DNA of 64,000 nucleotides, from assembly GCA_006386115.1 (NCBI GenBank), contig VFIW01000031.1, forward strand, positions 1 through 64,000, given 5' to 3'. The notes beneath the pieces were generated by a model. That model saw only the letters and a program-made list of their open reading frames with translations. It searched no databases and had not been told where the DNA came from. Both the position numbers and the translations under genes were made by a program. Of this stretch, positions 1 to 64,000 are shown in pieces (position 1 is the stretch's first letter; each line of letters opens with the position of its first letter). The DNA is from Globisporangium splendens. Taxonomy: Eukaryota; Oomycota; Peronosporomycetes; Pythiales; Pythiaceae.

Positions 1-1
1 T

Positions 2-235
2 TCAACCCCACCTCCTCTGATCGATCACCAGGGAGAGCGCCGTTGGATCGTTGAGTCGATAGTCGATCATGAGGACCGATCGACTCGTCGTCGAGGAGAG
101 AAGTCGTTGAACCGTCAGCGCTTCTACAAAGTACGGTGGCTTGGCTATCCACCGGACTCAGACACGTGGGAACCTCGAGAGACTCTTCAGTCTGATGTTC
201 CCGACGTGGTTCACAGCTACGAGCAGAGCTTGTAG
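2..235 (+). CDS. 3' end of Ty3/gypsy polyprotein: chromodomain
   Basis: An open frame enters from the left edge and ends at TAG 233-235. Its last ~60 residues form a chromodomain: WIVESIVDHED, then FYKVRWLGYPPDSDTWEP, with the aromatic residues of the chromodomain cage. A chromodomain at the C-terminus of the integrase marks chromovirus-type Ty3/gypsy elements, where it targets integration to modified chromatin. The 5' part of the polyprotein (gag, protease, RT, RNase H, integrase core) lies outside the window, so I cannot say whether the element is intact. A putative LTR follows after about 220 bp. Confidence 0.85.
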   Translation, partial: STPPPLIDHQGERRWIVESIVDHEDRSTRRRGEKSLNRQRFYKVRWLGYPPDSDTWEPRETLQSDVPDVVHSYEQSL

Positions 236-455
236 TGCTCTTGCGAGCACTAGAATGACGAGAGCCAAGCTCTTTATGGTCGTTCTCGAGCGTGCCTCCT
301 AGGTTCCCTAGCAAACGCTCGACAAGATTCTCGTTCTCGAGTCAGACAAACGTCTTCCACGACTCGAGCTTCGCTGTGCTGGACTGGCCAGGATCGTCGC
401 TGCCGGACATCTTGCGCCAGAGGAAGAACAACTCCTTGTAGAATCGACGTCCTCT

Positions 456-1063
456 TGTAATGGGCTAAGGCTGCCATTACATGCAAGGTGGCTCTTTGTG
501 TGTGTCACACACCACCTTGTGGAAGTGCATTGTGGGTGCGAAGATATTGGGTGAAACACATAAAAGTGATCCCACATGCACAGGTGACGTCATCGTCTGA
601 CGTCAGAGCAATCTGTGTCTGAGTTGAGTGTTGGTCGTTCGCGATCATTGAGATTCGGCGTGATTACGCACAACAGTACTCAAGACATGTGAGTGATGGT
701 TCCTACTTGGGGAAACAACACTGGTGATGAGACGGACGTGTCTCTACCACCTGAAGTGAGTGGCATGAGCCGATCACTTCGCAGGGAATCTTCGCGGTAC
801 TTCAAGTTCAAGTTTCTCGAAGATCCCGTAGGTTCAACCTCAGTGTACCCAAGGTTTTATATATCAGATTCATAGGTTTTATTTCTGCATGTTTAGGTTT
901 TATGCATAAAACCTCTAGGAGTCCTAGTGGTGTTTTATATGTAGTGTCAGGAACCATAAGCTCATTTCAATTCAGTTGCATTTTTGCCAAGTTCCTCTCA
1001 AGTCTTCCTCTCAAGCGCGAGCGTGCGTGCTGTGTTTGAGGCTGTCTCGGACAGCCTCTTACA
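456..1063 (+). repeat. Putative 3' LTR of the chromovirus
   Basis: The block begins TGTAATGGG and ends CTCTTACA, giving the TG...CA and TGTAA...TTACA inverted ends typical of Ty3/gypsy LTRs, and it sits 220 bp after the polyprotein stop. Inside are a TATA-like CATAAAAG near 558, several GGTTTTAT repeats and a perfect 20-bp palindrome at 895-914. The boundaries are inferred from one LTR only, because the partner LTR is outside the window; no clear polypurine tract abuts 456. Confidence 0.5.
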
Positions 1064-2260
1064 ATAACCTATATCAATAAAAACATGTGCAGTTTAAATA
1101 AATGCTATACTGTGTAATCAAGATCAACATGATGTTTTGCACAACTCAATGCTCTTGGAACACCCTCAATCAATCAATATTCTATCCTAAATGAACACAC
1201 AATATCTCTCTGGAATCAATGCATTTTGTATGCTAAGCCATGACTCAAAATGGCTTACTTCATTACATTATAAATGCCATAAATCAATAGATTAAGATAT
1301 TCTAAATCATTAGATTATGATATCTTAAGTCAATACTCCAAATATTGCCTAACTCAGTACTCGATATATCATAAGTCAGTACTTTAGATATAGTTTAATC
1401 CAGTGCATTGCAAATTTGAATGGATGGCCATAGCTCGGCACCAAAAACTTCTCGTTTCTAAAACTTTCGGATATTGGTTTTCAATGCCGTAGATATCGAT
1501 GGTGAAAGTTTAAAAACATTGTGTGGCTAGTTTTTGCGCAATGCGACATTTTTTCAGTTTTTTCGTTGTATCTCAAAAACTAAAACTTCGGCGGATTTCT
1601 CGTTTTCGCCGTGATGCTGCGTGTAGTTGAAAACATACCCCACAAATTTCGTATATATTTAGAGCCTAGTTTTTCAAACGGAATCAGCATCTAAACCCAT
1701 CAGTTTTGCTATTCTAACTGGTGGGCAAACCTTCTGCCGCCGAACTCAGCGTCAAGTGAAGCGCGCTCAATTATATTCTCAAGCCCAAACCAGACAACGC
1801 TGCGAGTTGGGTCCATAACAGAACACGAACTCGCGACTGAGAAGTACGTGGACCAGGCGCTGAAACAAAAAGCAGCAAACACAACATCATCCATGCCAGA
1901 CGTGCCAGTATTTCCCAATCAAACAGCAAAGAACTAGGTTGCGTTGATGTAGCATTCGGAATTTGTTTTCTTTTTCGCAATGCAGCCAGCTTTTATTGTT
2001 TATCCTCCTCTTCCCTTAACAAATATTAATCTTGATGTTGGCTTAGTGTAGCCTCAGTGAAAATGAAGAGATCAACCATAACGGTGTTCTGAAGAAAGCT
2101 GGCAATGGAAAAATGAGCACTAGAGACGTTGTTGATGGGGAATTGGGGTGTTGTCTGCGCGGAGGGTGTCGTGCCTCAGCTGCAGTTAACGATGGTGAAC
2201 AACCGCTAAATGACTGGCATAATTCGTCGCGACATTTGCTCAAAACAGAATGAGTGCGAC
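1064..2260. other. AT-rich intergenic stretch, no gene recognised
   Basis: From about 1080 to 1400 the sequence is markedly AT-rich with loosely repeated phrases such as TAAGTCA(A/G)TACT. From about 1410 to 1700 it contains long T and A runs. No convincing coding frame is seen; short frames at 1709-1980 on the minus strand have no recognisable domain. It lies between the LTR and the 3' end of the CRN gene and may be decayed transposon sequence. Confidence 0.5.
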
Positions 2261-4131
2261 TTACGTCTTTAGTTTCTTTGTTGGAGTTCCGATGTCGTTC
2301 TTCGGCAACTTTTGCTGCTGCTGTTCCATGTATTGCTGCTCAAGTTGCGCCAGCTGTTCGAGAGCTGTCGCTGCAGTGGGTCTTTGAGTCGGTTCGTCGT
2401 GCATCAACTGCTGCACAAACTCTGTTCTCTCTCCATACATGTCGAACCAGCTCTCATACACTCTTGATCCAGTCGTTTCGATCAAATATCCCACTGACCA
2501 CATATCGACCGCAGTAGTATGATGGTCACCGTTATGGATTTCCGGGGCGTGTTCTTCTTGACTCAAATGTCGGCCGCTCGGCTTGCACTGAGGACTCTCA
2601 GCCGCGTCAATGAAGTCAATGAGGAACCATGAGTTCGAATTATCACGACGCTTTATGACATTCGACCATCGAATGTCGCGATGCATCCATCCAGCCTCAT
2701 GCAACTTCACAAGAGCCGACAGAACACCTCGAAGTGCGTGGAACAACTCCTCAACACTTGATGGCATTGTATCAATACCCCGGGAGATAAAAACATTCGT
2801 CTGGCTGGCATGACAGTTTTTATCAAGCAATCGACATTGGGAACTTGATAGCCTTTTAGAACTGAATACAGTCGCTTCAAATGCCATTTCGTGTTCTGGA
2901 AAGTAGCCACATCTGGGAAGATTTTCACCACGCGGGCTGGCTCGAGGTGCACTTCAACGCCATTTGATCGGACCACACTCTGGTATTCGTCTCGACCACT
3001 CTCAGGACACAAGCTTGTAATGCTTCGCAGCAGTCGAGAAATGTTCAAGATGGCCAGTAGTAGCCGAAATCGTCCTCCAAGGTTTTTAAGATCAAACGAT
3101 CCCAACTCAATAGCGTCCACTTGACTCGACGCACTGTTGCGTGCGATGGCGTACAAGTTGACCTTGAAGCCGACGGCTGCATACCCGAACAAGTACGGCA
3201 CATCCCCATAAGTCCAAATGAGCTTCTCAAAAAGCTCACGGCGAGGCGTTTCAATGCGAGCACCTGGAGCTTTTTCCTCTCCACGGAAGACGCAGAACGA
3301 ATCCACAACGAACAAGAAATCTGGACGCTTGGGTCCAGTTGATGAAAATTGATTCGAGCTCCGCTCGCTCGCTCCAATTCCAGACAACACGACATTCAAG
3401 ACATTGCAGATCAAATCGTCCCAAAACGAGTGAAACGAATCCTCCGTAGCCCCGCTAGGGTCCACCGGATGGACAACGCGGAGAAGAACCTTGTAGATCA
3501 AGTTCATACACGGCGCAGAATTTTCAAGTTTGAACATTTTTGAGAGCAACTGGGGATTCTCGAGCGCCAAACCATTACTCCAATTTTGAAGAAATGACTG
3601 GTGCACACCGATTTTCACCAAAAGTTCCGCTTGGATGAAATTCGCAAGCTCTCCAACCAAAGGTATCGCTTGCGGAGGAATCTCAGTCAGGAGGAACGCG
3701 CTCAACCATGCTTCCGTCGAACCGTTATCCTGAAATCTGACGGGGATTCCAGCTGATGCCATTCCGTCTCGCTGGCCACGAAGGTCCACCAACACGTGAA
3801 TCTGTCGCGTCGATGGCTCGGGAAGGTCTGCTTCAGCTCTCAAGTCCCCAATTGTCGCTTCTTCCTCCATCTCCTCAGTCATCAGAGCCGTGATGCCGTC
3901 AGGGATCTCCCCTTTCTTCAAGGCAACCACATCAGCGTCGCGTGATGGCAGCCACGCATTGTCCCTCTTCGCCAGGTAGAGGCGCAATCTGTCAGCATCC
4001 ACAGACTTCAAGTCGTTCGCTTTTTTCGCCTTGATAGCGTCCTTCAAATGAGCCACAGTCTTGCTCGTCTCGATGTCGATGCAGAACGCGCTTCCCTCCG
4101 CGCCAACAAGGATGCAGAACAACGTCTCCAT
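2261..4131 (-). pseudogene. Crinkler (CRN) effector with C-terminal kinase domain, frameshifted
   Basis: Crinklers are modular oomycete effectors thought to enter host nuclei. The start chosen (4131) gives the usual CRN beginning METLFCILVGAEGSAF, then an N-terminal ubiquitin-like domain with LYLAK at residues 51-55 and a DWL-like region ending in IHVLV at 111-115. The middle is a long effector region. The C-terminal part is a protein-kinase fold: HRDIRWSN catalytic loop, LIDFID in place of DFG, and an APE-like APEIHNGDH, resembling CRN8-type kinases. No secretion signal is obvious, as is common for CRNs. The frame is open from 4131 to 2707, but the kinase catalytic half continues in another frame (2887-2261). 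The switch falls near an A-run at about 2815-2822, so the copy is broken unless this is a sequencing error. The LYLA(K/R) form is typical of Pythium and Albugo relatives. Confidence 0.8.
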
Positions 4132-4453
4132 CTTTCCCCATCGGCATTCCAGGTGTTGTTCTCGCTCAATCATGTGCAGCCAATCACATCAGCTCAAAAA
4201 ATCGTACTTATGTGCACAATACTGTACCTCTTCACAGAGCCATTTTTCAAAGGGGATTCCGCCGTGAGTTCGATGGTTGTAAACGCCATAACGCCTGTTA
4301 TCGCCCACTTCAAGTCTGTCCCTGCCAAGTGTATTTTTTGATAAGATATCACATTGAAGTTGGTTGTTAACGATCCATCCAATTTTTTGGTGGTGGGTTC
4401 CAAAGTGGCAACTGGTGCAAGTTGAGGGGGGAGCAGTTCAACTCGCCTCCTAA
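4132..4453. other. CRN upstream region, cut off by a LINE insertion
   Basis: Only 322 bp separate the CRN start codon from the left inverted arm of the LINE. No clear core promoter was recognised. A 9-bp ACATTGAAG at about 4351 recurs at about 7328 beyond the right end of the LINE. It might be a remnant target-site duplication, but the distance to the arm makes this weak. Confidence 0.4.
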
Positions 4454-4634
4454 CTTTATCTTTATAAGGTGAGGTATATTTAGGTTCATCGTCGTGACCT
4501 ACAATATCCATTCTCCTACCTAATCTTCATTACGAATTTCATCTAGGAGTGTAAATGTGTCTACAGCGCGGATTGCACTAGATCACTTCTGAATGCTAAA
4601 TAATGTTTGACCAGGATGGCATGTTCTCTTGGTC
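4454..4634 (-). repeat. Left arm of 181-bp inverted repeat (inverted LINE 3' end)
   Basis: This segment is the reverse complement of 7116-7296 over its full 181 bp, with five mismatches by eye (about 97% identity). It includes the terminal coding codons, the stop and the 3' tail of the LINE, in opposite orientation to the main body. The junction with the main body is at 4634/4635. Confidence 0.9.
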
Positions 4635-7189
4635 ATTGCGCGTCTCAAAACTCACTCTGTCGCCCAACGCGCAGCAATTGACAGTGCCGTCATCATACCC
4701 AAAGTGCTTTATGTGGCCAGGCACTCCTGGCCCTCTACGGCTATTGTCAATCAGCTACACGACCTAGTGAAACAATTTGTCTGGGGCTCAAGGAATGGCA
4801 AGCCTACGAAACCGTGGATGAAGGAAGAACAAACCGAACTCAAAAAAATGAATGGAGGCTTGTCGGTACCCAACATCAGAACTGAGCTGATGACGATGAG
4901 TGCCACAGCAGTCTCCAAATGGGCAATCACAACCTCTCACATCGATCAGGTCATCGGGGAAATCTTGCTGCACAACACAAGGGCTTCTTCGACGTACATC
5001 ACGCCGCTCGATGCAATTCCAAGGCGGCCACTCCAGCTTCGTGATAACATGTGGACAACTGGCGCAGCATTATGTGCGTCGCTCCATTCTCGACCCTATG
5101 AGCCCAGAGAACGTGATAATGTACGTTGGTGTTACGAGCACTTCAAGTCGACAATTGTGCAGACTCAATGGGACGGCGATGTGTTCCAGATCGACCTCAG
5201 CTCTAAAATGTCTGACAGGCTCCCAGGTATCATCGCTGAAGGACGAAAACTACGTGGGACATTCTGTGCAGAATGGCTGCCATACATGACCTCGACTGCA
5301 GATGGGTGGCTTCTTGATTCCAACGGCTCCCCTTACAAGCTTGCTCACACATCATTATCAGTTGGAACAGCACAACTGGGTGACATACTTCGATGGGAGT
5401 GGATAAGACCAGGAGTGCTTAACTTCATCCCAACATGTGGAATCTCCGGATTCTCCCGGCCGTCTATTCGAGCACTCGAGCGGTTATGTGCTACGTTGGT
5501 ATCCAACTTCCCACAGCTTCTGTATCGACCACAGCAAACAAATGTGCTTCGGCTGTACAACGGGCAACGTCATTATAACCACGAATGGCATCTGCACACC
5601 AGTGAAGCAACTCTGACCCACGTCGACACGACCCTAGTCAAAGCTACGCATACAGTTCACTCCGCAATGGACTGTGACATCATGGCAACAAGAGACTTGA
5701 ACGGGCAGAAGGTGTCGTTCCATGCACATCCACGTTTCACAAGAATCGTGCAACTATGGGGTGGCAACGGACGATACAATACGACCAGATCTTTCTATCG
5801 GCAACAAGTTGCAGCAACGAGGACACAAATTGGCAAAGATACTCGAGATGCAGCAGTCAACAAAGCTGTCCATACAGCAGGATCTCTGTGGCCAGGACTG
5901 CAATTAATCCAATGGAGCGAATTACACAACATCCCAGGGATTACTGCTTATACGGCTCAGACTCTTCTCCGGCTGAAAGCCAACCGACTCTCCATGTGGA
6001 ACTATGAGAAAGCTGATCTATCCTGCTCGAATCCTGAATGCTCCCAAGTTGTCCAATCTTCTGTTCAACATCTATTCTGGGAGTGTCCGAAAGCCAAACT
6101 CGTGTGGAACTACTTTTATGCGCTATGGGCGAAGATCGGAATCACTCCTGGTCACGACCCCGCAATCTGGATCTTCAGTCTGGATCTACCAGATACTCCA
6201 AGGCATGCATGGACCACGATCAAGAGACACATTATCGGACACAAGTTCTCCAATGAACATCTCCAAGATCATCTCTATCCCGTCGCACACATGCTGTGGC
6301 GATATATGAGCGCGTCGCTCATACATGCCATTTGGTGTGCGCATCTGCGACGCATGGATTCGGATCCAATCAAATCGACTGCTGAGATGGCGATCATGAT
6401 GACCAGATTAGAGGCAGGAATGCGAAACCTCACACGACTCGCTGAAGCGCAAGCTGGAGACTCGGACGGTCACACGGTTGCAGCAGTTCTCAAGGCATAT
6501 GTCGACTGCTTTCTCAGCCAAACCGACGCCATCCCCTTGACTCCAAGTGATACTCGCGGCGTTTACCTGTTGTTTTTCGATGGTGGATCACGCGGCAATC
6601 CAGGACCAGGAGGGACTGGATCCATTATCGTGCGTGTCCATAAGGACTCGCACACAGCCAGTTTAATTTGGGCCGCGAGCATGGCTATAGCAGGAAGGAC
6701 ACGACCAACAACTTTGCCGAGTACTGGGGTCTCATACACGGACTCCGAGAAGCCCAACGCAGTCACTTCGAACCGTTGTACGTGATTGGAGACAGTGCGC
6801 TGATTATCTCCCAACAGCGAATGCATCGGTCCCCTCGACAGCACCGATTGGCACGTTTATACCAGACAAGTCGACGACTCGCGGATTGCATCGACATCCG
6901 AGGATGGTACCATCACTACCGTGCCTTCAACAAGATGGCGGACTCAGCCGCCAACCTAGCCATGGACACCAGAACCTCAACGCAGGTTCACTTCCCAACT
7001 CAAAGAGCTGCTTTCAACAATCTCACCCAGGATCTTGACAACGACGTCATGCATTGGCTTATGCGAAGTTCGGAAGACCCAAGGTCATTGGACAACACAA
7101 GGCAGCCTCACATAGGACCAAGAGAACATGCCATCCTGGTCAAAGATTATTTAGCATTCAGAAGTGATCTAGTGCAATCCGCGCTATAG
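4629..7189 (+). pseudogene. LINE ORF2 remnant: post-RT region, zf-RVT, RNase H (frameshifted)
   Basis: The first frame (to 6785) begins in the RT thumb/connection region (GGLSVPNIRTE is the conserved GGLGLPN-like phrase). It carries a CCHC-like zf-RVT motif around 6020-6110 (CSNPEC...HLFWEC) and enters RNase H with the first catalytic Asp in FFDGGSRGNPGPG. The second half of RNase H continues in another frame (6668-7189), with the Glu in NNFAEYWGL, an Asp in VIGDSAL and the terminal KMADSAANLAMD. The frame changes near 6670-6700, inside RNase H, so no intact protein is made. There is no true start codon: the frame opens within the inverted arm. Confidence 0.85.
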
Positions 7190-7296
7190 ACACATTTACA
7201 CTCCTAGATGAAATTCGCAATGAAGATTAGGTAGGAGAATGGTTCTTGTAGGTCACGACGATGAACCTAAATATACCTCACCTTATAAAGATAAAG
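4635..7296 (+). mobile_element. 5'-truncated non-LTR (LINE) retrotransposon with RNase H
   Basis: The body starts inside the region after the reverse-transcriptase core, so the endonuclease and RT catalytic motifs are missing and the copy cannot be autonomous. It retains the post-RT segment, a zinc-binding RVT domain and an RNase H domain, then a 3' tail of ATAAAG-type repeats near 7286-7300. A 181-bp inverted copy of the 3' end abuts its 5' end. High arm identity suggests a fairly recent event. Confidence 0.85.
7116..7296 (+). repeat. Right arm of 181-bp inverted repeat (LINE 3' end)
   Basis: This is the true 3' terminus of the LINE body, containing the last codons of RNase H, the TAG at 7187-7189, a 3' UTR and the start of the ATAAAG-repeat tail. 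It pairs with 4454-4634 as an inverted repeat. Confidence 0.9.
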
Positions 7297-7766
7297 ATAA
7301 ATATACTTCACCTTAAAAGACCTTATTACATTGAAGACATTCTGTACACGCCGAGGTGGGTGTAATTCGCGCTGCGGCATTTCTTTCTGCTCAATGTTCC
7401 AAATTGCTGGCTCGTTGCAGCTCACTACTATGAAAGGTAAGGATATCCAAGCTGCAACCTATGAACGAAAGTAGGAAATTGGTTACTTGTCGGCAAAGTT
7501 GCATTTCGTTTGCATGTTCATATGGATGCAATAAAAAAATGAAAAATAGTTTTGCATGTTATTGCCTGCTTTCTCTGAACATACTTCATTGAATACAATA
7601 AAATGATGAGAACTCGTTCTTGGTGTCGGAAAAGTTTAACATTCCTTGCCGGACTCTCGAGCACTTTGCCTGCGTCGCAGTTGAGCTCATTCGTCACATT
7701 GTCAGACAATTTCTTTCAAATGAACCTGCAAACCCAGGAGCTCGTCGCAGTGGGTCATGCAGAGTT
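7297..7766. other. Gene-free stretch after the LINE
   Basis: It opens with the rest of the A-rich LINE tail (AAATATACTTCACCTTA echoes an upstream phrase). Beyond that I see no coding frame, RNA or repeat that I recognise. Confidence 0.5.
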
Positions 7767-8465
7767 TTATGTGCGCGCGAAGAACGGTTTGAGGCATTGA
7801 TGGTGCAGCGCAGCGCGTGCTAAGGGTCCAGCAAAAGTCGTTCGAGACCGAGATCGTACCACACCGCTCGAAGGAGCAAAGATGCTGCTGCCATGGGACC
7901 AGCATACACCCTTGACTTGGCGTGGTTGTCGCAGTCCGAGACCTTGCACTTGCCCGAGCCACCGCGACGCCAGCACTTGGCGCGGCTCATGCAGTAGTCC
8001 ACGACACGGAATTTGCTGTCTTTCTACACGGTTTTCACGGCCGAGGGCAAGACGTCGCGCCTCTGGGATGCTGCCAATCGCGTGTGCTTGACGATTCTCG
8101 CTGTCGAGTTTTTGTTGCAACCTGTTTTCTTGCTGCTTCCTTTGAGCACTCAGCGAGTCATTCGGCTCCCGGAGATTCTCTTTGTGCTCCTTCTGCAGCC
8201 GCTAGAGCTCTCGCTCTGTGTTTTGCTGCTGCAGCGCCGCCTTCGCGTTCCGTTGCTCAGCTGTTTCTCCAACAGCAAGAGTGCTCGCGCGAAGCTGACT
8301 TTCGTCGTGCCGCTCAAGCGCAGACCAAGCGCTCGTCTCCACATCGCTTTGCTGCTTGTCAAACGCCTTGCATCTTGCGGACACCTTCTTGCTCCAGCTC
8401 ATCGTCACGTTGCACAACAGCGCCGACGTCGTTGGCAGCTGCGCAGATGAGTGGCGTGAAGTCAT
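7767..8465 (-). pseudogene. Decayed coiled-coil / zinc-knuckle (C..C..HG) protein
   Basis: One reading frame runs from 8465 to 7767 with an in-frame TAG at 8202-8204. On both sides of this stop the sequence is a charged, Gln/Glu-rich coiled coil. Near 7880-7980 a zinc-knuckle repeat is split between two frames: GKCKVSDCDNHAKS in one and KGVCWSHG in the other. Together these match the oomycete family of tandem C-x4-C...C-x2-HG repeats often labelled WRKY19-like. A stop plus a frameshift mark it as a pseudogene. The parent gene is not in this window. Confidence 0.5.
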
Positions 8466-8569
8466 TTGGATCGAGTCGCGCGGCGGCTTTAAATTGCAAA
8501 AATCTATCGGAAACCAAAGAAAAACAAAAGGAGAAAAACGATTTTAAACTCGAAATCGGGCTATAGCCT

Positions 8570-9070
8570 CTATGAACACAAATGACCCACCTTCGTGCAT
8601 CCGCTCAGTAAATACCGTCGAGCCGCTGCAGAGAAAGGTGGACAGTCGTCGCGAGATTCCTTTCGAAAACCTCGGCACACAAGTTGCGCTACAGCAGCGG
8701 TCTTGTGGCGACAAACGCACTTCGATGCATCTGGCTTCCGGTCCACTTCATTCGCACGTCCCTTCGTTTTGCTTTGAAAAATACAGAGGATTGCACTTGA
8801 GTTTTGCATACCAAGTTGTGTGAAACAGATCGCGTTCGCGCTCTTTGCCGCACTGTTCTCTGTCGTGTTCGTGTCATTTTGACTCGCATATTGCATTGTT
8901 GGAAACAGTATGCAGAAGTTCGTGTTATCAAAGAGCAAGATCGCGCCAGCATGTGACAGTTGGGGACATTTGCCTTCAAAATCCAAGGCATTTGTATGCA
9001 CGTCTGCCATCTCACGTTCCACTTGCTGCAGCTGTTCATGGTGGAGACTCGCACCAATATCGGCATTCAT
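8570..9070 (-). CDS. Hypothetical 166-residue protein, doubtful
   Basis: An open frame begins with ATG at 9070 and has no recognisable domain, signal peptide or membrane segment. It is Cys- and Ser-rich without a clear pattern. It sits between a decayed zinc-knuckle gene and a LINE relic, so it may be a chance frame in decayed sequence. Confidence 0.15.
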   Translation of the reverse strand: MNADIGASLHHEQLQQVEREMADVHTNALDFEGKCPQLSHAGAILLFDNTNFCILFPTMQYASQNDTNTTENSAAKSANAICFTQLGMQNSSAILCIFQSKTKGRANEVDRKPDASKCVCRHKTAAVAQLVCRGFRKESRDDCPPFSAAARRYLLSGCTKVGHLCS

Positions 9071-9227
9071 GCAGCTTTGACATGATTATAAGGTGGTCTA
9101 TTTAACTTAATTGCATAGGTTGCGGTGTGCAGCTGTTGAAGTAAGGTTAAGACTCCTGGAATTTGAGGATCGCCTTCGGCAGGGACCATGGTGGTTTGCT
9201 CGGCTTCAGCTCGCACAGGGTGTCGTT

Positions 9228-9656
9228 TCAGAGGAGCTCGCGTACCTCTTGGAAGGTGTGTTGTCGGAGTCCTGAGTCTTCAGATGTGTAGGTGGCGCTG
9301 AATTTGGAGTCCATCGCGACATTCGCCATTCTGTCGGCGGCGGTATTGTGTTTTCGTTTCACATGGTTGCACGTTATCCATTGAAACCGTGCTGACAATT
9401 CTTTGATCCGTGTGTCATGCAGTTTTGACATTCTCGCCTCCCACTGTTGAGTTTCACACGCGGTCTGATCCCAATCGGCAGCACATCCCTCATACGTACA
9501 GTACACAGCCAAAGTCTCATGCCCCACTCCCTCCCTCCCTAAGGTCTCCTCTGCTGTGGTCCAAACACCTTCGCTTTTCTTTCGAGGCTGTCTGTTGTCG
9601 TCGCTCGTCAAGCGGGCAGATAGACACAACCCGAGCCCCACCCCACGACGCAACAC
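9228..9656 (-). pseudogene. LINE RNase H relic (second lineage)
   Basis: The C-terminal half of an RNase H domain is visible: an alpha-helical WEARM..LHDTRIKELS stretch, then ITCNHVKRKHNTAADRMANVAMDS, which is the conserved HNxxADxxAN.AMD ending of retrotransposon RNase H. The N-terminal half is degenerate. The sequence differs clearly from the LINE at 4635-7296, so it comes from a different element lineage. It ends about 100 bp upstream of the first bZIP-like gene. Confidence 0.6.
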
Positions 9657-9678
9657 GCCACGCGCGACTGACCAAGGA

Positions 9679-9694
9679 GCTCATTTCATATTCC
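9679..9694 (+). promoter_or_regulatory. Oomycete-type core promoter of the 9752 gene
   Basis: GCTCATTTCATATTCC fits the oomycete initiator consensus GCTCATTYYNCAWTTT closely and lies 73 bp upstream of the ATG at 9752, a usual distance. Confidence 0.5.
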
Positions 9695-9751
9695 AGTCAT
9701 TGACGCTCGCGTTCGTTCTGTTTTGACAAGCAAGCTTCGGTTGGTCTCAAG

Positions 9752-11344
9752 ATGAAGCGACAGCGCGTCCCCGCACTCAACAGCAGCGCCGCCGCGGTCG
9801 ACGACGACAGCAATGCGCGATTGTTCGACGTGGACGCGCTCAGCGACCTCGACGTGGCCATCACGCTGGACAAGTACGCGCACGTCGTAACAAGCGAAAC
9901 CGACAGCAGCGCTACGCACGACGTCGACGCGGGCTTTACAACACACAAGCTCGGGAACGCGACCCCAGACACAGTATCTATGGCGGATGCCACCAGCGCA
10001 ATGACCAACGAGCTCCAGAGAGCGCCCCAGAAGCGCGCCAAGTTCTCGGCTGAGGTGCGCAAGGCGAGACACCGCGACCGCATGCAGCGCGTGCGCATGG
10101 CCGAGAAGAGAGACATCGAGGTGAAGCGCGTGGAGATGCAGGCGCTCGAAGTGGAGCTCGAGAGCTCCATCGTCGGGTTCCGCGAGCAGGACGACGAGGA
10201 GGAAGCCGATATTGACGACGACGACGACACCGAGATCATTGGCTTGGATCAGCTGATTGCGCGCGACCATGCTTACAAGTCATCGAACGATGCAAAGAAC
10301 CCGAAAGCGTTGCAGCGCAAGTACGTCAACCTCGTGCTACAGCAGGACCAGATCAAGAAGGAGAACGCGAGCCTCGTCGGCCGCATCCAGGACTTTGAGA
10401 AGTACGAAAAGCTCGTCACCACCGAGTTCGAGCGCTTGCAGGGTCCGAGCCCTCGCCACAATGTCCCCATGCTTGGCGTTGGTGATACTCCACCAACTAG
10501 CATTGGTCTCGTCGATGGTCCAGCAGCCACGACAGGGGGAGGAGGGTACTGGCTCACGTTTACAGAGAATGAGTATCTGTATTTTGAGCCGCTCAAGTGG
10601 ACCATGTGCCAGGAGATCGCGCGGCAATCGTACAACCACATGCTCAACCTGCAGCGCGGGCTACCGCATCCGACCATACCGACCGAGTTCCTGGGATGGA
10701 AAGTCTCGTACGCTACGCTCCGTAAACAAACCGCGCCGAGCCAAAGCGTCCAGATGCAGCACCGATCCGTGAAGCGCATCAACCCGTTCTTGCTCGGCAC
10801 GCTCGAGAAAATCACGATCGACAGCATAGGTGACAACACGTGGAGGATCGTGAACTCGTCCGAATTGTATCGGCAAATCTACAAGACCAACATGCTGTCC
10901 CGCGTGCTTCAAGTCGTGGATGACCACACGTCGGTGCTGCTGCGAACGTACCCCGACGAGCGGCAAGTGATGCGCGCGCGGTTTCTCAGTTTGATCTCGA
11001 AAATGGAGGACCAGGTCACTGATGCAGCCGGGAACCCGCAGCGGCGCATCTCCGTGCTTCTGTCCGTGCTGGACCCGGACGAGTGGCTCAAGACAGGGAC
11101 TCGTGAGAGCACAAGCGGCGCGTCATCAGGCAACAGCCACATCAACTGGATCAAGGACGGCGTCGCGTATTTCTCGTTCACAGACGTGAACAATGGTCAG
11201 GAAGTCGAGATGGAGTACGGCGGGTACCTGGACGTGGCGAGCGAAGAGGTGCAGCCTACCGTGATGCGGAATATGCTCGAAGCCATTATTCGGTTCGAAC
11301 GCGGCGCGACACGAACCGATGCCATGCTGATCACATCCTCGTGA
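9752..11344 (+). CDS. bZIP-like / START-like paralogue 1
   Basis: A 530-residue putative nuclear DNA-binding regulator. Residues ~103-140 form a basic region plus short heptad helix (RKARHRDRMQRVRMAEKR). Where canonical bZIPs have the invariant Asn this copy has Arg110, and the following RYRxKK is altered to RVRMAE, so normal bZIP DNA contact is doubtful. An acidic stretch (~163-180) follows, then a second coiled coil with the conserved QKxNLVLQQDQIKKENASL pattern. From ~269 to the end is the family's large C-terminal domain, with LGWKV and LYRQIYKTNMLSRVLQVVDD matching the other copies. By pattern it resembles a START-type ligand pocket; that is inference. It is the first and one of the most divergent members of the array. 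Confidence 0.75.
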   Translation: MKRQRVPALNSSAAAVDDDSNARLFDVDALSDLDVAITLDKYAHVVTSETDSSATHDVDAGFTTHKLGNATPDTVSMADATSAMTNELQRAPQKRAKFSAEVRKARHRDRMQRVRMAEKRDIEVKRVEMQALEVELESSIVGFREQDDEEEADIDDDDDTEIIGLDQLIARDHAYKSSNDAKNPKALQRKYVNLVLQQDQIKKENASLVGRIQDFEKYEKLVTTEFERLQGPSPRHNVPMLGVGDTPPTSIGLVDGPAATTGGGGYWLTFTENEYLYFEPLKWTMCQEIARQSYNHMLNLQRGLPHPTIPTEFLGWKVSYATLRKQTAPSQSVQMQHRSVKRINPFLLGTLEKITIDSIGDNTWRIVNSSELYRQIYKTNMLSRVLQVVDDHTSVLLRTYPDERQVMRARFLSLISKMEDQVTDAAGNPQRRISVLLSVLDPDEWLKTGTRESTSGASSGNSHINWIKDGVAYFSFTDVNNGQEVEMEYGGYLDVASEEVQPTVMRNMLEAIIRFERGATRTDAMLITSS

Positions 11345-13124
11345 GCTAAGACGTCAAGCTGATTTCCCTCAGACCACGATTATGTCTGAGCCACCATTTT
11401 TGCTGTTTTGCTGGTGAAACCCAAGTATTTACTGCCCGCACGTGCTCACAGACGACTCTCCAAGTACAATAGACCCCATTGCCTTGACTGAACCTGGCGC
11501 CACTTTTCAAGTGCGGCTTGAACGAAATAAACAAACGAAGCCCCCAGACAAGTCCGAACGACCCACACAGTGACGCTGGTGAACTCGGCCACCGGACTCA
11601 AAGGCAGGCATCAGGCGCTCGAGTGCGGCAACCGAGTCCAGTACTGTGACAATTTAGAATTCATCCGACCTATCGAGCGCGCTCATTGCATTGCATTTGG
11701 AGCAGAAAGTGAGGCGTTTGTATAAGAGGGCGACGTTCGCATTGAATTTGAACGAGTTTCGTCATCGCTATCGCTTGAGGACTGAAGGTCCATAGTTTAA
11801 ACTGCCGTGCGTGTGGTTCGAAAATGCATCTCAATGAGCTCACCCAAATGAAGCGGTACGCTTGTCAGGCGTAGCGTTATTGGACCGCCTTCTAAAAATC
11901 GGAAGGCGCCGGCTGAGTGTGGCACACTTGCCTGACGAGGGAGAAGTCATTTCTAGCGTCCCAGTAACGTCATCACGGTCACTTTGTGCATCTTCTTGAG
12001 ATTTGCTTGCTGATCTGAAGCAAATCATACCGGGATCAGAAACCGGACTTCTATTCAAAAGAAACCTTCAACACGTATCCATCGAAATTGCGGTGTATAG
12101 TAGATCTAAACACCGATGTCAGACGGCACTCGTGCATGTCTGCATCCGATCCGCATGAGCTGATTGTTACCAACGCAAAAGCATCAGGCATTACTTCGTG
12201 AATGAGTGCATGAAGGTCTCAGCTTGTTTCACTGAATGCTGTCACTCGCTCGCCTCTGCGTCGAAAATGGTCGAGACTAGCGAAAGCGCCGACGATTATA
12301 GAAATGGCACTCCTCCAAAGCGTGTCGCTGTTCATAGCTCTTCAGAGCGTGCGATTTTCTTTCTCACGAAGAAAGCCTGTCTTCACTGCAGACAGCCCTT
12401 TAACGTCTGTTTGGATCCACAGATCCAGTCCTGATATGCAGCTCATGTCTCTTCTCGTGTTGATGCGGAGGCAACCGCCTGTCAGATCCCCAAAGGCACT
12501 CAGGGATCAGCTTGACCTGAGCCATTGGACCATTTTGCAAAGTGTGCTCAGCGACATACCGAAACGTGAAATTTATCACGATCATATGTCGGATGCGTAC
12601 CCAGGTCCGAAATCACATTGTTATAGCGGCCAGTCATTACACACCCCAACCTTGGTGGTTGACCTGATCATACGCAAGTCGCACATAAAACCACAAGACG
12701 CACGCAATGCAAAGGAGAACACGAGAGCGCCTCTGCCCGCCTTCAGCGTAATCAATCATTTGGCCGCTGAATTCTTTCTCTCTCTCTCTCTCCTCTATTA
12801 TGTCTGCAGACAGGTTCAGAATTCGGCCAGCCACGCTCGCTTCAACGCATCTGCTTCAGTCCCAGCAGCTCCATGTGTCTTTTGGACAACCAAGCGCAAC
12901 ACTGAGTGCTCTAGGACCTGAGCCAACCGAACTCAAGGCCATTCCAGAAAGTTGCACGAATGAAATGGCAGTTGTTGATTCTGGGCTACATAGCAAAGGG
13001 ACGGCCATGCAACAGAGAGTAAGCAAGTGCAGCTTGGATGTATGTGGATGTTGGCCGATGTTGACCTCATCGACATCGAAGAACCTTCCACGATTGACCA
13101 GCGACTGGGTGCCGTCGTGAAGGC
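11345..13124. other. Intergenic, 1.8 kb, no gene recognised
   Basis: I find no frame with a convincing domain. The stretch 13040-13124 may contain the decayed N-terminal acidic part of the next paralogue. A TC microsatellite lies at 12775-12793. Confidence 0.45.
12775..12793. repeat. (TC)n microsatellite
   Basis: About nine TC dinucleotides in a row. Confidence 0.9.
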
Positions 13125-14318
13125 TGCGTCGAAGTGAAAGCGCCACAGCGTTATCGTCGCATGATCCCGTGTGCGTCAGATAGCGTCATTTGCAGCCATG
13201 CGCGCCGAAGAAACAGCGCTATGCAACCAGCTCGATCACATGCTGATTGGGTACGACCGCCAGCATCGAAGTATCCAAGCCGATGAGAGAGAACAGAATT
13301 GTGCTCTCATCGATAGAGCACAACAAGCTTACATAGAACAGGTCGCGATGCAGCAGGCCGTTATCCGCGAGAACGAGAAACTGCAGCATCGCATCGAAGA
13401 TCTTGCCAAGTTCAGCCGTCTGATCGAGATTGAGCAGAGGCGAGAGATGAAGGACAGCACAGGTGCCAGTGGTACCAACATGCCTCGTGAATTGGACAAG
13501 AAGAACCAGACTGTAGATTCGATGCCGTCAGATGGAAAAGCAAGGCGGCTGTATTTCGATGGCGATGAAGATCCTTTCTATTATGAACTCCTCTCGGAGC
13601 AAAGCTGCACGCCTCGATGCAACTCGTGTACCAGCAGATGATCGATCTGTACCAGGACTTCTCTCACGGCCACATCGCGGTTCACGAAACCCAGTGTCTC
13701 GGATGGAAAGTGCAGCGGCCGTTGTATGTGTCTACGGAGCAGGAGAAACGTCTACTTCGGTTCCAATTCACAAAGATGATTCACTGCATCGACGACACGA
13801 TGGAGGATAGCGTCCATCGCACATGAGTTGCGTTCCACAATCCTGCGCTCTACGCCAAAATCTGTAGCACTGTTATTGTTGCACGAGTTGTGCAGCGGGT
13901 GAACGAAAAAGTGTCGGTGCTGATCCAGAACGCGCCGAGTCTGGACGTCGCCACGAACATTCGGTACTTCAACATGCTGGTCAAGATGACTGGTCGAAAT
14001 GCAAAGAACGAGCGCGTCGTAGCACTTGTACAAACAATCGTGAACCCAGCCCAAACTCCAAAAACCGCAGACTTCCTTGAACGACACGGGATCCAACAAC
14101 CGCAGGATATCGAATGGATGAAGCACGGATTCTCGTTCCTGTTGCTCACCGAGGCACATCTCGACGCCGCCACGGGCGAGCGGATCCTCCAGCTCCACTA
14201 CGGCACGCACTTTGAGTGCGTCAGTGAAGACCACGCGCGCCATCTGATGATCGAGGTGCTCGGGCTGGCCTCGCGATGGGAGCGCATGGTGCTGCCCAAC
14301 TGCCACCTGACGTTCTAG
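13125..14318 (+). pseudogene. bZIP-like / START-like paralogue 2, broken
   Basis: Three frames hold consecutive parts of a family member. The segment from 13171 carries the zipper (MRAEETALCNQLDHML) and second coiled coil, ending at 13641 just inside the C-terminal domain (DPFYYELLSEQ). The frame at ~13617-13826 continues with LGWKVQRPLYV and FTKMIHCIDD. A third segment, ~13830-14318, supplies the end of the domain (VNEKVSVLIQNAPS, then RWERMVLPNCHLTF). The basic region around 13135-13165 is out of frame. At least two frameshifts make this a pseudogene; it is closest to paralogues 1 and 3. Confidence 0.75.
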
Positions 14319-15247
14319 CTCACGTTTAGCCCAATAGCAGTAGACCAATCTATCTAAACAACTTGAACATTGTCAACCAGTCAGCCATTACACCCTCTCA
14401 GAGCACGGAACCGATGCTCTCACTTGAGTTGACGTTCCCACTGAATGCGCAATGCAAGACTCGACACGAGCGAACAAGAGAGAAAGCGAGAGGCACGTTG
14501 TGGCTCCATGGCATCAGCTCGCAGATTTGTGGGTACCGCAGCACGCGATTGGACAGATGGAGGGCATGTTGAAGTCTCACGAGCAGAGCTCTTTGTTTGA
14601 GAGAGAGAGAGAGAGAGAGAGCGGGTGTCGGTAATTGACACCTGCTCAATTACCCAATTGGACTCGAATAGATCCGGTGTGGAGAAAAAGAGCAGGTTGC
14701 CAAGAACCTATCGAACAGTCTATTGCAATACTTGCAGGCGCTTGTATTTAAGATGAAAACCTATGCAATAGCATATTGTTGACCAAGCGCCAATTGCAAA
14801 TCCGAAAAGAGATCCGGTGGAACTGACAGCTGGTCACTCTCTGAGCTATTTCCGCTCTTATTTCAGCACCTTCAAGTTGTCCAACCGATACAATTATAGG
14901 CGAAGACATTTCCAGAGTACTGGGATAAGGTAGTATTTGATGATGAGACGCTCGCGAGTGGCAGCAACTGAGTCCTTGCCTCAGGTCCTCATTCCTCCTT
15001 CCTCAAGAAGCGGCGGCACGCCCCATTTGGACAGAATTGAGCGGCGCGCGAGACACAACTCGTTCATCCGCCCTCCGTCCTTGAGCCTGTGTCTGTCTAC
15101 GGTATCGAGTCGGATTGTCCGGTCGGTCGTCCGGTCGTCGAGTGTGTGTGCGGGTGTCAAGTCACGTGTGGCAGCAGAATCCTTTTGGCGACGTCAGCGG
15201 CAACAGCCACTCACTCACCCTCTCTCTTGTATCCAAGAAGCCATTAT
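14319..15247. other. Intergenic between paralogues 2 and 3
   Basis: It contains a (GA)n microsatellite (14599-14621) and CT-rich sequence near 15060-15240 that probably includes the promoter and leader of the gene at 15248. No coding gene is seen. Confidence 0.5.
14599..14621. repeat. (GA)n microsatellite
   Basis: Eleven GA dinucleotides in a row. Confidence 0.9.
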
Positions 15248-16582
15248 ATGCCTTCCCTTGCCGCCATGCAGCAGCGCCAAGCCCCCAAGACCGACTCGTC
15301 CATGTCGACGTCGCCCGTGAGCCTCGGCTCCGAGGCGCACTGGATCCTCTCGACCGCCGGCAAGTGGACCGAGGAAGACGAGAAGGAGTGGAAGCGCGAG
15401 CAGCACCGCGAAAACATGGTCTACTTCCGCCTCAAGAAGAAAGAGCAGCGCTCGCAGATGAAGAGTCAGCACCGCATGCTCGAAGCGCAGCTCAAGCAGA
15501 AACTTGCGATCCAGCGTGCAGCAGCAGCGCGTGGCGCACGTCTGGCCGCTGCACCGTGGTCGGCCAACTACAGTGAATACGGAGCTCCCAGCGCGGCCAC
15601 TGCTGATAAAACATTTGCGATGCAGCCATTACAGCAATCGCTGACCGACCTCGTAACTGAGCGCGAAGCGCTGCGCAACGAGAATCTCTCGCTCGAGAAG
15701 CGGATCGCCGAATACACCAAGCTGCAGAAACTGATTCACAAAGAAGGCGAGCTGCTGTCGTCCGATGAAGAAGTCGACCCGCGACGACCAGGCGAATCGC
15801 CACTAAAGAAGTTCACTGCTAGTGCTGCTGGGCAGCAAGACAAGGGCTCGTTCGTTTCGCTCGAAGGTGGCAGTCCGTCGTTCTACTACGAACCGATCTC
15901 AAGCGACGACTGTCAGCAAGCACTGAGCAATTATCGTCAACGGTTCGCGGCCGACAACGCCAGATTCACAGCGGGGCACATGTTTGGGTGGAAACTAGAG
16001 CGCTGTCTTAAAAAGGACGCCGCGACGGGAGCGTTGTTCTCTCGAGTATGGTACACGAAGCGCATCCACTGTCCGAATGGCAATGCTGCGGCACTGGTCG
16101 ACAAACTCGACGCAGATTCTTGGAACGTATTGGTCACACCCGAGCTGTTCAGCCGCATCCACCGCACAGACTACGTGTCCAAGACGCTGCAGTGCGTGAG
16201 CGACGACGCGTACATCATGATCCGCAATTACTTCGAGCCGAGTTTCCAGATCAACATTCGGTATTTGAATCTGGTGACACGGTGCGACGAGGTGAATGCG
16301 CTCGGCCAGCGCACCGTGATGCAGTACCTGCTTATCCCAGACTCAAACGCCAACCGCCTTGCGCGCGAGGCCGACCCGCGCGCAGACGTCAAGTGGATCG
16401 TCGATGGCGGCGCGTACATGGCGATCGTCCAGGTGGACGCCGAGACGGTCGAGGTCGTGTACGACCATTTTTCGTACTGCATGAACCAGCAGCAGGCGGA
16501 CTTCCTGATGATCGACTGGGGCAACATCGTCGTGCGATGGGAGCAAATGGTACATCCATCGCGCATGTTGACACAAGTATAG
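15248..16582 (+). CDS. bZIP-like / START-like paralogue 3
   Basis: The start at 15248 (MPSLAAMQQRQAP) is chosen as the first ATG before the conserved part; the frame is open further upstream but has no ATG there. 444 residues. The basic region (KREQHRENMVYFRLKKKEQR, Asn at residue 56) keeps the bZIP Asn and the KKK cluster. It is followed by a heptad helix (MLEAQLKQKL) and a second coiled coil (TEREALRNENLSLEKRIAEYTKL). The C-terminal domain starts around residue 205 (SPSFYYEPISSDDC) and includes FGWKLERCLKK, ELFSRIHRTDYVSKTLQCVSDD and the closing RWEQMVHPSRML. No introns are needed. Likely a nuclear transcription factor; target and ligand are unknown. Confidence 0.8.
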   Translation: MPSLAAMQQRQAPKTDSSMSTSPVSLGSEAHWILSTAGKWTEEDEKEWKREQHRENMVYFRLKKKEQRSQMKSQHRMLEAQLKQKLAIQRAAAARGARLAAAPWSANYSEYGAPSAATADKTFAMQPLQQSLTDLVTEREALRNENLSLEKRIAEYTKLQKLIHKEGELLSSDEEVDPRRPGESPLKKFTASAAGQQDKGSFVSLEGGSPSFYYEPISSDDCQQALSNYRQRFAADNARFTAGHMFGWKLERCLKKDAATGALFSRVWYTKRIHCPNGNAAALVDKLDADSWNVLVTPELFSRIHRTDYVSKTLQCVSDDAYIMIRNYFEPSFQINIRYLNLVTRCDEVNALGQRTVMQYLLIPDSNANRLAREADPRADVKWIVDGGAYMAIVQVDAETVEVVYDHFSYCMNQQQADFLMIDWGNIVVRWEQMVHPSRMLTQV

Positions 16583-17648
16583 TGTGCATATGCGGAGTAA
16601 TAAATTGTAGATATAGCGATCCGCGAAAAAGAAGGAAACGGCAGGAGGCTGGCCACAAGTAGTAAATAGTTATGTAATAAACGCAATACTGGCATCGGGA
16701 TTATGTGAAAACGTGAGGATAGCGGCGCATACGTGATCCAAAGTATGGAAAGTCATGCTCGCGTCTACGCAAAGTCAACTCCTTAACCGCCAAGCGCATG
16801 GACCAGTCTCCATATTCTGAATACCTGCCTCAACGATGCATGCGTTTCGTAAACCTACTCGAGTACAAATCTTGTGAGAGCGGTTCCGTGTGGAACGACT
16901 GCCAAGTCCGAGTTTGTGCGAGTGGGTGCGGTTCCACTGTGTCAACCTTGAGACCATGCTCTTCAGAACTGACACGACCAGACAGACAGCGTTCTTGATG
17001 GGACGCAGCGAGTGCTTTCGGGTGAGTCCCTCGTTTAGACAGAGGGACGCAAGCAACATACAGTTCACTGACCTCAAGGGCATCGCAAGGGCATTCGAAA
17101 TGGCCAATGTATCTTTCCAAAACGTGGAAGATCCTCTGATCCGACCAACCGGAGCCACAAACGAGATGGTCCGGCTTGGATACCTGTAATTGATCAGTCA
17201 GCAACAGCAGACTTGGTGGTTTTGAGCTATAGATACTGCGTATTTAACAATATGTGGATTTAGACGATCTTGATGAGCTGGTCATCATCCGCCAGCCAAC
17301 TGAACCGATTTCGAGTCAGTGCGACGCTATGTGGGAGCAGATCTGGAAGACGGGGATGAGCGGCTCCGCACTGGACGGCCATAATCTGTTGATGGCGGTC
17401 TCTGATGACGGCCCTGTCTGTTGCGGTCGTTTTGCGAGCGCGTACTGTAAGGAGCCGATGGATCGATGATGGTCGCAGACACGATTTTGCCGGCACCGCT
17501 GCACGTGAATCAGGCTGCTTGTGGCGCGTGAGTTACGCCCTCGCACGCAGCGTTAAGGAGGGTGTCAACTCAACCGGACCAGAGTGGCACTAGCAAATGG
17601 TCAAGCGCGTCGTCGCCATAGCTGCGCGTGAGTCACGCAGTCGTCGAC
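16583..17648. other. Intergenic between paralogues 3 and 4
   Basis: Several short frames (for example 16890-17189 on the plus strand) have no family similarity or domain I recognise. I see no gene. Confidence 0.5.
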
Positions 17649-18848
17649 ATGGAGGGTGAGGAGCTCGCGGCCGAGACGACCACCGCAGCCGAGGAAGACG
17701 AGAAGCGGATCCTGAGTAGACGAAGGCATCGGGACAACATGATCCGGTATCGGTGAAAGAAAAAGATCACGGTCGAGGACATGCGCGTCGCGGAGCGGTT
17801 CCTGACTGCGCAGCTGCAGAGTATGCTCCAGTTGCATGCGTCACAGTCGCAAACGTACCAATCCAGTCGAGCTGATCGTCCTGCGACGGCAATCGACGAG
17901 TACGTCGACTTGCTCATCCAGAAAGAGCACTTCCAGAATGAGAGCCATGTTCTGAGAGAGCAGTTGGATGGTGTGCACCAGCTTCATCAGACTCTTCGAG
18001 TCGAGTGCAAAGAGGAAGTTAGTGGCCGAGAGCGAGACGCAGTACGAGCGACCGCCGCGTCGCAGGACTCCGGGCAAAGCTACATCCGTATCAACTTCGT
18101 GGAGGACGAAGCGCCATTTTATTATACGCCATACACCGAGGACGAGTGCGCGGCAGTGACTCGCAAGACACGGCGACGCATTCGTCAGGCGCAATCCCAA
18201 CATTTTTCAACAATGAAGCTGTTTGACTGGGATGTGAGCATCATGCTGGCCCGGGACGACCAACACCATCAGCTATTTATTCAATACCGATTCAGGAAAA
18301 CGGTGCGAAACCCCGCGCGCAGCATCCACGAATTAGTCGACCGACAATGGGAGATTTACCATTCGCGAGAGTTGTTCCAGGAGATGCACCCTGTTCCGAT
18401 GAACACGCAGGTACTCCAGCACGTGGACGACGACACAAGCGTCGTGATGTGGGCATCACCAAACCCAGAGAAGAGCTCGAGGTACCGCCATCTTTCAGTC
18501 TACTCTCGTAGCCACTTTTACGATTCATCTGAGCGTGAGTCTCGACTGCTGGCGATCGCCGATGTCCCATTGAAAAAATTGCCCAGTGCAACACCGTTCA
18601 GTGATGCCACAACAACTTTAGTGACGGCGACGGGGGAGCAAGTGCAGTACGAGGACAGGGGCTTTTTGTATTCCCAGTTCTCGAATCGGCGGCAAGATAT
18701 CAATGGCTGCGAGATCGAAGTGGCGTGTGGAGGCCGCGCGCCATGCTTGAACGAGGAGCACGGCCGGTTCCTCATGGTCGACATCGGGAACATCATCTTG
18801 CGCCTCGAGCAAATGCTGATTCCGCCCAGAGTGCTGACGACAGAGTAA
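17649..18848 (+). pseudogene. bZIP-like / START-like paralogue 4, stop in basic region
   Basis: One continuous frame from ATG 17649 to the stop at 18848 (400 codons including both stops) is interrupted only by TGA at 17754-17756. The stop sits inside the basic region, after RRRHRDNMIRYR and before KKKITVEDM, exactly where paralogue 5 has His in RYRHKKK. The rest is well preserved: zipper (FLTAQLQSMLQLHASQSQTY), second coiled coil, and the whole C-terminal domain (APFYYTPYTEDEC, LFDWDVSIM, MNTQVLQHVDDDTSVVMW, closing LEQMLIPPRVL). This may be a very young pseudogene, a readthrough gene, a sequencing error, or a gene restarting at Met 17781 without its basic region. It is closest to paralogue 5. 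Confidence 0.75.
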
Positions 18849-18872
18849 TAGTGTAATTCTCATGAACATCAC

Positions 18873-19430
18873 GAAAGAGTATTGAACGATGAACCAAGTG
18901 GACTGTAGAGAACAAATACAGTGCACATCTGAGGAAGGGACTTGTGTGGCTACAGTCCACTCACTGACCACTGCAATCAGTCAGTCCATCCACTCACAAG
19001 TGCTCCACAGGCAGATCCCAAGGTCATGTACACACCAAGCAGAGCTAGACGCCTGAAAGAGTATTGGGAATGCGCCAAACAGACCATAGAGAATAAACTC
19101 AGTGTCCACATGAGGAAGGGGCTTGTACCACGCAAACCGCTCTCACTGACCACTGCAACACATCATCCAATCTGTTTGTCACTCCAGGCAAATCTCAACA
19201 TCAAACGCCGCGCCAAGCGAAACCAGACGCTCAATGACAATGGACGTCGGATGCCCTATGTCAACAATGTTGCTGCTGAGCACTGTTGAAGGGATGTGCT
19301 CGGCATGGGCACACTCTCTGACCACTGCAACTTACCATTTCAAATCTGTTGGTCAGCTCCATCAATGGACACATTCCAAGCGTAGCCACTCGTTTGCCTT
19401 GAAGCTGGATGACGTGTGCGCTTCGTAAGG
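18873..19430. repeat. Decayed ~180-bp tandem repeat, three copies
   Basis: GAAAGAGTATTG occurs at 18873 and 19055, and CTGACCACTGCAA at about 18965, 19147 and 19318, giving periods of about 182 and 171 bp. Between them, phrases such as GAGAA(C/T)AAA.TCAGTG and GAGGAAGGG.CTTGT also align between copies 1 and 2. The third copy is the most decayed. It begins 25 bp after paralogue 4. Confidence 0.65.
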
Positions 19431-20595
19431 AAACGGTGGAGCTGGGCACTCGCATGCAGTGTTCGTCACTCTTCTATGTTTCACCTTCTGGTGGCTTCTG
19501 CTCTTCAACCTTCTAGAGATCTCCGATGACGTGCGTTCCACGTAATCTCGATATGGGATCCAAACCTTGTAATCGGTCAGGTCACGTTGCCCTGCTTTCA
19601 TGCCCAGTTTCGCTCAAAGTCACAAATGAACGACATGACACATTGTGGGGATCTTTCCAAAAAAGAAAGTCTTGTCGACTTCCTCCAGTTCTTTCATCAA
19701 CCGGAAGGAGAAAGCGATACCGAGTAAGATAGAGAGAGAGAACGAGAGAATACCTGTAGGGAGATAGAGAGGCTGTGAGGATTGAATGTCATGCTCCCAC
19801 TTTTCTTGCGGCTTTCTCCTTCTCTCTCTTCGTCTTCTCTTACTGTAGTTACCTCTGAGAGCAAGCACAAGCAGTGGCTGTAAGCTTTCTGTCTTAGGGT
19901 CAGCACAATCATGATTCAAAGGACCAAACTCGTGGGTCAGAGGACCAAACTGAGCGAGACATGATGAAGGTACCCACATGGACCACAAATCGGAGCGAAA
20001 ACATGGCCAAAAGTATCCCGCGAGCCATTACGCTCAGTGAAGAAGCAAGTGTATAGTCCCATTATTTGATTGTGATCCTGACGGGCACAAGGCTACATTT
20101 TTGAGCTTCCAAGTAGCTTCGGTCCTCCGTACGGAGACTCACTTCAAGTGGGTCCTCCTCGCCGAGCCTCTTTTACAATGGTATCCACGTCCGGCGTCTT
20201 TACATTTTGGTTGGATCGCTTGAATTTTGCTCCCCCTCTATACGGAGAAATCCTACAGAAGTCGATCTGTCCAAACACTGCAAAAGGTGCCCTTTCTATC
20301 GCTCAACGGAGCTGCTCACAGTCAGTTTTCTGAGAAACACACGACAAGCACTCGGACGAAGTGCACTGCACTGGTGCTGCAACCTGGCGACGTGACGAGA
20401 GTGAGTGGCTGTCTTGGCTGACAGCGAGTGAGTCAGTCGGCGAAACGAGACGCAGCGAGCACAGGGTGTACGCAGGCAGGCAGTGAGCCAGCGACCCGGA
20501 TTTGCGTCGTCTTTCTCGCCGTCATCTTTCTCGCGCTGCTGGGTGGGTAGCTAGCTGCTCACTCTCTCTTTCACTCGCCTGCTGCAGTTTCCGAA
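19431..20595. other. Intergenic upstream of paralogue 5
   Basis: It contains short GA/CT-rich tracts near 19728-19755 and 19800-19850 and a CT-rich leader (20540-20590) before the next ATG. No gene is recognised. Confidence 0.5.
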
Positions 20596-22017
20596 ATGAT
20601 GCCATTCGCGCACGCGCATGATGCGTTTCGTGACGACGCCATGTCGAGCAGCAGTGGCACGGAGAGTGGACTCTCGGACTCGGTGAGTCCGGCCACGCAC
20701 TCGCAGCTGACGGCTGGCAATGAAGTCAGCGAACAAGACGCGAAATTGATGTTGCGCCGGCGACGCCACCGTGACAATATGCTCCGGTATCGGCACAAGA
20801 AGAAGGCGACGCTCGGAGAGATGAAAACCGAGGCAGCGGTGCTCTCGGCGCAGCTGCAGAGTATGCTGAGTCTGCACGCGTCCCAGTCGCAATCGTACCC
20901 ATTGCTGACCCAATTCCATCACGAGGCTCACCAAGGCGCGCTGGTGGTGCGAGGACCTGGACCAACCGCGATGGATGAATTCGTCAACGTGCTCGTTCAG
21001 AAGGAGCAACTGCAGCACGAAAATATTGATCTGAGGAACCAGTTGGAGACCGTGGAGAGGTTCCACCAAACGCTACGCGACGAATGTGAGATGGAGAGCG
21101 ACGACAGCATGGACAACGCGTCAAACAACCGAAGCGCACAGAAACCGCGCGGGGGTCGACCTCAATTACCGAGGAAATCGATCGCAGCCAAGCAGCAAGG
21201 AGGCAAGTGGATCTCGTTCCTCGACGACGAGCCGCCGTTCTACTACGTGCCGTACACTGAGGCCGAATGCCACGCTATTCTTCGTGAAACGCATGCGAAT
21301 ATGTACCGCATGCAGCTGAATGACTTGTCTCGGAGGAACAATGTGCATATCATGACGCTGTTTGACTGGACTGTGAGCCTCGTGTACGAATTCGACGAGG
21401 CCGTGCAGATGACGATGATTCGATACACGTTCCGGAAGACATTTCGGCGATCGCCTCGACGTATCGACGAGCTCGTACAGAGCGAGTGGGACATTTTGCA
21501 CGACCCGAAGTTGTATCAGAACCTCCACCGAGTGCCAGTCCGATCCAAGGTGCTGCAGCGTGTGAACGCAAACATGAGCGTCGCGATGTGGAATGCGCCG
21601 GAACCGCAGCAGAGCCTCAAGTACCGCAACGTCAGCCTTTTCTCGCGCAGCCTGTTCGAAAACCCAGAGGGGAAACGGTGTCACATGATCGGAATCTCGG
21701 CCGTCTCCTTGAAGATACCGGACAAGGACGACGATTTCGAAGACGAAACCAAGGACGAGAGCACGCAGGAGCGTCCGCTAGCACCAACCATCACCACGTC
21801 AACGGCGAATGGCGAGCTGGTCGTGTACGTTACTGGCGGGTTTCTTTACACGCTGTTCAGCCAGAGCCCTGAGAACGAAGAAGGCACAATTGACGTCGAG
21901 TTCGGTGGGTACATCCTGGTGATGACCGAAGCCCAGGGACGGTTCCTCATGGTCGAACTCGGCGGCACCTGCGTGCGCTTGGAGCAGTTGTTGTTCCCAT
22001 TCCGAGTCTTGACCTAG
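20596..22017 (+). CDS. bZIP-like / START-like paralogue 5 (best-preserved type member)
   Basis: 473 residues, single exon. The basic region at ~54-75 (RRRRHRDNMLRYRHKKKATL) has Asn61 followed by seven residues and Lys, matching the bZIP N-x7-R/K rule, with the oomycete-style MLRYRHKKK core. A short zipper follows (EAAVLSAQLQSMLSLHASQ), then a second coiled coil (~120-155: FVNVLVQKEQLQHENIDLRNQLE). The C-terminal domain (~199-473) opens with SFLDDEPPFYYVPYTEAEC and includes LFDWTVSLVYEFDE, RYTFRKTFRRSPRRIDELV, WDILHDPKLYQNLHRVPVRS, WNAPEPQQSLKYRNVSLFSR and the end GRFLMVELGGTCVRLEQ. The strand/helix order resembles START domains; this is inference. Probably nuclear. Confidence 0.85.
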   Translation: MMPFAHAHDAFRDDAMSSSSGTESGLSDSVSPATHSQLTAGNEVSEQDAKLMLRRRRHRDNMLRYRHKKKATLGEMKTEAAVLSAQLQSMLSLHASQSQSYPLLTQFHHEAHQGALVVRGPGPTAMDEFVNVLVQKEQLQHENIDLRNQLETVERFHQTLRDECEMESDDSMDNASNNRSAQKPRGGRPQLPRKSIAAKQQGGKWISFLDDEPPFYYVPYTEAECHAILRETHANMYRMQLNDLSRRNNVHIMTLFDWTVSLVYEFDEAVQMTMIRYTFRKTFRRSPRRIDELVQSEWDILHDPKLYQNLHRVPVRSKVLQRVNANMSVAMWNAPEPQQSLKYRNVSLFSRSLFENPEGKRCHMIGISAVSLKIPDKDDDFEDETKDESTQERPLAPTITTSTANGELVVYVTGGFLYTLFSQSPENEEGTIDVEFGGYILVMTEAQGRFLMVELGGTCVRLEQLLFPFRVLT

Positions 22018-22369
22018 GGCTATCTAGGCTATTCTCAACTGTCTATGAATTCTATGAATGCTGAACGCAAGGCATCGTAGTGTGTGTATAAAAGGAAGCT
22101 AGGGTGACAGAATTTAGTCAGAGCGCGTCAAGTTGAGCTGCCCATCAACAGTAAATGCACGCTTCTCATTGCTCGAGGCCAATATTTGTTTTCAAGTGTC
22201 GTTATTAATCGAGGTCAATACACAATTGCGGGTCAGTCTCACTTGTGGTCACAAAAATGTGTGGTCCACGTTCATCTGATACTAAGTACGCGCGAACCTA
22301 ATGCGATTCTGTCTCACTTGGCAAGTTGTCTCGTTCTTGCAACTCTTCCTACTCGAGCCAGTAGTCGGA
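22018..22369. other. Short intergenic stretch before paralogue 6
   Basis: Probable terminator of paralogue 5 and promoter of paralogue 6. No distinct element was recognised. Confidence 0.4.
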
Positions 22370-23703
22370 ATGGTCAACGTGTTCAGCGAAGCGGTGGACG
22401 CCGACCTCGTGCGCGCGCTCGTGGACTCGGGTGCGGCCGATGCAATCGTGGCCGAGCAGAGCGCCAAGCTCCTGGAGTGGCGACAGCGGAACCGCGACAA
22501 GATGAACCGCTACCGGCGCTTCAAGCCCGAGAGCCTGAGCAGGTTGCGGCAGGAAGAAACCACGCTCGCCGCGCAATTGCAGCGCATGCTACGTCTCCGC
22601 GCGTCCTCGCATTCAGAACCTCCTCCAGTCCTCAGCTAGCTACTGTAGAAGCACGGTCAACGATGGACGACCTCATCAACGTGCTCACCCAGAAAGAGCC
22701 CATGCGGAAGGAGAACCTCGAGCTGCGGCGACAGCTCGAAAGTGTACACAAACTCTACGAGACACTGCGCGACATTTGCGAGCAGGAGAAGCGCCTACGG
22801 TCGAAAGACGCAGCAACAGCACAACACCACGCACATCATCATCGCGGCGACGTGAGTATTCGGACAACGCAACTGGATGCCAATCGGAGATTAGACGCAC
22901 GAGGGTCCTGGATGTCCTTTCTGGACGAGGAGGCTCCGTTTTTCTACGCGCCGTACACCGAAGCGGAGTGTCAGGCCGTTCTCCGTGAGACTCACGAGCA
23001 GATCTCTCGATTGCAGACGCGGTATTTGAACAAAATCTATCAGGAAAATGTGCATATTGTGAAGCATTTCGGGTGGACTGCGAATCTCATGTGTGAATAC
23101 GACGACGAGCTGAAGGTCAACATAATCGTGTTCACATTCAAGAAGACGTTTCGGAACGCTTCGCAGTCCCTCAGCGACCTCGTTGCGAGCCGCTGGAAGA
23201 GCCTGTTGACTCCAGACTCGTTCCGATCCTTCCACCGCATGCCAGTCAAGTTAAAGGTGCTGCAGACCGTGAATGAGAACATGAGCGTGGTGATGCGGAA
23301 CAACCCAGATCCTGGAGAGAGTCTTAGGTACCGCAACGTCTCGCTGTTTTCGCGCAGTGCATATGTAAATCCCCAGAGCAAACTGTGCCACATGATCGAC
23401 ATCACTGGCATCCCGTTCAAGGTGCTGGACCAAGAAATTGGTGGCAGTGAAGCTAACAGCAACGTAGAGAAGATCACAACAACCACGGCCACAACGGAGA
23501 AGGGCGAACAGATCCTATGCTTGAACGGTGGCATCCTCACGGCGCTGTTCAGCGAGGGTGAGAATGACGGAGACATCGACGTGGAGCTTTGCGGACGCAC
23601 TGCGATTCTGAACGAAGAAATGGGGCAATTCCTCTTGGTCGAGATCAGTGGCTCGTGCATACGGATCGAGCACGCGCTGTTCCCATTTCGACTGCTCACC
23701 TGA
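22370..23703 (+). pseudogene. bZIP-like / START-like paralogue 6, frameshifted
   Basis: The N-terminal part from ATG 22370 (MVNVFSEAVDADLVRALV) has the motif SGAADAIVAEQ shared with paralogues 7 and 8, then a basic region QRNRDKMNRYRRFKPES in which the Asn is replaced by Lys44, and a zipper (TTLAAQLQRMLRL). This frame stops at 22639. The second coiled coil (MDDLINVLTQKE) and the complete C-terminal domain (APFFYAPYTEAECQ to IRIEHALFPFRLLT) continue in a different frame from about 22600 to 23703. The switch lies at about 22590-22640. A tiny intron could in principle restore the frame, but a frameshift is simpler. The rest is well conserved, so the break is recent or an assembly error. Confidence 0.7.
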
Positions 23704-24470
23704 ACGAAAAGCTTGGCCATTTTGGCGCGTCGCGTAGTCTGTTGGATTTGTATCCTTCTTGAGTTGTTAATTCAAGCATCAGAGCCAATTTGTTTTTCGC
23801 CGGCTGATCAATCTGTCAGCATTTCTGGCTTCATTTCCGGCAAAGACAAGTGCAAATGCAAACTTGACGCCGTCCGTTCAAGAAGCATCCCTGTCGTCTC
23901 TATCATGAATGGCAGCACAACCCCCACTCTCTATTTCAGGGATCAGATGGAATCAATTCAACCCCTAAATCTGCTGTGCTGGGGATAAGCGCTTGAAGCA
24001 ACGCATTTTTCCTTGAGACATTCTTGAGATTGACGATGTGCGTGATTAGGTTGCGCTACTCTGGGAGCTGAAAAGGAGAATGTAAGAACCACGAAAATCG
24101 AACACAGAAGCTGAAGCTGGCAGGCTTTCAGCGTCGAGGTCAAACAAATCGTTGAAGTTGGTTCGTAAGCCAGAAATTGCCGGGAGGGTGGCACAAGAAA
24201 GGGCCAAATCGGTCGTGCTGCAAGCGGGAATTGTGGCGGCTTCCACCGCGCGAGGGACTTGACCTCGAACAATGAAAGAGCAGTGCAGGTTGTGAGGGAT
24301 AAGGATTCAAGAACGTCACTGGTTCCACGGTTTTCGATCGTCAAATCATTGCGTCACATTGTTTTGCGTTGATTCTTGCTTCTCTACCTAAAAAGGCTTT
24401 CACCACACGCTTTCAGACCAGACAATTCCGTTGTTGTCGCCTGCGTGTGGCTCCACCCGCCTGTCGTCGT
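23704..24470. other. Convergent intergenic between paralogues 6 and 7
   Basis: Both flanking genes end here (plus strand on the left, minus on the right). No coding frame or repeat was recognised. Confidence 0.5.
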
Positions 24471-25955
24471 CTACGTTAGCACTCGGCACGGGAGCAGCAA
24501 GTGTTCGAGTCGCACGCACGTGCCTCCGAGCTCGACCATGAGGAACCGGCCCTGTGCTTCGTTCAAGATGTCGGTGCGTCCGCCAAACTCGACCTCGACG
24601 TCGCCCTCGTTGGGTCCATTTGCGAACGTCGTATACAGGAACCCGCCGTGCGTGTACACGACCTCGGGATCGTCGGCTGCTTCGTCTGCACTATTGTTGT
24701 CGTCGTGATGTGGACGGACCTGATCGTACGTTTGCAGTTGCTGCTCGCTGAAATACTTGAGCGGGATACCGGTGATCGTCACCATTTCACACGCGCGGCC
24801 ATGTGGATTCTGGTACGAGCACCGCGAAAACAGCGACACATTGCGGTATCGCGTGCTCTGCTCGGGTTCGGGTGCATTCCAGATCGCGACACTATGCACG
24901 CTCGAGATGCGCTGCAAGATCTTGGAAAACACGGGCACACGGTGCAGCATCTGGTACTGTCGCGCGTCGTGCATGATCTCCCACAGGCGCTGCGCCAGTG
25001 TGTCGATATCTTGCGTCGCGTTGCGGAACGTTTTCTTGAACTGGTACCGGATCATCGTCACGCCAATGACGTCGTCGACTTCGAAGACTAGACTCGCTGC
25101 CCAGTCGAAGAGCGAGACCACTTGCGTGCTCCCATCACACATACCCGCGTCGTACGTGGTCTGCAACGTGAACACGTTCTGGAGTGTGTTCGTGAGGATC
25201 GCGATAGCTTCTTGCTCGGAAAACGGCTCGTAGTAGAACGGGACGTCGTTCTCGAGAAACGTGACCCATACGCCATGGTCGCTTCCTCTGTGTCGCTGAT
25301 CGCCGCTGCTACTACTTCCAGGACTACTCTCGCCGCTGTCGTTACCGCTGTTCTGATTCCTCTTGTGCTCTTTCATCGACAGAACGAGCATCCGCTCCCG
25401 CTTGGCGTCCTCGTCGTTGTGATGATCCTGCAGCAGCGCGCGGAGCTTCTGGTAATCCTCGAGCTGCTTCCGCAACGCGACGTTCTCGTGGTGCAAGTGC
25501 TCCTTCTGCGCGAGCACGTGCACAAACCTGCTCACTGGCGTCGGCGCAGGCTCCATCAGCGCCAATAATGAGGTCTGTGCATGCACTCTACTGGGTGAAC
25601 TAAGGAAGGTTGCATCCTGATCGCGACACTGCGCTTGCGCCTTGTGCGCGTGCAGCAGCTGCTGGAGCTTGGCGGCCAGTTGCTGCTCCTCGGACTGCAT
25701 CTCGCCAAAGGAGCTCTTCTTTCGGCGCCGGTAGCGGATCATGCTCTCGCGGTGCTTGGTCTTGCGCGCGAGCGCCTTGGCGGCTTGCTCGGCCACGATC
25801 GCGTCGGCCGAGCCCGAGTCCAGGAGCTTGCGCACGAGCTCCGTGTCGACCTGGAGCTCGTCGTCGTCGCCATTGTCAGCTGGCGCCGCGCGCCGAGGCG
25901 GCGAGTGGCGGTGATTGTTGCCGCCGGCGATTCCGTTGTCGCCGAGCGCGTTCAT
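24471..25955 (-). CDS. bZIP-like / START-like paralogue 7
   Basis: The ATG at 25955 (MNALGDNGIAGG) is chosen; the frame is open for a further 11 codons without an ATG. 494 residues. An N-terminal motif TELVRKLLDSGSADAIVAEQ is shared with paralogues 6 and 8. The basic region KTKHRESMIRYRRRKKSS has Ser71 at the invariant Asn position. A zipper (EEQQLAAKLQQLLHAHKA) and a second coiled coil (FVHVLAQKEHLHHENVALR) follow. The C-terminal domain runs from VTFLENDVPFYYEPFSEQE to GRFLMVELGGTCVRLEHLL and keeps LFDWAASLVFEVDD, FKKTFRNATQDIDTLAQ and WNAPEPEQSTRYRNVSLFSR. The END-side sequence TCVRLE is shared with paralogue 5. First of three consecutive minus-strand copies. Confidence 0.85.
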   Translation of the reverse strand: MNALGDNGIAGGNNHRHSPPRRAAPADNGDDDELQVDTELVRKLLDSGSADAIVAEQAAKALARKTKHRESMIRYRRRKKSSFGEMQSEEQQLAAKLQQLLHAHKAQAQCRDQDATFLSSPSRVHAQTSLLALMEPAPTPVSRFVHVLAQKEHLHHENVALRKQLEDYQKLRALLQDHHNDEDAKRERMLVLSMKEHKRNQNSGNDSGESSPGSSSSGDQRHRGSDHGVWVTFLENDVPFYYEPFSEQEAIAILTNTLQNVFTLQTTYDAGMCDGSTQVVSLFDWAASLVFEVDDVIGVTMIRYQFKKTFRNATQDIDTLAQRLWEIMHDARQYQMLHRVPVFSKILQRISSVHSVAIWNAPEPEQSTRYRNVSLFSRCSYQNPHGRACEMVTITGIPLKYFSEQQLQTYDQVRPHHDDNNSADEAADDPEVVYTHGGFLYTTFANGPNEGDVEVEFGGRTDILNEAQGRFLMVELGGTCVRLEHLLLPCRVLT

Positions 25956-28595
25956 GGCAAATGGTGGTGTGCGAGGTCGCAAACCCAAGTAGAACCGCAG
26001 GAACCGACTGGCACCACGTGCGCCAAGTCAGACGCAGCCACGCCCCGACGCAGGAGGGAAGCAACTGATTTGGCGGCATGTTCGCTGCTTCCGAGCGCCA
26101 ACTCAGGCTCGACAAGAGGCACTCGCACTCGAGCCAAAATATCGAATCGGACCTCCTCGCGAAAAAAAGAGGGACTGGTTTATGTACCGTGCGAGAAAGA
26201 AAGAAACCCGCCACAAACGGCTGGGCTCCATCCATATCAGAGTCTGTCCGGCGTGGGCTTTCTCTTCCCACGTGAGGTCTCGGCAATATGCAATACGGGG
26301 ATTATCAAAAGAGCGCAATGGGTTCAGAGATTGAGAAAGGTCTAACCCCCAGCATTTTCGTCATGTTTCGCTTGTGCTTGGGTTGGATATGCCAGATGGC
26401 CCTGGTTTGTCGCGCTTTTCGGTGCTGCCCTATGCCGTCTGCAGTGGATGGGCTTAAGTGAGGGGGAGGGAACGGATGCACCTGCCTGCCATTTCTGCGG
26501 GTGTGAGTGAGCCGCAGTTGAAGGGTGCGCGTGGGTAGGTGAGCGCGCGAGCACAAAAAGCGCCTTCAACTGCAGGTCACACCGCGAGGAGCTCAGCCAG
26601 AGAAGTGGCTCACTGATGCTTCATTGCGCGAGTATCAAGCTAGGGACAGTGCCTAGTGTGCGCTGAAATGTTTCGAGTTCACAGATGCACTGATATTCAG
26701 CGTTGTCACCTTTGCGAGTGTCAAAGTATACCCAAATCAGACACTGGTAGTATGGAAACTCCAGTGTACCACTTCTTTGTTTTGACTTCGGCACGAGACA
26801 AAGGTCCAAAAGGAGCTCCTGGAAATGGACGCGGCGCTCACTGAGAGACCAGCTGACAATGCTCCCTCCCAAGTGGAGGAGCAGCCTCGGGACTCACGGG
26901 TACGAAAGGATCGACCAGAGCAAGGGAACAATGAGCAGAAATCACCATCCTCCACATGCAGACGCGTGTCTGTTTTTTCACAATCTGTTCCACTTGTTGG
27001 CGGGAAAGCGAAATCCTCAAAGTCCAAACAAGGCTGGCGCCGTCACCTCAATCGAAAAAGAGCATGACGAGCTGTCACGCACTCCCAGTGCTCAAGACGT
27101 TCTGATCAGCAAACGCGACAACTGAAGCCTGCGATTCTGATCATTTCTTTGTTCTGATGGTTTTTCGGGATTAATGCTCAAAGTGTGAAGGTCACGGAAG
27201 GGGAACGATGCTTTGTTGGTTCACTTTTGAGGATCACCCCCTGAAACAGCCACAGCAGTGTACCTCTTCCACTCAATTAACTGTGAAGTGTCTGAACTGA
27301 TCAAGACCCCCACCACACGTTTTCTGCTGCAATGCGACGGAGCCGAGACTCAACTGCTCTTTCTGCCGGCGGCAGCATCAGCGAAATCGTGCCACGAGCA
27401 GCAAAGCCGGCAGTCGTTGAAGCACCGGATGGGTCCACCTTCTGGCTCTGGATTGCGCCTTGACCTCGTAATGTGAGCAACAGACTCAGCAAGCGCGACG
27501 TTCGTGGCCCTCACGATTCAGTCGACGCGGCATGAGCTGTGCTTTTATAATAACAATGATATATGGCATATACTAGAACTGTGGCAAAGTGGCACCTGTG
27601 TTGTCCGCTTTGTGTGGATATTGATGTGGGAAAAATGGAAGCCACCCCAAGCAAGATGACGCAGGTGCAAGCCCTTTTCTGGCGCTTTTCCTCCCAGTAG
27701 TACCACTCTTTATTATGCAATTATCTTGATAAATAGCTATCAAATTGTTGAGAAGTTTTCAAAGTTCAAGAATGCTATCCTGTGCATTCAATTACCTCTT
27801 ATAGTCGATAAAATGAAAAATGGCGTTAAGCTGAGACACGCATCTCAGATCTTGGAGAATGGCTTGAAAAAAGCGGAGGGCGGACGCATCCCCTCCCTTT
27901 GCCTTAGTGGACCTCCTCTCTACCTGCGCCTGGCACTTCAAGTGCAGACGGATGCGTAGAGGTCCATCGGGCAAGCAGGTTGGTCAGGACTGCTCGACCA
28001 AGCAATCGTCCACGAAGGGAAACTGTGCGAGAGAGAGAGAGGATCAGTTGCCTCGGGTCAGAGAATGTGTGGACCACTTTGATTTTCATTAAGTGCGCGC
28101 TTTGAACAGTGCGAACTTTGGACACTGCATTCGCAAAGTATCATTGCATTCCAGTCTTTCAACAAGATGTCTGCAGCAAATGGACAACTGCCCGAGCTGC
28201 ACTATGTACAATTGGTCAAGCCTACAAATCATCACTCTGACCTCCAGGTTGCATACAGTAGTAGTAGCAGCAGTACCGGTGCATCTCCATGTAAAGATTC
28301 CTCAGTGAACATTCGTGTGCTCGAAGGTTGCGTTCACTTGACATTCTCATTCTACTCTATCGCAGCGCCGTGCCCTTCTTTCCTTCAAACCAAGAGCGTA
28401 GATCAAAAGTAAAGTACATCGGACACTGCCCACAGATCTCTCTTAGACCATACGTATCAGTCGTCTCAGACAAAAGGACTGGATCACTTCAGCTCGAGCG
28501 AACGATCCGAGATCCCCGACTACGATGGATACCAATGGAGACAAGTCCTGCTGCTCACATACCTGAGTATGCCTTCCACTAACTAGTTGACTTCA
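25956..28595. other. 2.6-kb intergenic stretch, no gene recognised
   Basis: This is the largest gap within the array. Frames at 26621-27027 on the minus strand have a mildly coding look (aromatic-rich, for example FPYYQCLIWVYFD) but are split among frames and match nothing I know; they may be a relic. The rest shows only short chance frames. Confidence 0.4.
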
Positions 28596-30008
28596 TCAGC
28601 CTTCGTCCGAGCTACTCGGCAGCACACGGAATGGCAGCAGCAAGTTCTCGAGTCGAAGCAACGTCGTCCCGAGGTCGACCATGTAGAATCGTCCGTGATC
28701 TTCATCGAGGATCTGGATTTTGCCTCCATACTCGACGTCGATTGCACTGGGTTCCAGCTGGTTGGCGCGATAATGTGTATAAATGAAGCCATTGCTCGTA
28801 AACCACATCACAGGGTCTTCTTCAGATGCTTGATCTGACGCAGTACCATCACCACCATCTTCGCTACCGCCATCACTGCATGAAGGTCGCGTGGAAGTGG
28901 AACATAGGGGTAATCCTTTCGGCGAAAGCGCCAAGACGGCGAAGAGCTGGCCGTCTCGACCCGACGGATCTCTGTACGATCCCCGCGAGTGAAGCCCCAG
29001 CACGCGCACCTTGAGACTTTGGTCTGCGGACGGTGCGTTCCAGACGCGAAGACTCATCTGGTCCGCATCGAAGGACTGCATGACCCTCGACTTGATCTTC
29101 CCGCTGTGGATCTCGTCGTACAATTTCGGGTCGTGGAAGACGCGCCACTCCAGGTCCACAAGTTCTTCGAGGCTGCGCATGGGATTCCGGAACGTCTTCG
29201 CGAATGTATACCGGAGCATGTTGACCTGCTGGTTCTCGTCCCATTCAAACAGGAGTCGCACAGTCCAATCGAAGAGCGACACGACCTGCGCGCGCGACTG
29301 AAATGAAGGCGTCTGGTTTTGTATCTGGAATTCAAAGATTCGCTGCCTCATCTTGTTCACGAGCACCCGGGATTCCTGTTCGTCGTATGGGATATAGAAA
29401 AACGGATTGTCGTCGTCCTCGTCAAGCTGCACCCAATACCCGTTCGCGCCGTCATTGTCTGAGGCGCGGTTTGCAACCTGGCCACTTGGAGCTTTGCTTT
29501 CATCTTCTGTGTTTTCGCTACGTGGCGATCTTGCTGCTATGGACGGCCGCATAAACTCGGCATCGATGTTGCTACTCGCGAACAACTCGGATTCTTCTCG
29601 GAGCATTTGCTGGAACTTCGTGAATGCCGTCCATTGTTTGCGCAACGCAGTGTTTTCTTGGCGCAGTTGCTCCTTCTCGGTCACGAGATCCACGAACGCA
29701 TTGAGCTTCGTTGCAATCTCTGGAGACTGCGCTCGGGCAGAAGATGCGGCCTCGCTGGTCTGTGATGCATGCGCATGCACCGTCGCATGCAGCTGCGCCA
29801 GCAGCAACCGTTCTTCGTGCTGCATCTCCTCGATACTCACTTTCTTCCGGTGGCGATACCGCGCCATGTTGACGCGCCGCCGTTGCCGCCGGGCCAGCAG
29901 CGTCCTTGCAGCCTGCTCCGCGACGATCTCCTCCGCCGAACCGGTTGCGAGCAACTCGCGCACAAGCTCTGGATCCACGATCACCTCCGAATTATCGTCG
30001 CTGTCCAT
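28596..30008 (-). CDS. bZIP-like / START-like paralogue 8
   Basis: 470 residues from ATG 30008. The N-terminus has PELVRELLATGSAEEIVAEQ, the motif shared with paralogues 6 and 7. The basic region RRQRRRVNMARYRHRKKVS keeps Asn47. The zipper (ERLLLAQLHATVHAHASQ) and second coiled coil (FVDLVTEKEQLRQENTALRK) are standard for the family. The C-terminal domain starts around residue 200 (NPFFYIPYDEQES) and includes LFDWTVRLLFEWDE, FAKTFRNPMRSLEELVDLEW, WNAPSADQSLKVRVLGLHSR and GRFYMVDLGTTLLRLENLL. An acidic, Ser-rich insert (SDGGSEDGGDGT) interrupts the domain before its last third. The leader is CT-rich. Confidence 0.85.
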   Translation of the reverse strand: MDSDDNSEVIVDPELVRELLATGSAEEIVAEQAARTLLARRQRRRVNMARYRHRKKVSIEEMQHEERLLLAQLHATVHAHASQTSEAASSARAQSPEIATKLNAFVDLVTEKEQLRQENTALRKQWTAFTKFQQMLREESELFASSNIDAEFMRPSIAARSPRSENTEDESKAPSGQVANRASDNDGANGYWVQLDEDDDNPFFYIPYDEQESRVLVNKMRQRIFEFQIQNQTPSFQSRAQVVSLFDWTVRLLFEWDENQQVNMLRYTFAKTFRNPMRSLEELVDLEWRVFHDPKLYDEIHSGKIKSRVMQSFDADQMSLRVWNAPSADQSLKVRVLGLHSRGSYRDPSGRDGQLFAVLALSPKGLPLCSTSTRPSCSDGGSEDGGDGTASDQASEEDPVMWFTSNGFIYTHYRANQLEPSAIDVEYGGKIQILDEDHGRFYMVDLGTTLLRLENLLLPFRVLPSSSDEG

Positions 30009-30081
30009 TGCTCTCTCTCTCTCTTTGTGTGTTGCCCTTAAAGCTCACTTTGCACTATATGGTGTAGTCTCGGGTCGATCT

Positions 30082-30411
30082 TCAGACTGACGCGCTGTGC
30101 GGTGTAGCAGCAAGGCGCATGCGAGACGAGGACGAGAACAGACAGAGAGAGAGAGTCCACGTCTGCCGTTTTTTCTGTCTCTGGCGGATTTGGCTCAGCG
30201 ACTGCTCTTCCTCGTCGAAGATCGCGCAATGACCAGCACGAAAGCCAATCAGCGCGTTGATCAGTGAGATGAATCCCCAAATGTACGCCAACGCACTGAT
30301 CGCACATCCCTGGGAAAGAAAAAATGTGTACAGTGCACGAGCGAGCGTCTCAGAAACCTTTGTAAACGCCATGTGGACAACGTCATCCACCCAGAGTGTG
30401 TACACTTGCAT
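30082..30411 (-). CDS. Possible small membrane-protein exon, doubtful
   Basis: A frame on the minus strand contains a hydrophobic helix (CAISALAYIWGFISLINALIG) followed by an acidic segment (AIFDEEEQ). A pyrimidine-rich tract ending in CAG immediately precedes it, so it could be a 3' exon; a 48-nt GT...AG stretch upstream is in phase. A further coding-looking stretch (GMIPWKKPGHLYFMRHKDG) lies in another frame near 30520-30590 and could be an upstream exon. I cannot identify the family. It may equally be the promoter region of paralogue 8. Confidence 0.2.
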   Translation of the reverse strand: MQVYTLWVDDVVHMAFTKVSETLARALYTFFLSQGCAISALAYIWGFISLINALIGFRAGHCAIFDEEEQSLSQIRQRQKKRQTWTLSLCLFSSSSRMRLAATPHSASV

Positions 30412-31242
30412 TGTCGCTCCCCATCGCGGCGGAACAGCGGCGGAAGAGAGAAGAGGAGCGCGAGGTGGGAAGACGATCGGACGCTCAAGTCATCCATCAC
30501 CCCATCTTTATGGCGCATAAAGTACAAGTGGCCCGGCTTTTTCCACGGGATCATGCCAATATCAATCGCCAGGAGCTCCGTTGCAGACGATGGGCTGACG
30601 AGCGAGCTCCTCGAAGTTGCGCTGTGTATCCAGGGAATAATATCTTTTGCGAAGATCTTGCACACTCGCGGCCGCCCTTACCGGCGACTGATCTGACCGC
30701 TTGATTGCACATTGCATTAAGCACAGCGAGCCGTGGCCAGTCGATGGGTAGAGGTACGGTTCTCTGACGTAGCGTCATGATGATTGCTTATGCTGCTGGC
30801 CTTTCTGAAACGGATCCAACCTCAGTCAGCGCCGCAAGACCCGGCAATTTGCGCTGTGGGAATTCGCGTCTGATGCAGTTCTAACTGCATATCGAATTGA
30901 GCTCCTCGCGCAGATCTCAAAACGAGTTCCTTTGGAGGATTGCAACGTAGTGCTGTGAAGAAGAATGACGTCACGCACTGGGGATGGCACTAAGATAACG
31001 ATGGCAAGCTCATATTAAAACCTTAGAAGCCGAGTGGGATCTCACTTAATCTTGCTTCTGTTTGCAAGGCATCAGTGCCTCGCTTCCTGAACACCTCGCA
31101 CAGTACCAAAAGACCCGTCTCTGAAATCAACCTGCTTCTTTAGAGGAGGCGGCACTGCCTATTCATTGCACCAACATTGCCTTGCATGCGCTTGGGAACT
31201 CTACTCTAGTAGGTCCTAATGGGATCGAATCTGTGCGCTCGG
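30412..31242. other. Intergenic between paralogues 8 and 9
   Basis: Apart from the possible exon noted around 30520-30590, I see no gene, RNA or repeat here. Confidence 0.4.
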
Positions 31243-32715
31243 TCATGTCGACAAGTTGATCCCTCGATCGTCACGACTCTCGTATTGCGCTTCTGTGCTA
31301 GCATGACTCGCTGGGCTTCGCAAACTCAAGTCGTTCCTTCCTGAGGCATATTCAGTAGAGCTGCGCGTCTGAGAATCACAAGAAGCAGTGCCCGCCGTGA
31401 GCACTCGAAAAGGCGAAAACAGGTTCTCCATACAAATCAGCGAACTGCCGACTTCGACCATGAAAAACTGCCCAGCCTCTTCGCTCACGAGTTGCATACG
31501 ACCGCCGTAGTCGACGTTGACATCACCTGGAGTTTCGCCTTCTCTATAAGACGTGTAAATGAACCTGCCGTGGGTGTACACGACTTGCTCGCCAGGCGAT
31601 GTATGCTCGCTTTGTCGTCACTCAGTGCCAGATCTCGGGTGAGGCTCTCCACCACCTTGAAGGGAGGATATTGCCTTGGACGGCACGCCAGTGATCGTGA
31701 CAACCTAGCACTCTCTCCCCTCTGGGTCGTAATATGCACCTCGCGAGTAAATGGTCATGGTCCGGTACTTGAACTCGCCTCTCCCGACCGGAGGGTTGGC
31801 GACCACGACGCTCAGTGTGTCGCCTGCAAATATCTGAAGCGTCTGGGAGTTTATAAAGACCGAGAAGATACTGTCAAACGCATCAGGCGCGCGCAGTACT
31901 CGCCACTCACCTGTCACCAATTCGTTGATCGAGCGCGGCAGATTCCGGAATGACTTGGCGAAGCTGAACCGCATCATCTGCATCTGCAGTTCGTGATCCC
32001 GCTCAAATATGAGACTCGATACCCAGTCGAAGAGGGCGACAGAGTGGCCGCGTCCATGGCGCAAATTCTGTAATTGGAACGCGTAGACTCGCTCGAGCGT
32101 CGTGTTCGCGAACGCAACACACTCTTGCTCAGTGTACGATACAAAGTACAGCGGAGGCTCATTTGTGAGAAACTGGACCCAGGAGCCCTGATCGACATCT
32201 TCTCTTCCGCTTGAATGCGAAGCACTCTCGCTCTCGTTCTTGTCTCGTGCTCGTAGCGTGCTATTATCCCGGGATTCAATGCTGTAAATGAGTTGCTCGC
32301 AAATGGCGTCGTGGAACCGATAGTACTTGTCGATTCGGCGGCGTAACGACAGCTGCTCGGCATGCAGAGCCTCTCTCTGAACCAGCAGGTCTACCAATTC
32401 ATCTTGCTGTGTTGGTTTTCCCAAACATGGCGTTTGCTTGAATAGCGTCAGCAGCTTCTGCAACGAGACCGTCAGTGCGCGCTCCTGGGCTTTCATGTCC
32501 GCGAGCGTCACTTTCTTCTTGGGGCTGGCTCGTCGCAGCGAATGCTGGAATGGAGAGTGGCTTTTACCTGCGCGACGAGGACTGCGACGCGCAGCTGAGC
32601 ACTCCGTTCCCTCCATCATAGGCGGTGTGTTGACTGCTTTTCGAAGCTCTGCTCGGTTCAGACGGAAGCACATCGTCAATAATATCGGATCCCATTGACT
32701 CGGTGGTTTTGTCAC
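31243..32715 (-). pseudogene. bZIP-like / START-like paralogue 9, two in-frame stops
   Basis: One frame runs the full length from 32715 to 31243 but contains TAG at 31705-31707 and TGA at 31618-31620, both within the C-terminal domain. Family features are clear: a zipper after PKKKVTLADMKAQERALTV, a second coiled coil (ELVDLLVQREALHAEQLSLR), VQFLTNEPPLYFVSYTEQEC, LFDWVSSLIFERDHE, FAKSFRNLPRSINELV, and the end GQFFMVEVGSSLICMENLF. The basic region is eroded (HSLRRASPKKK) and lacks the Asn and RYR core. After the usual end there is an extra ~45-residue Ser-rich tail. It is divergently placed to paralogue 10. Confidence 0.75.
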
Positions 32716-33274
32716 TCCAAGCAGAAATGACTGAATGCTGAAAAGTTATGACAATTGTGAATCAATGTTTGCATCAATTTTGCTTCGAGACTGAGCGAAG
32801 AAATACCCCAAAGTCAGCATATTTTTGCCACGGTTGGGCAAAATTGATGCATCGTGCCCTATTTTTGAGAAGGAGTGCTTTCGAAGACCTGCATTCAATA
32901 TTGCAATATTGACACTGACAATTGTTTGTCCTCGACATCAAAACGAAATTACTTTGCTTTTTTGACACTTCCTTGCACAGCGAGTTTCTGCTGCCGAATG
33001 TGCTTCGACAGTCGAAAGACGTATTTTTGTGAATCATATCCACTTCATTATGCTCAATGATAACAATGAATAACCCGTACAACATTTCATACTACAATAG
33101 TAATGAAACATATTCAACTAACTGCAACACATCTATATAAATGAATATATCGGACAAGTTGGCTTCAATATGATCCGTCCCTAATTGCGACGAAGCGACG
33201 TCCCTCTTGCGTACGTAACATGCCCACCATCTCTTTTTTTTTCTCGGTACTGCCACTTGGAGAACGCCAGCCTC
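32716..33274. other. Divergent promoter region between paralogues 9 and 10
   Basis: This 559-bp AT-rich spacer separates two outward-facing family members and must hold both promoters. I recognise no specific element. Confidence 0.5.
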
Positions 33275-34681
33275 ATGAGCGCCGCCTTCGCTGGCGGTTC
33301 GCGCGCGCGTCCTGACGCCGACACTGCTGCAGGCATGCCGATCCCTTCTGGGTGCAGCAACGAGCCGCGTGGAGCTGCTCATGCCGCAGCAGCAGACGCA
33401 ACAGACGACGCGCTGCGAGAGACGCAGCGACGCCGCCACCGCGAGAAGATCACGCGGTACCGCCACAAGAAGAAGGCTACGATAGGCGCCATGAAGCTGC
33501 AGGAGCAGGTGCTGTGCGCACAGCTCACGAGCATGCTCGAGCTGCACATGGCGCACTCGCAGTCGTACCAGCCGCTGCAGCTCTCGCCCCAGCGGCGACA
33601 AAGAGGAGAACGTGATGAGAATGCGACCGATGCGCTTCAAGCCCAGAGACGCGCTTGGGGCGCACGAAGTCCGACGGCGATGGACAACTTTGTGCGCGTG
33701 CTCACGGAGAAAAAGAAGCTGCAGCGTGAACAAAGCGTGCTGCGCAAACAGGTCGACACATTCCACGCCTTCCACGACGCTGTGCACCAAACCATCCACG
33801 ACGAGCTCATTGAACACAAGGACGGCCGCTCTCTACGGCATGCAAGAGGTACACGTGGTAGTAAAGACGATGGCAGCGACGGCCAGCAACTTGACAGTGC
33901 AGACGGATGCTGGGTAACATTTGCCGCGCACGAGGCGCCGTTCCACTATGTGCCGTATACGCCGCAGGAGTGCTACGCATCGGTCACGCAAACCATGCGG
34001 CAGGTGTTTGATTTCCAGAAGCAGGCACTCGGTGGCGCTCAAGTTGACAATCTCCACATGATCAAGCTCTTCGACTGGACCGCGACGCTGCAGCTGGAAT
34101 GGGACGACGCGCTGCAGATGACGATGATCCGGTACCAGTTCACGAAAACGTTCCGGAACCCCGCGCGCGCGCTCGAGCAGGTCGTCGACGCCGAGTGGGC
34201 GATCCTGCACGACCCCAAGCTGTACCAGCAGATCCACTGCGTGCCTGTGTGTTCCCACGTGCTGCAGCGTGTGGGCGACGACATCAGCGTCGTGCTCCTG
34301 AACGCGCCGGACCCCGAGCAAACACTCAAGTTCCGCAGCATCTCGATATTCTCACGCAATGCGTATGAGACGCCACTCGGGAAGAAGGGGTACCTGGTGA
34401 CCATGGCCAAGCAGCGAAGGCGCGATCTCAAGAGTCAGCTGACCTCGGCGGGCGAGCGAGTCGTGTACACCTCGGGCGGGTTCCTGCACACGATCTTCAC
34501 GTCCCATGTCTCCCAGGATGACGGCGCACAGTACATCGAGGTCGAGTATGGCGGCTGTGTGCCCGTGCTCAGCGAAGCGCAGGGACGCTTTCTCATGGCC
34601 GACCTCGGCAGCGCGTGCATCCGCCTCGAGAGCATGCTGTTCCCATTCCGAGTCCTGAGAAGCGACACGGAAGGTGGATAA
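33275..34681 (+). CDS. bZIP-like / START-like paralogue 10
   Basis: The start at ATG 33275 (MSAAFAGGSRARPD) is chosen; the frame is open another 30 codons upstream without an ATG. 468 residues. The basic region RRRHREKITRYRHKKKAT has Lys58 in place of the invariant Asn. The zipper (QVLCAQLTSMLELHMAHSQ) is closest to paralogues 4 and 5. The second coiled coil is FVRVLTEKKKLQREQSVLRK. The C-terminal domain starts near ~215 (APFHYVPYTPQEC) with LFDWTATLQLEWDD, FTKTFRNPARALEQVV, LNAPDPEQTLKFRSISIFSR and GRFLMADLGSACIRLESML. It is the last member of the array; the next gene is an unrelated transporter. Confidence 0.85.
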   Translation: MSAAFAGGSRARPDADTAAGMPIPSGCSNEPRGAAHAAAADATDDALRETQRRRHREKITRYRHKKKATIGAMKLQEQVLCAQLTSMLELHMAHSQSYQPLQLSPQRRQRGERDENATDALQAQRRAWGARSPTAMDNFVRVLTEKKKLQREQSVLRKQVDTFHAFHDAVHQTIHDELIEHKDGRSLRHARGTRGSKDDGSDGQQLDSADGCWVTFAAHEAPFHYVPYTPQECYASVTQTMRQVFDFQKQALGGAQVDNLHMIKLFDWTATLQLEWDDALQMTMIRYQFTKTFRNPARALEQVVDAEWAILHDPKLYQQIHCVPVCSHVLQRVGDDISVVLLNAPDPEQTLKFRSISIFSRNAYETPLGKKGYLVTMAKQRRRDLKSQLTSAGERVVYTSGGFLHTIFTSHVSQDDGAQYIEVEYGGCVPVLSEAQGRFLMADLGSACIRLESMLFPFRVLRSDTEGG

Positions 34682-35604
34682 TAAGAGCTGATGATCCTTT
34701 TTCCTCTCAAGCCCTGTTTCGCTAGTGAATGCAAGGAATTGCGTGCTGGATGGAGTTGTGTTGGAGAGTTGTAGTATGGCTTTGCGAATGGCAAGTTTCT
34801 AAGAGTGAGTGAAGAAACAAACCTGGTATCTTCAGCATCAGAGCTTCGAACAAATTTGGCAGCTTGGAATTTCTCCATTGGCACAAGCAAAGAGTTTTGC
34901 TGATTGGCTTCCGGCCAAAGTGTGGTTCTGTTGCAAGAGATACAAAACACTGAAGAAGAATCGCCGAAAGGAGCCAAGTAGGTTCTGCTTTGGCTTCGGC
35001 AGATAAAGCTAACTTTAGCGACGCGAATGAAACGACAGCGACGGAACTCGAACTTGGATCACCAGTACAATTGTTAGATTATCCCGAACTGCAGTGTTCC
35101 TCGTCAGCTTTGCTTTGAATTGCGAATCAAAAAACGAATGGTGACGGTGCGAGAACGCTGACGCCTGCGTCATCAACTGAAGCTGCGTCTCTGCCGTATC
35201 ATGCGCACCTCCGTTGAAGTGGTACCACCTCATATCCGAACTTAATGAACTCCAAAATGACACCTTCGCGCAACCTTCCGACCTTTCGCAGTAATCAGGT
35301 CAGGGCTTTTCTCTGCTTCAGCAGTGTTCAGAATTAGTAACAGCCCCGCATCTCGTACCTACTTTGTGTATAGCAGACCTCCTGCCAAATAAATCAAATA
35401 TACCGTTTACAATCCCTTACAAAAAATAGTTATTCTGGCTGAATGTATGGTCTGTGTCAGCTGTCCCTTTAAACGGTGACAGGCGCGGCGATCTTGCGAT
35501 CTGGTGGGTGTGGGGAGGGGGGAAGAACAAAGCACCAAACGGCTTCTCCCTCACTCTCCATCTTCCAAGCAGCACCGCGTCTCTCTATCCTTTCCCTCGT
35601 GAAG
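34682..35604. other. Intergenic between the bZIP-like array and the transporter
   Basis: It marks the right boundary of the array. No gene is recognised; the last 80 bp are CT-rich and probably the transporter leader. Confidence 0.5.
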
Positions 35605-37573
35605 ATGCAGCACAGCCAGAGCGACGTGGCGCTCGGCACCAAGAACGGCAGCTGGGCCGAGCTCAAGGTCGCCGAGGGGCTCAAGAAGCGCTCCAACACG
35701 GCGCAGAACCTGCAGTTCTATGGTGCGTCCTCCCGTGCGCTTGACCAGCGTCTCTGCCTCATGATTGCCTGTGCGGAATCACTCACATGATGTCTTTGCA
35801 TTGTGTTGCTTGCATGTGCACTTGATGCTTGTGACTCGCAGTGGAGGAGCAGAAGCGATTGTATCAGGAGCTGCCGTTCATGGCGCTCCCGGGCATGCGT
35901 CGCCAGAGTTTCCAGCGCGAGCGCAGCTTTTCCAACCTCAAATCGAGAAGCTCCTGGGGGAGTTTCACCAACCTCGTGCAGGTAAAATTCGCTCTTGTTC
36001 ATTGCAATGACTGCTATGCATCATGGAACCAACTGATTGGGATTGTGCAACGTTTGTGCGCATGTTGAACCTTATGATGATATGATAGCGTGGCGAAGAT
36101 CAGCCGTTGCTCGGGGAACCCGACGAGTTCCCAGAGCCTGGCTACACGGTGCCATTGCTGGCGTCGTGCTGCGTGGCGCTCATGAGTGCGTTCCAGTTTG
36201 GCTACAACACGGGTGTCACGGGCGCCATCAATCCGGTGTGTGCATGGATCATGTATCATTCTACTGCCTTTGCCCTTGATCTCACCAGTGACGTTGACTT
36301 GTTATCTGCTGCCTCTTGCATGTTGCAGGATCTTGTGTTCCCTGGTCACACAGAGCTGGAATGGGCCGTGTCTGTGTCCATTTTTGCCATCGGTGGTCCC
36401 ATCGGCTCGCTCACGGCGGGCAAGCTGAGCAACTCGCTCGGTCGTAAGAAAGCGCTGCTCGTCGACTCGTTCCTGTTCATCATCGCCGGCGCGCTCATGG
36501 CGTTCGCGTACAACATCTACATGCTCATCGTCGGTCGTTTCATCGTTGGTTTCGCGTCCGGCACGGTCAGCGTGGTCGTGCCATTGTACTTGGGTGAATT
36601 GGCGCCACCGAACCTTCGTGGTGCGCTCGGTACGGGCTACCAGTTTGGCGTCGTCATCGGTATCTTGGCTGCGGACCTGCTCGCGTTTGGGTTCTCGGGT
36701 CCAAGCGACGGTCTCGCGCAGCCAGGCTGGCGCTTCATGATGGGGTTCACCATCATCCCAGCGATTCTGCAGATTGCGCTGTCGTCTCTACTCACGGAGA
36801 GTCCTCGTTGGTTGCTCACGAAGAACCGCCCGAAGGAGGCTGCCGATATTCTGCGTCGCCTGCGTGGCTCCACGGACGTGTATGAAGAAATCGACAGCAT
36901 TTGCTCGGCGAGCGACAACGAATCTGGCGACATGGGCATCTGGGCTGTGCTCTCGGACCGTAGCATTCGACTCCCATTGATCATCGGCATCGTGTTGCAA
37001 CTCGCGCAGCAGTTCAGTGGCATCAACGCCGTGATGTTTTACGCGAATCTGTTCTTCAAGAATGTGGGGCTGCAGGATCCGCTTGTGGGCACATGCTTGG
37101 TCGGTACAGTGAACGTGATCTCGACTGGTGTGGCGCTCATGTTGATGGACACGGCGGGTCGTCGTCCGCTGTTGATCTACTCGGCGATTGGCATGATCAC
37201 GTCGTTGTTCATTTTGACGCTGGGTCTGCTGAAGTACCTCCCGTTCGCGAGCATGGTGAGTGTGGGCGGCGTGATGTGTTTCGTGTGGTTCTTCGAGATC
37301 GGCTTGGGTCCAATCCCATGGTTGATCGTGGCCGAGATGTTCCCAGCCAAGCCGCGCGCCACCGCCATGTCGATCGCGACGATGGTCAACTGGATCTGCA
37401 GTTTCATCGTCGGCCTCGTGTTCCCGACGATGCAGAGCCGCTTGAACGAGTTCTCGTTCGTGCCGTTCATGACGTGCATGATCTTTGCTCTCGTGTTCAT
37501 CTTGAAGTACGTGCCGGAGACCAAGGGCAAGACCATCTTGGAAATCCAGGTGGAGCTCAGCCAGAAAAAGTAG
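35605..37573 (+). CDS. GLUT-type hexose transporter (MFS), four exons
   Basis: The exon model is 35605-35722, 35842-35981, 36089-36235 and 36329-37573, all with GT...AG borders and consistent phases, giving 549 residues. The third intron is 93 bp with no stop, so it reads through in frame in raw sequence. The first ~90 residues form a cytosolic tail with Ser/Arg-rich sequence (QSFQRERSFSNLKSRSSW), possibly phosphorylated. The MFS sugar-porter signatures are all present: QFGYNTGVTGAINP in TM1, the G-R-K-K loop, GRFIVGFASG and PLYLGELAPPNLRGALG, ESPRWLL, QQFSGINAVMFYA in TM7, DTAGRRPL, GPIPWLIVAEMFP in TM10 and PETKGKT at the C-terminus. It probably carries glucose or related hexoses at the plasma membrane by facilitated transport. 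Confidence 0.92.
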
Positions 37574-38041
37574 AGCAGCAGATGCGAAAGCGCCTGACCT
37601 GGTCAGCAGATCAACGTTTAGGACGTCGTTCCTGGTAATCCAAGGACTGTAACGGCGCTTTGTATGTTCCACTAAGTGAGTCAGGCAGGTCTTTAACCGG
37701 ATTATATCAAATCTTTCACGTGAACGGACTCTGCTGGTGACATACACAAAATGGCTTTCCTTTGCTCTGTTAAGATTACCGGAAGCAGATCGATCAAAAA
37801 ATAAAAACAACAGACAAATAAAGGCAAACAGAAGCACGTATTTTGCACCTAGGACTGGCTGGCTGGTTGGACTGGGACTGACGGAGCACAGACCTGATAA
37901 ATGGTTGACTTGTCTCGCTCACTCGCTACTTCGTTGCCTTCAATGCACATGATGCCACTCGTGTCTTCTCTCCGCCTTGTTGCGCAGCTCCCGAGTCGAA
38001 TGTACAAACAGCCTCGCTTTAGCTTACGCACGGATGCCGAT
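37574..38041. other. Convergent 3' regions
   Basis: The spacer lies between the transporter and the mucin/TRP gene, both ending here. AATAAA-like sequence near 37800-37820 may serve as polyadenylation signal for the transporter. No gene is seen. Confidence 0.45.
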
Positions 38042-41000
38042 TTACAGGTCCACCTCGTTGTTGCGGTACGCTCCAGGACCATTCTCGTGCACAACGACAG
38101 TGTGCGTGCGGCGGCTCGGCTGCAAGTTTCGCAACTTCCCAGGCTGGTTTCCGACTTCGGACTGGAGCTTGAAGCGATCCTGCGACTGGTGCTGGTAGTG
38201 CTGCGAGCCCTCTTCCAGTATCGCCGTGTCATGCGGATCCTGTCGGTTCTCTCCCAACGCGAAAAATTGTTCCGTTCCGTCGCGGTTGTTCGTCGTCGTG
38301 ATCGCAGGCGTCTTGTCGTCATCTCCGCCTTGGCTTTTCAGCTTCCACGTGCGGTAGAAAATGTAGACTTGACGGATCATCAGACACACCAGCACCAACA
38401 CCTGAAGTCCGATAATCGCAAAGCCCACACCTTCGCGCAAGTCAAGCGGAATGTCCGCGTTGAAGGAAGTGGCCGAAGAGATCAAGAAGAACGACAAGAA
38501 CAGCGCCGAGATCTTGATGATGATCACAAACGATGATGTCTTCTGCACGAACTGAGTCGGGTACGGCTGCTTGACCTCCAGGTAGAACAGGAACGCGATG
38601 TGGAGCGCAATCATGACAACGATTTGCCACAGCCCACTAAGCCAGACCATGCCAGTCGTCATACCGCACATCAGCGCGAGCAACAGCTTTGGTGCAAAGA
38701 AGTAACGTCCTTCAAACTTGTACTCGTCGTAAAGCGGTCCATACCGGGCGTGGACGCGCTTGTCAAAGTGGTCTTTCGTGCCGAGATCGCGCAGCTCGTC
38801 TTCGTGGTTCTTGATGACGATGAAGCCGTACATAATCGTACCGATTGCCAGCACAAGCACCGCAAAGATGGACAAGAACAAACTCGCGTCAACGCGGTTG
38901 TTGTCAATGCACCAGCAGAACTGGAACGTAGCCGTGACACCGATGACGTACTCGGAGAGGATCAAGATCATCATGAGCACACCGATAGCCTTGTCGAGCC
39001 ACTTTCTCGAGAACGCACCAAAATCGTCCACAAACAAGTAGCAAATCGCCATCACAATGCCGTACACGATGAACAACCCCACAATCAACGCGCCAATGCC
39101 AGCAACCGTCAAGTAAAACAGCATGTCCGTCTCCACACCGATCAACTGCGCATAGCGTTCCATACCCTGTGTCTGGTTGGTTGCACTCGTGTTGTCGGAA
39201 AGGCGACGGCTAGTGGTCGTTGTCTTGTTCGATGCTTTGCCGAAAGGAAGGAACGTGAACCCTGCAGAGGACATTCGCTTGCCCATGTCCTCGACGAATC
39301 GCGGACGCGCATCGAGGTTCATTTGGTTGATCATCACGCCGAACTGGCAAAGATCCACGGCAGCCATCATCACACCGACACTCGCACCAGCGGTGACACC
39401 ACTAGCGACACCAGCCGACGTCGACCCCATGACCGTACCAGCAATGCTGGCAATGCCGCCGACAGCCACAGAGACTGTGGCTGCACTCCCACCAATGACA
39501 GTTGTCGCGATACTGACCTTGTCGATCGCTGTCTTCGGTTGACCATCTGCCCAGTGATTGCTGTCAGCGAGACCCTTGTCCACAGGCACGGTGAGTGCTG
39601 CTGGCAGTGAGCTTGTCGAGCTGCTCGAGTTGGAGGTGCTCTTACCCACGATCAAGTTGTTGCATTTGCACGCGCTGAACGAGGATTCGCCCTCGTAGCC
39701 GCACTGCTTATCCGCCGTCATGGTCAAGTTCGCGAACGGCTGCTCCACGACTCCCGTGATCGCCGAGCTCGCGCCACCGTACCGCATCAGCTGCAAGAAG
39801 TTGAGGTTCTGATAAATGGTCGAGTCGATTCCGTCGTCAGCAGTGTAGTCCCAGACACCGTCCGTGCATTTTGGGAAGCGGCACACCGACATGCACATTT
39901 TCATGTTTGTGATCATCGTGCTCGATTGCGTGCCCGAGTAAATGAGGCACTGGGTCTGCGCGACCGCCGCCGCGACGTCGAGATCGGCATCGCCACACTT
40001 GAGGCCAAGCTTGGCCCAGGCTCCGTAGAAATTGGCATCGCAACTGAAAGTTCCCGTAGAAGCGGTGGTAGTGGTGGTGGTCGAAGTGGTCGCACTGGAC
40101 GAACTGCCGGACGAGGTCGAGGTCGAAGGAGCTGAGGTGTCTGACGACGATGATGAAGCTGGCGCATTGGTCGTCGTGACCGCAGGTGCGGTCGTAGTGG
40201 TCTTGACGGTCGTCGTAGGCGTTGAAGAAGGCGTCGGCGTCTTGGTGGAGGTGGCGCTTGGTGCTGCCGTCGTTGGCGTCGGCACAATACCAGTCTCGGA
40301 TCCAGCAGCAAGGAAACGACGGGTCGTGCTGTCACCCGATCCATCGCCCGCCGTTGGCGCCGCTGTGCTCGGCGCTGGCGTCTTCGTGGTCGCCGCCGGT
40401 GTCTTGGTGGTCGGTTGCGGTGTCGTCGTCTTCGTCGTCTTGGTCGTCGGTGATGGCGACGGCTGAGGCGTCGGGGTCTTGGTCGCCTCGTCAGCGGATC
40501 CGGCGTCGACGGTCCCAGCGCCTGATCCCGTCGTCTCCGTGGTCGTCGAGTCCTGGCTGCCGACAGTGACGTCCGAGCCGCTCGAGCCGTCGGCACTGCC
40601 GTCGCTCGTGGTCGATCCGCTCGCCGACGGCGTCGTGCTCGTCGCGGTGTTCAGCTCGGACTGGACATTGCTCGACGTCGGCATCGAGTACCGGAACGCG
40701 CACGTCACGGTCCTCGATGAAGACGTGGATGAACCCGAACTGGACGTCGTCGACGTCGCTGGAGTCAACGCCGTCGTGGACGTCGAAGTCGAAGTCGAAG
40801 TAGACGAAGTCGTCGACGGCGCCGTCGTGACCGTCGTCGTCGTAGCTGTCGTCGTACTCGGCGAGGGCGTCTTGGTCGTCGTCGGTTCTGGCGCCGTTGT
40901 CGTCGTGCTGGTGGTGGCCGCGAACGCCGACACCGTGAGCGACGACGGGATCGTGGCCGAGAGCTCGCCCACAGCGATCACGTTGCTCTCGCTGTCATTC

Positions 41001-41050
41001 GCGCGCACGGCCACTGCGACGCAGGCCGCGAGCAGCAGGAACGTCTTCAT
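38042..41050 (-). CDS. Mucin-like surface protein fused to a TRP/Flc-type membrane domain
   Basis: 1002 residues from the ATG at 41050, chosen because it begins directly with a signal peptide (MKTFLLLAACVAVAVRA). Two Thr/Ser/Pro-rich stretches (~25-330) are mucin-like and likely heavily O-glycosylated. A Cys-rich ectodomain follows (C near FSCDANFYGAWAKLGLKC to CKCNN, about ten Cys). Then comes a Gly/Ala/Ser-rich hydrophobic segment (GVASGVTAGASVGVMM) and about eight further membrane helices. These contain YGPLYDEYKFEGRYFFAPKL and the pattern of the fungal TRP/Flc (PF06011) family, proteins linked to calcium, FAD or polycystin-like channel functions. The cytosolic tail is ~90 residues, charged and Gln/His-rich. 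Family placement is by remembered pattern. It may act as a wall- or host-contact sensor; that is inference. Confidence 0.8.
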   Translation of the reverse strand: MKTFLLLAACVAVAVRANDSESNVIAVGELSATIPSSLTVSAFAATTSTTTTAPEPTTTKTPSPSTTTATTTTVTTAPSTTSSTSTSTSTSTTALTPATSTTSSSGSSTSSSRTVTCAFRYSMPTSSNVQSELNTATSTTPSASGSTTSDGSADGSSGSDVTVGSQDSTTTETTGSGAGTVDAGSADEATKTPTPQPSPSPTTKTTKTTTPQPTTKTPAATTKTPAPSTAAPTAGDGSGDSTTRRFLAAGSETGIVPTPTTAAPSATSTKTPTPSSTPTTTVKTTTTAPAVTTTNAPASSSSSDTSAPSTSTSSGSSSSATTSTTTTTTASTGTFSCDANFYGAWAKLGLKCGDADLDVAAAVAQTQCLIYSGTQSSTMITNMKMCMSVCRFPKCTDGVWDYTADDGIDSTIYQNLNFLQLMRYGGASSAITGVVEQPFANLTMTADKQCGYEGESSFSACKCNNLIVGKSTSNSSSSTSSLPAALTVPVDKGLADSNHWADGQPKTAIDKVSIATTVIGGSAATVSVAVGGIASIAGTVMGSTSAGVASGVTAGASVGVMMAAVDLCQFGVMINQMNLDARPRFVEDMGKRMSSAGFTFLPFGKASNKTTTTSRRLSDNTSATNQTQGMERYAQLIGVETDMLFYLTVAGIGALIVGLFIVYGIVMAICYLFVDDFGAFSRKWLDKAIGVLMMILILSEYVIGVTATFQFCWCIDNNRVDASLFLSIFAVLVLAIGTIMYGFIVIKNHEDELRDLGTKDHFDKRVHARYGPLYDEYKFEGRYFFAPKLLLALMCGMTTGMVWLSGLWQIVVMIALHIAFLFYLEVKQPYPTQFVQKTSSFVIIIKISALFLSFFLISSATSFNADIPLDLREGVGFAIIGLQVLVLVCLMIRQVYIFYRTWKLKSQGGDDDKTPAITTTNNRDGTEQFFALGENRQDPHDTAILEEGSQHYQHQSQDRFKLQSEVGNQPGKLRNLQPSRRTHTVVVHENGPGAYRNNEVDL

Positions 41051-42127
41051 GGTCGTGAGCGCGCGCATGCTTCGCTCGAAATGCACTACTACAATAGAAA
41101 AAGGGGGGAACAACTGACGCGCGGGTGGCGGGGTTACGCGGTGCGCGGTATACAAAACGCAGGTGGTTTCCGCAACCAGCGTTGAGGGCGGCCGCTCGCG
41201 CGCTGAACTCGCTCTCTGTATATGTAAAGTGACTGTCCAGGCAATAGGGGAGGCGAGCGGAAGAGCCAGACCAGCAAGTACGAACGGACAAACGAATGGT
41301 ACAGAAAAAGATCGTAACTGCGGGAGGGTTACGCTCCAGCTGTACCCTCAGGTGATGGAGTACCCCTTGTCCCTGCACCCAGCCAAGTGGGACCATGTGG
41401 GTGAGCCGAGTTGCTGGAGAGTGCGTCCCGCTCTGTTCCACCATCTTCCTCTCTATTCTGCTCTGAGACCACCTCGTTCCTCTTCGTGGCAGTAATGCGC
41501 GCGTGAATCTGTTCAGGCACACTGGTGTACGGCATGGGGTTACGTTGCAGTCTCTGTACCAGCAGCATTTTGTGCCTGCAAATGGATGATTTTCATCCCA
41601 TCGTGTGTGTGTGTGTGTGGGTGATGCCCACGTGCATATTCACAAATGGTGCGATTGTGAAGGTTCGAAATAAACTCAAGCAGTACCTGCCCAGCATGAC
41701 AAAGGGTGGAACGAATCACTCGTTTCTGCCATGACAGCCACTCTTTTCACCAGTTATAATATCGGGAAATCGATGTACTTTGATGGGTTGTTCAGAGGGT
41801 AAAATGTATGATCTGAAAACGTATGTAGAGGGGTATCAATTATAAATGGTAATCGAAAGACCACCAACGATGACCCCTTCCCCTCATGCCCACACACCTT
41901 TTCGTCGCATTGCAACCGTCGCCAGATGGGGTCGTAGAACTCGCGATCAAAATGCTCATCTTTTGGTATTTACAAAACCAGGTACAGTAACTCCCATTTT
42001 CGACACGTTGCTGCTGACACGTCATAAATGTCGTGAAAGGTCACAAACACACTTCTCGACACCAATGTGTCGATGACGTCCGCTTGCATGGATGTTCTTC
42101 ATTCACCTTTTGACTTGTTGCTACAAT
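41051..42127. other. Intergenic between the mucin/TRP and FUN14 genes
   Basis: The part next to 41050 holds the mucin/TRP promoter (a TGCATTTC initiator-like element near 41078-41085 on the minus strand). A GT-rich run is at about 41606-41619. No gene is recognised. Confidence 0.45.
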
Positions 42128-43080
42128 TTAACCAGCGCGGAAGCCCACGAGGAAGCCGACGGCGTATCCGCTGCCAGCTGGCAGACTGAACTCGAGCACC
42201 TGCATCACCGACTTGTACAGCGACTCCATGTCCTTTGTGTCCAATTGGCCATCCTGTAGGGACAACAACACAGATCCAAATGTCAGAGCCGCTCATTCAA
42301 CTCGCACTTCGGGTAAGTTAATGGGATGAACGAACCTTGTTGATGTCGAGAAACGCCATGACGTCGCGTTCAAGCTTCTGGTAGTCGACGTCGATGTACC
42401 CGGAGTAGCTCGCGCACTGCAGCAGCACAAAGAGCGTACCCAATGCGATCACGCCTGCTTTCGACACTTTTTTGAGCGCAAAGCCCGAGCAGACGCCCAT
42501 GGCAAAACCCCACGAGATCTGTCCACCCTTTCCGGACGCCACAAAGTCGTTGATCTGCTTCTGGATGTCTTTGTAGTCGTCCGGCACGAGGTGCTGCAGC
42601 TGCGCGACCGCGTCATTCGAGAGACTCTGCAGCTTCTGCTTCACTTCTTCCAGGAAATCGCTGCCTTTATCGCTGTTGCCTCCAGAGCTGGACGAGGCGG
42701 CATACGCTTTGCTGTCCTCGGAGTAATTTGTTGCAATGCACACACCCGACGCCACGAGCGCCGTCTTCCAATACGACAACGTGTGCGCGAACTGATCAGT
42801 GTGACGGTAATCATAATAGTGCTGTCTGCCAAAGCGGTCCAATAGCCTGAGTGCATGCACACATAAACAACAAGTCATATCAGACGCTTTGCATTTCTCC
42901 CCAAGTGCATGCGGCACCACGAACGCACATGGCTTGGGCGACGGGGACGGGCTTTGCGACGCCCTCAGCAGTGGCAAATGGCACCTTTGGCACATGCGAG
43001 AGCTGGCGCCACTGTTGCTGCTGCAGCGGGCGAACGGCGTGCATGTGGAGGCGCGAGGCACGCACAGCGGAGCGCAGCAT
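42128..43080 (-). CDS. Mitochondrial FUN14-family protein with EF-hand-like loop, three exons
   Basis: The exon model on the minus strand is 43080-42929, 42846-42336 and 42253-42128, with GTGCGT and GTTCGT donors, CAG/ACAG acceptors, two 82-bp introns and phase agreement, giving 262 residues. The N-terminus (MLRSAVRASRLHMHAVRPL) is rich in Arg with no acid, typical of a mitochondrial presequence. The FUN14 domain starts about residue 155 (GQISWGFAMGVCSGFALKKVSKAG, ALGTLFVLLQCASYSGYIDVD), with two or three membrane helices, and ends with FSLPAGSGYAVGFLVGFRAG. Between helices lies DINKDGQLDTKD, a complete EF-hand-type loop split by the second intron. FUN14 proteins of animals act in the outer mitochondrial membrane in mitophagy. 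Function here is inferred from family only. Confidence 0.85.
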
Positions 43081-43689
43081 CTTCTTCTTCTTGGCAAATG
43101 CGCTTGCTTTTCACGTCACACAGTGCACCCAAGAGAAACGCACCACACAGAAGGTTCTTTTCTTTGAAACCCTCTTTACAACTGCTGAATAGGTATGTGA
43201 ATACAATAGTGACAATAGTGAAGCTTAAATGACCTTTCTAACTGAGATACGGTCGTTGAGGTGAATGCTAAATGATGTAGACCACACTGCACACTTGATC
43301 TGTAAATGACGCCAAAATAGACATGAAGTGCAAATATTTACGCGAATAGACCAAGGATGCAAGTTGAAGCCATCAATGGCTACATTTTACGAGGCAATGG
43401 CAAAGAGTGCCAGTGGTGGTGAAGCTGACAACTCCAGACTGCTGCATGCCCTCGCGACATGAGCACTCGCAGCTCAATGTGTGCCTGTAGCATGCGAGCT
43501 ACTCCACAGACGCCATCAGGATATTCGAGCAAGGAACAGTGACTTCAAAAGCTGTTCATGGCTGAAAGAAACAGCCCCAGGGAGAGCTGACTGGCATTCT
43601 CATGTTAACTGCCTTTACACTCCACTTGACTCGATTAAAATGCAGCAATAAACCCCACAGCACCTATGTGCCACACACACACATACGCC
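43081..43689. other. Intergenic between FUN14 and SDR genes
   Basis: No gene, RNA or repeat is recognised. It holds the FUN14 promoter and the 3' region of the first dehydrogenase. Confidence 0.5.
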
Positions 43690-44538
43690 TTACGCCAACG
43701 CATCGGACGCTTTCGAATACTCCATCTGGTCGAGTAGACTGTCCGCCCACGTCTGGGGCAACAGAGCGCAGAGCGCGCGCACAAATCCAAGCGCCTTGGG
43801 AAGCACGAGCTCGCGCTTGTTCTTCTTGATCGCGTCGATCGTGTGCATGACGATGAGATCGGCTTTCATCCACCCGCGTCCCAGACCCTTCTTCGTTGTC
43901 CCGACCGACATGCTGCTCAACATCTTGGACATCTCTAGTGGCGCGAGCACCGTCGTCAAGCGGATCTCTGGTGCCAACCGCTGGAGCTCGTACTGCAAAC
44001 TTCGTGTCAGTCCGAGCAGCGCGAACTTGCTGGCCGCGTAGTCCACAATACCGCTCGTCGCGTTCATGAGCGTCACAGACGAGCTCAGGAACACGAAATG
44101 GCCGCCCTCTTTGCCCTCGATCATGATCGGCAGCAGTGCCTTCACGAGCCGCAGACTCGCCAACGTATGGTGCTGCATCGCGGCTGCAATCTGCTTCTCG
44201 TCCTTGCCGGCGATCGAGTGTTGGTGCGCAACACCCGCCTGGGTTGTCGCCACCAACTCGTCACTCGCATGGATGACAACGTGCACATGCAGCACTTCGA
44301 GCGCCACACGTCTCGCCGCAGCGTTAGTCTGGTCCTTGCTGCAGAGATCCACTTGGTGCGGCGTGGCCGTGACCCCGTACAGCCGCGTGAGCTCGCTCGC
44401 GATGCGCTGCGCGAGGTTCGCGTCGTGGTCCCAGAGCACGAAGTTGGCTCCTTTCTGCGCGAGTTGCACCGCGAACGCGTACCCGAGCGCCGACGAGCAG
44501 CTCGTGAGCAGCACCGTCCGATTGCGGAGCTTCGTCAT
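43690..44538 (-). CDS. Short-chain dehydrogenase/reductase 1
   Basis: 282 residues from ATG 44538. The Rossmann nucleotide motif is modified (TSCSSALGYAFA in place of TGxxxGIG). The active-site Ser (FLSSSVTL) and the catalytic Tyr-Lys pair (DYAASKFAL) are present. The substrate-side C-terminal part contains KKNKRELVLP, as in retinol/steroid dehydrogenases of the RDH10 / 17-beta-HSD11 class, which sit on ER membranes or lipid droplets. No clear membrane anchor is seen except the mildly hydrophobic C-terminal helix (FVRALCALLPQTWADSLL). It is arranged in tandem with a paralogue 330 bp upstream on the same strand. Cofactor preference cannot be called from sequence alone. Confidence 0.85.
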   Translation of the reverse strand: MTKLRNRTVLLTSCSSALGYAFAVQLAQKGANFVLWDHDANLAQRIASELTRLYGVTATPHQVDLCSKDQTNAAARRVALEVLHVHVVIHASDELVATTQAGVAHQHSIAGKDEKQIAAAMQHHTLASLRLVKALLPIMIEGKEGGHFVFLSSSVTLMNATSGIVDYAASKFALLGLTRSLQYELQRLAPEIRLTTVLAPLEMSKMLSSMSVGTTKKGLGRGWMKADLIVMHTIDAIKKNKRELVLPKALGFVRALCALLPQTWADSLLDQMEYSKASDALA

Positions 44539-44868
44539 GATCTCGTTGGCTTTTCACTTTGACTTTGGATACTGAGCACTGAGAGGCGAAAGGCATCGCG
44601 AAGTTGCACCCGTTTGCCATTTTTAAAAACGAGCTTGGGACGCAGGGGGTTCCGTCGGACAAGTGGCAGTTGACTCTCGCAGCGCCAGTTTGTTTTCTTT
44701 TCGAAGTGCGCAGCGCTGAAAGTACGAATAATGCACGAATAGGTTTATGCAAATATGGAGCTTCTGGCTCCGAGTCGCACGAATAATGCTACGAGCAAAT
44801 CAAAAATCTTTAGCATCACTAAGGAAACACGCACAGCACATACGTAAGCACGACGGCAACGCCACTAC
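44539..44868. other. Spacer between the two SDR genes
   Basis: 330 bp carrying the promoter of SDR 1 and the 3' end of SDR 2. No separate element is recognised. Confidence 0.4.
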
Positions 44869-45741
44869 TTAGACGCTTGCATACGCGTAGCGACCTGCCG
44901 TTGGCGCCACAAATTGGTCCATGACCTTGGAGAGTCCGAGTTGGTCGCGCACCCACGCCGCAAAGTTGTCTGGAAGGACTGCCAAAGAGCCTGAGAGTAT
45001 CCCGAAATCCGGTGGCAGCACGAGTTTCGTCTTGTTACGACGCACCGCACGCACAATTTCCTTGGCAGCCTGCTGCGGACGGATCCACACCGACGAGATC
45101 AGCTTGGTCTTAGGCGCGCTCTCATCCTGCGAGGTACCACCGTCCTGCACGAGCAGCGTGGGGCACACGAGGACCATGGCGATCCCCGTCTTCTTTTCAT
45201 AGTGTAGCTCCTGTCGAAGCGCTTCGTGAAATCCCATGACCGCATACTTGCTCGTGCAGTAGTCCACGAGCTTTGGCGCACCGAGGGCGTCAGCACTGGT
45301 GCCAAAGTTGACGATGGTGCCGCTGTTCTCACTCAGCATCTGCGGCAGCACGGTACGCGTAGCCCAGATCGTCGCCATGGCATTGAGCGCGAATCCTCGC
45401 TCGACACTTTCCCCAGAAGACGTCAAGAGCGTCGCACCATGCAGGAAATCCGTGTTGTTCATCAACACATCGATGCGTCCGAGCTCTCGCTGCACGCTCT
45501 TGGCGCCTTGTTGGATACTCTGCTGATTTGATACATCGACGTCAAACACGTGGACGTTAGTGCGAGGGTACGCGCGCATGACTTCGTCCACGATTTGCCG
45601 CGCTTTCGTTGGGTCACCATTATCGTCTTGCGTCCACAGCGCGATGCACGCGCCGACTCGAGCCAACTCGAGCGCGAGGAAGCGGCTCAACGCGCTGCTG
45701 CCATCAGTGAGCACGACCACGCGGCCGCGGAGCGACTTCAT
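44869..45741 (-). CDS. Short-chain dehydrogenase/reductase 2
   Basis: The start at 45741 (MKSLRGRVVVLTDGSSAL) aligns with SDR 1 and with family N-termini; the frame is open a further 43 codons. 290 residues. The nucleotide loop is again modified (TDGSSALSRFLA). The NNxG-like motif is MNNTDF, the catalytic Tyr-Lys motif is DYCTSKYAVMG and the C-terminal KLVLPPDFGILSG corresponds to the lipid-facing end of RDH10-like enzymes. It is clearly paralogous to SDR 1 in tandem. Both copies have lost the usual third Gly of the cofactor loop, so they may form a lineage-specific subgroup. Confidence 0.85.
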   Translation of the reverse strand: MKSLRGRVVVLTDGSSALSRFLALELARVGACIALWTQDDNGDPTKARQIVDEVMRAYPRTNVHVFDVDVSNQQSIQQGAKSVQRELGRIDVLMNNTDFLHGATLLTSSGESVERGFALNAMATIWATRTVLPQMLSENSGTIVNFGTSADALGAPKLVDYCTSKYAVMGFHEALRQELHYEKKTGIAMVLVCPTLLVQDGGTSQDESAPKTKLISSVWIRPQQAAKEIVRAVRRNKTKLVLPPDFGILSGSLAVLPDNFAAWVRDQLGLSKVMDQFVAPTAGRYAYASV

Positions 45742-46562
45742 GGCTCGCAAATCTTGTATTGCGCTGCTGCTCAGTGGGAAGAAGAGCTGAAGGTGAGTGT
45801 GCGTGCCTCGTCGCACGTAAACCGTCACATTATTAATCGATGCAGCCGTTGGAGAGAAGATGCCACGCACTCACAGAGCCATTGGTGCCTTCTCGGTAGC
45901 GTGAGTCTTGACACGGCGATGGTGTCCTCGAAGGGACAGGATCGCATTGTAGATCGACAGGCAGCAATCTCCTCGCACAGGTGCGCGCCACACGCAAACT
46001 CACGACTTTCACTGCATCACCTGTCGCATTCAGCGTGGATACTCGAACATCGTTCTCTTTGCACGTGAAGATCTCATGGTCGCGTGCCTGTGTCCAACAG
46101 ACAAATCGTGCAATGAGCGAGTGGGTGCGCGTGTCCCTCCCATTCGATGCGTCCAATTCTTCCAGCCGGCACAGTAAACAGCAGCCATGTGTGGCTGCCC
46201 TCACATCGTATGTTACAGGGACGGAGCAGGCAGACGGGAATTCCTGCCGATCTCTGCGGTGCCGACGCCATCCTGCCTTTCTTTTCATTTCGCTCTTTGG
46301 TCACGCAGTGTGTGAGACACAGCCGCAAAACTGTGTGTGCATGAAAGCAAATATACTGTATTTTGTATGATGTATCCATTGCTGATGAATACTTTTGTGG
46401 GCTCGAGTCGATGTTCAGTTGCCGATTTAGGGGAGATCACGATGGCATAATCCCCTCTGTTGTGACCGACATGACTCTAGCTCTGCCGCCAAAGCAAGCT
46501 GGTGTTGCGTGTGACTCGCTCGCTCCTCTCTCGCGTGAAGCAGTGCGCCATTCGCAGGCACA
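45742..46562. other. Divergent promoter region between SDR 2 and GT71 gene 1
   Basis: The initiator-like GCGCCATTCGCAGG at 46548-46561 is directly upstream of the GT71 ATG. No other gene is seen. Confidence 0.4.
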
Positions 46563-48461
46563 ATGGCGTCATTCTCGCTCCGACCGCACGCCGCAGCTCC
46601 GTCCGCAGCCATGGCGTCCATGCGGGTGCTGCACCCCTCGGCATTGAACTGGAGTTCGTCCTCGTCGCCTTCTCATGCAGCGTCTCCATCGTCCCTGCGA
46701 GTGCGGCACGTCCGGTTGAAGCTGCTCTTTGGCGTCATCGGCGTCTACGCGCTCTCATTCATCCTGTGGTGCACGTTCTTCCAGGGCGAGCGCGGCACGG
46801 GACTGGCGGGGCTGTTCCCCAAGGGCTACGACGAGAAGCTCAACCGCATGCTCGAGCTCGTGCTCTCGACGACGTCGCACTCGAATGCAAAGAACCGGAC
46901 CACCTCAGCTACTGCAGGAGACGTTCTGGGCCGACCGAGAGCCGATGACCTGGAGTGCGTGGGCTGGCGCCACACGCAGACCTGCGACCCGAACACGCAC
47001 ATCCTGCAAAGCTACAACCGCTCCTGCGACCAGCACATCCGCGGCGGCCACTCGGGCTTCTGCGCTATGAAAGACAAGCGCACGGGCCGCGAAATGCGCG
47101 TGATGAAGTGCACGTGCACGAGTGTGCGCTCCGACGTGATCTTCAACTGCAACCAGGCGCTCGACTTTGTGCGCTTCCGCGAAGAGACCGAGAGCGTACT
47201 GGCCGAGGCTCTGGCTGCCGAAGCGAATGAATCAACGAATGCCGTCGTTGCCGTTCAGGGAACTTCAACCAGCAACGACAATAGCGCGAATGCTGCAACT
47301 GTTGCTACCACGGGCGTCGGTGAACAAGATGAACGCGATGGCATCGTGATGGTGACCTACCCGAACCTGCTCGTTGGCGCGTATGCGACCGTGAAAACGC
47401 TGCGCGACACGCATAACTGCGTGTTGCCGATCGAAGTCTGGTACTTGGAATCGGAATTGGGTCCAAACGCGACGACAGACAACAAAATCCTCACGCACAT
47501 GGTGCGTGACTTGGCGCCATTGACTTTAGTACCGATCGCGGACAAGGATGTCAACGGGTTCAACTCGAAAGTACACGCGATTCTGCACACCAATCTCACC
47601 AACATCTTGTTCCTGGACTCCGATAATGTGCCGGCAAAGGATCCGACGTACCTCTTCCAATTGCCGCAGTTCAGGACCACAGGCGCGATCTTTTGGCCGG
47701 ATTTCTGGCACCCGGTGCACTCGATCTTCAACATCAACGAGCAGTCGTTGCTCTGGGAGCTGCTCGGACTGGACTATGTTGACATGTTTGAGCAGGAGAG
47801 CGGCCAGTTGCTGCTCAACAAGCGCAAAAGCCGCGTCGCGCTGCAGTTGCTCGAGTACTTTGCGTTCCACCGTCCGAGTATCTTTGAGGGCATGAAATTG
47901 GCGTGGGGCGACAAGGATCTGTTCCGCCTAGCGTGGCTTAAGAGCAACACGTCGTTCCACATGATCGAAGCCCCACCAGCGATGGCAGGCGAGGTCCGCC
48001 TCAACAAGTTTTGCGGCATGACGATGGTGCAGTTCGATCCGTTGGGCGATGCGCTGTTTTTGCATCGGAATGCACGGAAAGTGAATGGCGGACGACCCGC
48101 TCTGGGGAAGGAACCGGATGCGGCGATCTGGTCCCATTTGCAGACGTTCAAGTACAACAGCAACGCAACGACTGTGAACGGGACAGCGACAGCTACTGCT
48201 GCTGCTAGTGCTGAGAGCAAATCGAGTTACGCGATCCTCAAGGAGTTCTACAAAGTCCAGATTTACAATGGCGTGCCGCAGTTCAAAGCCTCGCAGTGGT
48301 GCTACGGACAGGAAAAGTCCCACGACGAGCAGAGCCACTTTCAGACGGTCCCGTGGAACGAGACGTCGCTGCTACCGACGCTGGAGAGCCAAGTGCTGGC
48401 ATTCGCGAAGGAAGGTGCTGCATTGCTCCCGCCGTCGACGGTCGTCATGGTCTCGACGTAA
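46563..48461 (+). CDS. GT71-type mannosyltransferase-like protein 1
   Basis: 632 residues, single exon, type II Golgi topology: short cytosolic tail, one membrane helix (~58-77, LLFGVIGVYALSFILW), stem, then the lumenal domain. A Cys-rich module (ECVGWRHTQTCDPN ... GGHSGFCAM ... CTCTSVRSDVIFNC) precedes the catalytic part. The GT71 (MNN1/MNN2-like, PF11051) signatures follow: LPIEVWYLESELG, GFNSKVHAIL, FLDSDNVPAKDP with the DxD at ~351-353, GAIFWPDFWHP, QESGQLLLNKRKS, GDKDLFRLAWLKSN, FCGMTMVQFDP and LFLHRNARK. It probably transfers mannose (or another sugar from a nucleotide donor) to glycoproteins in the Golgi. A Glu/Asn/Ala-rich loop (~210-255) is particular to this copy. Confidence 0.88.
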   Translation: MASFSLRPHAAAPSAAMASMRVLHPSALNWSSSSSPSHAASPSSLRVRHVRLKLLFGVIGVYALSFILWCTFFQGERGTGLAGLFPKGYDEKLNRMLELVLSTTSHSNAKNRTTSATAGDVLGRPRADDLECVGWRHTQTCDPNTHILQSYNRSCDQHIRGGHSGFCAMKDKRTGREMRVMKCTCTSVRSDVIFNCNQALDFVRFREETESVLAEALAAEANESTNAVVAVQGTSTSNDNSANAATVATTGVGEQDERDGIVMVTYPNLLVGAYATVKTLRDTHNCVLPIEVWYLESELGPNATTDNKILTHMVRDLAPLTLVPIADKDVNGFNSKVHAILHTNLTNILFLDSDNVPAKDPTYLFQLPQFRTTGAIFWPDFWHPVHSIFNINEQSLLWELLGLDYVDMFEQESGQLLLNKRKSRVALQLLEYFAFHRPSIFEGMKLAWGDKDLFRLAWLKSNTSFHMIEAPPAMAGEVRLNKFCGMTMVQFDPLGDALFLHRNARKVNGGRPALGKEPDAAIWSHLQTFKYNSNATTVNGTATATAAASAESKSSYAILKEFYKVQIYNGVPQFKASQWCYGQEKSHDEQSHFQTVPWNETSLLPTLESQVLAFAKEGAALLPPSTVVMVST

Positions 48462-49648
48462 ACCATTCAAATTGTTGGCTCCCAGCCAAACGTAGGCTGT
48501 GTGAATAATAGTACTAGACAATAATAATTTATGCCCGACCCAGCAAACATCCAGCATTTTAGTGCATCGTTGTCCACGATCGTCTACAATTTCGATGAGC
48601 AACCTTGTGTGGTCAAACGTGATGCCCCCACGGAGGACTGGGGCTTCAGCAGTCATTGAAATGCACCAAAAACAAACGGAAATGCCTCGTGGATGATTTC
48701 TGTGGCCGCTGCCACTGTGCGCAAAACCAGAAATGCGTGCCTAGCCCGAGAGATCACCCATGACCAGATCTTCAGGAGATTCCGAGAGGGATGGACACCC
48801 CATGCCGAGCAGCAACCACGAGTGCTTGCGTGCGCTTTTAATGCCTATGGCCGCACCAGCAGCAGCATTTGGTGCAAGATGGATACCCGCATGATGCGGA
48901 AATGGGTTAAGGAGCGAGTGGAGACCTGAGAGTGCGTGAGCCATGATGCAATGAGGACTCGTTTCATGCTCTTGGATGATGATGTCCACCTGAATCAGAC
49001 AATATCTGAAGGGTACTAGAATAGGCTAAATATTGGAATGATTGTCAGCCGGTCCACCAGCTGGTTCAGTTTTGGCCATGATTCTTCTTCTAAATGACCT
49101 TTGTAATCCATACACCTTCTTATCATTGGTTTTCTTAATAAATTCGCTTCTGTATTTCTGCAATAATATGCAATCATGCTCATAATATCATAATTACAGG
49201 CGATTTTCTCACTCGTTGATCAGTGCTTTATCATAGGGCTAGGCCAAATAAAACGATTCTCTTTCCACATAAATCAGCTGGTGTTTGTTCACCCCCAAGC
49301 AGAGTTCTTTCTTCCCAAAACTCTTTATACCCAATATCCACCACTATCATTCTGATCTGTCTCTATCATCAACGCAAATTTAAACTTATCAAAACCTCTG
49401 TAAAATACACATTTAGCTGATTTGGCAATTATCACTGCCCGCTCACCACCCAAGTCGCCACCAGTTCGCCAAGAAGAACGAGCTCAAGAGCGAGCGCTGT
49501 GCGAATTGCTTCCATCGCTGCGCTTTGCTGTGCGCGTTCGAATTGCGCCACGTACAACAGCCTCACTTTCCCCAGTCACACGCAGCAGCGAGTGCTATTT
49601 TGCGTCCCCTGGCGGTTCGTGCGTGACGCGCAGACGAGTCTCGACGTG
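48462..49648. other. Intergenic between GT71 genes 1 and 2
   Basis: AT-rich from about 49020 to 49420. No gene, repeat or RNA is recognised. Confidence 0.5.
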
Positions 49649-52240
49649 ATGGAGCAGCAAATCATCCCCGTGACCATCCAGTCGCCGTCCACAGCTCCGC
49701 GCGCACGCGCTGCTCAGCACAACAGCAGCAGCAATAGCAACAGTAGCCGACCGGCGTCGCTCTCGCTCCGCTCGCTGCTACCATCGACGATGCCAACCAG
49801 CAAGAAGAGCAGCAGCAGCCTCAAGCGCCCGAACCGACTGACGACGCACTTGCAGCGCTTTATCTGCGGCTGCGGACTGTTTTATCTGGTCGTGGTCTGG
49901 TACTCAGGCGTCTGGAGCACGCTGTCGCTGTCGTCGATAGCTTCCAGTAGCAGTCGCAGTACTTTGTCTTCGGCAGACACGATTAGCAGTGAGAGTGCGG
50001 TTCTTCAGCAGGTTCCGCCGCAGGAAACGATCGCGCATGGACGCATTGCAATGGAAGCAGAGCCACAGGAATCGACCTCACAGCCGCCAGAGTCGCATAT
50101 TCCGCCATTGGAACCAGCCACGCCGCTTCGGATTCGGACACAAAACGAAGAGGACGATCCCAAACACGTAGAAGGACACGTCACCACTCAAAAACCAGCA
50201 GTGAATGACGTGTTGCAAGAACCAACTGCAGAACCAGAAACGCTACCGAGGGCGTCTACTGTCCTAAATGCATTGGCTGATTCTCCAGATCAGAAACCTG
50301 ACGTCGTTGTACCAACGGAGGCGCCTGCATCTCCCATAGAGGATCTGCTCGCGAATGCTGTCGCCACGACGACGTCGCCGCCACCGTTGTCTCAAAATCC
50401 AAACGTCATCGACCTCTTGGCGCCACTCGACTTACCCGAAGAGCTCAAGAAGCTCCTGGATCCAAAGCAACCAGTGGCGCCAGAGCAGACGGCAGAGAGC
50501 CACCGCATGTCCCCGAAAGAGGCCTTCCATGCACGACAAAAGCTAGCAAGCGCACAGCCCAGTGGGATTGCAGCGGCGTTTACGCCCGAGAAGCTCGCAG
50601 AGTTAACCCCAGAGCAACTCACGCGCGTGGAACTCATGGACAAGTACGCGCAGGCAGCGAAACGCCGCGCGGAAGGGCACGGCACGGAGACCCCTGTTCC
50701 GGTGGACCCGAAGGTTGCCGCTGCGGTGCGCGTCGCCGAGGAACACGCTCTGACCGTTAAACAAATGCCGAAGGGCGAGACCAAGAAGCGCCGACTGAAA
50801 TGCATCGGCTGGCGTGCAACCGAAGGCTGCGACCCCGATGGCAAGCGCCTGCCCTCGGGCGATCGCACGTGTGTGCGGTTCGTGGAACCGACGGCCTCAG
50901 GCTACTGCGAGGTCGAGGACCGCGACACGGGCGAGCGGTTCCGCGTCATGAAGCGCCACTGCAACAGCGTGCACCGAGACTCGCGGTTCCGCTGCTTTGA
51001 GTCGTGGGACTTCTCCAATTTCGCGATTGCGGCCAACACTGCGCTGGAGAACGCGCAAGCGAGTCTAGTCGCAGCGCCAGCGCCTGCGTCTGAGGCGACG
51101 ACATCGGCACCAAAGAACGGCATCCTGATCGTCATTTACCCCAAGCTCATCCCAAGTGCGTACGCGATCGTGCGCACGCTGCGCGCGCAAAACTGCAAGC
51201 TGCCGATCGAGTTCTGGTACCGCAGAGACGAACTGAGTCTGCGACATCCGACCCTGGAACTCATCGAAGACCAGTACGGACCCGTGGTGTTCCGCGCGAT
51301 CCACGACCAGCGCGCGACGGGGTTCGCGACTAAGATCTCGGCGATTATGAACTCGGATTTCGACAATATCTTGTTCCTGGACGCCGACAATTTCCCCGTG
51401 AAGGACCCGACGTACCTGTTCGAGCTGCCGGAGTATAAGACCTACGGTGCGATCTTCTGGCCGGACTTTTGGCACCCCGGCCACACGATCTTCAACATCC
51501 ACGAGACATCGCTGCTCTGGCAGCTCGTGGACATGCCGTTCGTCGACATGTTCGAGCAGGAGAGTGGGCAGCTGCTGATCAACAAGAAGCGCAACGCGCT
51601 CGCGCTCGAGCTCATGCAGTTCTACACGTTCCACCGGCCCAACCATTTCGAGAAGTTTCGGTTGGCGCACGGCGACAAGGATCTGTTCCGCCTCGCGTGG
51701 CTCAAGACCAACACGCCGTTTCACTTCATCAAGTACCCGCCGGGCGTCGCGGGCAAGCTCCAGAACGAGACATTCTGCGGCATGACGATGGTGCAGCGCG
51801 ATCCGCGCGGCGACGTGCTCTTCCTGCACCGCAACGCCAAGAAGCTCACGGGCCGCAAGTTCAACTACAACAAGGATGAAGTCGTGCCGAACGCCGTCAA
51901 CGAGAAGCAGGACACTGCCGGAACCAGGCTTAAAGACAAATTCGCCAAGTTCGTCCCCAAGGTTACGATGGAGACCGACGACCCGGCCGTGTGGTCCCAC
52001 ATGCTGCTCTTCAAGCCGACGTCCAAGCGCTCGGACTTTGTGATCGACATCTTCGAGGGTGCCCCCGATTTCCCCGCCGGCCAGTGGTGCTACGGCAAAC
52101 GGAACCTCGCAGCGCCGCACTTCAACGTGCTCGAGTTCGACAAACTCCCGTACGCCGAGCTCGAGACGCAGATCATCGCGTACGCCGTCGCGGCCTCCGA
52201 GATGGCGCGGCCAACGCTCCAGCCCAAGCCGCAACAGTAA
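49649..52240 (+). CDS. GT71-type mannosyltransferase-like protein 2 with long stem
   Basis: The start at 49649 (MEQQIIPVTIQSPS) is chosen; the frame is open another 50 codons upstream. 863 residues. The membrane helix lies at ~72-90 (FICGCGLFYLVVVWYSGVW), followed by an unusually long ~300-residue Pro/Glu/Ala-rich stem before the Cys module (KCIGWRATEGCDPDG ... SGYCEVEDRDTG ... CNSVHRDSRFRC). The catalytic part has LPIEFWYRRDEL, GFATKISAIM, FLDADNFPVKDP (DxD ~577), GAIFWPDFWHPG, MFEQESGQLLINKKR, GDKDLFRLAWLKTN, FCGMTMVQRDP and LFLHRNAKK. Its 3' end is only 108 bp from the convergent GT71 gene 3. A Golgi lumenal enzyme by family; acceptor unknown. Confidence 0.88.
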   Translation: MEQQIIPVTIQSPSTAPRARAAQHNSSSNSNSSRPASLSLRSLLPSTMPTSKKSSSSLKRPNRLTTHLQRFICGCGLFYLVVVWYSGVWSTLSLSSIASSSSRSTLSSADTISSESAVLQQVPPQETIAHGRIAMEAEPQESTSQPPESHIPPLEPATPLRIRTQNEEDDPKHVEGHVTTQKPAVNDVLQEPTAEPETLPRASTVLNALADSPDQKPDVVVPTEAPASPIEDLLANAVATTTSPPPLSQNPNVIDLLAPLDLPEELKKLLDPKQPVAPEQTAESHRMSPKEAFHARQKLASAQPSGIAAAFTPEKLAELTPEQLTRVELMDKYAQAAKRRAEGHGTETPVPVDPKVAAAVRVAEEHALTVKQMPKGETKKRRLKCIGWRATEGCDPDGKRLPSGDRTCVRFVEPTASGYCEVEDRDTGERFRVMKRHCNSVHRDSRFRCFESWDFSNFAIAANTALENAQASLVAAPAPASEATTSAPKNGILIVIYPKLIPSAYAIVRTLRAQNCKLPIEFWYRRDELSLRHPTLELIEDQYGPVVFRAIHDQRATGFATKISAIMNSDFDNILFLDADNFPVKDPTYLFELPEYKTYGAIFWPDFWHPGHTIFNIHETSLLWQLVDMPFVDMFEQESGQLLINKKRNALALELMQFYTFHRPNHFEKFRLAHGDKDLFRLAWLKTNTPFHFIKYPPGVAGKLQNETFCGMTMVQRDPRGDVLFLHRNAKKLTGRKFNYNKDEVVPNAVNEKQDTAGTRLKDKFAKFVPKVTMETDDPAVWSHMLLFKPTSKRSDFVIDIFEGAPDFPAGQWCYGKRNLAAPHFNVLEFDKLPYAELETQIIAYAVAASEMARPTLQPKPQQ

Positions 52241-52348
52241 ATAGAGAAGCAGGTGCGAGGTGTTTAGTGGGGAAATGTATCTAATCTGTAAAGGCGTTTA
52301 ATGTGGTATGTTGATGAATAAATTAGAGACTTTGTTGAGCTGCCTAGT

Positions 52349-54043
52349 TTACTTGAGCAACGCTAATGCGTCGTGCACGAACTCGAGCAGCGTGGTCTCG
52401 ATCTCGCTGAACGGGAGCGTCTGCCACTCGACGACGCGGAAGTACCCGGACTTGGGACGCGTGTGGTTCTCGCCGTAGCACATGGTCACGCCTGGAAACA
52501 GGTTGCCGCCGCCAAAGATGAGGATGTGGTAGTGCTCGGCAATCAGCGCCTTCCGTTCCTTGGGCGTCATCGTCGTGCCTTTCGGTCCCAAATCGAATCG
52601 CTGCAGATGGGTCCACAGGCGCTGCTGCTTCTTGGCCGCGTTCTCGCGCGTGAACTTCATGGCGTTGCGGTGCAGGAATACGACGTCGCCCTGCGGATCG
52701 AACTGCACCATCGTCATGCCGCAGAACGCGTTCGCCTTGAACTGGCCCGCAGCGCCCGGCGGGTGCTCGATCATGTGGAAGCTCGTGTTGGTGCGCAGCC
52801 ACGCGAGACGGAACAAGTCCTTGTCGCCGTGCACGAGCTTGAGTTTCTCAAAGAGACTCGGGTCGTGGAACGCGAACAACTGGAGCAGCTCGAGCGCCGC
52901 GCGCTGCTTCCTATGGGACTTGTTGATCAGGATCTGGCCGCTCTCCTGCTCAAACATGTCGACGAACGGCATGTCGAGCAGCTCCCAGAGCAGCGACTCG
53001 TGCTGCACATTGAAAAACGTGTCCTGCGGATGCCAGAAGTCGGGCCAGAACATCGCACCGGTCTCTTGAAACTCCGGCAGCGAGAACAGGTACGTCGGGT
53101 CCTTGACGGGCACGTTGTCCGTGTCCAGGAACAGGATGTTGTCGAGCTTCGAGTGCACGATCGCATGCACTTTGGAGTTGAAGCCCTTGACCTGCGCCGA
53201 CGCAATGCCGTGCAGCGTCACATTCCCGTAGCTGCTGACAACCGACTGGAGGATCGCGTGCTTCTCGAGCACGTTGGCCGCATCACCAGGCATCTCGGAC
53301 TCGAGGTACCACAATTCGATCGGCAGCGTGCACCCGAGCGAGCGCAGCAAACGGATGGACGCGTGCACGCTCACGAGCAGCTTGGGGTACATGACCATGA
53401 CGATGCCGTTCTTGTCACTGTCGCTGGTGGCAACGACTTGCTGCTGTTGCTGCTGCTCTTGAGTCTCTCTGTCCTGGGTTGCGCCATCGTGGTGCTGCTG
53501 TTCGGATTGCGCGACCGCGACACGCACATCGTTGGTGAACTCGTCGAACTGCGCGGCGACTTCGCACTTGAACGCCATGGTCTTGTGGATGCTCGTGCAG
53601 TTGAGGTGCATCACGTGGACCTCCTCGTCCGTGGCCTCGTCCATGAGCGCGCAGTACCCGGAGGATCCGCCGATCACCGATCTATCGCACGGCAGGTCGT
53701 GGTCAGGCTCGCGCGGGCCGTTGGCGTCGCATCCGCCCGTTTGCCGCCAGCCGAGGCACTTCAGCTTGCGTGGGAGTAATGGCGGCGGTGACAGCGCAAC
53801 AGTCGTCATTACGCTATTGACAGTTGCTTCTGCTTTCGTTCCTGCTGTGTGGATGAGCCCGTTGGAATCGCGCAGCGTGAGCCAGTAATGCTTGCTCGTG
53901 GTATGCACCATGGGCAGCGTGCTGCGTCCCACGTAGATCCACCAGAGCGCGAGGCACACGAGGTAGCTGCCGACCACGCCCACGTAGATCACGCGTACCT
54001 TGCGGCGGTCCATCGAAGAGCGCAATGCAGTGCTCATTGCCAT
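52349..54043 (-). CDS. GT71-type mannosyltransferase-like protein 3
   Basis: The start at 54043 (MAMSTALRSSMDRRKVRV) is chosen because it leaves a short basic tail before the membrane helix (VIYVGVVGSYLVCLALWWIYV); the frame is open 35 codons further. 564 residues. It has the same Cys module (KCLGWRQTGGCDANG ... GGSSGYCALMDEATD ... CTSIHKTMAFKC) and catalytic set as its neighbours: LPIELWYLESEM, GFNSKVHAIV, FLDTDNVPVKDP (DxD ~305-307), GAMFWPDFWHP, QESGQILINKSHRK, GDKDLFRLAWLRTN, FCGMTMVQFDP, VFLHRNAMK. A Gln/Glu-rich tract (EQQQQQQ) precedes the catalytic domain. A possible initiator (CCCATTCAGA) lies just upstream on the minus strand. Confidence 0.88.
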   Translation of the reverse strand: MAMSTALRSSMDRRKVRVIYVGVVGSYLVCLALWWIYVGRSTLPMVHTTSKHYWLTLRDSNGLIHTAGTKAEATVNSVMTTVALSPPPLLPRKLKCLGWRQTGGCDANGPREPDHDLPCDRSVIGGSSGYCALMDEATDEEVHVMHLNCTSIHKTMAFKCEVAAQFDEFTNDVRVAVAQSEQQHHDGATQDRETQEQQQQQQVVATSDSDKNGIVMVMYPKLLVSVHASIRLLRSLGCTLPIELWYLESEMPGDAANVLEKHAILQSVVSSYGNVTLHGIASAQVKGFNSKVHAIVHSKLDNILFLDTDNVPVKDPTYLFSLPEFQETGAMFWPDFWHPQDTFFNVQHESLLWELLDMPFVDMFEQESGQILINKSHRKQRAALELLQLFAFHDPSLFEKLKLVHGDKDLFRLAWLRTNTSFHMIEHPPGAAGQFKANAFCGMTMVQFDPQGDVVFLHRNAMKFTRENAAKKQQRLWTHLQRFDLGPKGTTMTPKERKALIAEHYHILIFGGGNLFPGVTMCYGENHTRPKSGYFRVVEWQTLPFSEIETTLLEFVHDALALLK

Positions 54044-55274
54044 TGCGTGTCTGAATGGGATCAATGAGGTTCTGAGAAGGTGCAACGCGCGTCTCGTCCA
54101 CTTGAAGTGACTTGCAAATTGGGACTTGCAGATTCGAGTGCGTGGCAACTGGGCTACGAAATGAAGGCTGAGGCTGGTGCGCGCCGCCTATTCTTGGGTT
54201 GTGAGCCGCAGACAAAGCGCTAAAAGCGGCGGCACTTGGTGCCATGATGGGAAGAGTGTCCAACACATGAGAAGATCCGCAAGATTCCGAGTTTCGTTCG
54301 AGTCAGTCCGGCGTATCCAAAATAAAAAGGGTTTACTGGATATTGTATGCTATGGCAGATGATGCTGATAGATATGATAAAGAGGTTTGGAGGCAACTGT
54401 GGGATGGGAAAGAAAGAGCACGCATGTGGATTACAGTGGAGACCAACGTGATATATTTGGAACAGGTGGTTGTCAATCTCTCTGTAGTCGATTCTTATTC
54501 TGACACGTTCTAGCAAAATTATAGAAAGTCACAGCAAAGAAACTTGAAGGATCTCTGTGTGCTAAATCAGAATCAGTCATTACCGACCACTCATAAATTA
54601 TAAATATTTAGAGATTATTAGTGAAACAAGCACTGACTACAGGGATCGAGGTTGCTGTCTTGTCTGTGGCTCAGAATCGCTTTGGTCGTTGACCAGCGAT
54701 CGTGTGTCAGCACGCTGAAAAGAAAAAACAGCATCTGTGCTAGCTGCAGCACGAGTTAATCATCCCCACAGAGTGCGCAGCCGCTTTTCTCACAACGCTG
54801 CAATTAAAAAACTAGGCTGCTTTGTTCGTTGTTGCTCTGCGGAGCTGCTCAACACGCAACTTTGCGGAGTTTGTGGCAATTCGTTTATGGCAAGAGGAGG
54901 ACAATGGAGAAAAAAAAGAGCTGGACGCGGGAATGCGCACAAACACGCTGGTTTTTGGGCGTAAACGCCCCGTGTGACTGAAGCACAATCAGTCATTTCG
55001 AACGAGCAACTTGGAAAATGCGAGCGAAAACGAGGGCATGCTGTTCATTTCCATTCACTCGTGTGCGTCGACTTGGGTCAAATGTGGACATGGAAGCATG
55101 AGAAAGCTGCCATTCGTTATGCAGTGTGCTCCGAGTATCTTTTCAAACAGAATCACGAGTTCTCCATTGCTTTGTGTTTATTTTTCACTCTCTCTTTTGT
55201 GCTTTTCTTTTTCCCCAAAACAATCTCATTAACAGCTATACTTACGATTGCATCCATCCCTCATCGTCTCTTAT
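54044..55274. other. Intergenic between GT71 gene 3 and the subtilase
   Basis: It contains the GT71 gene 3 promoter on one side and the subtilase 3' region on the other. AT-rich near 54520-54640. No gene is recognised. Confidence 0.5.
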
Positions 55275-58200
55275 TCACTGGCCGTGGACGTGCTGCACGT
55301 GGTTGACCAGGATCACCGGGTCAGCGGACACGAACGTGCAGTACGGACAGCGCTCGTCCTCGCGCGGCTCTCGCTGCATGGCGCCGTTGTGTCTCGGGTC
55401 GTAGTTATGATACTGTGGTCCTGGAGGAGGTGGAGGCGGGTATGCATTAGGCGCGGGCGAGACTTGCGGTAGCCCAAAGTTCGCTCCCTCAGCCGCCTGC
55501 TGCATGTTCCCGTCGCTGTGCATCGCTTCGACGTGGTTCACCATCACGACGGCGTCAGGCGTCGCAAACAGGCAGTACGGACATCGATCGGCGTCATAAG
55601 GTTGTTGCACGCCACCCGCAGGAGTCGAGTGAGCGTAATACGGTTGGTTTGGAATTGGCTGCTGCCCGATAATAACTGCGCCACCTGGGTATCCAGCGGC
55701 AGCAGCGCCTGGAGCTCGGGACGTCTCGTGGCGACGGCCGCGACGCGCACAGCAGCGAACAATGCACGCAATGAGCATCAGGAGCACAATGGCGCCGACC
55801 GCGACGCCTGCGACCATGTACGGCGTCCAGATCGAATCAGACCCGGCGTTGTTGTCCGTGGCGGCAGCGCCGATGGCCGTGCCGATCACGCTCGACGACG
55901 CCACGAATGCGAACGCCTGCGTTCTCGCCAGCATCACACTGCGGCCGTAGATCACGGCGTCGACTATGATCTCGCCGTTTGCGCCGATCAGCTCACTGCT
56001 GTTGGCTTCAGATTGCGCGGCCGCGAGCAGCTGGGCGTACGACACTTGTACCATCTCGACGTTGTTGCGCTCGTCGCGCTGAGTTGAATTCGAGGCCGTG
56101 AGCGGGTGGAACGTCTGGTTGCTGTTGCGGATCTGCACCGTCAGGTCCAAATCGTGCTGCAGCTGCGTCGTCGCGCGGATCGAGCCTGGCGGGTCGGTCC
56201 ATACGAGCGTCGCTCTCAGATCCACGCCGCGCGGCACCGTGAACGAGATCTTGACTTCGCGCTCATGCGCGACGCTCGGTTCGCTGCCCTCGGTCGAATT
56301 CGGGAGGAAATACAGCGTCGGCGTGCTGTTTGTGATCCCGAATTCCGCGATGTTGGTCATGTTCGGTTTGCCGTAGCCCTGGTACACGTCTGGGTACGTG
56401 AGACCCCACGCTCGTCGTTCAATGCCGCTGCACGAAATCGGACCGGAGTCAAACGCTGCGAGTCGCCGTCTTAACGGATCGCCACTGTGGATGATCAGCG
56501 CCTTCAGTAGCGCCGCAGGGACATTCGTCATGCCGTACGCCGAATCCTTCACGCCAGCTTTCCACCAGCCATCGCGAAGCCATTCGTACAGAAGCACCGC
56601 GAGGCCCGTCACGACGGGCGTGGCCTGTGACGTGCCTTGCAGGTCGCACGTGTCAGCCGTCTTGACCGTCGAACCTGGTTGCTCCGATTTGCTCGATGTG
56701 ATGATCATGCCTGGCGCCACGACGTCAGGTTTCATGCGGCCATCGGACGTTGGTCCCGCGGACGAGAACGACGCGACCGAGTACTGGTTGAAGACATCCG
56801 GGCACGGGAGCGTCGTGAACGACGCCGCCGCATTCAGGGACGCGCCGACCGAGATCACGTTCTTGGCGCCTGAGGGTGACGAAATCGTGTTTTGCCCCGT
56901 CGTCGAGCTCTCACCACTGTTACCGGCTGCGACGATCACCAAGACATCTGGGTTCGCATAAATAAACGCGTCCAGGTCGCGTGCCTGCGAGCTGTAGTCC
57001 GAGCCCGGCGTGCCCCACGAGAATGAGAAAATGCGAGCGCCGACGGCGATCTGGTTTCGCAGCAAGTCACCCGCGTCCGCTGGTGTCGCGAGACTCACGC
57101 CACAACCTGATTGACCTGCGCACGACGCACTCTGCGCTCCGATATCCATGAACGCGATCTTGGCCGAGTTCGCGATGCCCAGGTCCGAGTTCTGACCGCT
57201 GAAGGAGCTACCCGCGAGAATGCCCGCGACGTGGGTGCCGTGGCCGCACGTGACGTCCGCGGACTCGTCGTACCGGTTCGCCCAAGGGTTGTAGTACACG
57301 ACCTTGCGCGCGCTCGCGTCCACGGAGCCGTACATGTTGCGCGACGTCTGGTCAAACTGGTCGTGGTCGATGTAGAGCCCCGAGTCCGTGATGCCGACAG
57401 TGATGTTGTTGCCCGAGATGCCCTGACTCTTGGCGTTTTCGACGCCCACGAGGCTCTGCACGTACGCGTCGAGACGTCGGTGCTGCTGCTTCTCGTCGTG
57501 CAAACCCATGGCGTAGGCGTAGATGCTGCCTCGGAACGAGTTCTGGCTGATGGTTTCCTTGACGTCGATCCACTCGACGTCGGCGTCCGTGAGCGCGAGC
57601 GCCACAGCGTGCGACCACGTCTCCATTTCATCCAGTGCCTTAGTGAACAGTGACAATGGACGGTCCGCATTGTCGCCAGGAAGCTCAAACGCGTTCACGA
57701 CGCCGTTGATCTGTTTGAAATTGGTCTGAAGTCGCTCAAAGACCTCTTGCTGGTCACTTCCTTTCAGCAGACGAACCTCGAGAGCAGGCGCTTCTTGTGT
57801 CGCATGCATGCTCAATTGCCTCGCACTGCGCGCGAATGGCATGAGTTTCAAGATCGCCGGCAGCTCCAGCACGCTGTCGATGCACTCGAGCGCGTTGATG
57901 CGCTCGGCGATGCTCGCGTTAATGTGCACGAGCATGATCGTGGCGCTCGCGGCGCTCTGATCGGCGCGGCTCAGGAACGGCGTCATGGCCTCGTCATCGT
58001 TCGTCCAGATTGTCTTGACGTGCTCCACGCACTGGCGCTGGTCCGTGTTGGCGACGTGGAGCTTGACGAGCATGGGTTTCTTCGTCGAGTCGTCGCCACT
58101 GGCCTTGGTCGTCAGTGTCGCGCTGCTCTCGTTGGCTGTGGGCAAAAACTTCTGCTGCAGGAACTCGAGCTGGCACGCGTCGTACGTGGCATCGACGCTC

Positions 58201-58712
58201 GTGACCATCGCGTCGAACGCGCTGAAGAACGCCTCGTGGAAGCCCTGGAACACGCTAGCGTTCGCGCCGTAGCGCTTCATCTCGAACGCCAGCACCATGT
58301 CCGACTGCGCCACGCTCTGACACGACAAAAAGTTTACGCGCTCGACACTATCCTCCTCTTCATCTGGGCTTTGGCTCGCTTTCACGGTCACGGGACTGTC
58401 CTCGCTCTCAGAGCCGTTCGCCGCATCGTTTTGTGCCGCCATGAGCGCTCTCTGTACGACGCCGCCAGCGTCCATGTACTCGCCGCAACGCTCTTCCGAG
58501 CATTCGGACGCCGCGCCGTGCAGCCGGCGGCGGTACGCAAAATGCGTCTTCTTGCAGTGGTACGCGCAGAACGCCTGCGCGGACGCGAACGCCAAGCCGC
58601 GCGCGTCGACCACGAGGTCACTGCCGGCGTCGCTTTCTCCCTGTATAGCGACAACGGAGCCGCAGAGCAGCGCGACGGCCGCGGCGACAGCCCAGAGCTT
58701 CCGCGGCGCCAT
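55275..58712 (-). CDS. Transmembrane subtilisin-like serine protease with two cytosolic C2H2 fingers
   Basis: The start at 58712 gives a signal peptide (MAPRKLWAVAAAVALLCGSVVA); 13 more in-frame codons from ATG 58751 precede it. 1145 residues. A ~400-residue prodomain-like region comes first. The S8 catalytic triad is complete (numbers from the ATG at 58751): Asp456 in VGITDSG, His504 in CGHGTHVAG, Asn611 in VAAGNSG and Ser708 in QGTSQATPVVTG, where Gln replaces the usual Met. A jelly-roll-like region follows (to ~950) and then a single membrane helix (~978-1002, YMVAGVAVGAIVLLMLIACIV). The cytosolic tail is Pro/Tyr-rich and has two similar fingers, CPYC-x12-H-x4-H, at ~1058-1078 and ~1136-1156. 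The combination of a lumenal or extracellular protease with cytosolic fingers is unusual. Confidence 0.9.
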   Translation of the reverse strand: MAPRKLWAVAAAVALLCGSVVAIQGESDAGSDLVVDARGLAFASAQAFCAYHCKKTHFAYRRRLHGAASECSEERCGEYMDAGGVVQRALMAAQNDAANGSESEDSPVTVKASQSPDEEEDSVERVNFLSCQSVAQSDMVLAFEMKRYGANASVFQGFHEAFFSAFDAMVTSVDATYDACQLEFLQQKFLPTANESSATLTTKASGDDSTKKPMLVKLHVANTDQRQCVEHVKTIWTNDDEAMTPFLSRADQSAASATIMLVHINASIAERINALECIDSVLELPAILKLMPFARSARQLSMHATQEAPALEVRLLKGSDQQEVFERLQTNFKQINGVVNAFELPGDNADRPLSLFTKALDEMETWSHAVALALTDADVEWIDVKETISQNSFRGSIYAYAMGLHDEKQQHRRLDAYVQSLVGVENAKSQGISGNNITVGITDSGLYIDHDQFDQTSRNMYGSVDASARKVVYYNPWANRYDESADVTCGHGTHVAGILAGSSFSGQNSDLGIANSAKIAFMDIGAQSASCAGQSGCGVSLATPADAGDLLRNQIAVGARIFSFSWGTPGSDYSSQARDLDAFIYANPDVLVIVAAGNSGESSTTGQNTISSPSGAKNVISVGASLNAAASFTTLPCPDVFNQYSVASFSSAGPTSDGRMKPDVVAPGMIITSSKSEQPGSTVKTADTCDLQGTSQATPVVTGLAVLLYEWLRDGWWKAGVKDSAYGMTNVPAALLKALIIHSGDPLRRRLAAFDSGPISCSGIERRAWGLTYPDVYQGYGKPNMTNIAEFGITNSTPTLYFLPNSTEGSEPSVAHEREVKISFTVPRGVDLRATLVWTDPPGSIRATTQLQHDLDLTVQIRNSNQTFHPLTASNSTQRDERNNVEMVQVSYAQLLAAAQSEANSSELIGANGEIIVDAVIYGRSVMLARTQAFAFVASSSVIGTAIGAAATDNNAGSDSIWTPYMVAGVAVGAIVLLMLIACIVRCCARRGRRHETSRAPGAAAAGYPGGAVIIGQQPIPNQPYYAHSTPAGGVQQPYDADRCPYCLFATPDAVVMVNHVEAMHSDGNMQQAAEGANFGLPQVSPAPNAYPPPPPPGPQYHNYDPRHNGAMQREPREDERCPYCTFVSADPVILVNHVQHVHGQ

Positions 58713-59835
58713 CTTCTCCCGCTCGTCCCAATGCGCGAATGCCGCGTTCAATAAGCAGAAGCAGGCGGGTGTTATAATAGAGTAGGAGGAGTGTAATCAC
58801 TAAGAGACAGCAGGCGATATGCAGGTCTCCTCCGGTTGGATACGGATAAAGGAGACTGCATACTCTTGATGAAGGGTACGAAGACGGCGATTAACGGAAT
58901 GTGCGCAGTGGGGATAGGGTGACATGTCGCATGCGACTGTAAAATTGCATCACAGAATACTCTCTCTGTAGTCAGCAAAATAATGCACATAGCCTGTAAT
59001 AACTGATTGTTGCATTGTGGTCAGTAACGAGTGTATGTTCCGTGTGTGTGTTTGTAGACCCATAAATGTGCTACTGTAGAATATCATAAGACTGTTATAA
59101 TAAGTAAATGCTGAGTATGACTACTACAGAGAGACTGGTCTGTGTGCTGTGCTGAAATTTTGGTTGGCGCTTTTACAGTGTGCAAGTGGGTGTTTTCGTC
59201 CCACAACTACAACCAGCGAAAAGAGGCAGTCAATGTGTATAGCAAGTACATATACGCGTATATTAACCACCCACCGCAATATTGCTTGCTTGCAGTAGCG
59301 TGTGGACGGATGATCGAAAGGAAAAACGTTGGACACATGCGTGACATGATTTATTGCTTTCTCCATTTGCACGCCGCTCTCTTTCTCCACAAGTGCATCC
59401 ACTTGCGCAAATTGCACATGACGTTTGCATTGACAAGCAATTGCAGCAGGTGCATCCTTGAACGATGCACTCTTTTGTGTGTGCTCCAAGGATGGCACAA
59501 GTTGTTAATCGCCTTGTGCCACGGCTATCAAATGAGCAAATGACGTAGACGATCGTGCAGAAAACAGCAACAAGTCACACGCACAAAGGTCAGCTGCGCG
59601 ACTGGAGACATGCAAAGCGATGGTTGCTGAAAAAGAAACTAAGACAGAACGCCTTGGCAAGATGGGTACATTCGGCGTACCCACTACATCTTGGACGCTG
59701 CTCGTGTGCTGTTGTTGTGTTGCGTGCATGACACAGTGTGGACGAGTCTCTTGTGGCAATGAGCACAATGTTGTTGTTGTTGTTGTTTGCCCTTTCCCCC
59801 TAATTTGCGCATCGCATATATCCTAACGAACTTCC
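58713..59835. other. Intergenic between the subtilase and the torsin-like gene
   Basis: Promoter side of the subtilase. A (TTG)n run is at about 59769-59786. No gene is recognised. Confidence 0.5.
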
Positions 59836-61544
59836 TCAGCGCTTTGACTTTTTCGAGCGGAGTTGCATTTTCGTGGCGCTGCCTTTGCCTTTGATGCTTT
59901 TCTTCATCGCCACTTTCGGACTCTTGATGCCTCTCGCATTAGTAGAAATCGTACGATTACGCACCTCAGCACGCACTTCTGTCGCCTCGATGCGCTGCTC
60001 AAGCTGCTCCTGTGGGTGCTCTTGGTCACCACCAATCGCCTGGTTCACCTGAGTGTTCGTAGCTGCTGCCTCCAGGATCTGCGGTGCATAGTGTCCATTG
60101 GATACAAGCAAGTCATCCGCATCATCGTCGCGCACTTGAAGCATGGACAGAGGTTTCCCAACGATCGGCTCCATGGTGTGCCGCGCGCGCTTGTACGCTG
60201 CGTTTCGCGTGAACAGCTTGGTGTGGTTAAGCAGCAGGAAGGCCAGGATTATGCACAGGAATAGCCATTGCGACTGGATAAACGTCCAGAGAAATCCCGC
60301 CGAGCCGCCGCCTTCTCCATCAGATCCTTCTCGCTCTGCTTGCGCCATCGACTTGTGCGGGAGACACGTCCGTCGCCACTGGCGAGTGTCGTCATGTGCG
60401 CCATCACCACTCGCACTATGTGCTTCACGGTGGTCATCGTTGCGTGCAAACAGCGCGACGCCCTCAGTGAGTCGTCCTACAAACGCTTGCGGCGTGAATT
60501 CTTCCACGAGTCCGATCTTCCGCGTCCATCTCGCCATCAGAAAATCACGCCACGCCTGCGGAGGCGAGTGCGGATCAAACGCCGTGTCCACGTGGAAGTG
60601 GAAAAGGAAGACGGCGTTCGTGCAATCCAAGAGCTCCGTTGTGCCACCACTGTTGTGCTGCTGGAAGTGCGCGCGGACGCCGTTCATCGGATCCAAAAAC
60701 GTGTCTAGCACGGGCAACGTCGCGTCGTCGAGCACCTGCATGTTCTCCATGATAAACAGGTTGCGGTCGGGACACGCACTCAGCGACGCACTCAGCGCTC
60801 TCCGCACCGCGTTCTTCACGTCGTAGTTCGTATCGCCATCCTGGTGCTGCTCCAGCAACTGCGCAAAGTCCAGGACTTGAACATTGCGGCCCACTGCGGC
60901 ATAAGGGAAGGACGCCAACGCATCTCCGAACAGCGCCGACACGATCGCGCCCGTGAACGCATGCAACGTTGGCGTGGAATTGGAGAAGAGCACCATCGCG
61001 AGCGGCTGCTGCCGCGCATACCTAATGACCACACACAGCACCCGACGTCAGCCAAGAAGATTGCAAAAGCGTACGCAGATTTGTCACTGCAAAGGAAATA
61101 CCTAAACACGATAGGGCAACATACTCGTTGGTCGCAAAGCGGTCTTTCACGATCTCCAGAGCGTCGTGGTGCTCGTGCTCGTCCACGCAACGACCTGCAT
61201 CCCCACACAACATTAATATACAACACATGCGCTATTACTGCGTCCACATCGGTGACCACGTGTATATGCACACGCAGGCTCGTTAATAGCGACGACCACG
61301 TACCAAAATGTGTATCCAATCTAGCGAGCAGCTCGTCCTTTTCGAAATGCGGAGCGCACAACTGCGCGTCGACAAATTGCGGCGCCAGCAGCGCCACCAA
61401 TGACACGACGACATGCGCCAGACGCACTCGACGTTGAGGTTGTGTCTGTTGTTTGGCATGTGCTGCAGTGCGCTGGCACTGGCTGCTGTCCTTCCGCCGA
61501 CGCGCGCAGCCGCCGTTGGCAGCAGCACCATGGAGGAGCTTCAT
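59836..61544 (-). CDS. Torsin-like pseudo-AAA+ protein with C-terminal membrane anchor, three exons
   Basis: The exon model on the minus strand is 61544-61304, 61194-61125 and 61021-59836, with GTACGT and GTATGT donors and CAG/TAG acceptors, giving 498 residues with phases matching. An N-terminal hydrophobic signal (~38-58, LAHVVVSLVALLAPQFVDA) is followed by a torsin-like fold: a Cys near 62, THFGRCVDEHEHHDALEIV, PLAMVLFSN, SALFGDALASFPY, CPDRNLFIMENMQVLDD and VLDTFLDPMNGV. The Walker A site is SNSTPTLHAF instead of GxTGTGKN and Walker B lacks the Asp (FIMEN), so ATP binding is unlikely. A membrane helix (~346-368) and a very basic tail (KSPKVAMKKSIKGKG) follow. It may be an ER or nuclear-envelope cofactor akin to LAP1/LULL1, which are also dead torsin folds; that is inference. 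Confidence 0.65.
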
Positions 61545-62047
61545 AATTTATGGCGCGAGTGAGTGTGCAGGGACCAGCAAACTACCGTTGCTGTCAAAAT
61601 GTCGGAAGTTGAAAAGACCTTTTCGACAAGATGTATATTAAATTAAGAGGGAGATACGGTATCAACAAGTTTTGCGATTTGGATGTTGCTGTCAAAAATA
61701 GCAACGAAGAATGGCTTCATTTTTCTTTTTCAGCCACTGAAAAATTGGATTTTTGACACAAGAGAAAATGGTCATGTCGTCGAAAACAACAAATAATGGC
61801 TTCACTTTTTTGTCCACATCCTAGTGATTCGCTGCCCCTGCTTCTTCTGTTTCACTCTCATTTTCTCCATCTTCCTCGTCTGAGTGTCTGACATGTCAAC
61901 ACGCTTGCCTGGATCCTCTCTCTCTCTCTCTCTCTCAAGGACCTGAAGTCAAAACGAACATGCAGTCTAATTTATTGATGCGATGGCCGAGGACACCTCC
62001 TTTTCTATCATGTATCTGGGAGACTATTTTTTCTTTCTGTGCTAGTT
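61545..62047. other. Intergenic between the torsin-like and GT71 gene 4
   Basis: A (CT)n microsatellite lies at 61916-61936. The first ~30 bp should hold the torsin-like promoter. No gene is recognised. Confidence 0.5.
61916..61936. repeat. (TC)n microsatellite
   Basis: About ten TC dinucleotides in a row. Confidence 0.9.
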
Positions 62048-64000
62048 CTAGTTGTGGTGCCTTGGCGCAACCTTGGTGAGCAGCGCGGCTTCGTGGGCGT
62101 AGTTGATGATCTTCGTCTCAATGTCTCGAAATGGGAGCTCGTTCCACTCGGTCAGGTTGAAGTACGGGTACGCGATCGGCTCGGCGCCGTAACACGACTG
62201 GAATTCGCGGAACAGCGGCGCACTGGACTGGATCCCGATGATGTACTTCGTCTTGATGTCCTCGTAGCTCATCATCGGGGACGCAACGGGGTCACCATCC
62301 ACTTGCGCTTCCTGCAAGCGACGGTGGAGCCAGTAGTCTGGCCGCCAGTCAAAGCTCTGCAAGTGGGTCCAGTACGGTTCGTCCATGACGGTCACGCGGC
62401 CATTGAGCTTCTTGGCATTGCGATGCAGGAAGAGCACCTGGCCGGTGGCGTCGTACTGCACCATCGTCATGCCGCAAAACTTGTTCTCTCGGATCGTGCC
62501 AGCGGCGCCAGGCGGGTACGGCACCATGTAGAAGTCAGTGTTGGTCTTCATCCACGCCAGTCGGAACAGATCCTTGTCTCCATGGGCGAGAATTAGGCGG
62601 TCAAAGTGATTCGGACGGTGGAACGCATAGAATTGCAGCACCTCCATCGCGACCGCGCTCTTCCGGCGATTGATCAGGATCTGACCACTCTCCTGCTCAA
62701 ACATGTCGACAAACGGCATGTCGACGAGCTCCCAGAGCAGTGACAGCTCCTGGATGTTGAAAATCGTGTTCTTTGGGTGCCAGAAATCCGGCCAGAAGAT
62801 CGCGCTGTTGGTCTGGAACTCCTTGGAATAAAATAAATAAGTCGGATCTTTCACGGGCACGTTGTCGGCATCCAGAAACAGCACGTTCTCGAACGCCGAG
62901 TTGTAAATCGCGTGGATCTTGGTCGTGAAGCCCGTGACCGTCGGATCTTTGATGGTTTTCACGCTCACGGGGCCATACTTTTCTTGAATCGCATGCAAAA
63001 TCTCTGTTTTCTTTGGACTGCGCGCCATTTCGGACTCGAGCACCCACAGCTCGATGGGCAGCACGCAGCCGTACGACCGCAGCGTGCGGATCGTGGCGTA
63101 CGCGCTCGTCATGAGCTTCGGGTACACGACAATGACGATCCCGTTGCCGAATCCTTTCGAACCTTGAAGCGATGCAAGCGGTTTGTCCCGTGCTTTTTCG
63201 TAGATTTCTTGGCTCCTCAGACCGAAATTGGCGAAATCGGCGGCGTTCGTGCACGAGAAGCTCACGTGGTCGCGGACACTGGAACAGTTGAGTTGCATCA
63301 CGCGAAAGTGCTCGTCGGTATCTCGATCCACCATCTCACAATATCCGGAAACACCGCCCGTGACAAGTTGGTTGCACGCGTGGTCCTGCTCAGGCTCTCG
63401 GTCACCCCACGGACCACATCCGGTCGTTTGCTTCCAGCCTATACAGCTCAGGTTTGGACGAATGCGTCGCGGTTGGTGCTTTCGAATGTCGAGTGCTCGG
63501 ATCGCGTAAATAGATTCGAGCTCCGTGGCTTCAGCACCGTACATTTTCTTTGCGGCATCCAAAATTGCTTGCAGCCGCGTGACTTCGGATTGCGCAGTGT
63601 CGCGCAGAATCTGCAGTCGCTTTAGCTCTCTCGCATGATCCTCCACGGACCATTCCGAGCGATCCTTCGACGTAAATGGTGCTAACGCCGCCGAAATCAC
63701 CGCTGCCACGAGCTCACCTTCGTTCGCTTTCCCGTCTTTTGTACCTATCGGATCTACATCTTTACCATCTGCATTCGCTCCGACCGGATTGCCTCGCAAT
63801 GCCGCCGCGTTGGCGCCATCCTGACGAGGCACTCGGACTCCCGGCTGCAGCGCTGCATTCGGGTTCCCTTTCGATTGCTGTGGCGTCGATGCTGCGATCG
63901 CTACAGGCGGCGTCTGCGCATTCCCCTCTTGGATCCCTAGCAATTTGTTGATCGCGGCGACTTCTTCGGGTCTCGGCACGAACTCGTCTTCGGGTTTGGT
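62048..64000 (-). CDS. GT71-type mannosyltransferase-like protein 4 (5' end outside window)
   Basis: The frame is open through the right edge with no ATG where the N-terminus would be, so the cytosolic tail and membrane helix lie beyond position 64000. At least 650 residues are visible. A Gln/Ala/Gly-rich stem and a short coiled coil (HARELKRLQILRDTAQSEVTRLQ) precede the Cys module (SCIGWKQTTGCGPWG ... GGVSGYCEMVDRDTD ... CSSVRDHVSFSC). The catalytic set follows: LPIELWVLESEMA, GFTTKIHAIY, FLDADNVPVKDP, SAIFWPDFWHPKN, QESGQILINRRKS, GDKDLFRLAWMKTN, FCGMTMVQYD and LFLHRNAKK. It is closer to GT71 gene 2 than to gene 1 in its MPFVDMFEQESGQ block, which it shares with genes 2 and 3. Confidence 0.88.
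   Translation of the reverse strand, partial: TKPEDEFVPRPEEVAAINKLLGIQEGNAQTPPVAIAASTPQQSKGNPNAALQPGVRVPRQDGANAAALRGNPVGANADGKDVDPIGTKDGKANEGELVAAVISAALAPFTSKDRSEWSVEDHARELKRLQILRDTAQSEVTRLQAILDAAKKMYGAEATELESIYAIRALDIRKHQPRRIRPNLSCIGWKQTTGCGPWGDREPEQDHACNQLVTGGVSGYCEMVDRDTDEHFRVMQLNCSSVRDHVSFSCTNAADFANFGLRSQEIYEKARDKPLASLQGSKGFGNGIVIVVYPKLMTSAYATIRTLRSYGCVLPIELWVLESEMARSPKKTEILHAIQEKYGPVSVKTIKDPTVTGFTTKIHAIYNSAFENVLFLDADNVPVKDPTYLFYSKEFQTNSAIFWPDFWHPKNTIFNIQELSLLWELVDMPFVDMFEQESGQILINRRKSAVAMEVLQFYAFHRPNHFDRLILAHGDKDLFRLAWMKTNTDFYMVPYPPGAAGTIRENKFCGMTMVQYDATGQVLFLHRNAKKLNGRVTVMDEPYWTHLQSFDWRPDYWLHRRLQEAQVDGDPVASPMMSYEDIKTKYIIGIQSSAPLFREFQSCYGAEPIAYPYFNLTEWNELPFRDIETKIINYAHEAALLTKVAPRHHN

What the first reader, a model, noticed from the sequence alone, without database searches (positions are those of the whole stretch)
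9752..34681. Ten-member tandem array of bZIP-like proteins with a shared C-terminal domain
Seen: ten copies over 25 kb with the same order (basic region, short zipper, second coiled coil, ~270-residue C-terminal domain with FYY-PY-E-EC, LFDW, KTFRN, LHRVPVxSxVLQ, GRFLMVxLG..xRLE). Six are intact and four broken. Inference: a locally expanding family of regulators in birth-and-death evolution. Local bursts of this size for a transcription-factor family are unusual in oomycetes.
Basis: partly seen in the sequence, partly recalled or inferred. Interest (0 to 1): 0.8.

Follow-up and report, generated by a model that had tools for sequence, protein, structure and literature searches.

The report
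Tandem lipid-sensor-like bZIP-START regulator genes
A crop-infecting water mould carries ten neighbouring genes whose proteins join a modified DNA-gripping zipper to a predicted lipid-binding pocket, a design like one known in plant regulators, which may let lipids switch genes on or off.

The parts
9752..11344 (+). Copy W1, intact, 530 aa; close orthologues in G. ultimum and two unnamed sources
   Evidence: G. ultimum P0016: START region 177/183 identical, basic+zipper 53/56; P0017, P0018
13165..14315 (+). Copy W2, broken (three pieces in two frames, stops)
15248..16582 (+). Copy W3, intact, 444 aa, divergent (22-26% to the others)
17601..18848 (+). Copy W4, broken: stop inside the basic region; coiled coil + C-terminal domain open from 17781 (355 aa)
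20596..22017 (+). Copy W5, intact, 473 aa; the copy that was modelled
20722..20802 (+). W5 basic-region helix (residues 43-69; RRRRHRDNMLRYRHKKK)
20812..20886 (+). W5 short zipper helix (residues 73-97)
20968..21126 (+). W5 second coiled coil (residues 125-177)
21205..21993 (+). W5 predicted START domain (residues 204-466)
22412..23703 (+). Copy W6, broken: basic region out of frame with the rest; coiled coil + C-terminal domain open from 22663 (346 aa; identical to the end of public model FI667_g7996 partial)
24471..25955 (-). Copy W7, intact, 494 aa; G. ultimum orthologue P0002 89% identical
28596..30008 (-). Copy W8, intact, 470 aa (Arg, not His, at the Asn position)
31396..32673 (-). Copy W9, broken: degraded basic region, stops in the last third
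33275..34681 (+). Copy W10, intact, 468 aa

Best explanation
The array is an old cluster of bZIP-START regulator genes. SHOWN by sequence or prediction: the intact proteins have a bZIP-derived basic helix (mostly His for the conserved Asn), a short zipper, a loop, a second coiled coil and a C-terminal domain predicted to have the START lipid-binding fold (one copy and one sister were modelled; the others follow by alignment); homology to an Asn-type bZIP sister family with the same layout is strong; for the best-sampled copy the basic region, coiled coil and START domain are the conserved parts between species. INFERRED: the protein dimerises through its zippers, binds DNA with an altered basic region, and the START pocket takes a lipid that changes dimer level, stability or activity, as reported for plant HD-Zip III/IV proteins. 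Paralogues would differ in DNA site and ligand. Copies W4 and W6, which keep coil + START but have no in-frame basic region, are either recent pseudogenes or non-binding partners.
Against: No Pfam START match at E<=1 in any of ten proteins scanned (three clade members, seven relatives); none of the eight window copies scanned reaches Pfam's bZIP cut-off (only W7 is listed, 14.8 of 27.6 bits). The fold is a prediction from 23 sequences; whole-chain pTM 0.56 (sister 0.52). W7 vs G. ultimum shows no domain contrast (linker 36/37 identical, START 164/185). No expression, DNA-binding or lipid-binding data. A Trp nearly invariant in the last helix of the sister family is kept in only 2 of 22 clade rows, so the pocket may be altered.
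Confidence: 0.68

Rival explanations
1. The proteins are DNA-binding bZIP-like regulators whose START-fold domain no longer binds lipid and serves only as a dimerisation or partner-docking surface.
For: START sequence signature is undetectable by Pfam; the insert before the last two strands differs strongly between copies; the last-helix Trp of the sister family is kept in only 2 of 22 clade rows.
Against: The fold is predicted in two families from separate alignments, and for W1 it is the most conserved part between species.
Confidence: 0.22
2. They are not transcription factors any more: the change at the Asn position abolishes DNA binding and they act as coiled-coil lipid-transfer or scaffold proteins.
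For: The Asn is a key base contact of bZIPs (recalled); His, Arg or Gln stand there in 19 of 19 clade rows; Pfam bZIP score is under the cut-off.
Against: Basic region plus zipper is 91-95% identical between species for W7 and W1, about as constrained as START; other oomycete classes with Cys, Arg or Val there are published bZIP candidates, most of them judged not to be pseudogenes from transcripts (PMC4046829).
Confidence: 0.12
3. Recent local expansion in birth-and-death evolution.
For: Four of ten copies are broken; close one-to-one orthologues were found for only two copies.
Against: 19-43% identity and no near-identical DNA found; W1 and W7 split from the rest before G. splendens and G. 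ultimum parted. Orthologue counts are limited by an incomplete protein search, which returned only three of the six intact copies themselves.
Confidence: 0.1
4. Transposon-derived or non-functional repeat sequence.
For: An ORF with an RNase H-like motif (motif recalled; no Pfam match at E<=0.001) lies upstream at 4818-6785; W5 has a sub-threshold rve_3 match (14.4 of 26.5 bits).
Against: No transposon family over its cut-off in the eight copies scanned, one locus only by three queries, cross-species conservation.
Confidence: 0.02

Closest known systems
Plant HD-Zip class III and IV transcription factors
   Same: Order DNA-binding domain, zipper (zipper-loop-zipper in PDF2/ATML1), START domain; START lipid binding affects dimer level and turnover (PMC10126025, passages).
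   Different: Homeodomain instead of a bZIP basic region; sequences were not compared directly; lipid binding not shown here.
Novel oomycete bZIP classes of Ye et al. 2013, PMC4046829
   Same: Oomycete-expanded bZIP candidates with the basic-region Asn replaced, mostly intronless (48 of 71), partly in tandem (parts 1-2 of 6 read; passages).
   Different: Their classes are N-R, C-R, R-R, V-R, N-K and 'other'; H-R is not named in the parts read. They state no extra functional domain in 71 candidates except one PAS domain, whereas a START fold is predicted here. Supplementary tables were not seen.
Sister Asn-type bZIP-START array at G000:C128:327-347 kb (FI667_g8810, g8812, g8813, g8815 among its genes)
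   Same: Same layout, predicted START fold in the one member modelled, tandem array of seven ORFs.
   Different: Asn kept in 7 of 7; first zipper positions N-R-L-L-L in 6 of 7 and N-R-T-L-L in 1 of 7.
Parmales START proteins that also contain transcription-factor domains (PMC10328945)
   Same: Stramenopiles with START domains in multi-domain proteins, transcription factors included (two passages).
   Different: Which DNA-binding domain was not seen; no sequence compared.

Membership tests
bZIP transcription factors | Basic region N-x7-R/K | tested here: not met
   His in 17 of 19 readable clade rows, Arg (W8) and Gln (P0014) in one each. The Arg that follows the seven-residue gap was required by the pattern used; the alignment shows it in those 19 rows. 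In broken copies W4 shows H and W6 shows N.
bZIP transcription factors | Leucine (or bulky hydrophobic) heptads starting nine residues after the basic Arg | tested here: inconclusive
   Mostly M-L-M or M-L-L; W1 and its three orthologues K-L-S; W3 M-L-K; W8 M-L-T.
bZIP transcription factors | Pfam bZIP score above curated cut-off | tested here: not met
   PF00170 14.8 bits of 27.6 for W7, not listed for the other seven window copies scanned; P0010 15.0, P0002 13.6. Relatives reach 25.9; 4 of 31 carry a precomputed bZIP Pfam label.
bZIP transcription factors | Common descent with bZIP proteins | tested here: met
   hhalign E 1.2e-22 to the Asn-type sisters over the full length; sister profile matches BACH1/GCN4.
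bZIP transcription factors | Sequence-specific DNA binding | not testable with these tools
   -
START domain | Helix-grip fold with START topology | tested here: met
START domain | Sequence match to the Pfam START model | tested here: not met
   Not listed at E<=1 for ten proteins nor at E<=0.1 for eight window copies.
START domain | Lipid or sterol binding | not testable with these tools
   -
HD-Zip III/IV | Homeodomain | tested here: not met
   No homeodomain match for eight copies at E<=0.1 nor for ten proteins at E<=1 (P0016 has a weak HALZ zipper row, E 0.24, under its cut-off).
HD-Zip III/IV | Zipper followed by START domain | tested here: met
   Helices 73-97 and 125-177, then the START fold: an analogy of layout, not membership.

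The most novel reading that the evidence does not exclude
These genes are a set of intracellular lipid receptors that act directly on DNA in sterol-auxotrophic oomycetes: the START pocket binds host-derived sterols (or another lipid) and gates a re-coded bZIP, which would make the family the missing link between sterol uptake and growth or spore formation, invented independently of plant HD-Zip START and animal nuclear receptors.
Probability: 0.12. Interest if true: 0.92.

Novelty: new variant of a known kind. Interest (0 to 1): 0.66.

Why it matters
Plants are known for joining a START lipid pocket to a DNA-binding zipper protein. Here a similar design is predicted on a bZIP scaffold in oomycetes, in a family with at least two tandem arrays in one genome. 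Phytophthora and Pythium-type oomycetes cannot make sterols yet respond to them with growth and oospore formation, and insight into how they sense them is called rudimentary (PMC8211186, passages and section 6). A bZIP-START family gives that question concrete, purifiable candidates. It also suggests that part of the published oomycete bZIP expansion may carry an unrecognised ligand-type domain.

Tried and rejected
M96 lead: I recalled that such oomycete proteins are sometimes labelled 'M96 mating-specific'.

Sequence-only searches for the C-terminal domain gave nothing: Pfam, NCBIfam (three weak single-member hits), PDB sequences (one coiled-coil hit at E 0.25), plasmid records (no match). 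MATH_2, rve_3, LemA and similar Pfam rows were under their cut-offs and, but for MATH_2 in both W1 and P0016, differ from protein to protein.

Other bZIPs of the genome: eight of the 20 places (loci L001-L008) were tested with the clade profile; best E 0.0035, in a basic-region stretch, no C-terminal match over it.

An initiator-like motif upstream of the ORFs: TCAYTYY within 250 bp in 3 of 9 copies against 63 of 510 background pieces; not informative.

Splicing as an explanation for W4 and W6: looked at by eye only, no consensus intron seen; the public model of W6 (P0005) does not contain the basic region in its own frame.

Paper searches for a prior report, judged from listings except where a paper is cited: bZIP/oomycete/Phytophthora/tandem/'START domain', four of five terms (100 papers, 20 listed, none of the 20 with both bZIP and 'START domain' counts above zero); 'START-like domain'+Phytophthora+bZIP; 'START domain'+oomycete+'transcription factor'+sterol; bZIP+'START domain'+stramenopile; 'START domain'+Phytophthora+'leucine zipper' (plant papers by title); 'StAR-related lipid'+bZIP+oomycete. 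The library holds only open-licence papers.

Full report
WHAT THE WINDOW IS. A database protein called FI667_g7996 of Globisporangium splendens is 100% identical to the open part of copy W6 (346 of 346 residues) and lies on a contig of 437,699 bases. The genome here has 53,310,241 bases in 195 contigs; the published G. splendens rgcb-1 draft has 53.3 Mb in 197 scaffolds (PMC7163027, abstract start in a listing). The window is therefore G. splendens, an oomycete pathogen of vegetable crops.

THE OBSERVATION. Ten copies lie between 9752 and 34681. A profile built from nine of them finds all ten in the six-frame translation and nothing else in the window (15 of 1,790 ORFs at E<=0.01). The tenth, at 13165-14315, was not in the profile and is found in three pieces. 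All 36 of 36 pairs among the nine match, at 19-43% identity. Six are intact intronless frames (444-530 aa); four are broken. Three own-genome protein searches with three different copies found 12, 10 and 10 places, every one of them in this array. These are single-sequence searches, so a distant member elsewhere can be missed, and in fact a sister family is.

THE BASIC REGION IS A DERIVED bZIP. A search with the W7 basic region found weak matches outside the array, the best at C128, C31 and C159 (E 0.001-0.06). Fetching C128 showed seven related ORFs at 327-347 kb with the same layout; one has a near-identical copy on C31, whose neighbour gene is also near-identical by eye, so probably the other allele. 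The window profile finds all eight ORFs (E 1e-17 to 5e-10 in that small set), and profile-profile comparison joins the families over 365 columns, from basic region to C-terminus (probability 99.5, E 1.2e-22). Relatives outside the clade have Asn in 37 of 37 rows; the sister profile matches BACH1 (E 8e-4) and GCN4 (E 0.009) among PDB sequences, with ordinary coiled coils further down; their Pfam scores (up to 25.9 bits) stay under the cut-off of 27.6 in my scan, although 4 of 31 carry a precomputed bZIP label. In the window clade the Asn is His in 17 of 19 rows, Arg in W8 and Gln in P0014. The first zipper positions read mostly M-L-M or M-L-L; in the 37 relatives they are L-L-L in 18, T-, M- or I-L-L in 18 and T-L-A in one.

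AGE AND EVOLUTION. On a tree of 60 proteins the window clade (23 rows) is one side of a branch with support 100/100 and a long stem. The tool warns of several long branches, and forks among W4-W10 are mostly unresolved. W1 and W7 have close G. ultimum orthologues (P0016, P0002); the splits between most other copies are much deeper. In the array the best repeat of 60 nt or more found is 82% alike over 76 nt. So the array is old. The four broken copies and the few orthologues found fit some gene death, but orthologue counts are weak evidence: the protein searches scored a capped candidate list (7,989; 7,994), 4,614 candidates, and returned only three of the six intact copies themselves (W1, W5, W10). 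G. polare's two have consecutive locus tags (Gpo141_00009870 and 9871), which suggests a cluster there too. The sister family reaches [Pythium] brassicae, Lagenidium giganteum and Phytophthora pseudosyringae (31 proteins). One sister query matches 54 places on 18 contigs of the genome at E<=0.01, a count that includes exons, fragments, likely allelic contigs, this window and a few coil-only matches.

SELECTION. Between W1 and its G. ultimum orthologue, basic region plus zipper is 53/56 identical, coil 45/48, START 177/183 and 63/64, but the N-terminus 68/90, loop 28/39, linker 21/31 and an insert 9/16. The more distant P0018 shows a like contrast (80% basic, 64-68% START, 17-36% loop, linker and N-terminus). 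W7 against P0002 does not: its linker is 36/37 and START 164/185. Third-position GC is 0.67-0.78 in the six intact copies and 0.64-0.69 in the three broken ones measured, an overlapping and weak hint of relaxed constraint.

MECHANISM. The layout, DNA-binding helix, zipper, loop, second zipper, START, resembles plant HD-Zip IV proteins, in which START ligands (very-long-chain ceramides for ATML1 and PDF2) protect the protein from turnover and keep up the dimer level, while START activity of the class III protein PHB favours dimerisation (PMC10126025, passages). I propose the same logic here: dimer through the zippers, DNA contact by the altered basic region, lipid in the START pocket setting dimer level or activity. 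Every step after the fold is inference. The ligand is unknown. Sterols are an attractive guess because Phytophthora and Pythium species cannot make sterols but respond to them with growth and oospore formation, and their sterol sensors are unknown (PMC8211186, passages and section 6); that review names membrane SSD proteins and the word 'transcription' occurs 0 times. Ceramides or fatty acids are as likely. W4 and W6, which keep an open coil + START but no in-frame basic region, could be fresh pseudogenes or natural non-binding partners; I cannot tell.

AGAINST KNOWN WORK. Ye et al. 2013 (PMC4046829; parts 1 and 2 of 6 and passages read) already report expanded oomycete bZIP candidates with the Asn replaced, many inferred tandem duplications and stage-specific expression in P. 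sojae. They state that, except for one PAS domain, no extra functional domain was predicted in 71 candidates. The START fold and the H-R class are what this analysis adds; six paper searches, judged mostly from listings, showed no report of START on oomycete bZIPs in the held library. Parmales, also stramenopiles, have START-domain proteins that contain transcription-factor domains (PMC10328945, passages), so such fusions in stramenopiles are not wholly unprecedented. One Phytophthora zoospore proteome paper mentions two START proteins as lipid-related, with no bZIP in the passage (PMC12223298, one passage).

VERDICT. Its interest lies in the architecture: a re-coded bZIP joined to a predicted lipid-binding START domain.

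Noticed in passing
window 24471-25955 (-), 28596-30008 (-); P0002, P0004, P0006-P0009, P0014: A conserved N-terminal motif just before the basic region (VD-x-ELVR-x-L-x-SGSADAIVAEQAAKAL) in nine clade members; DNA of this stretch is 82% alike between broken W6 and W7, the highest of the repeats found in the array. Possibly an activation or degradation motif, or a gene-conversion trace.
   Followed up: partly
L051-L053 (G000:C128:327-347 kb): Sister array of seven Asn-type bZIP-START ORFs; four related proteins (P0023, P0024, P0027, P0031) share a contig length of 27,505 bases, which suggests that the array exists in another species.
   Followed up: yes
L067 (G000:C137:246501-254000): Two inverted, apparently identical copies of a bZIP-START gene a few kb apart, one lacking its N-terminal part, with a third member between them.
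   Followed up: partly
L004, L006, L007: Other bZIPs of the genome carry C-terminal regions that look like SnoaL/NTF2-type pockets by eye; not tested.
   Followed up: no
L055 (G000:C159:181-191 kb): Three neighbouring ORFs with an RAKRYRAKKK-like basic stretch and a shared C-terminal part by eye: another bZIP-like cluster.
   Followed up: no
window 2707-4188 (-): ORF with a Crinkler N-terminal domain (PF20147, E 6.8e-22).
   Followed up: no
window 46563-63544: Four of the ten flank ORFs scanned have a putative mannosyltransferase domain (PF11051): a second clustered family in the window.
   Followed up: no
last helix of the C-terminal domain: A6 first-row W475 versus the clade rows of A3: A Trp nearly invariant in the sister family is Leu in 14, Phe in 4, Met in 1, Ile in 1 and Trp in 2 (W3, P0018) of 22 clade rows. 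In HD-Zip IV a Trp of the fourth START helix is needed for full ligand binding; equivalence not tested.
   Followed up: no
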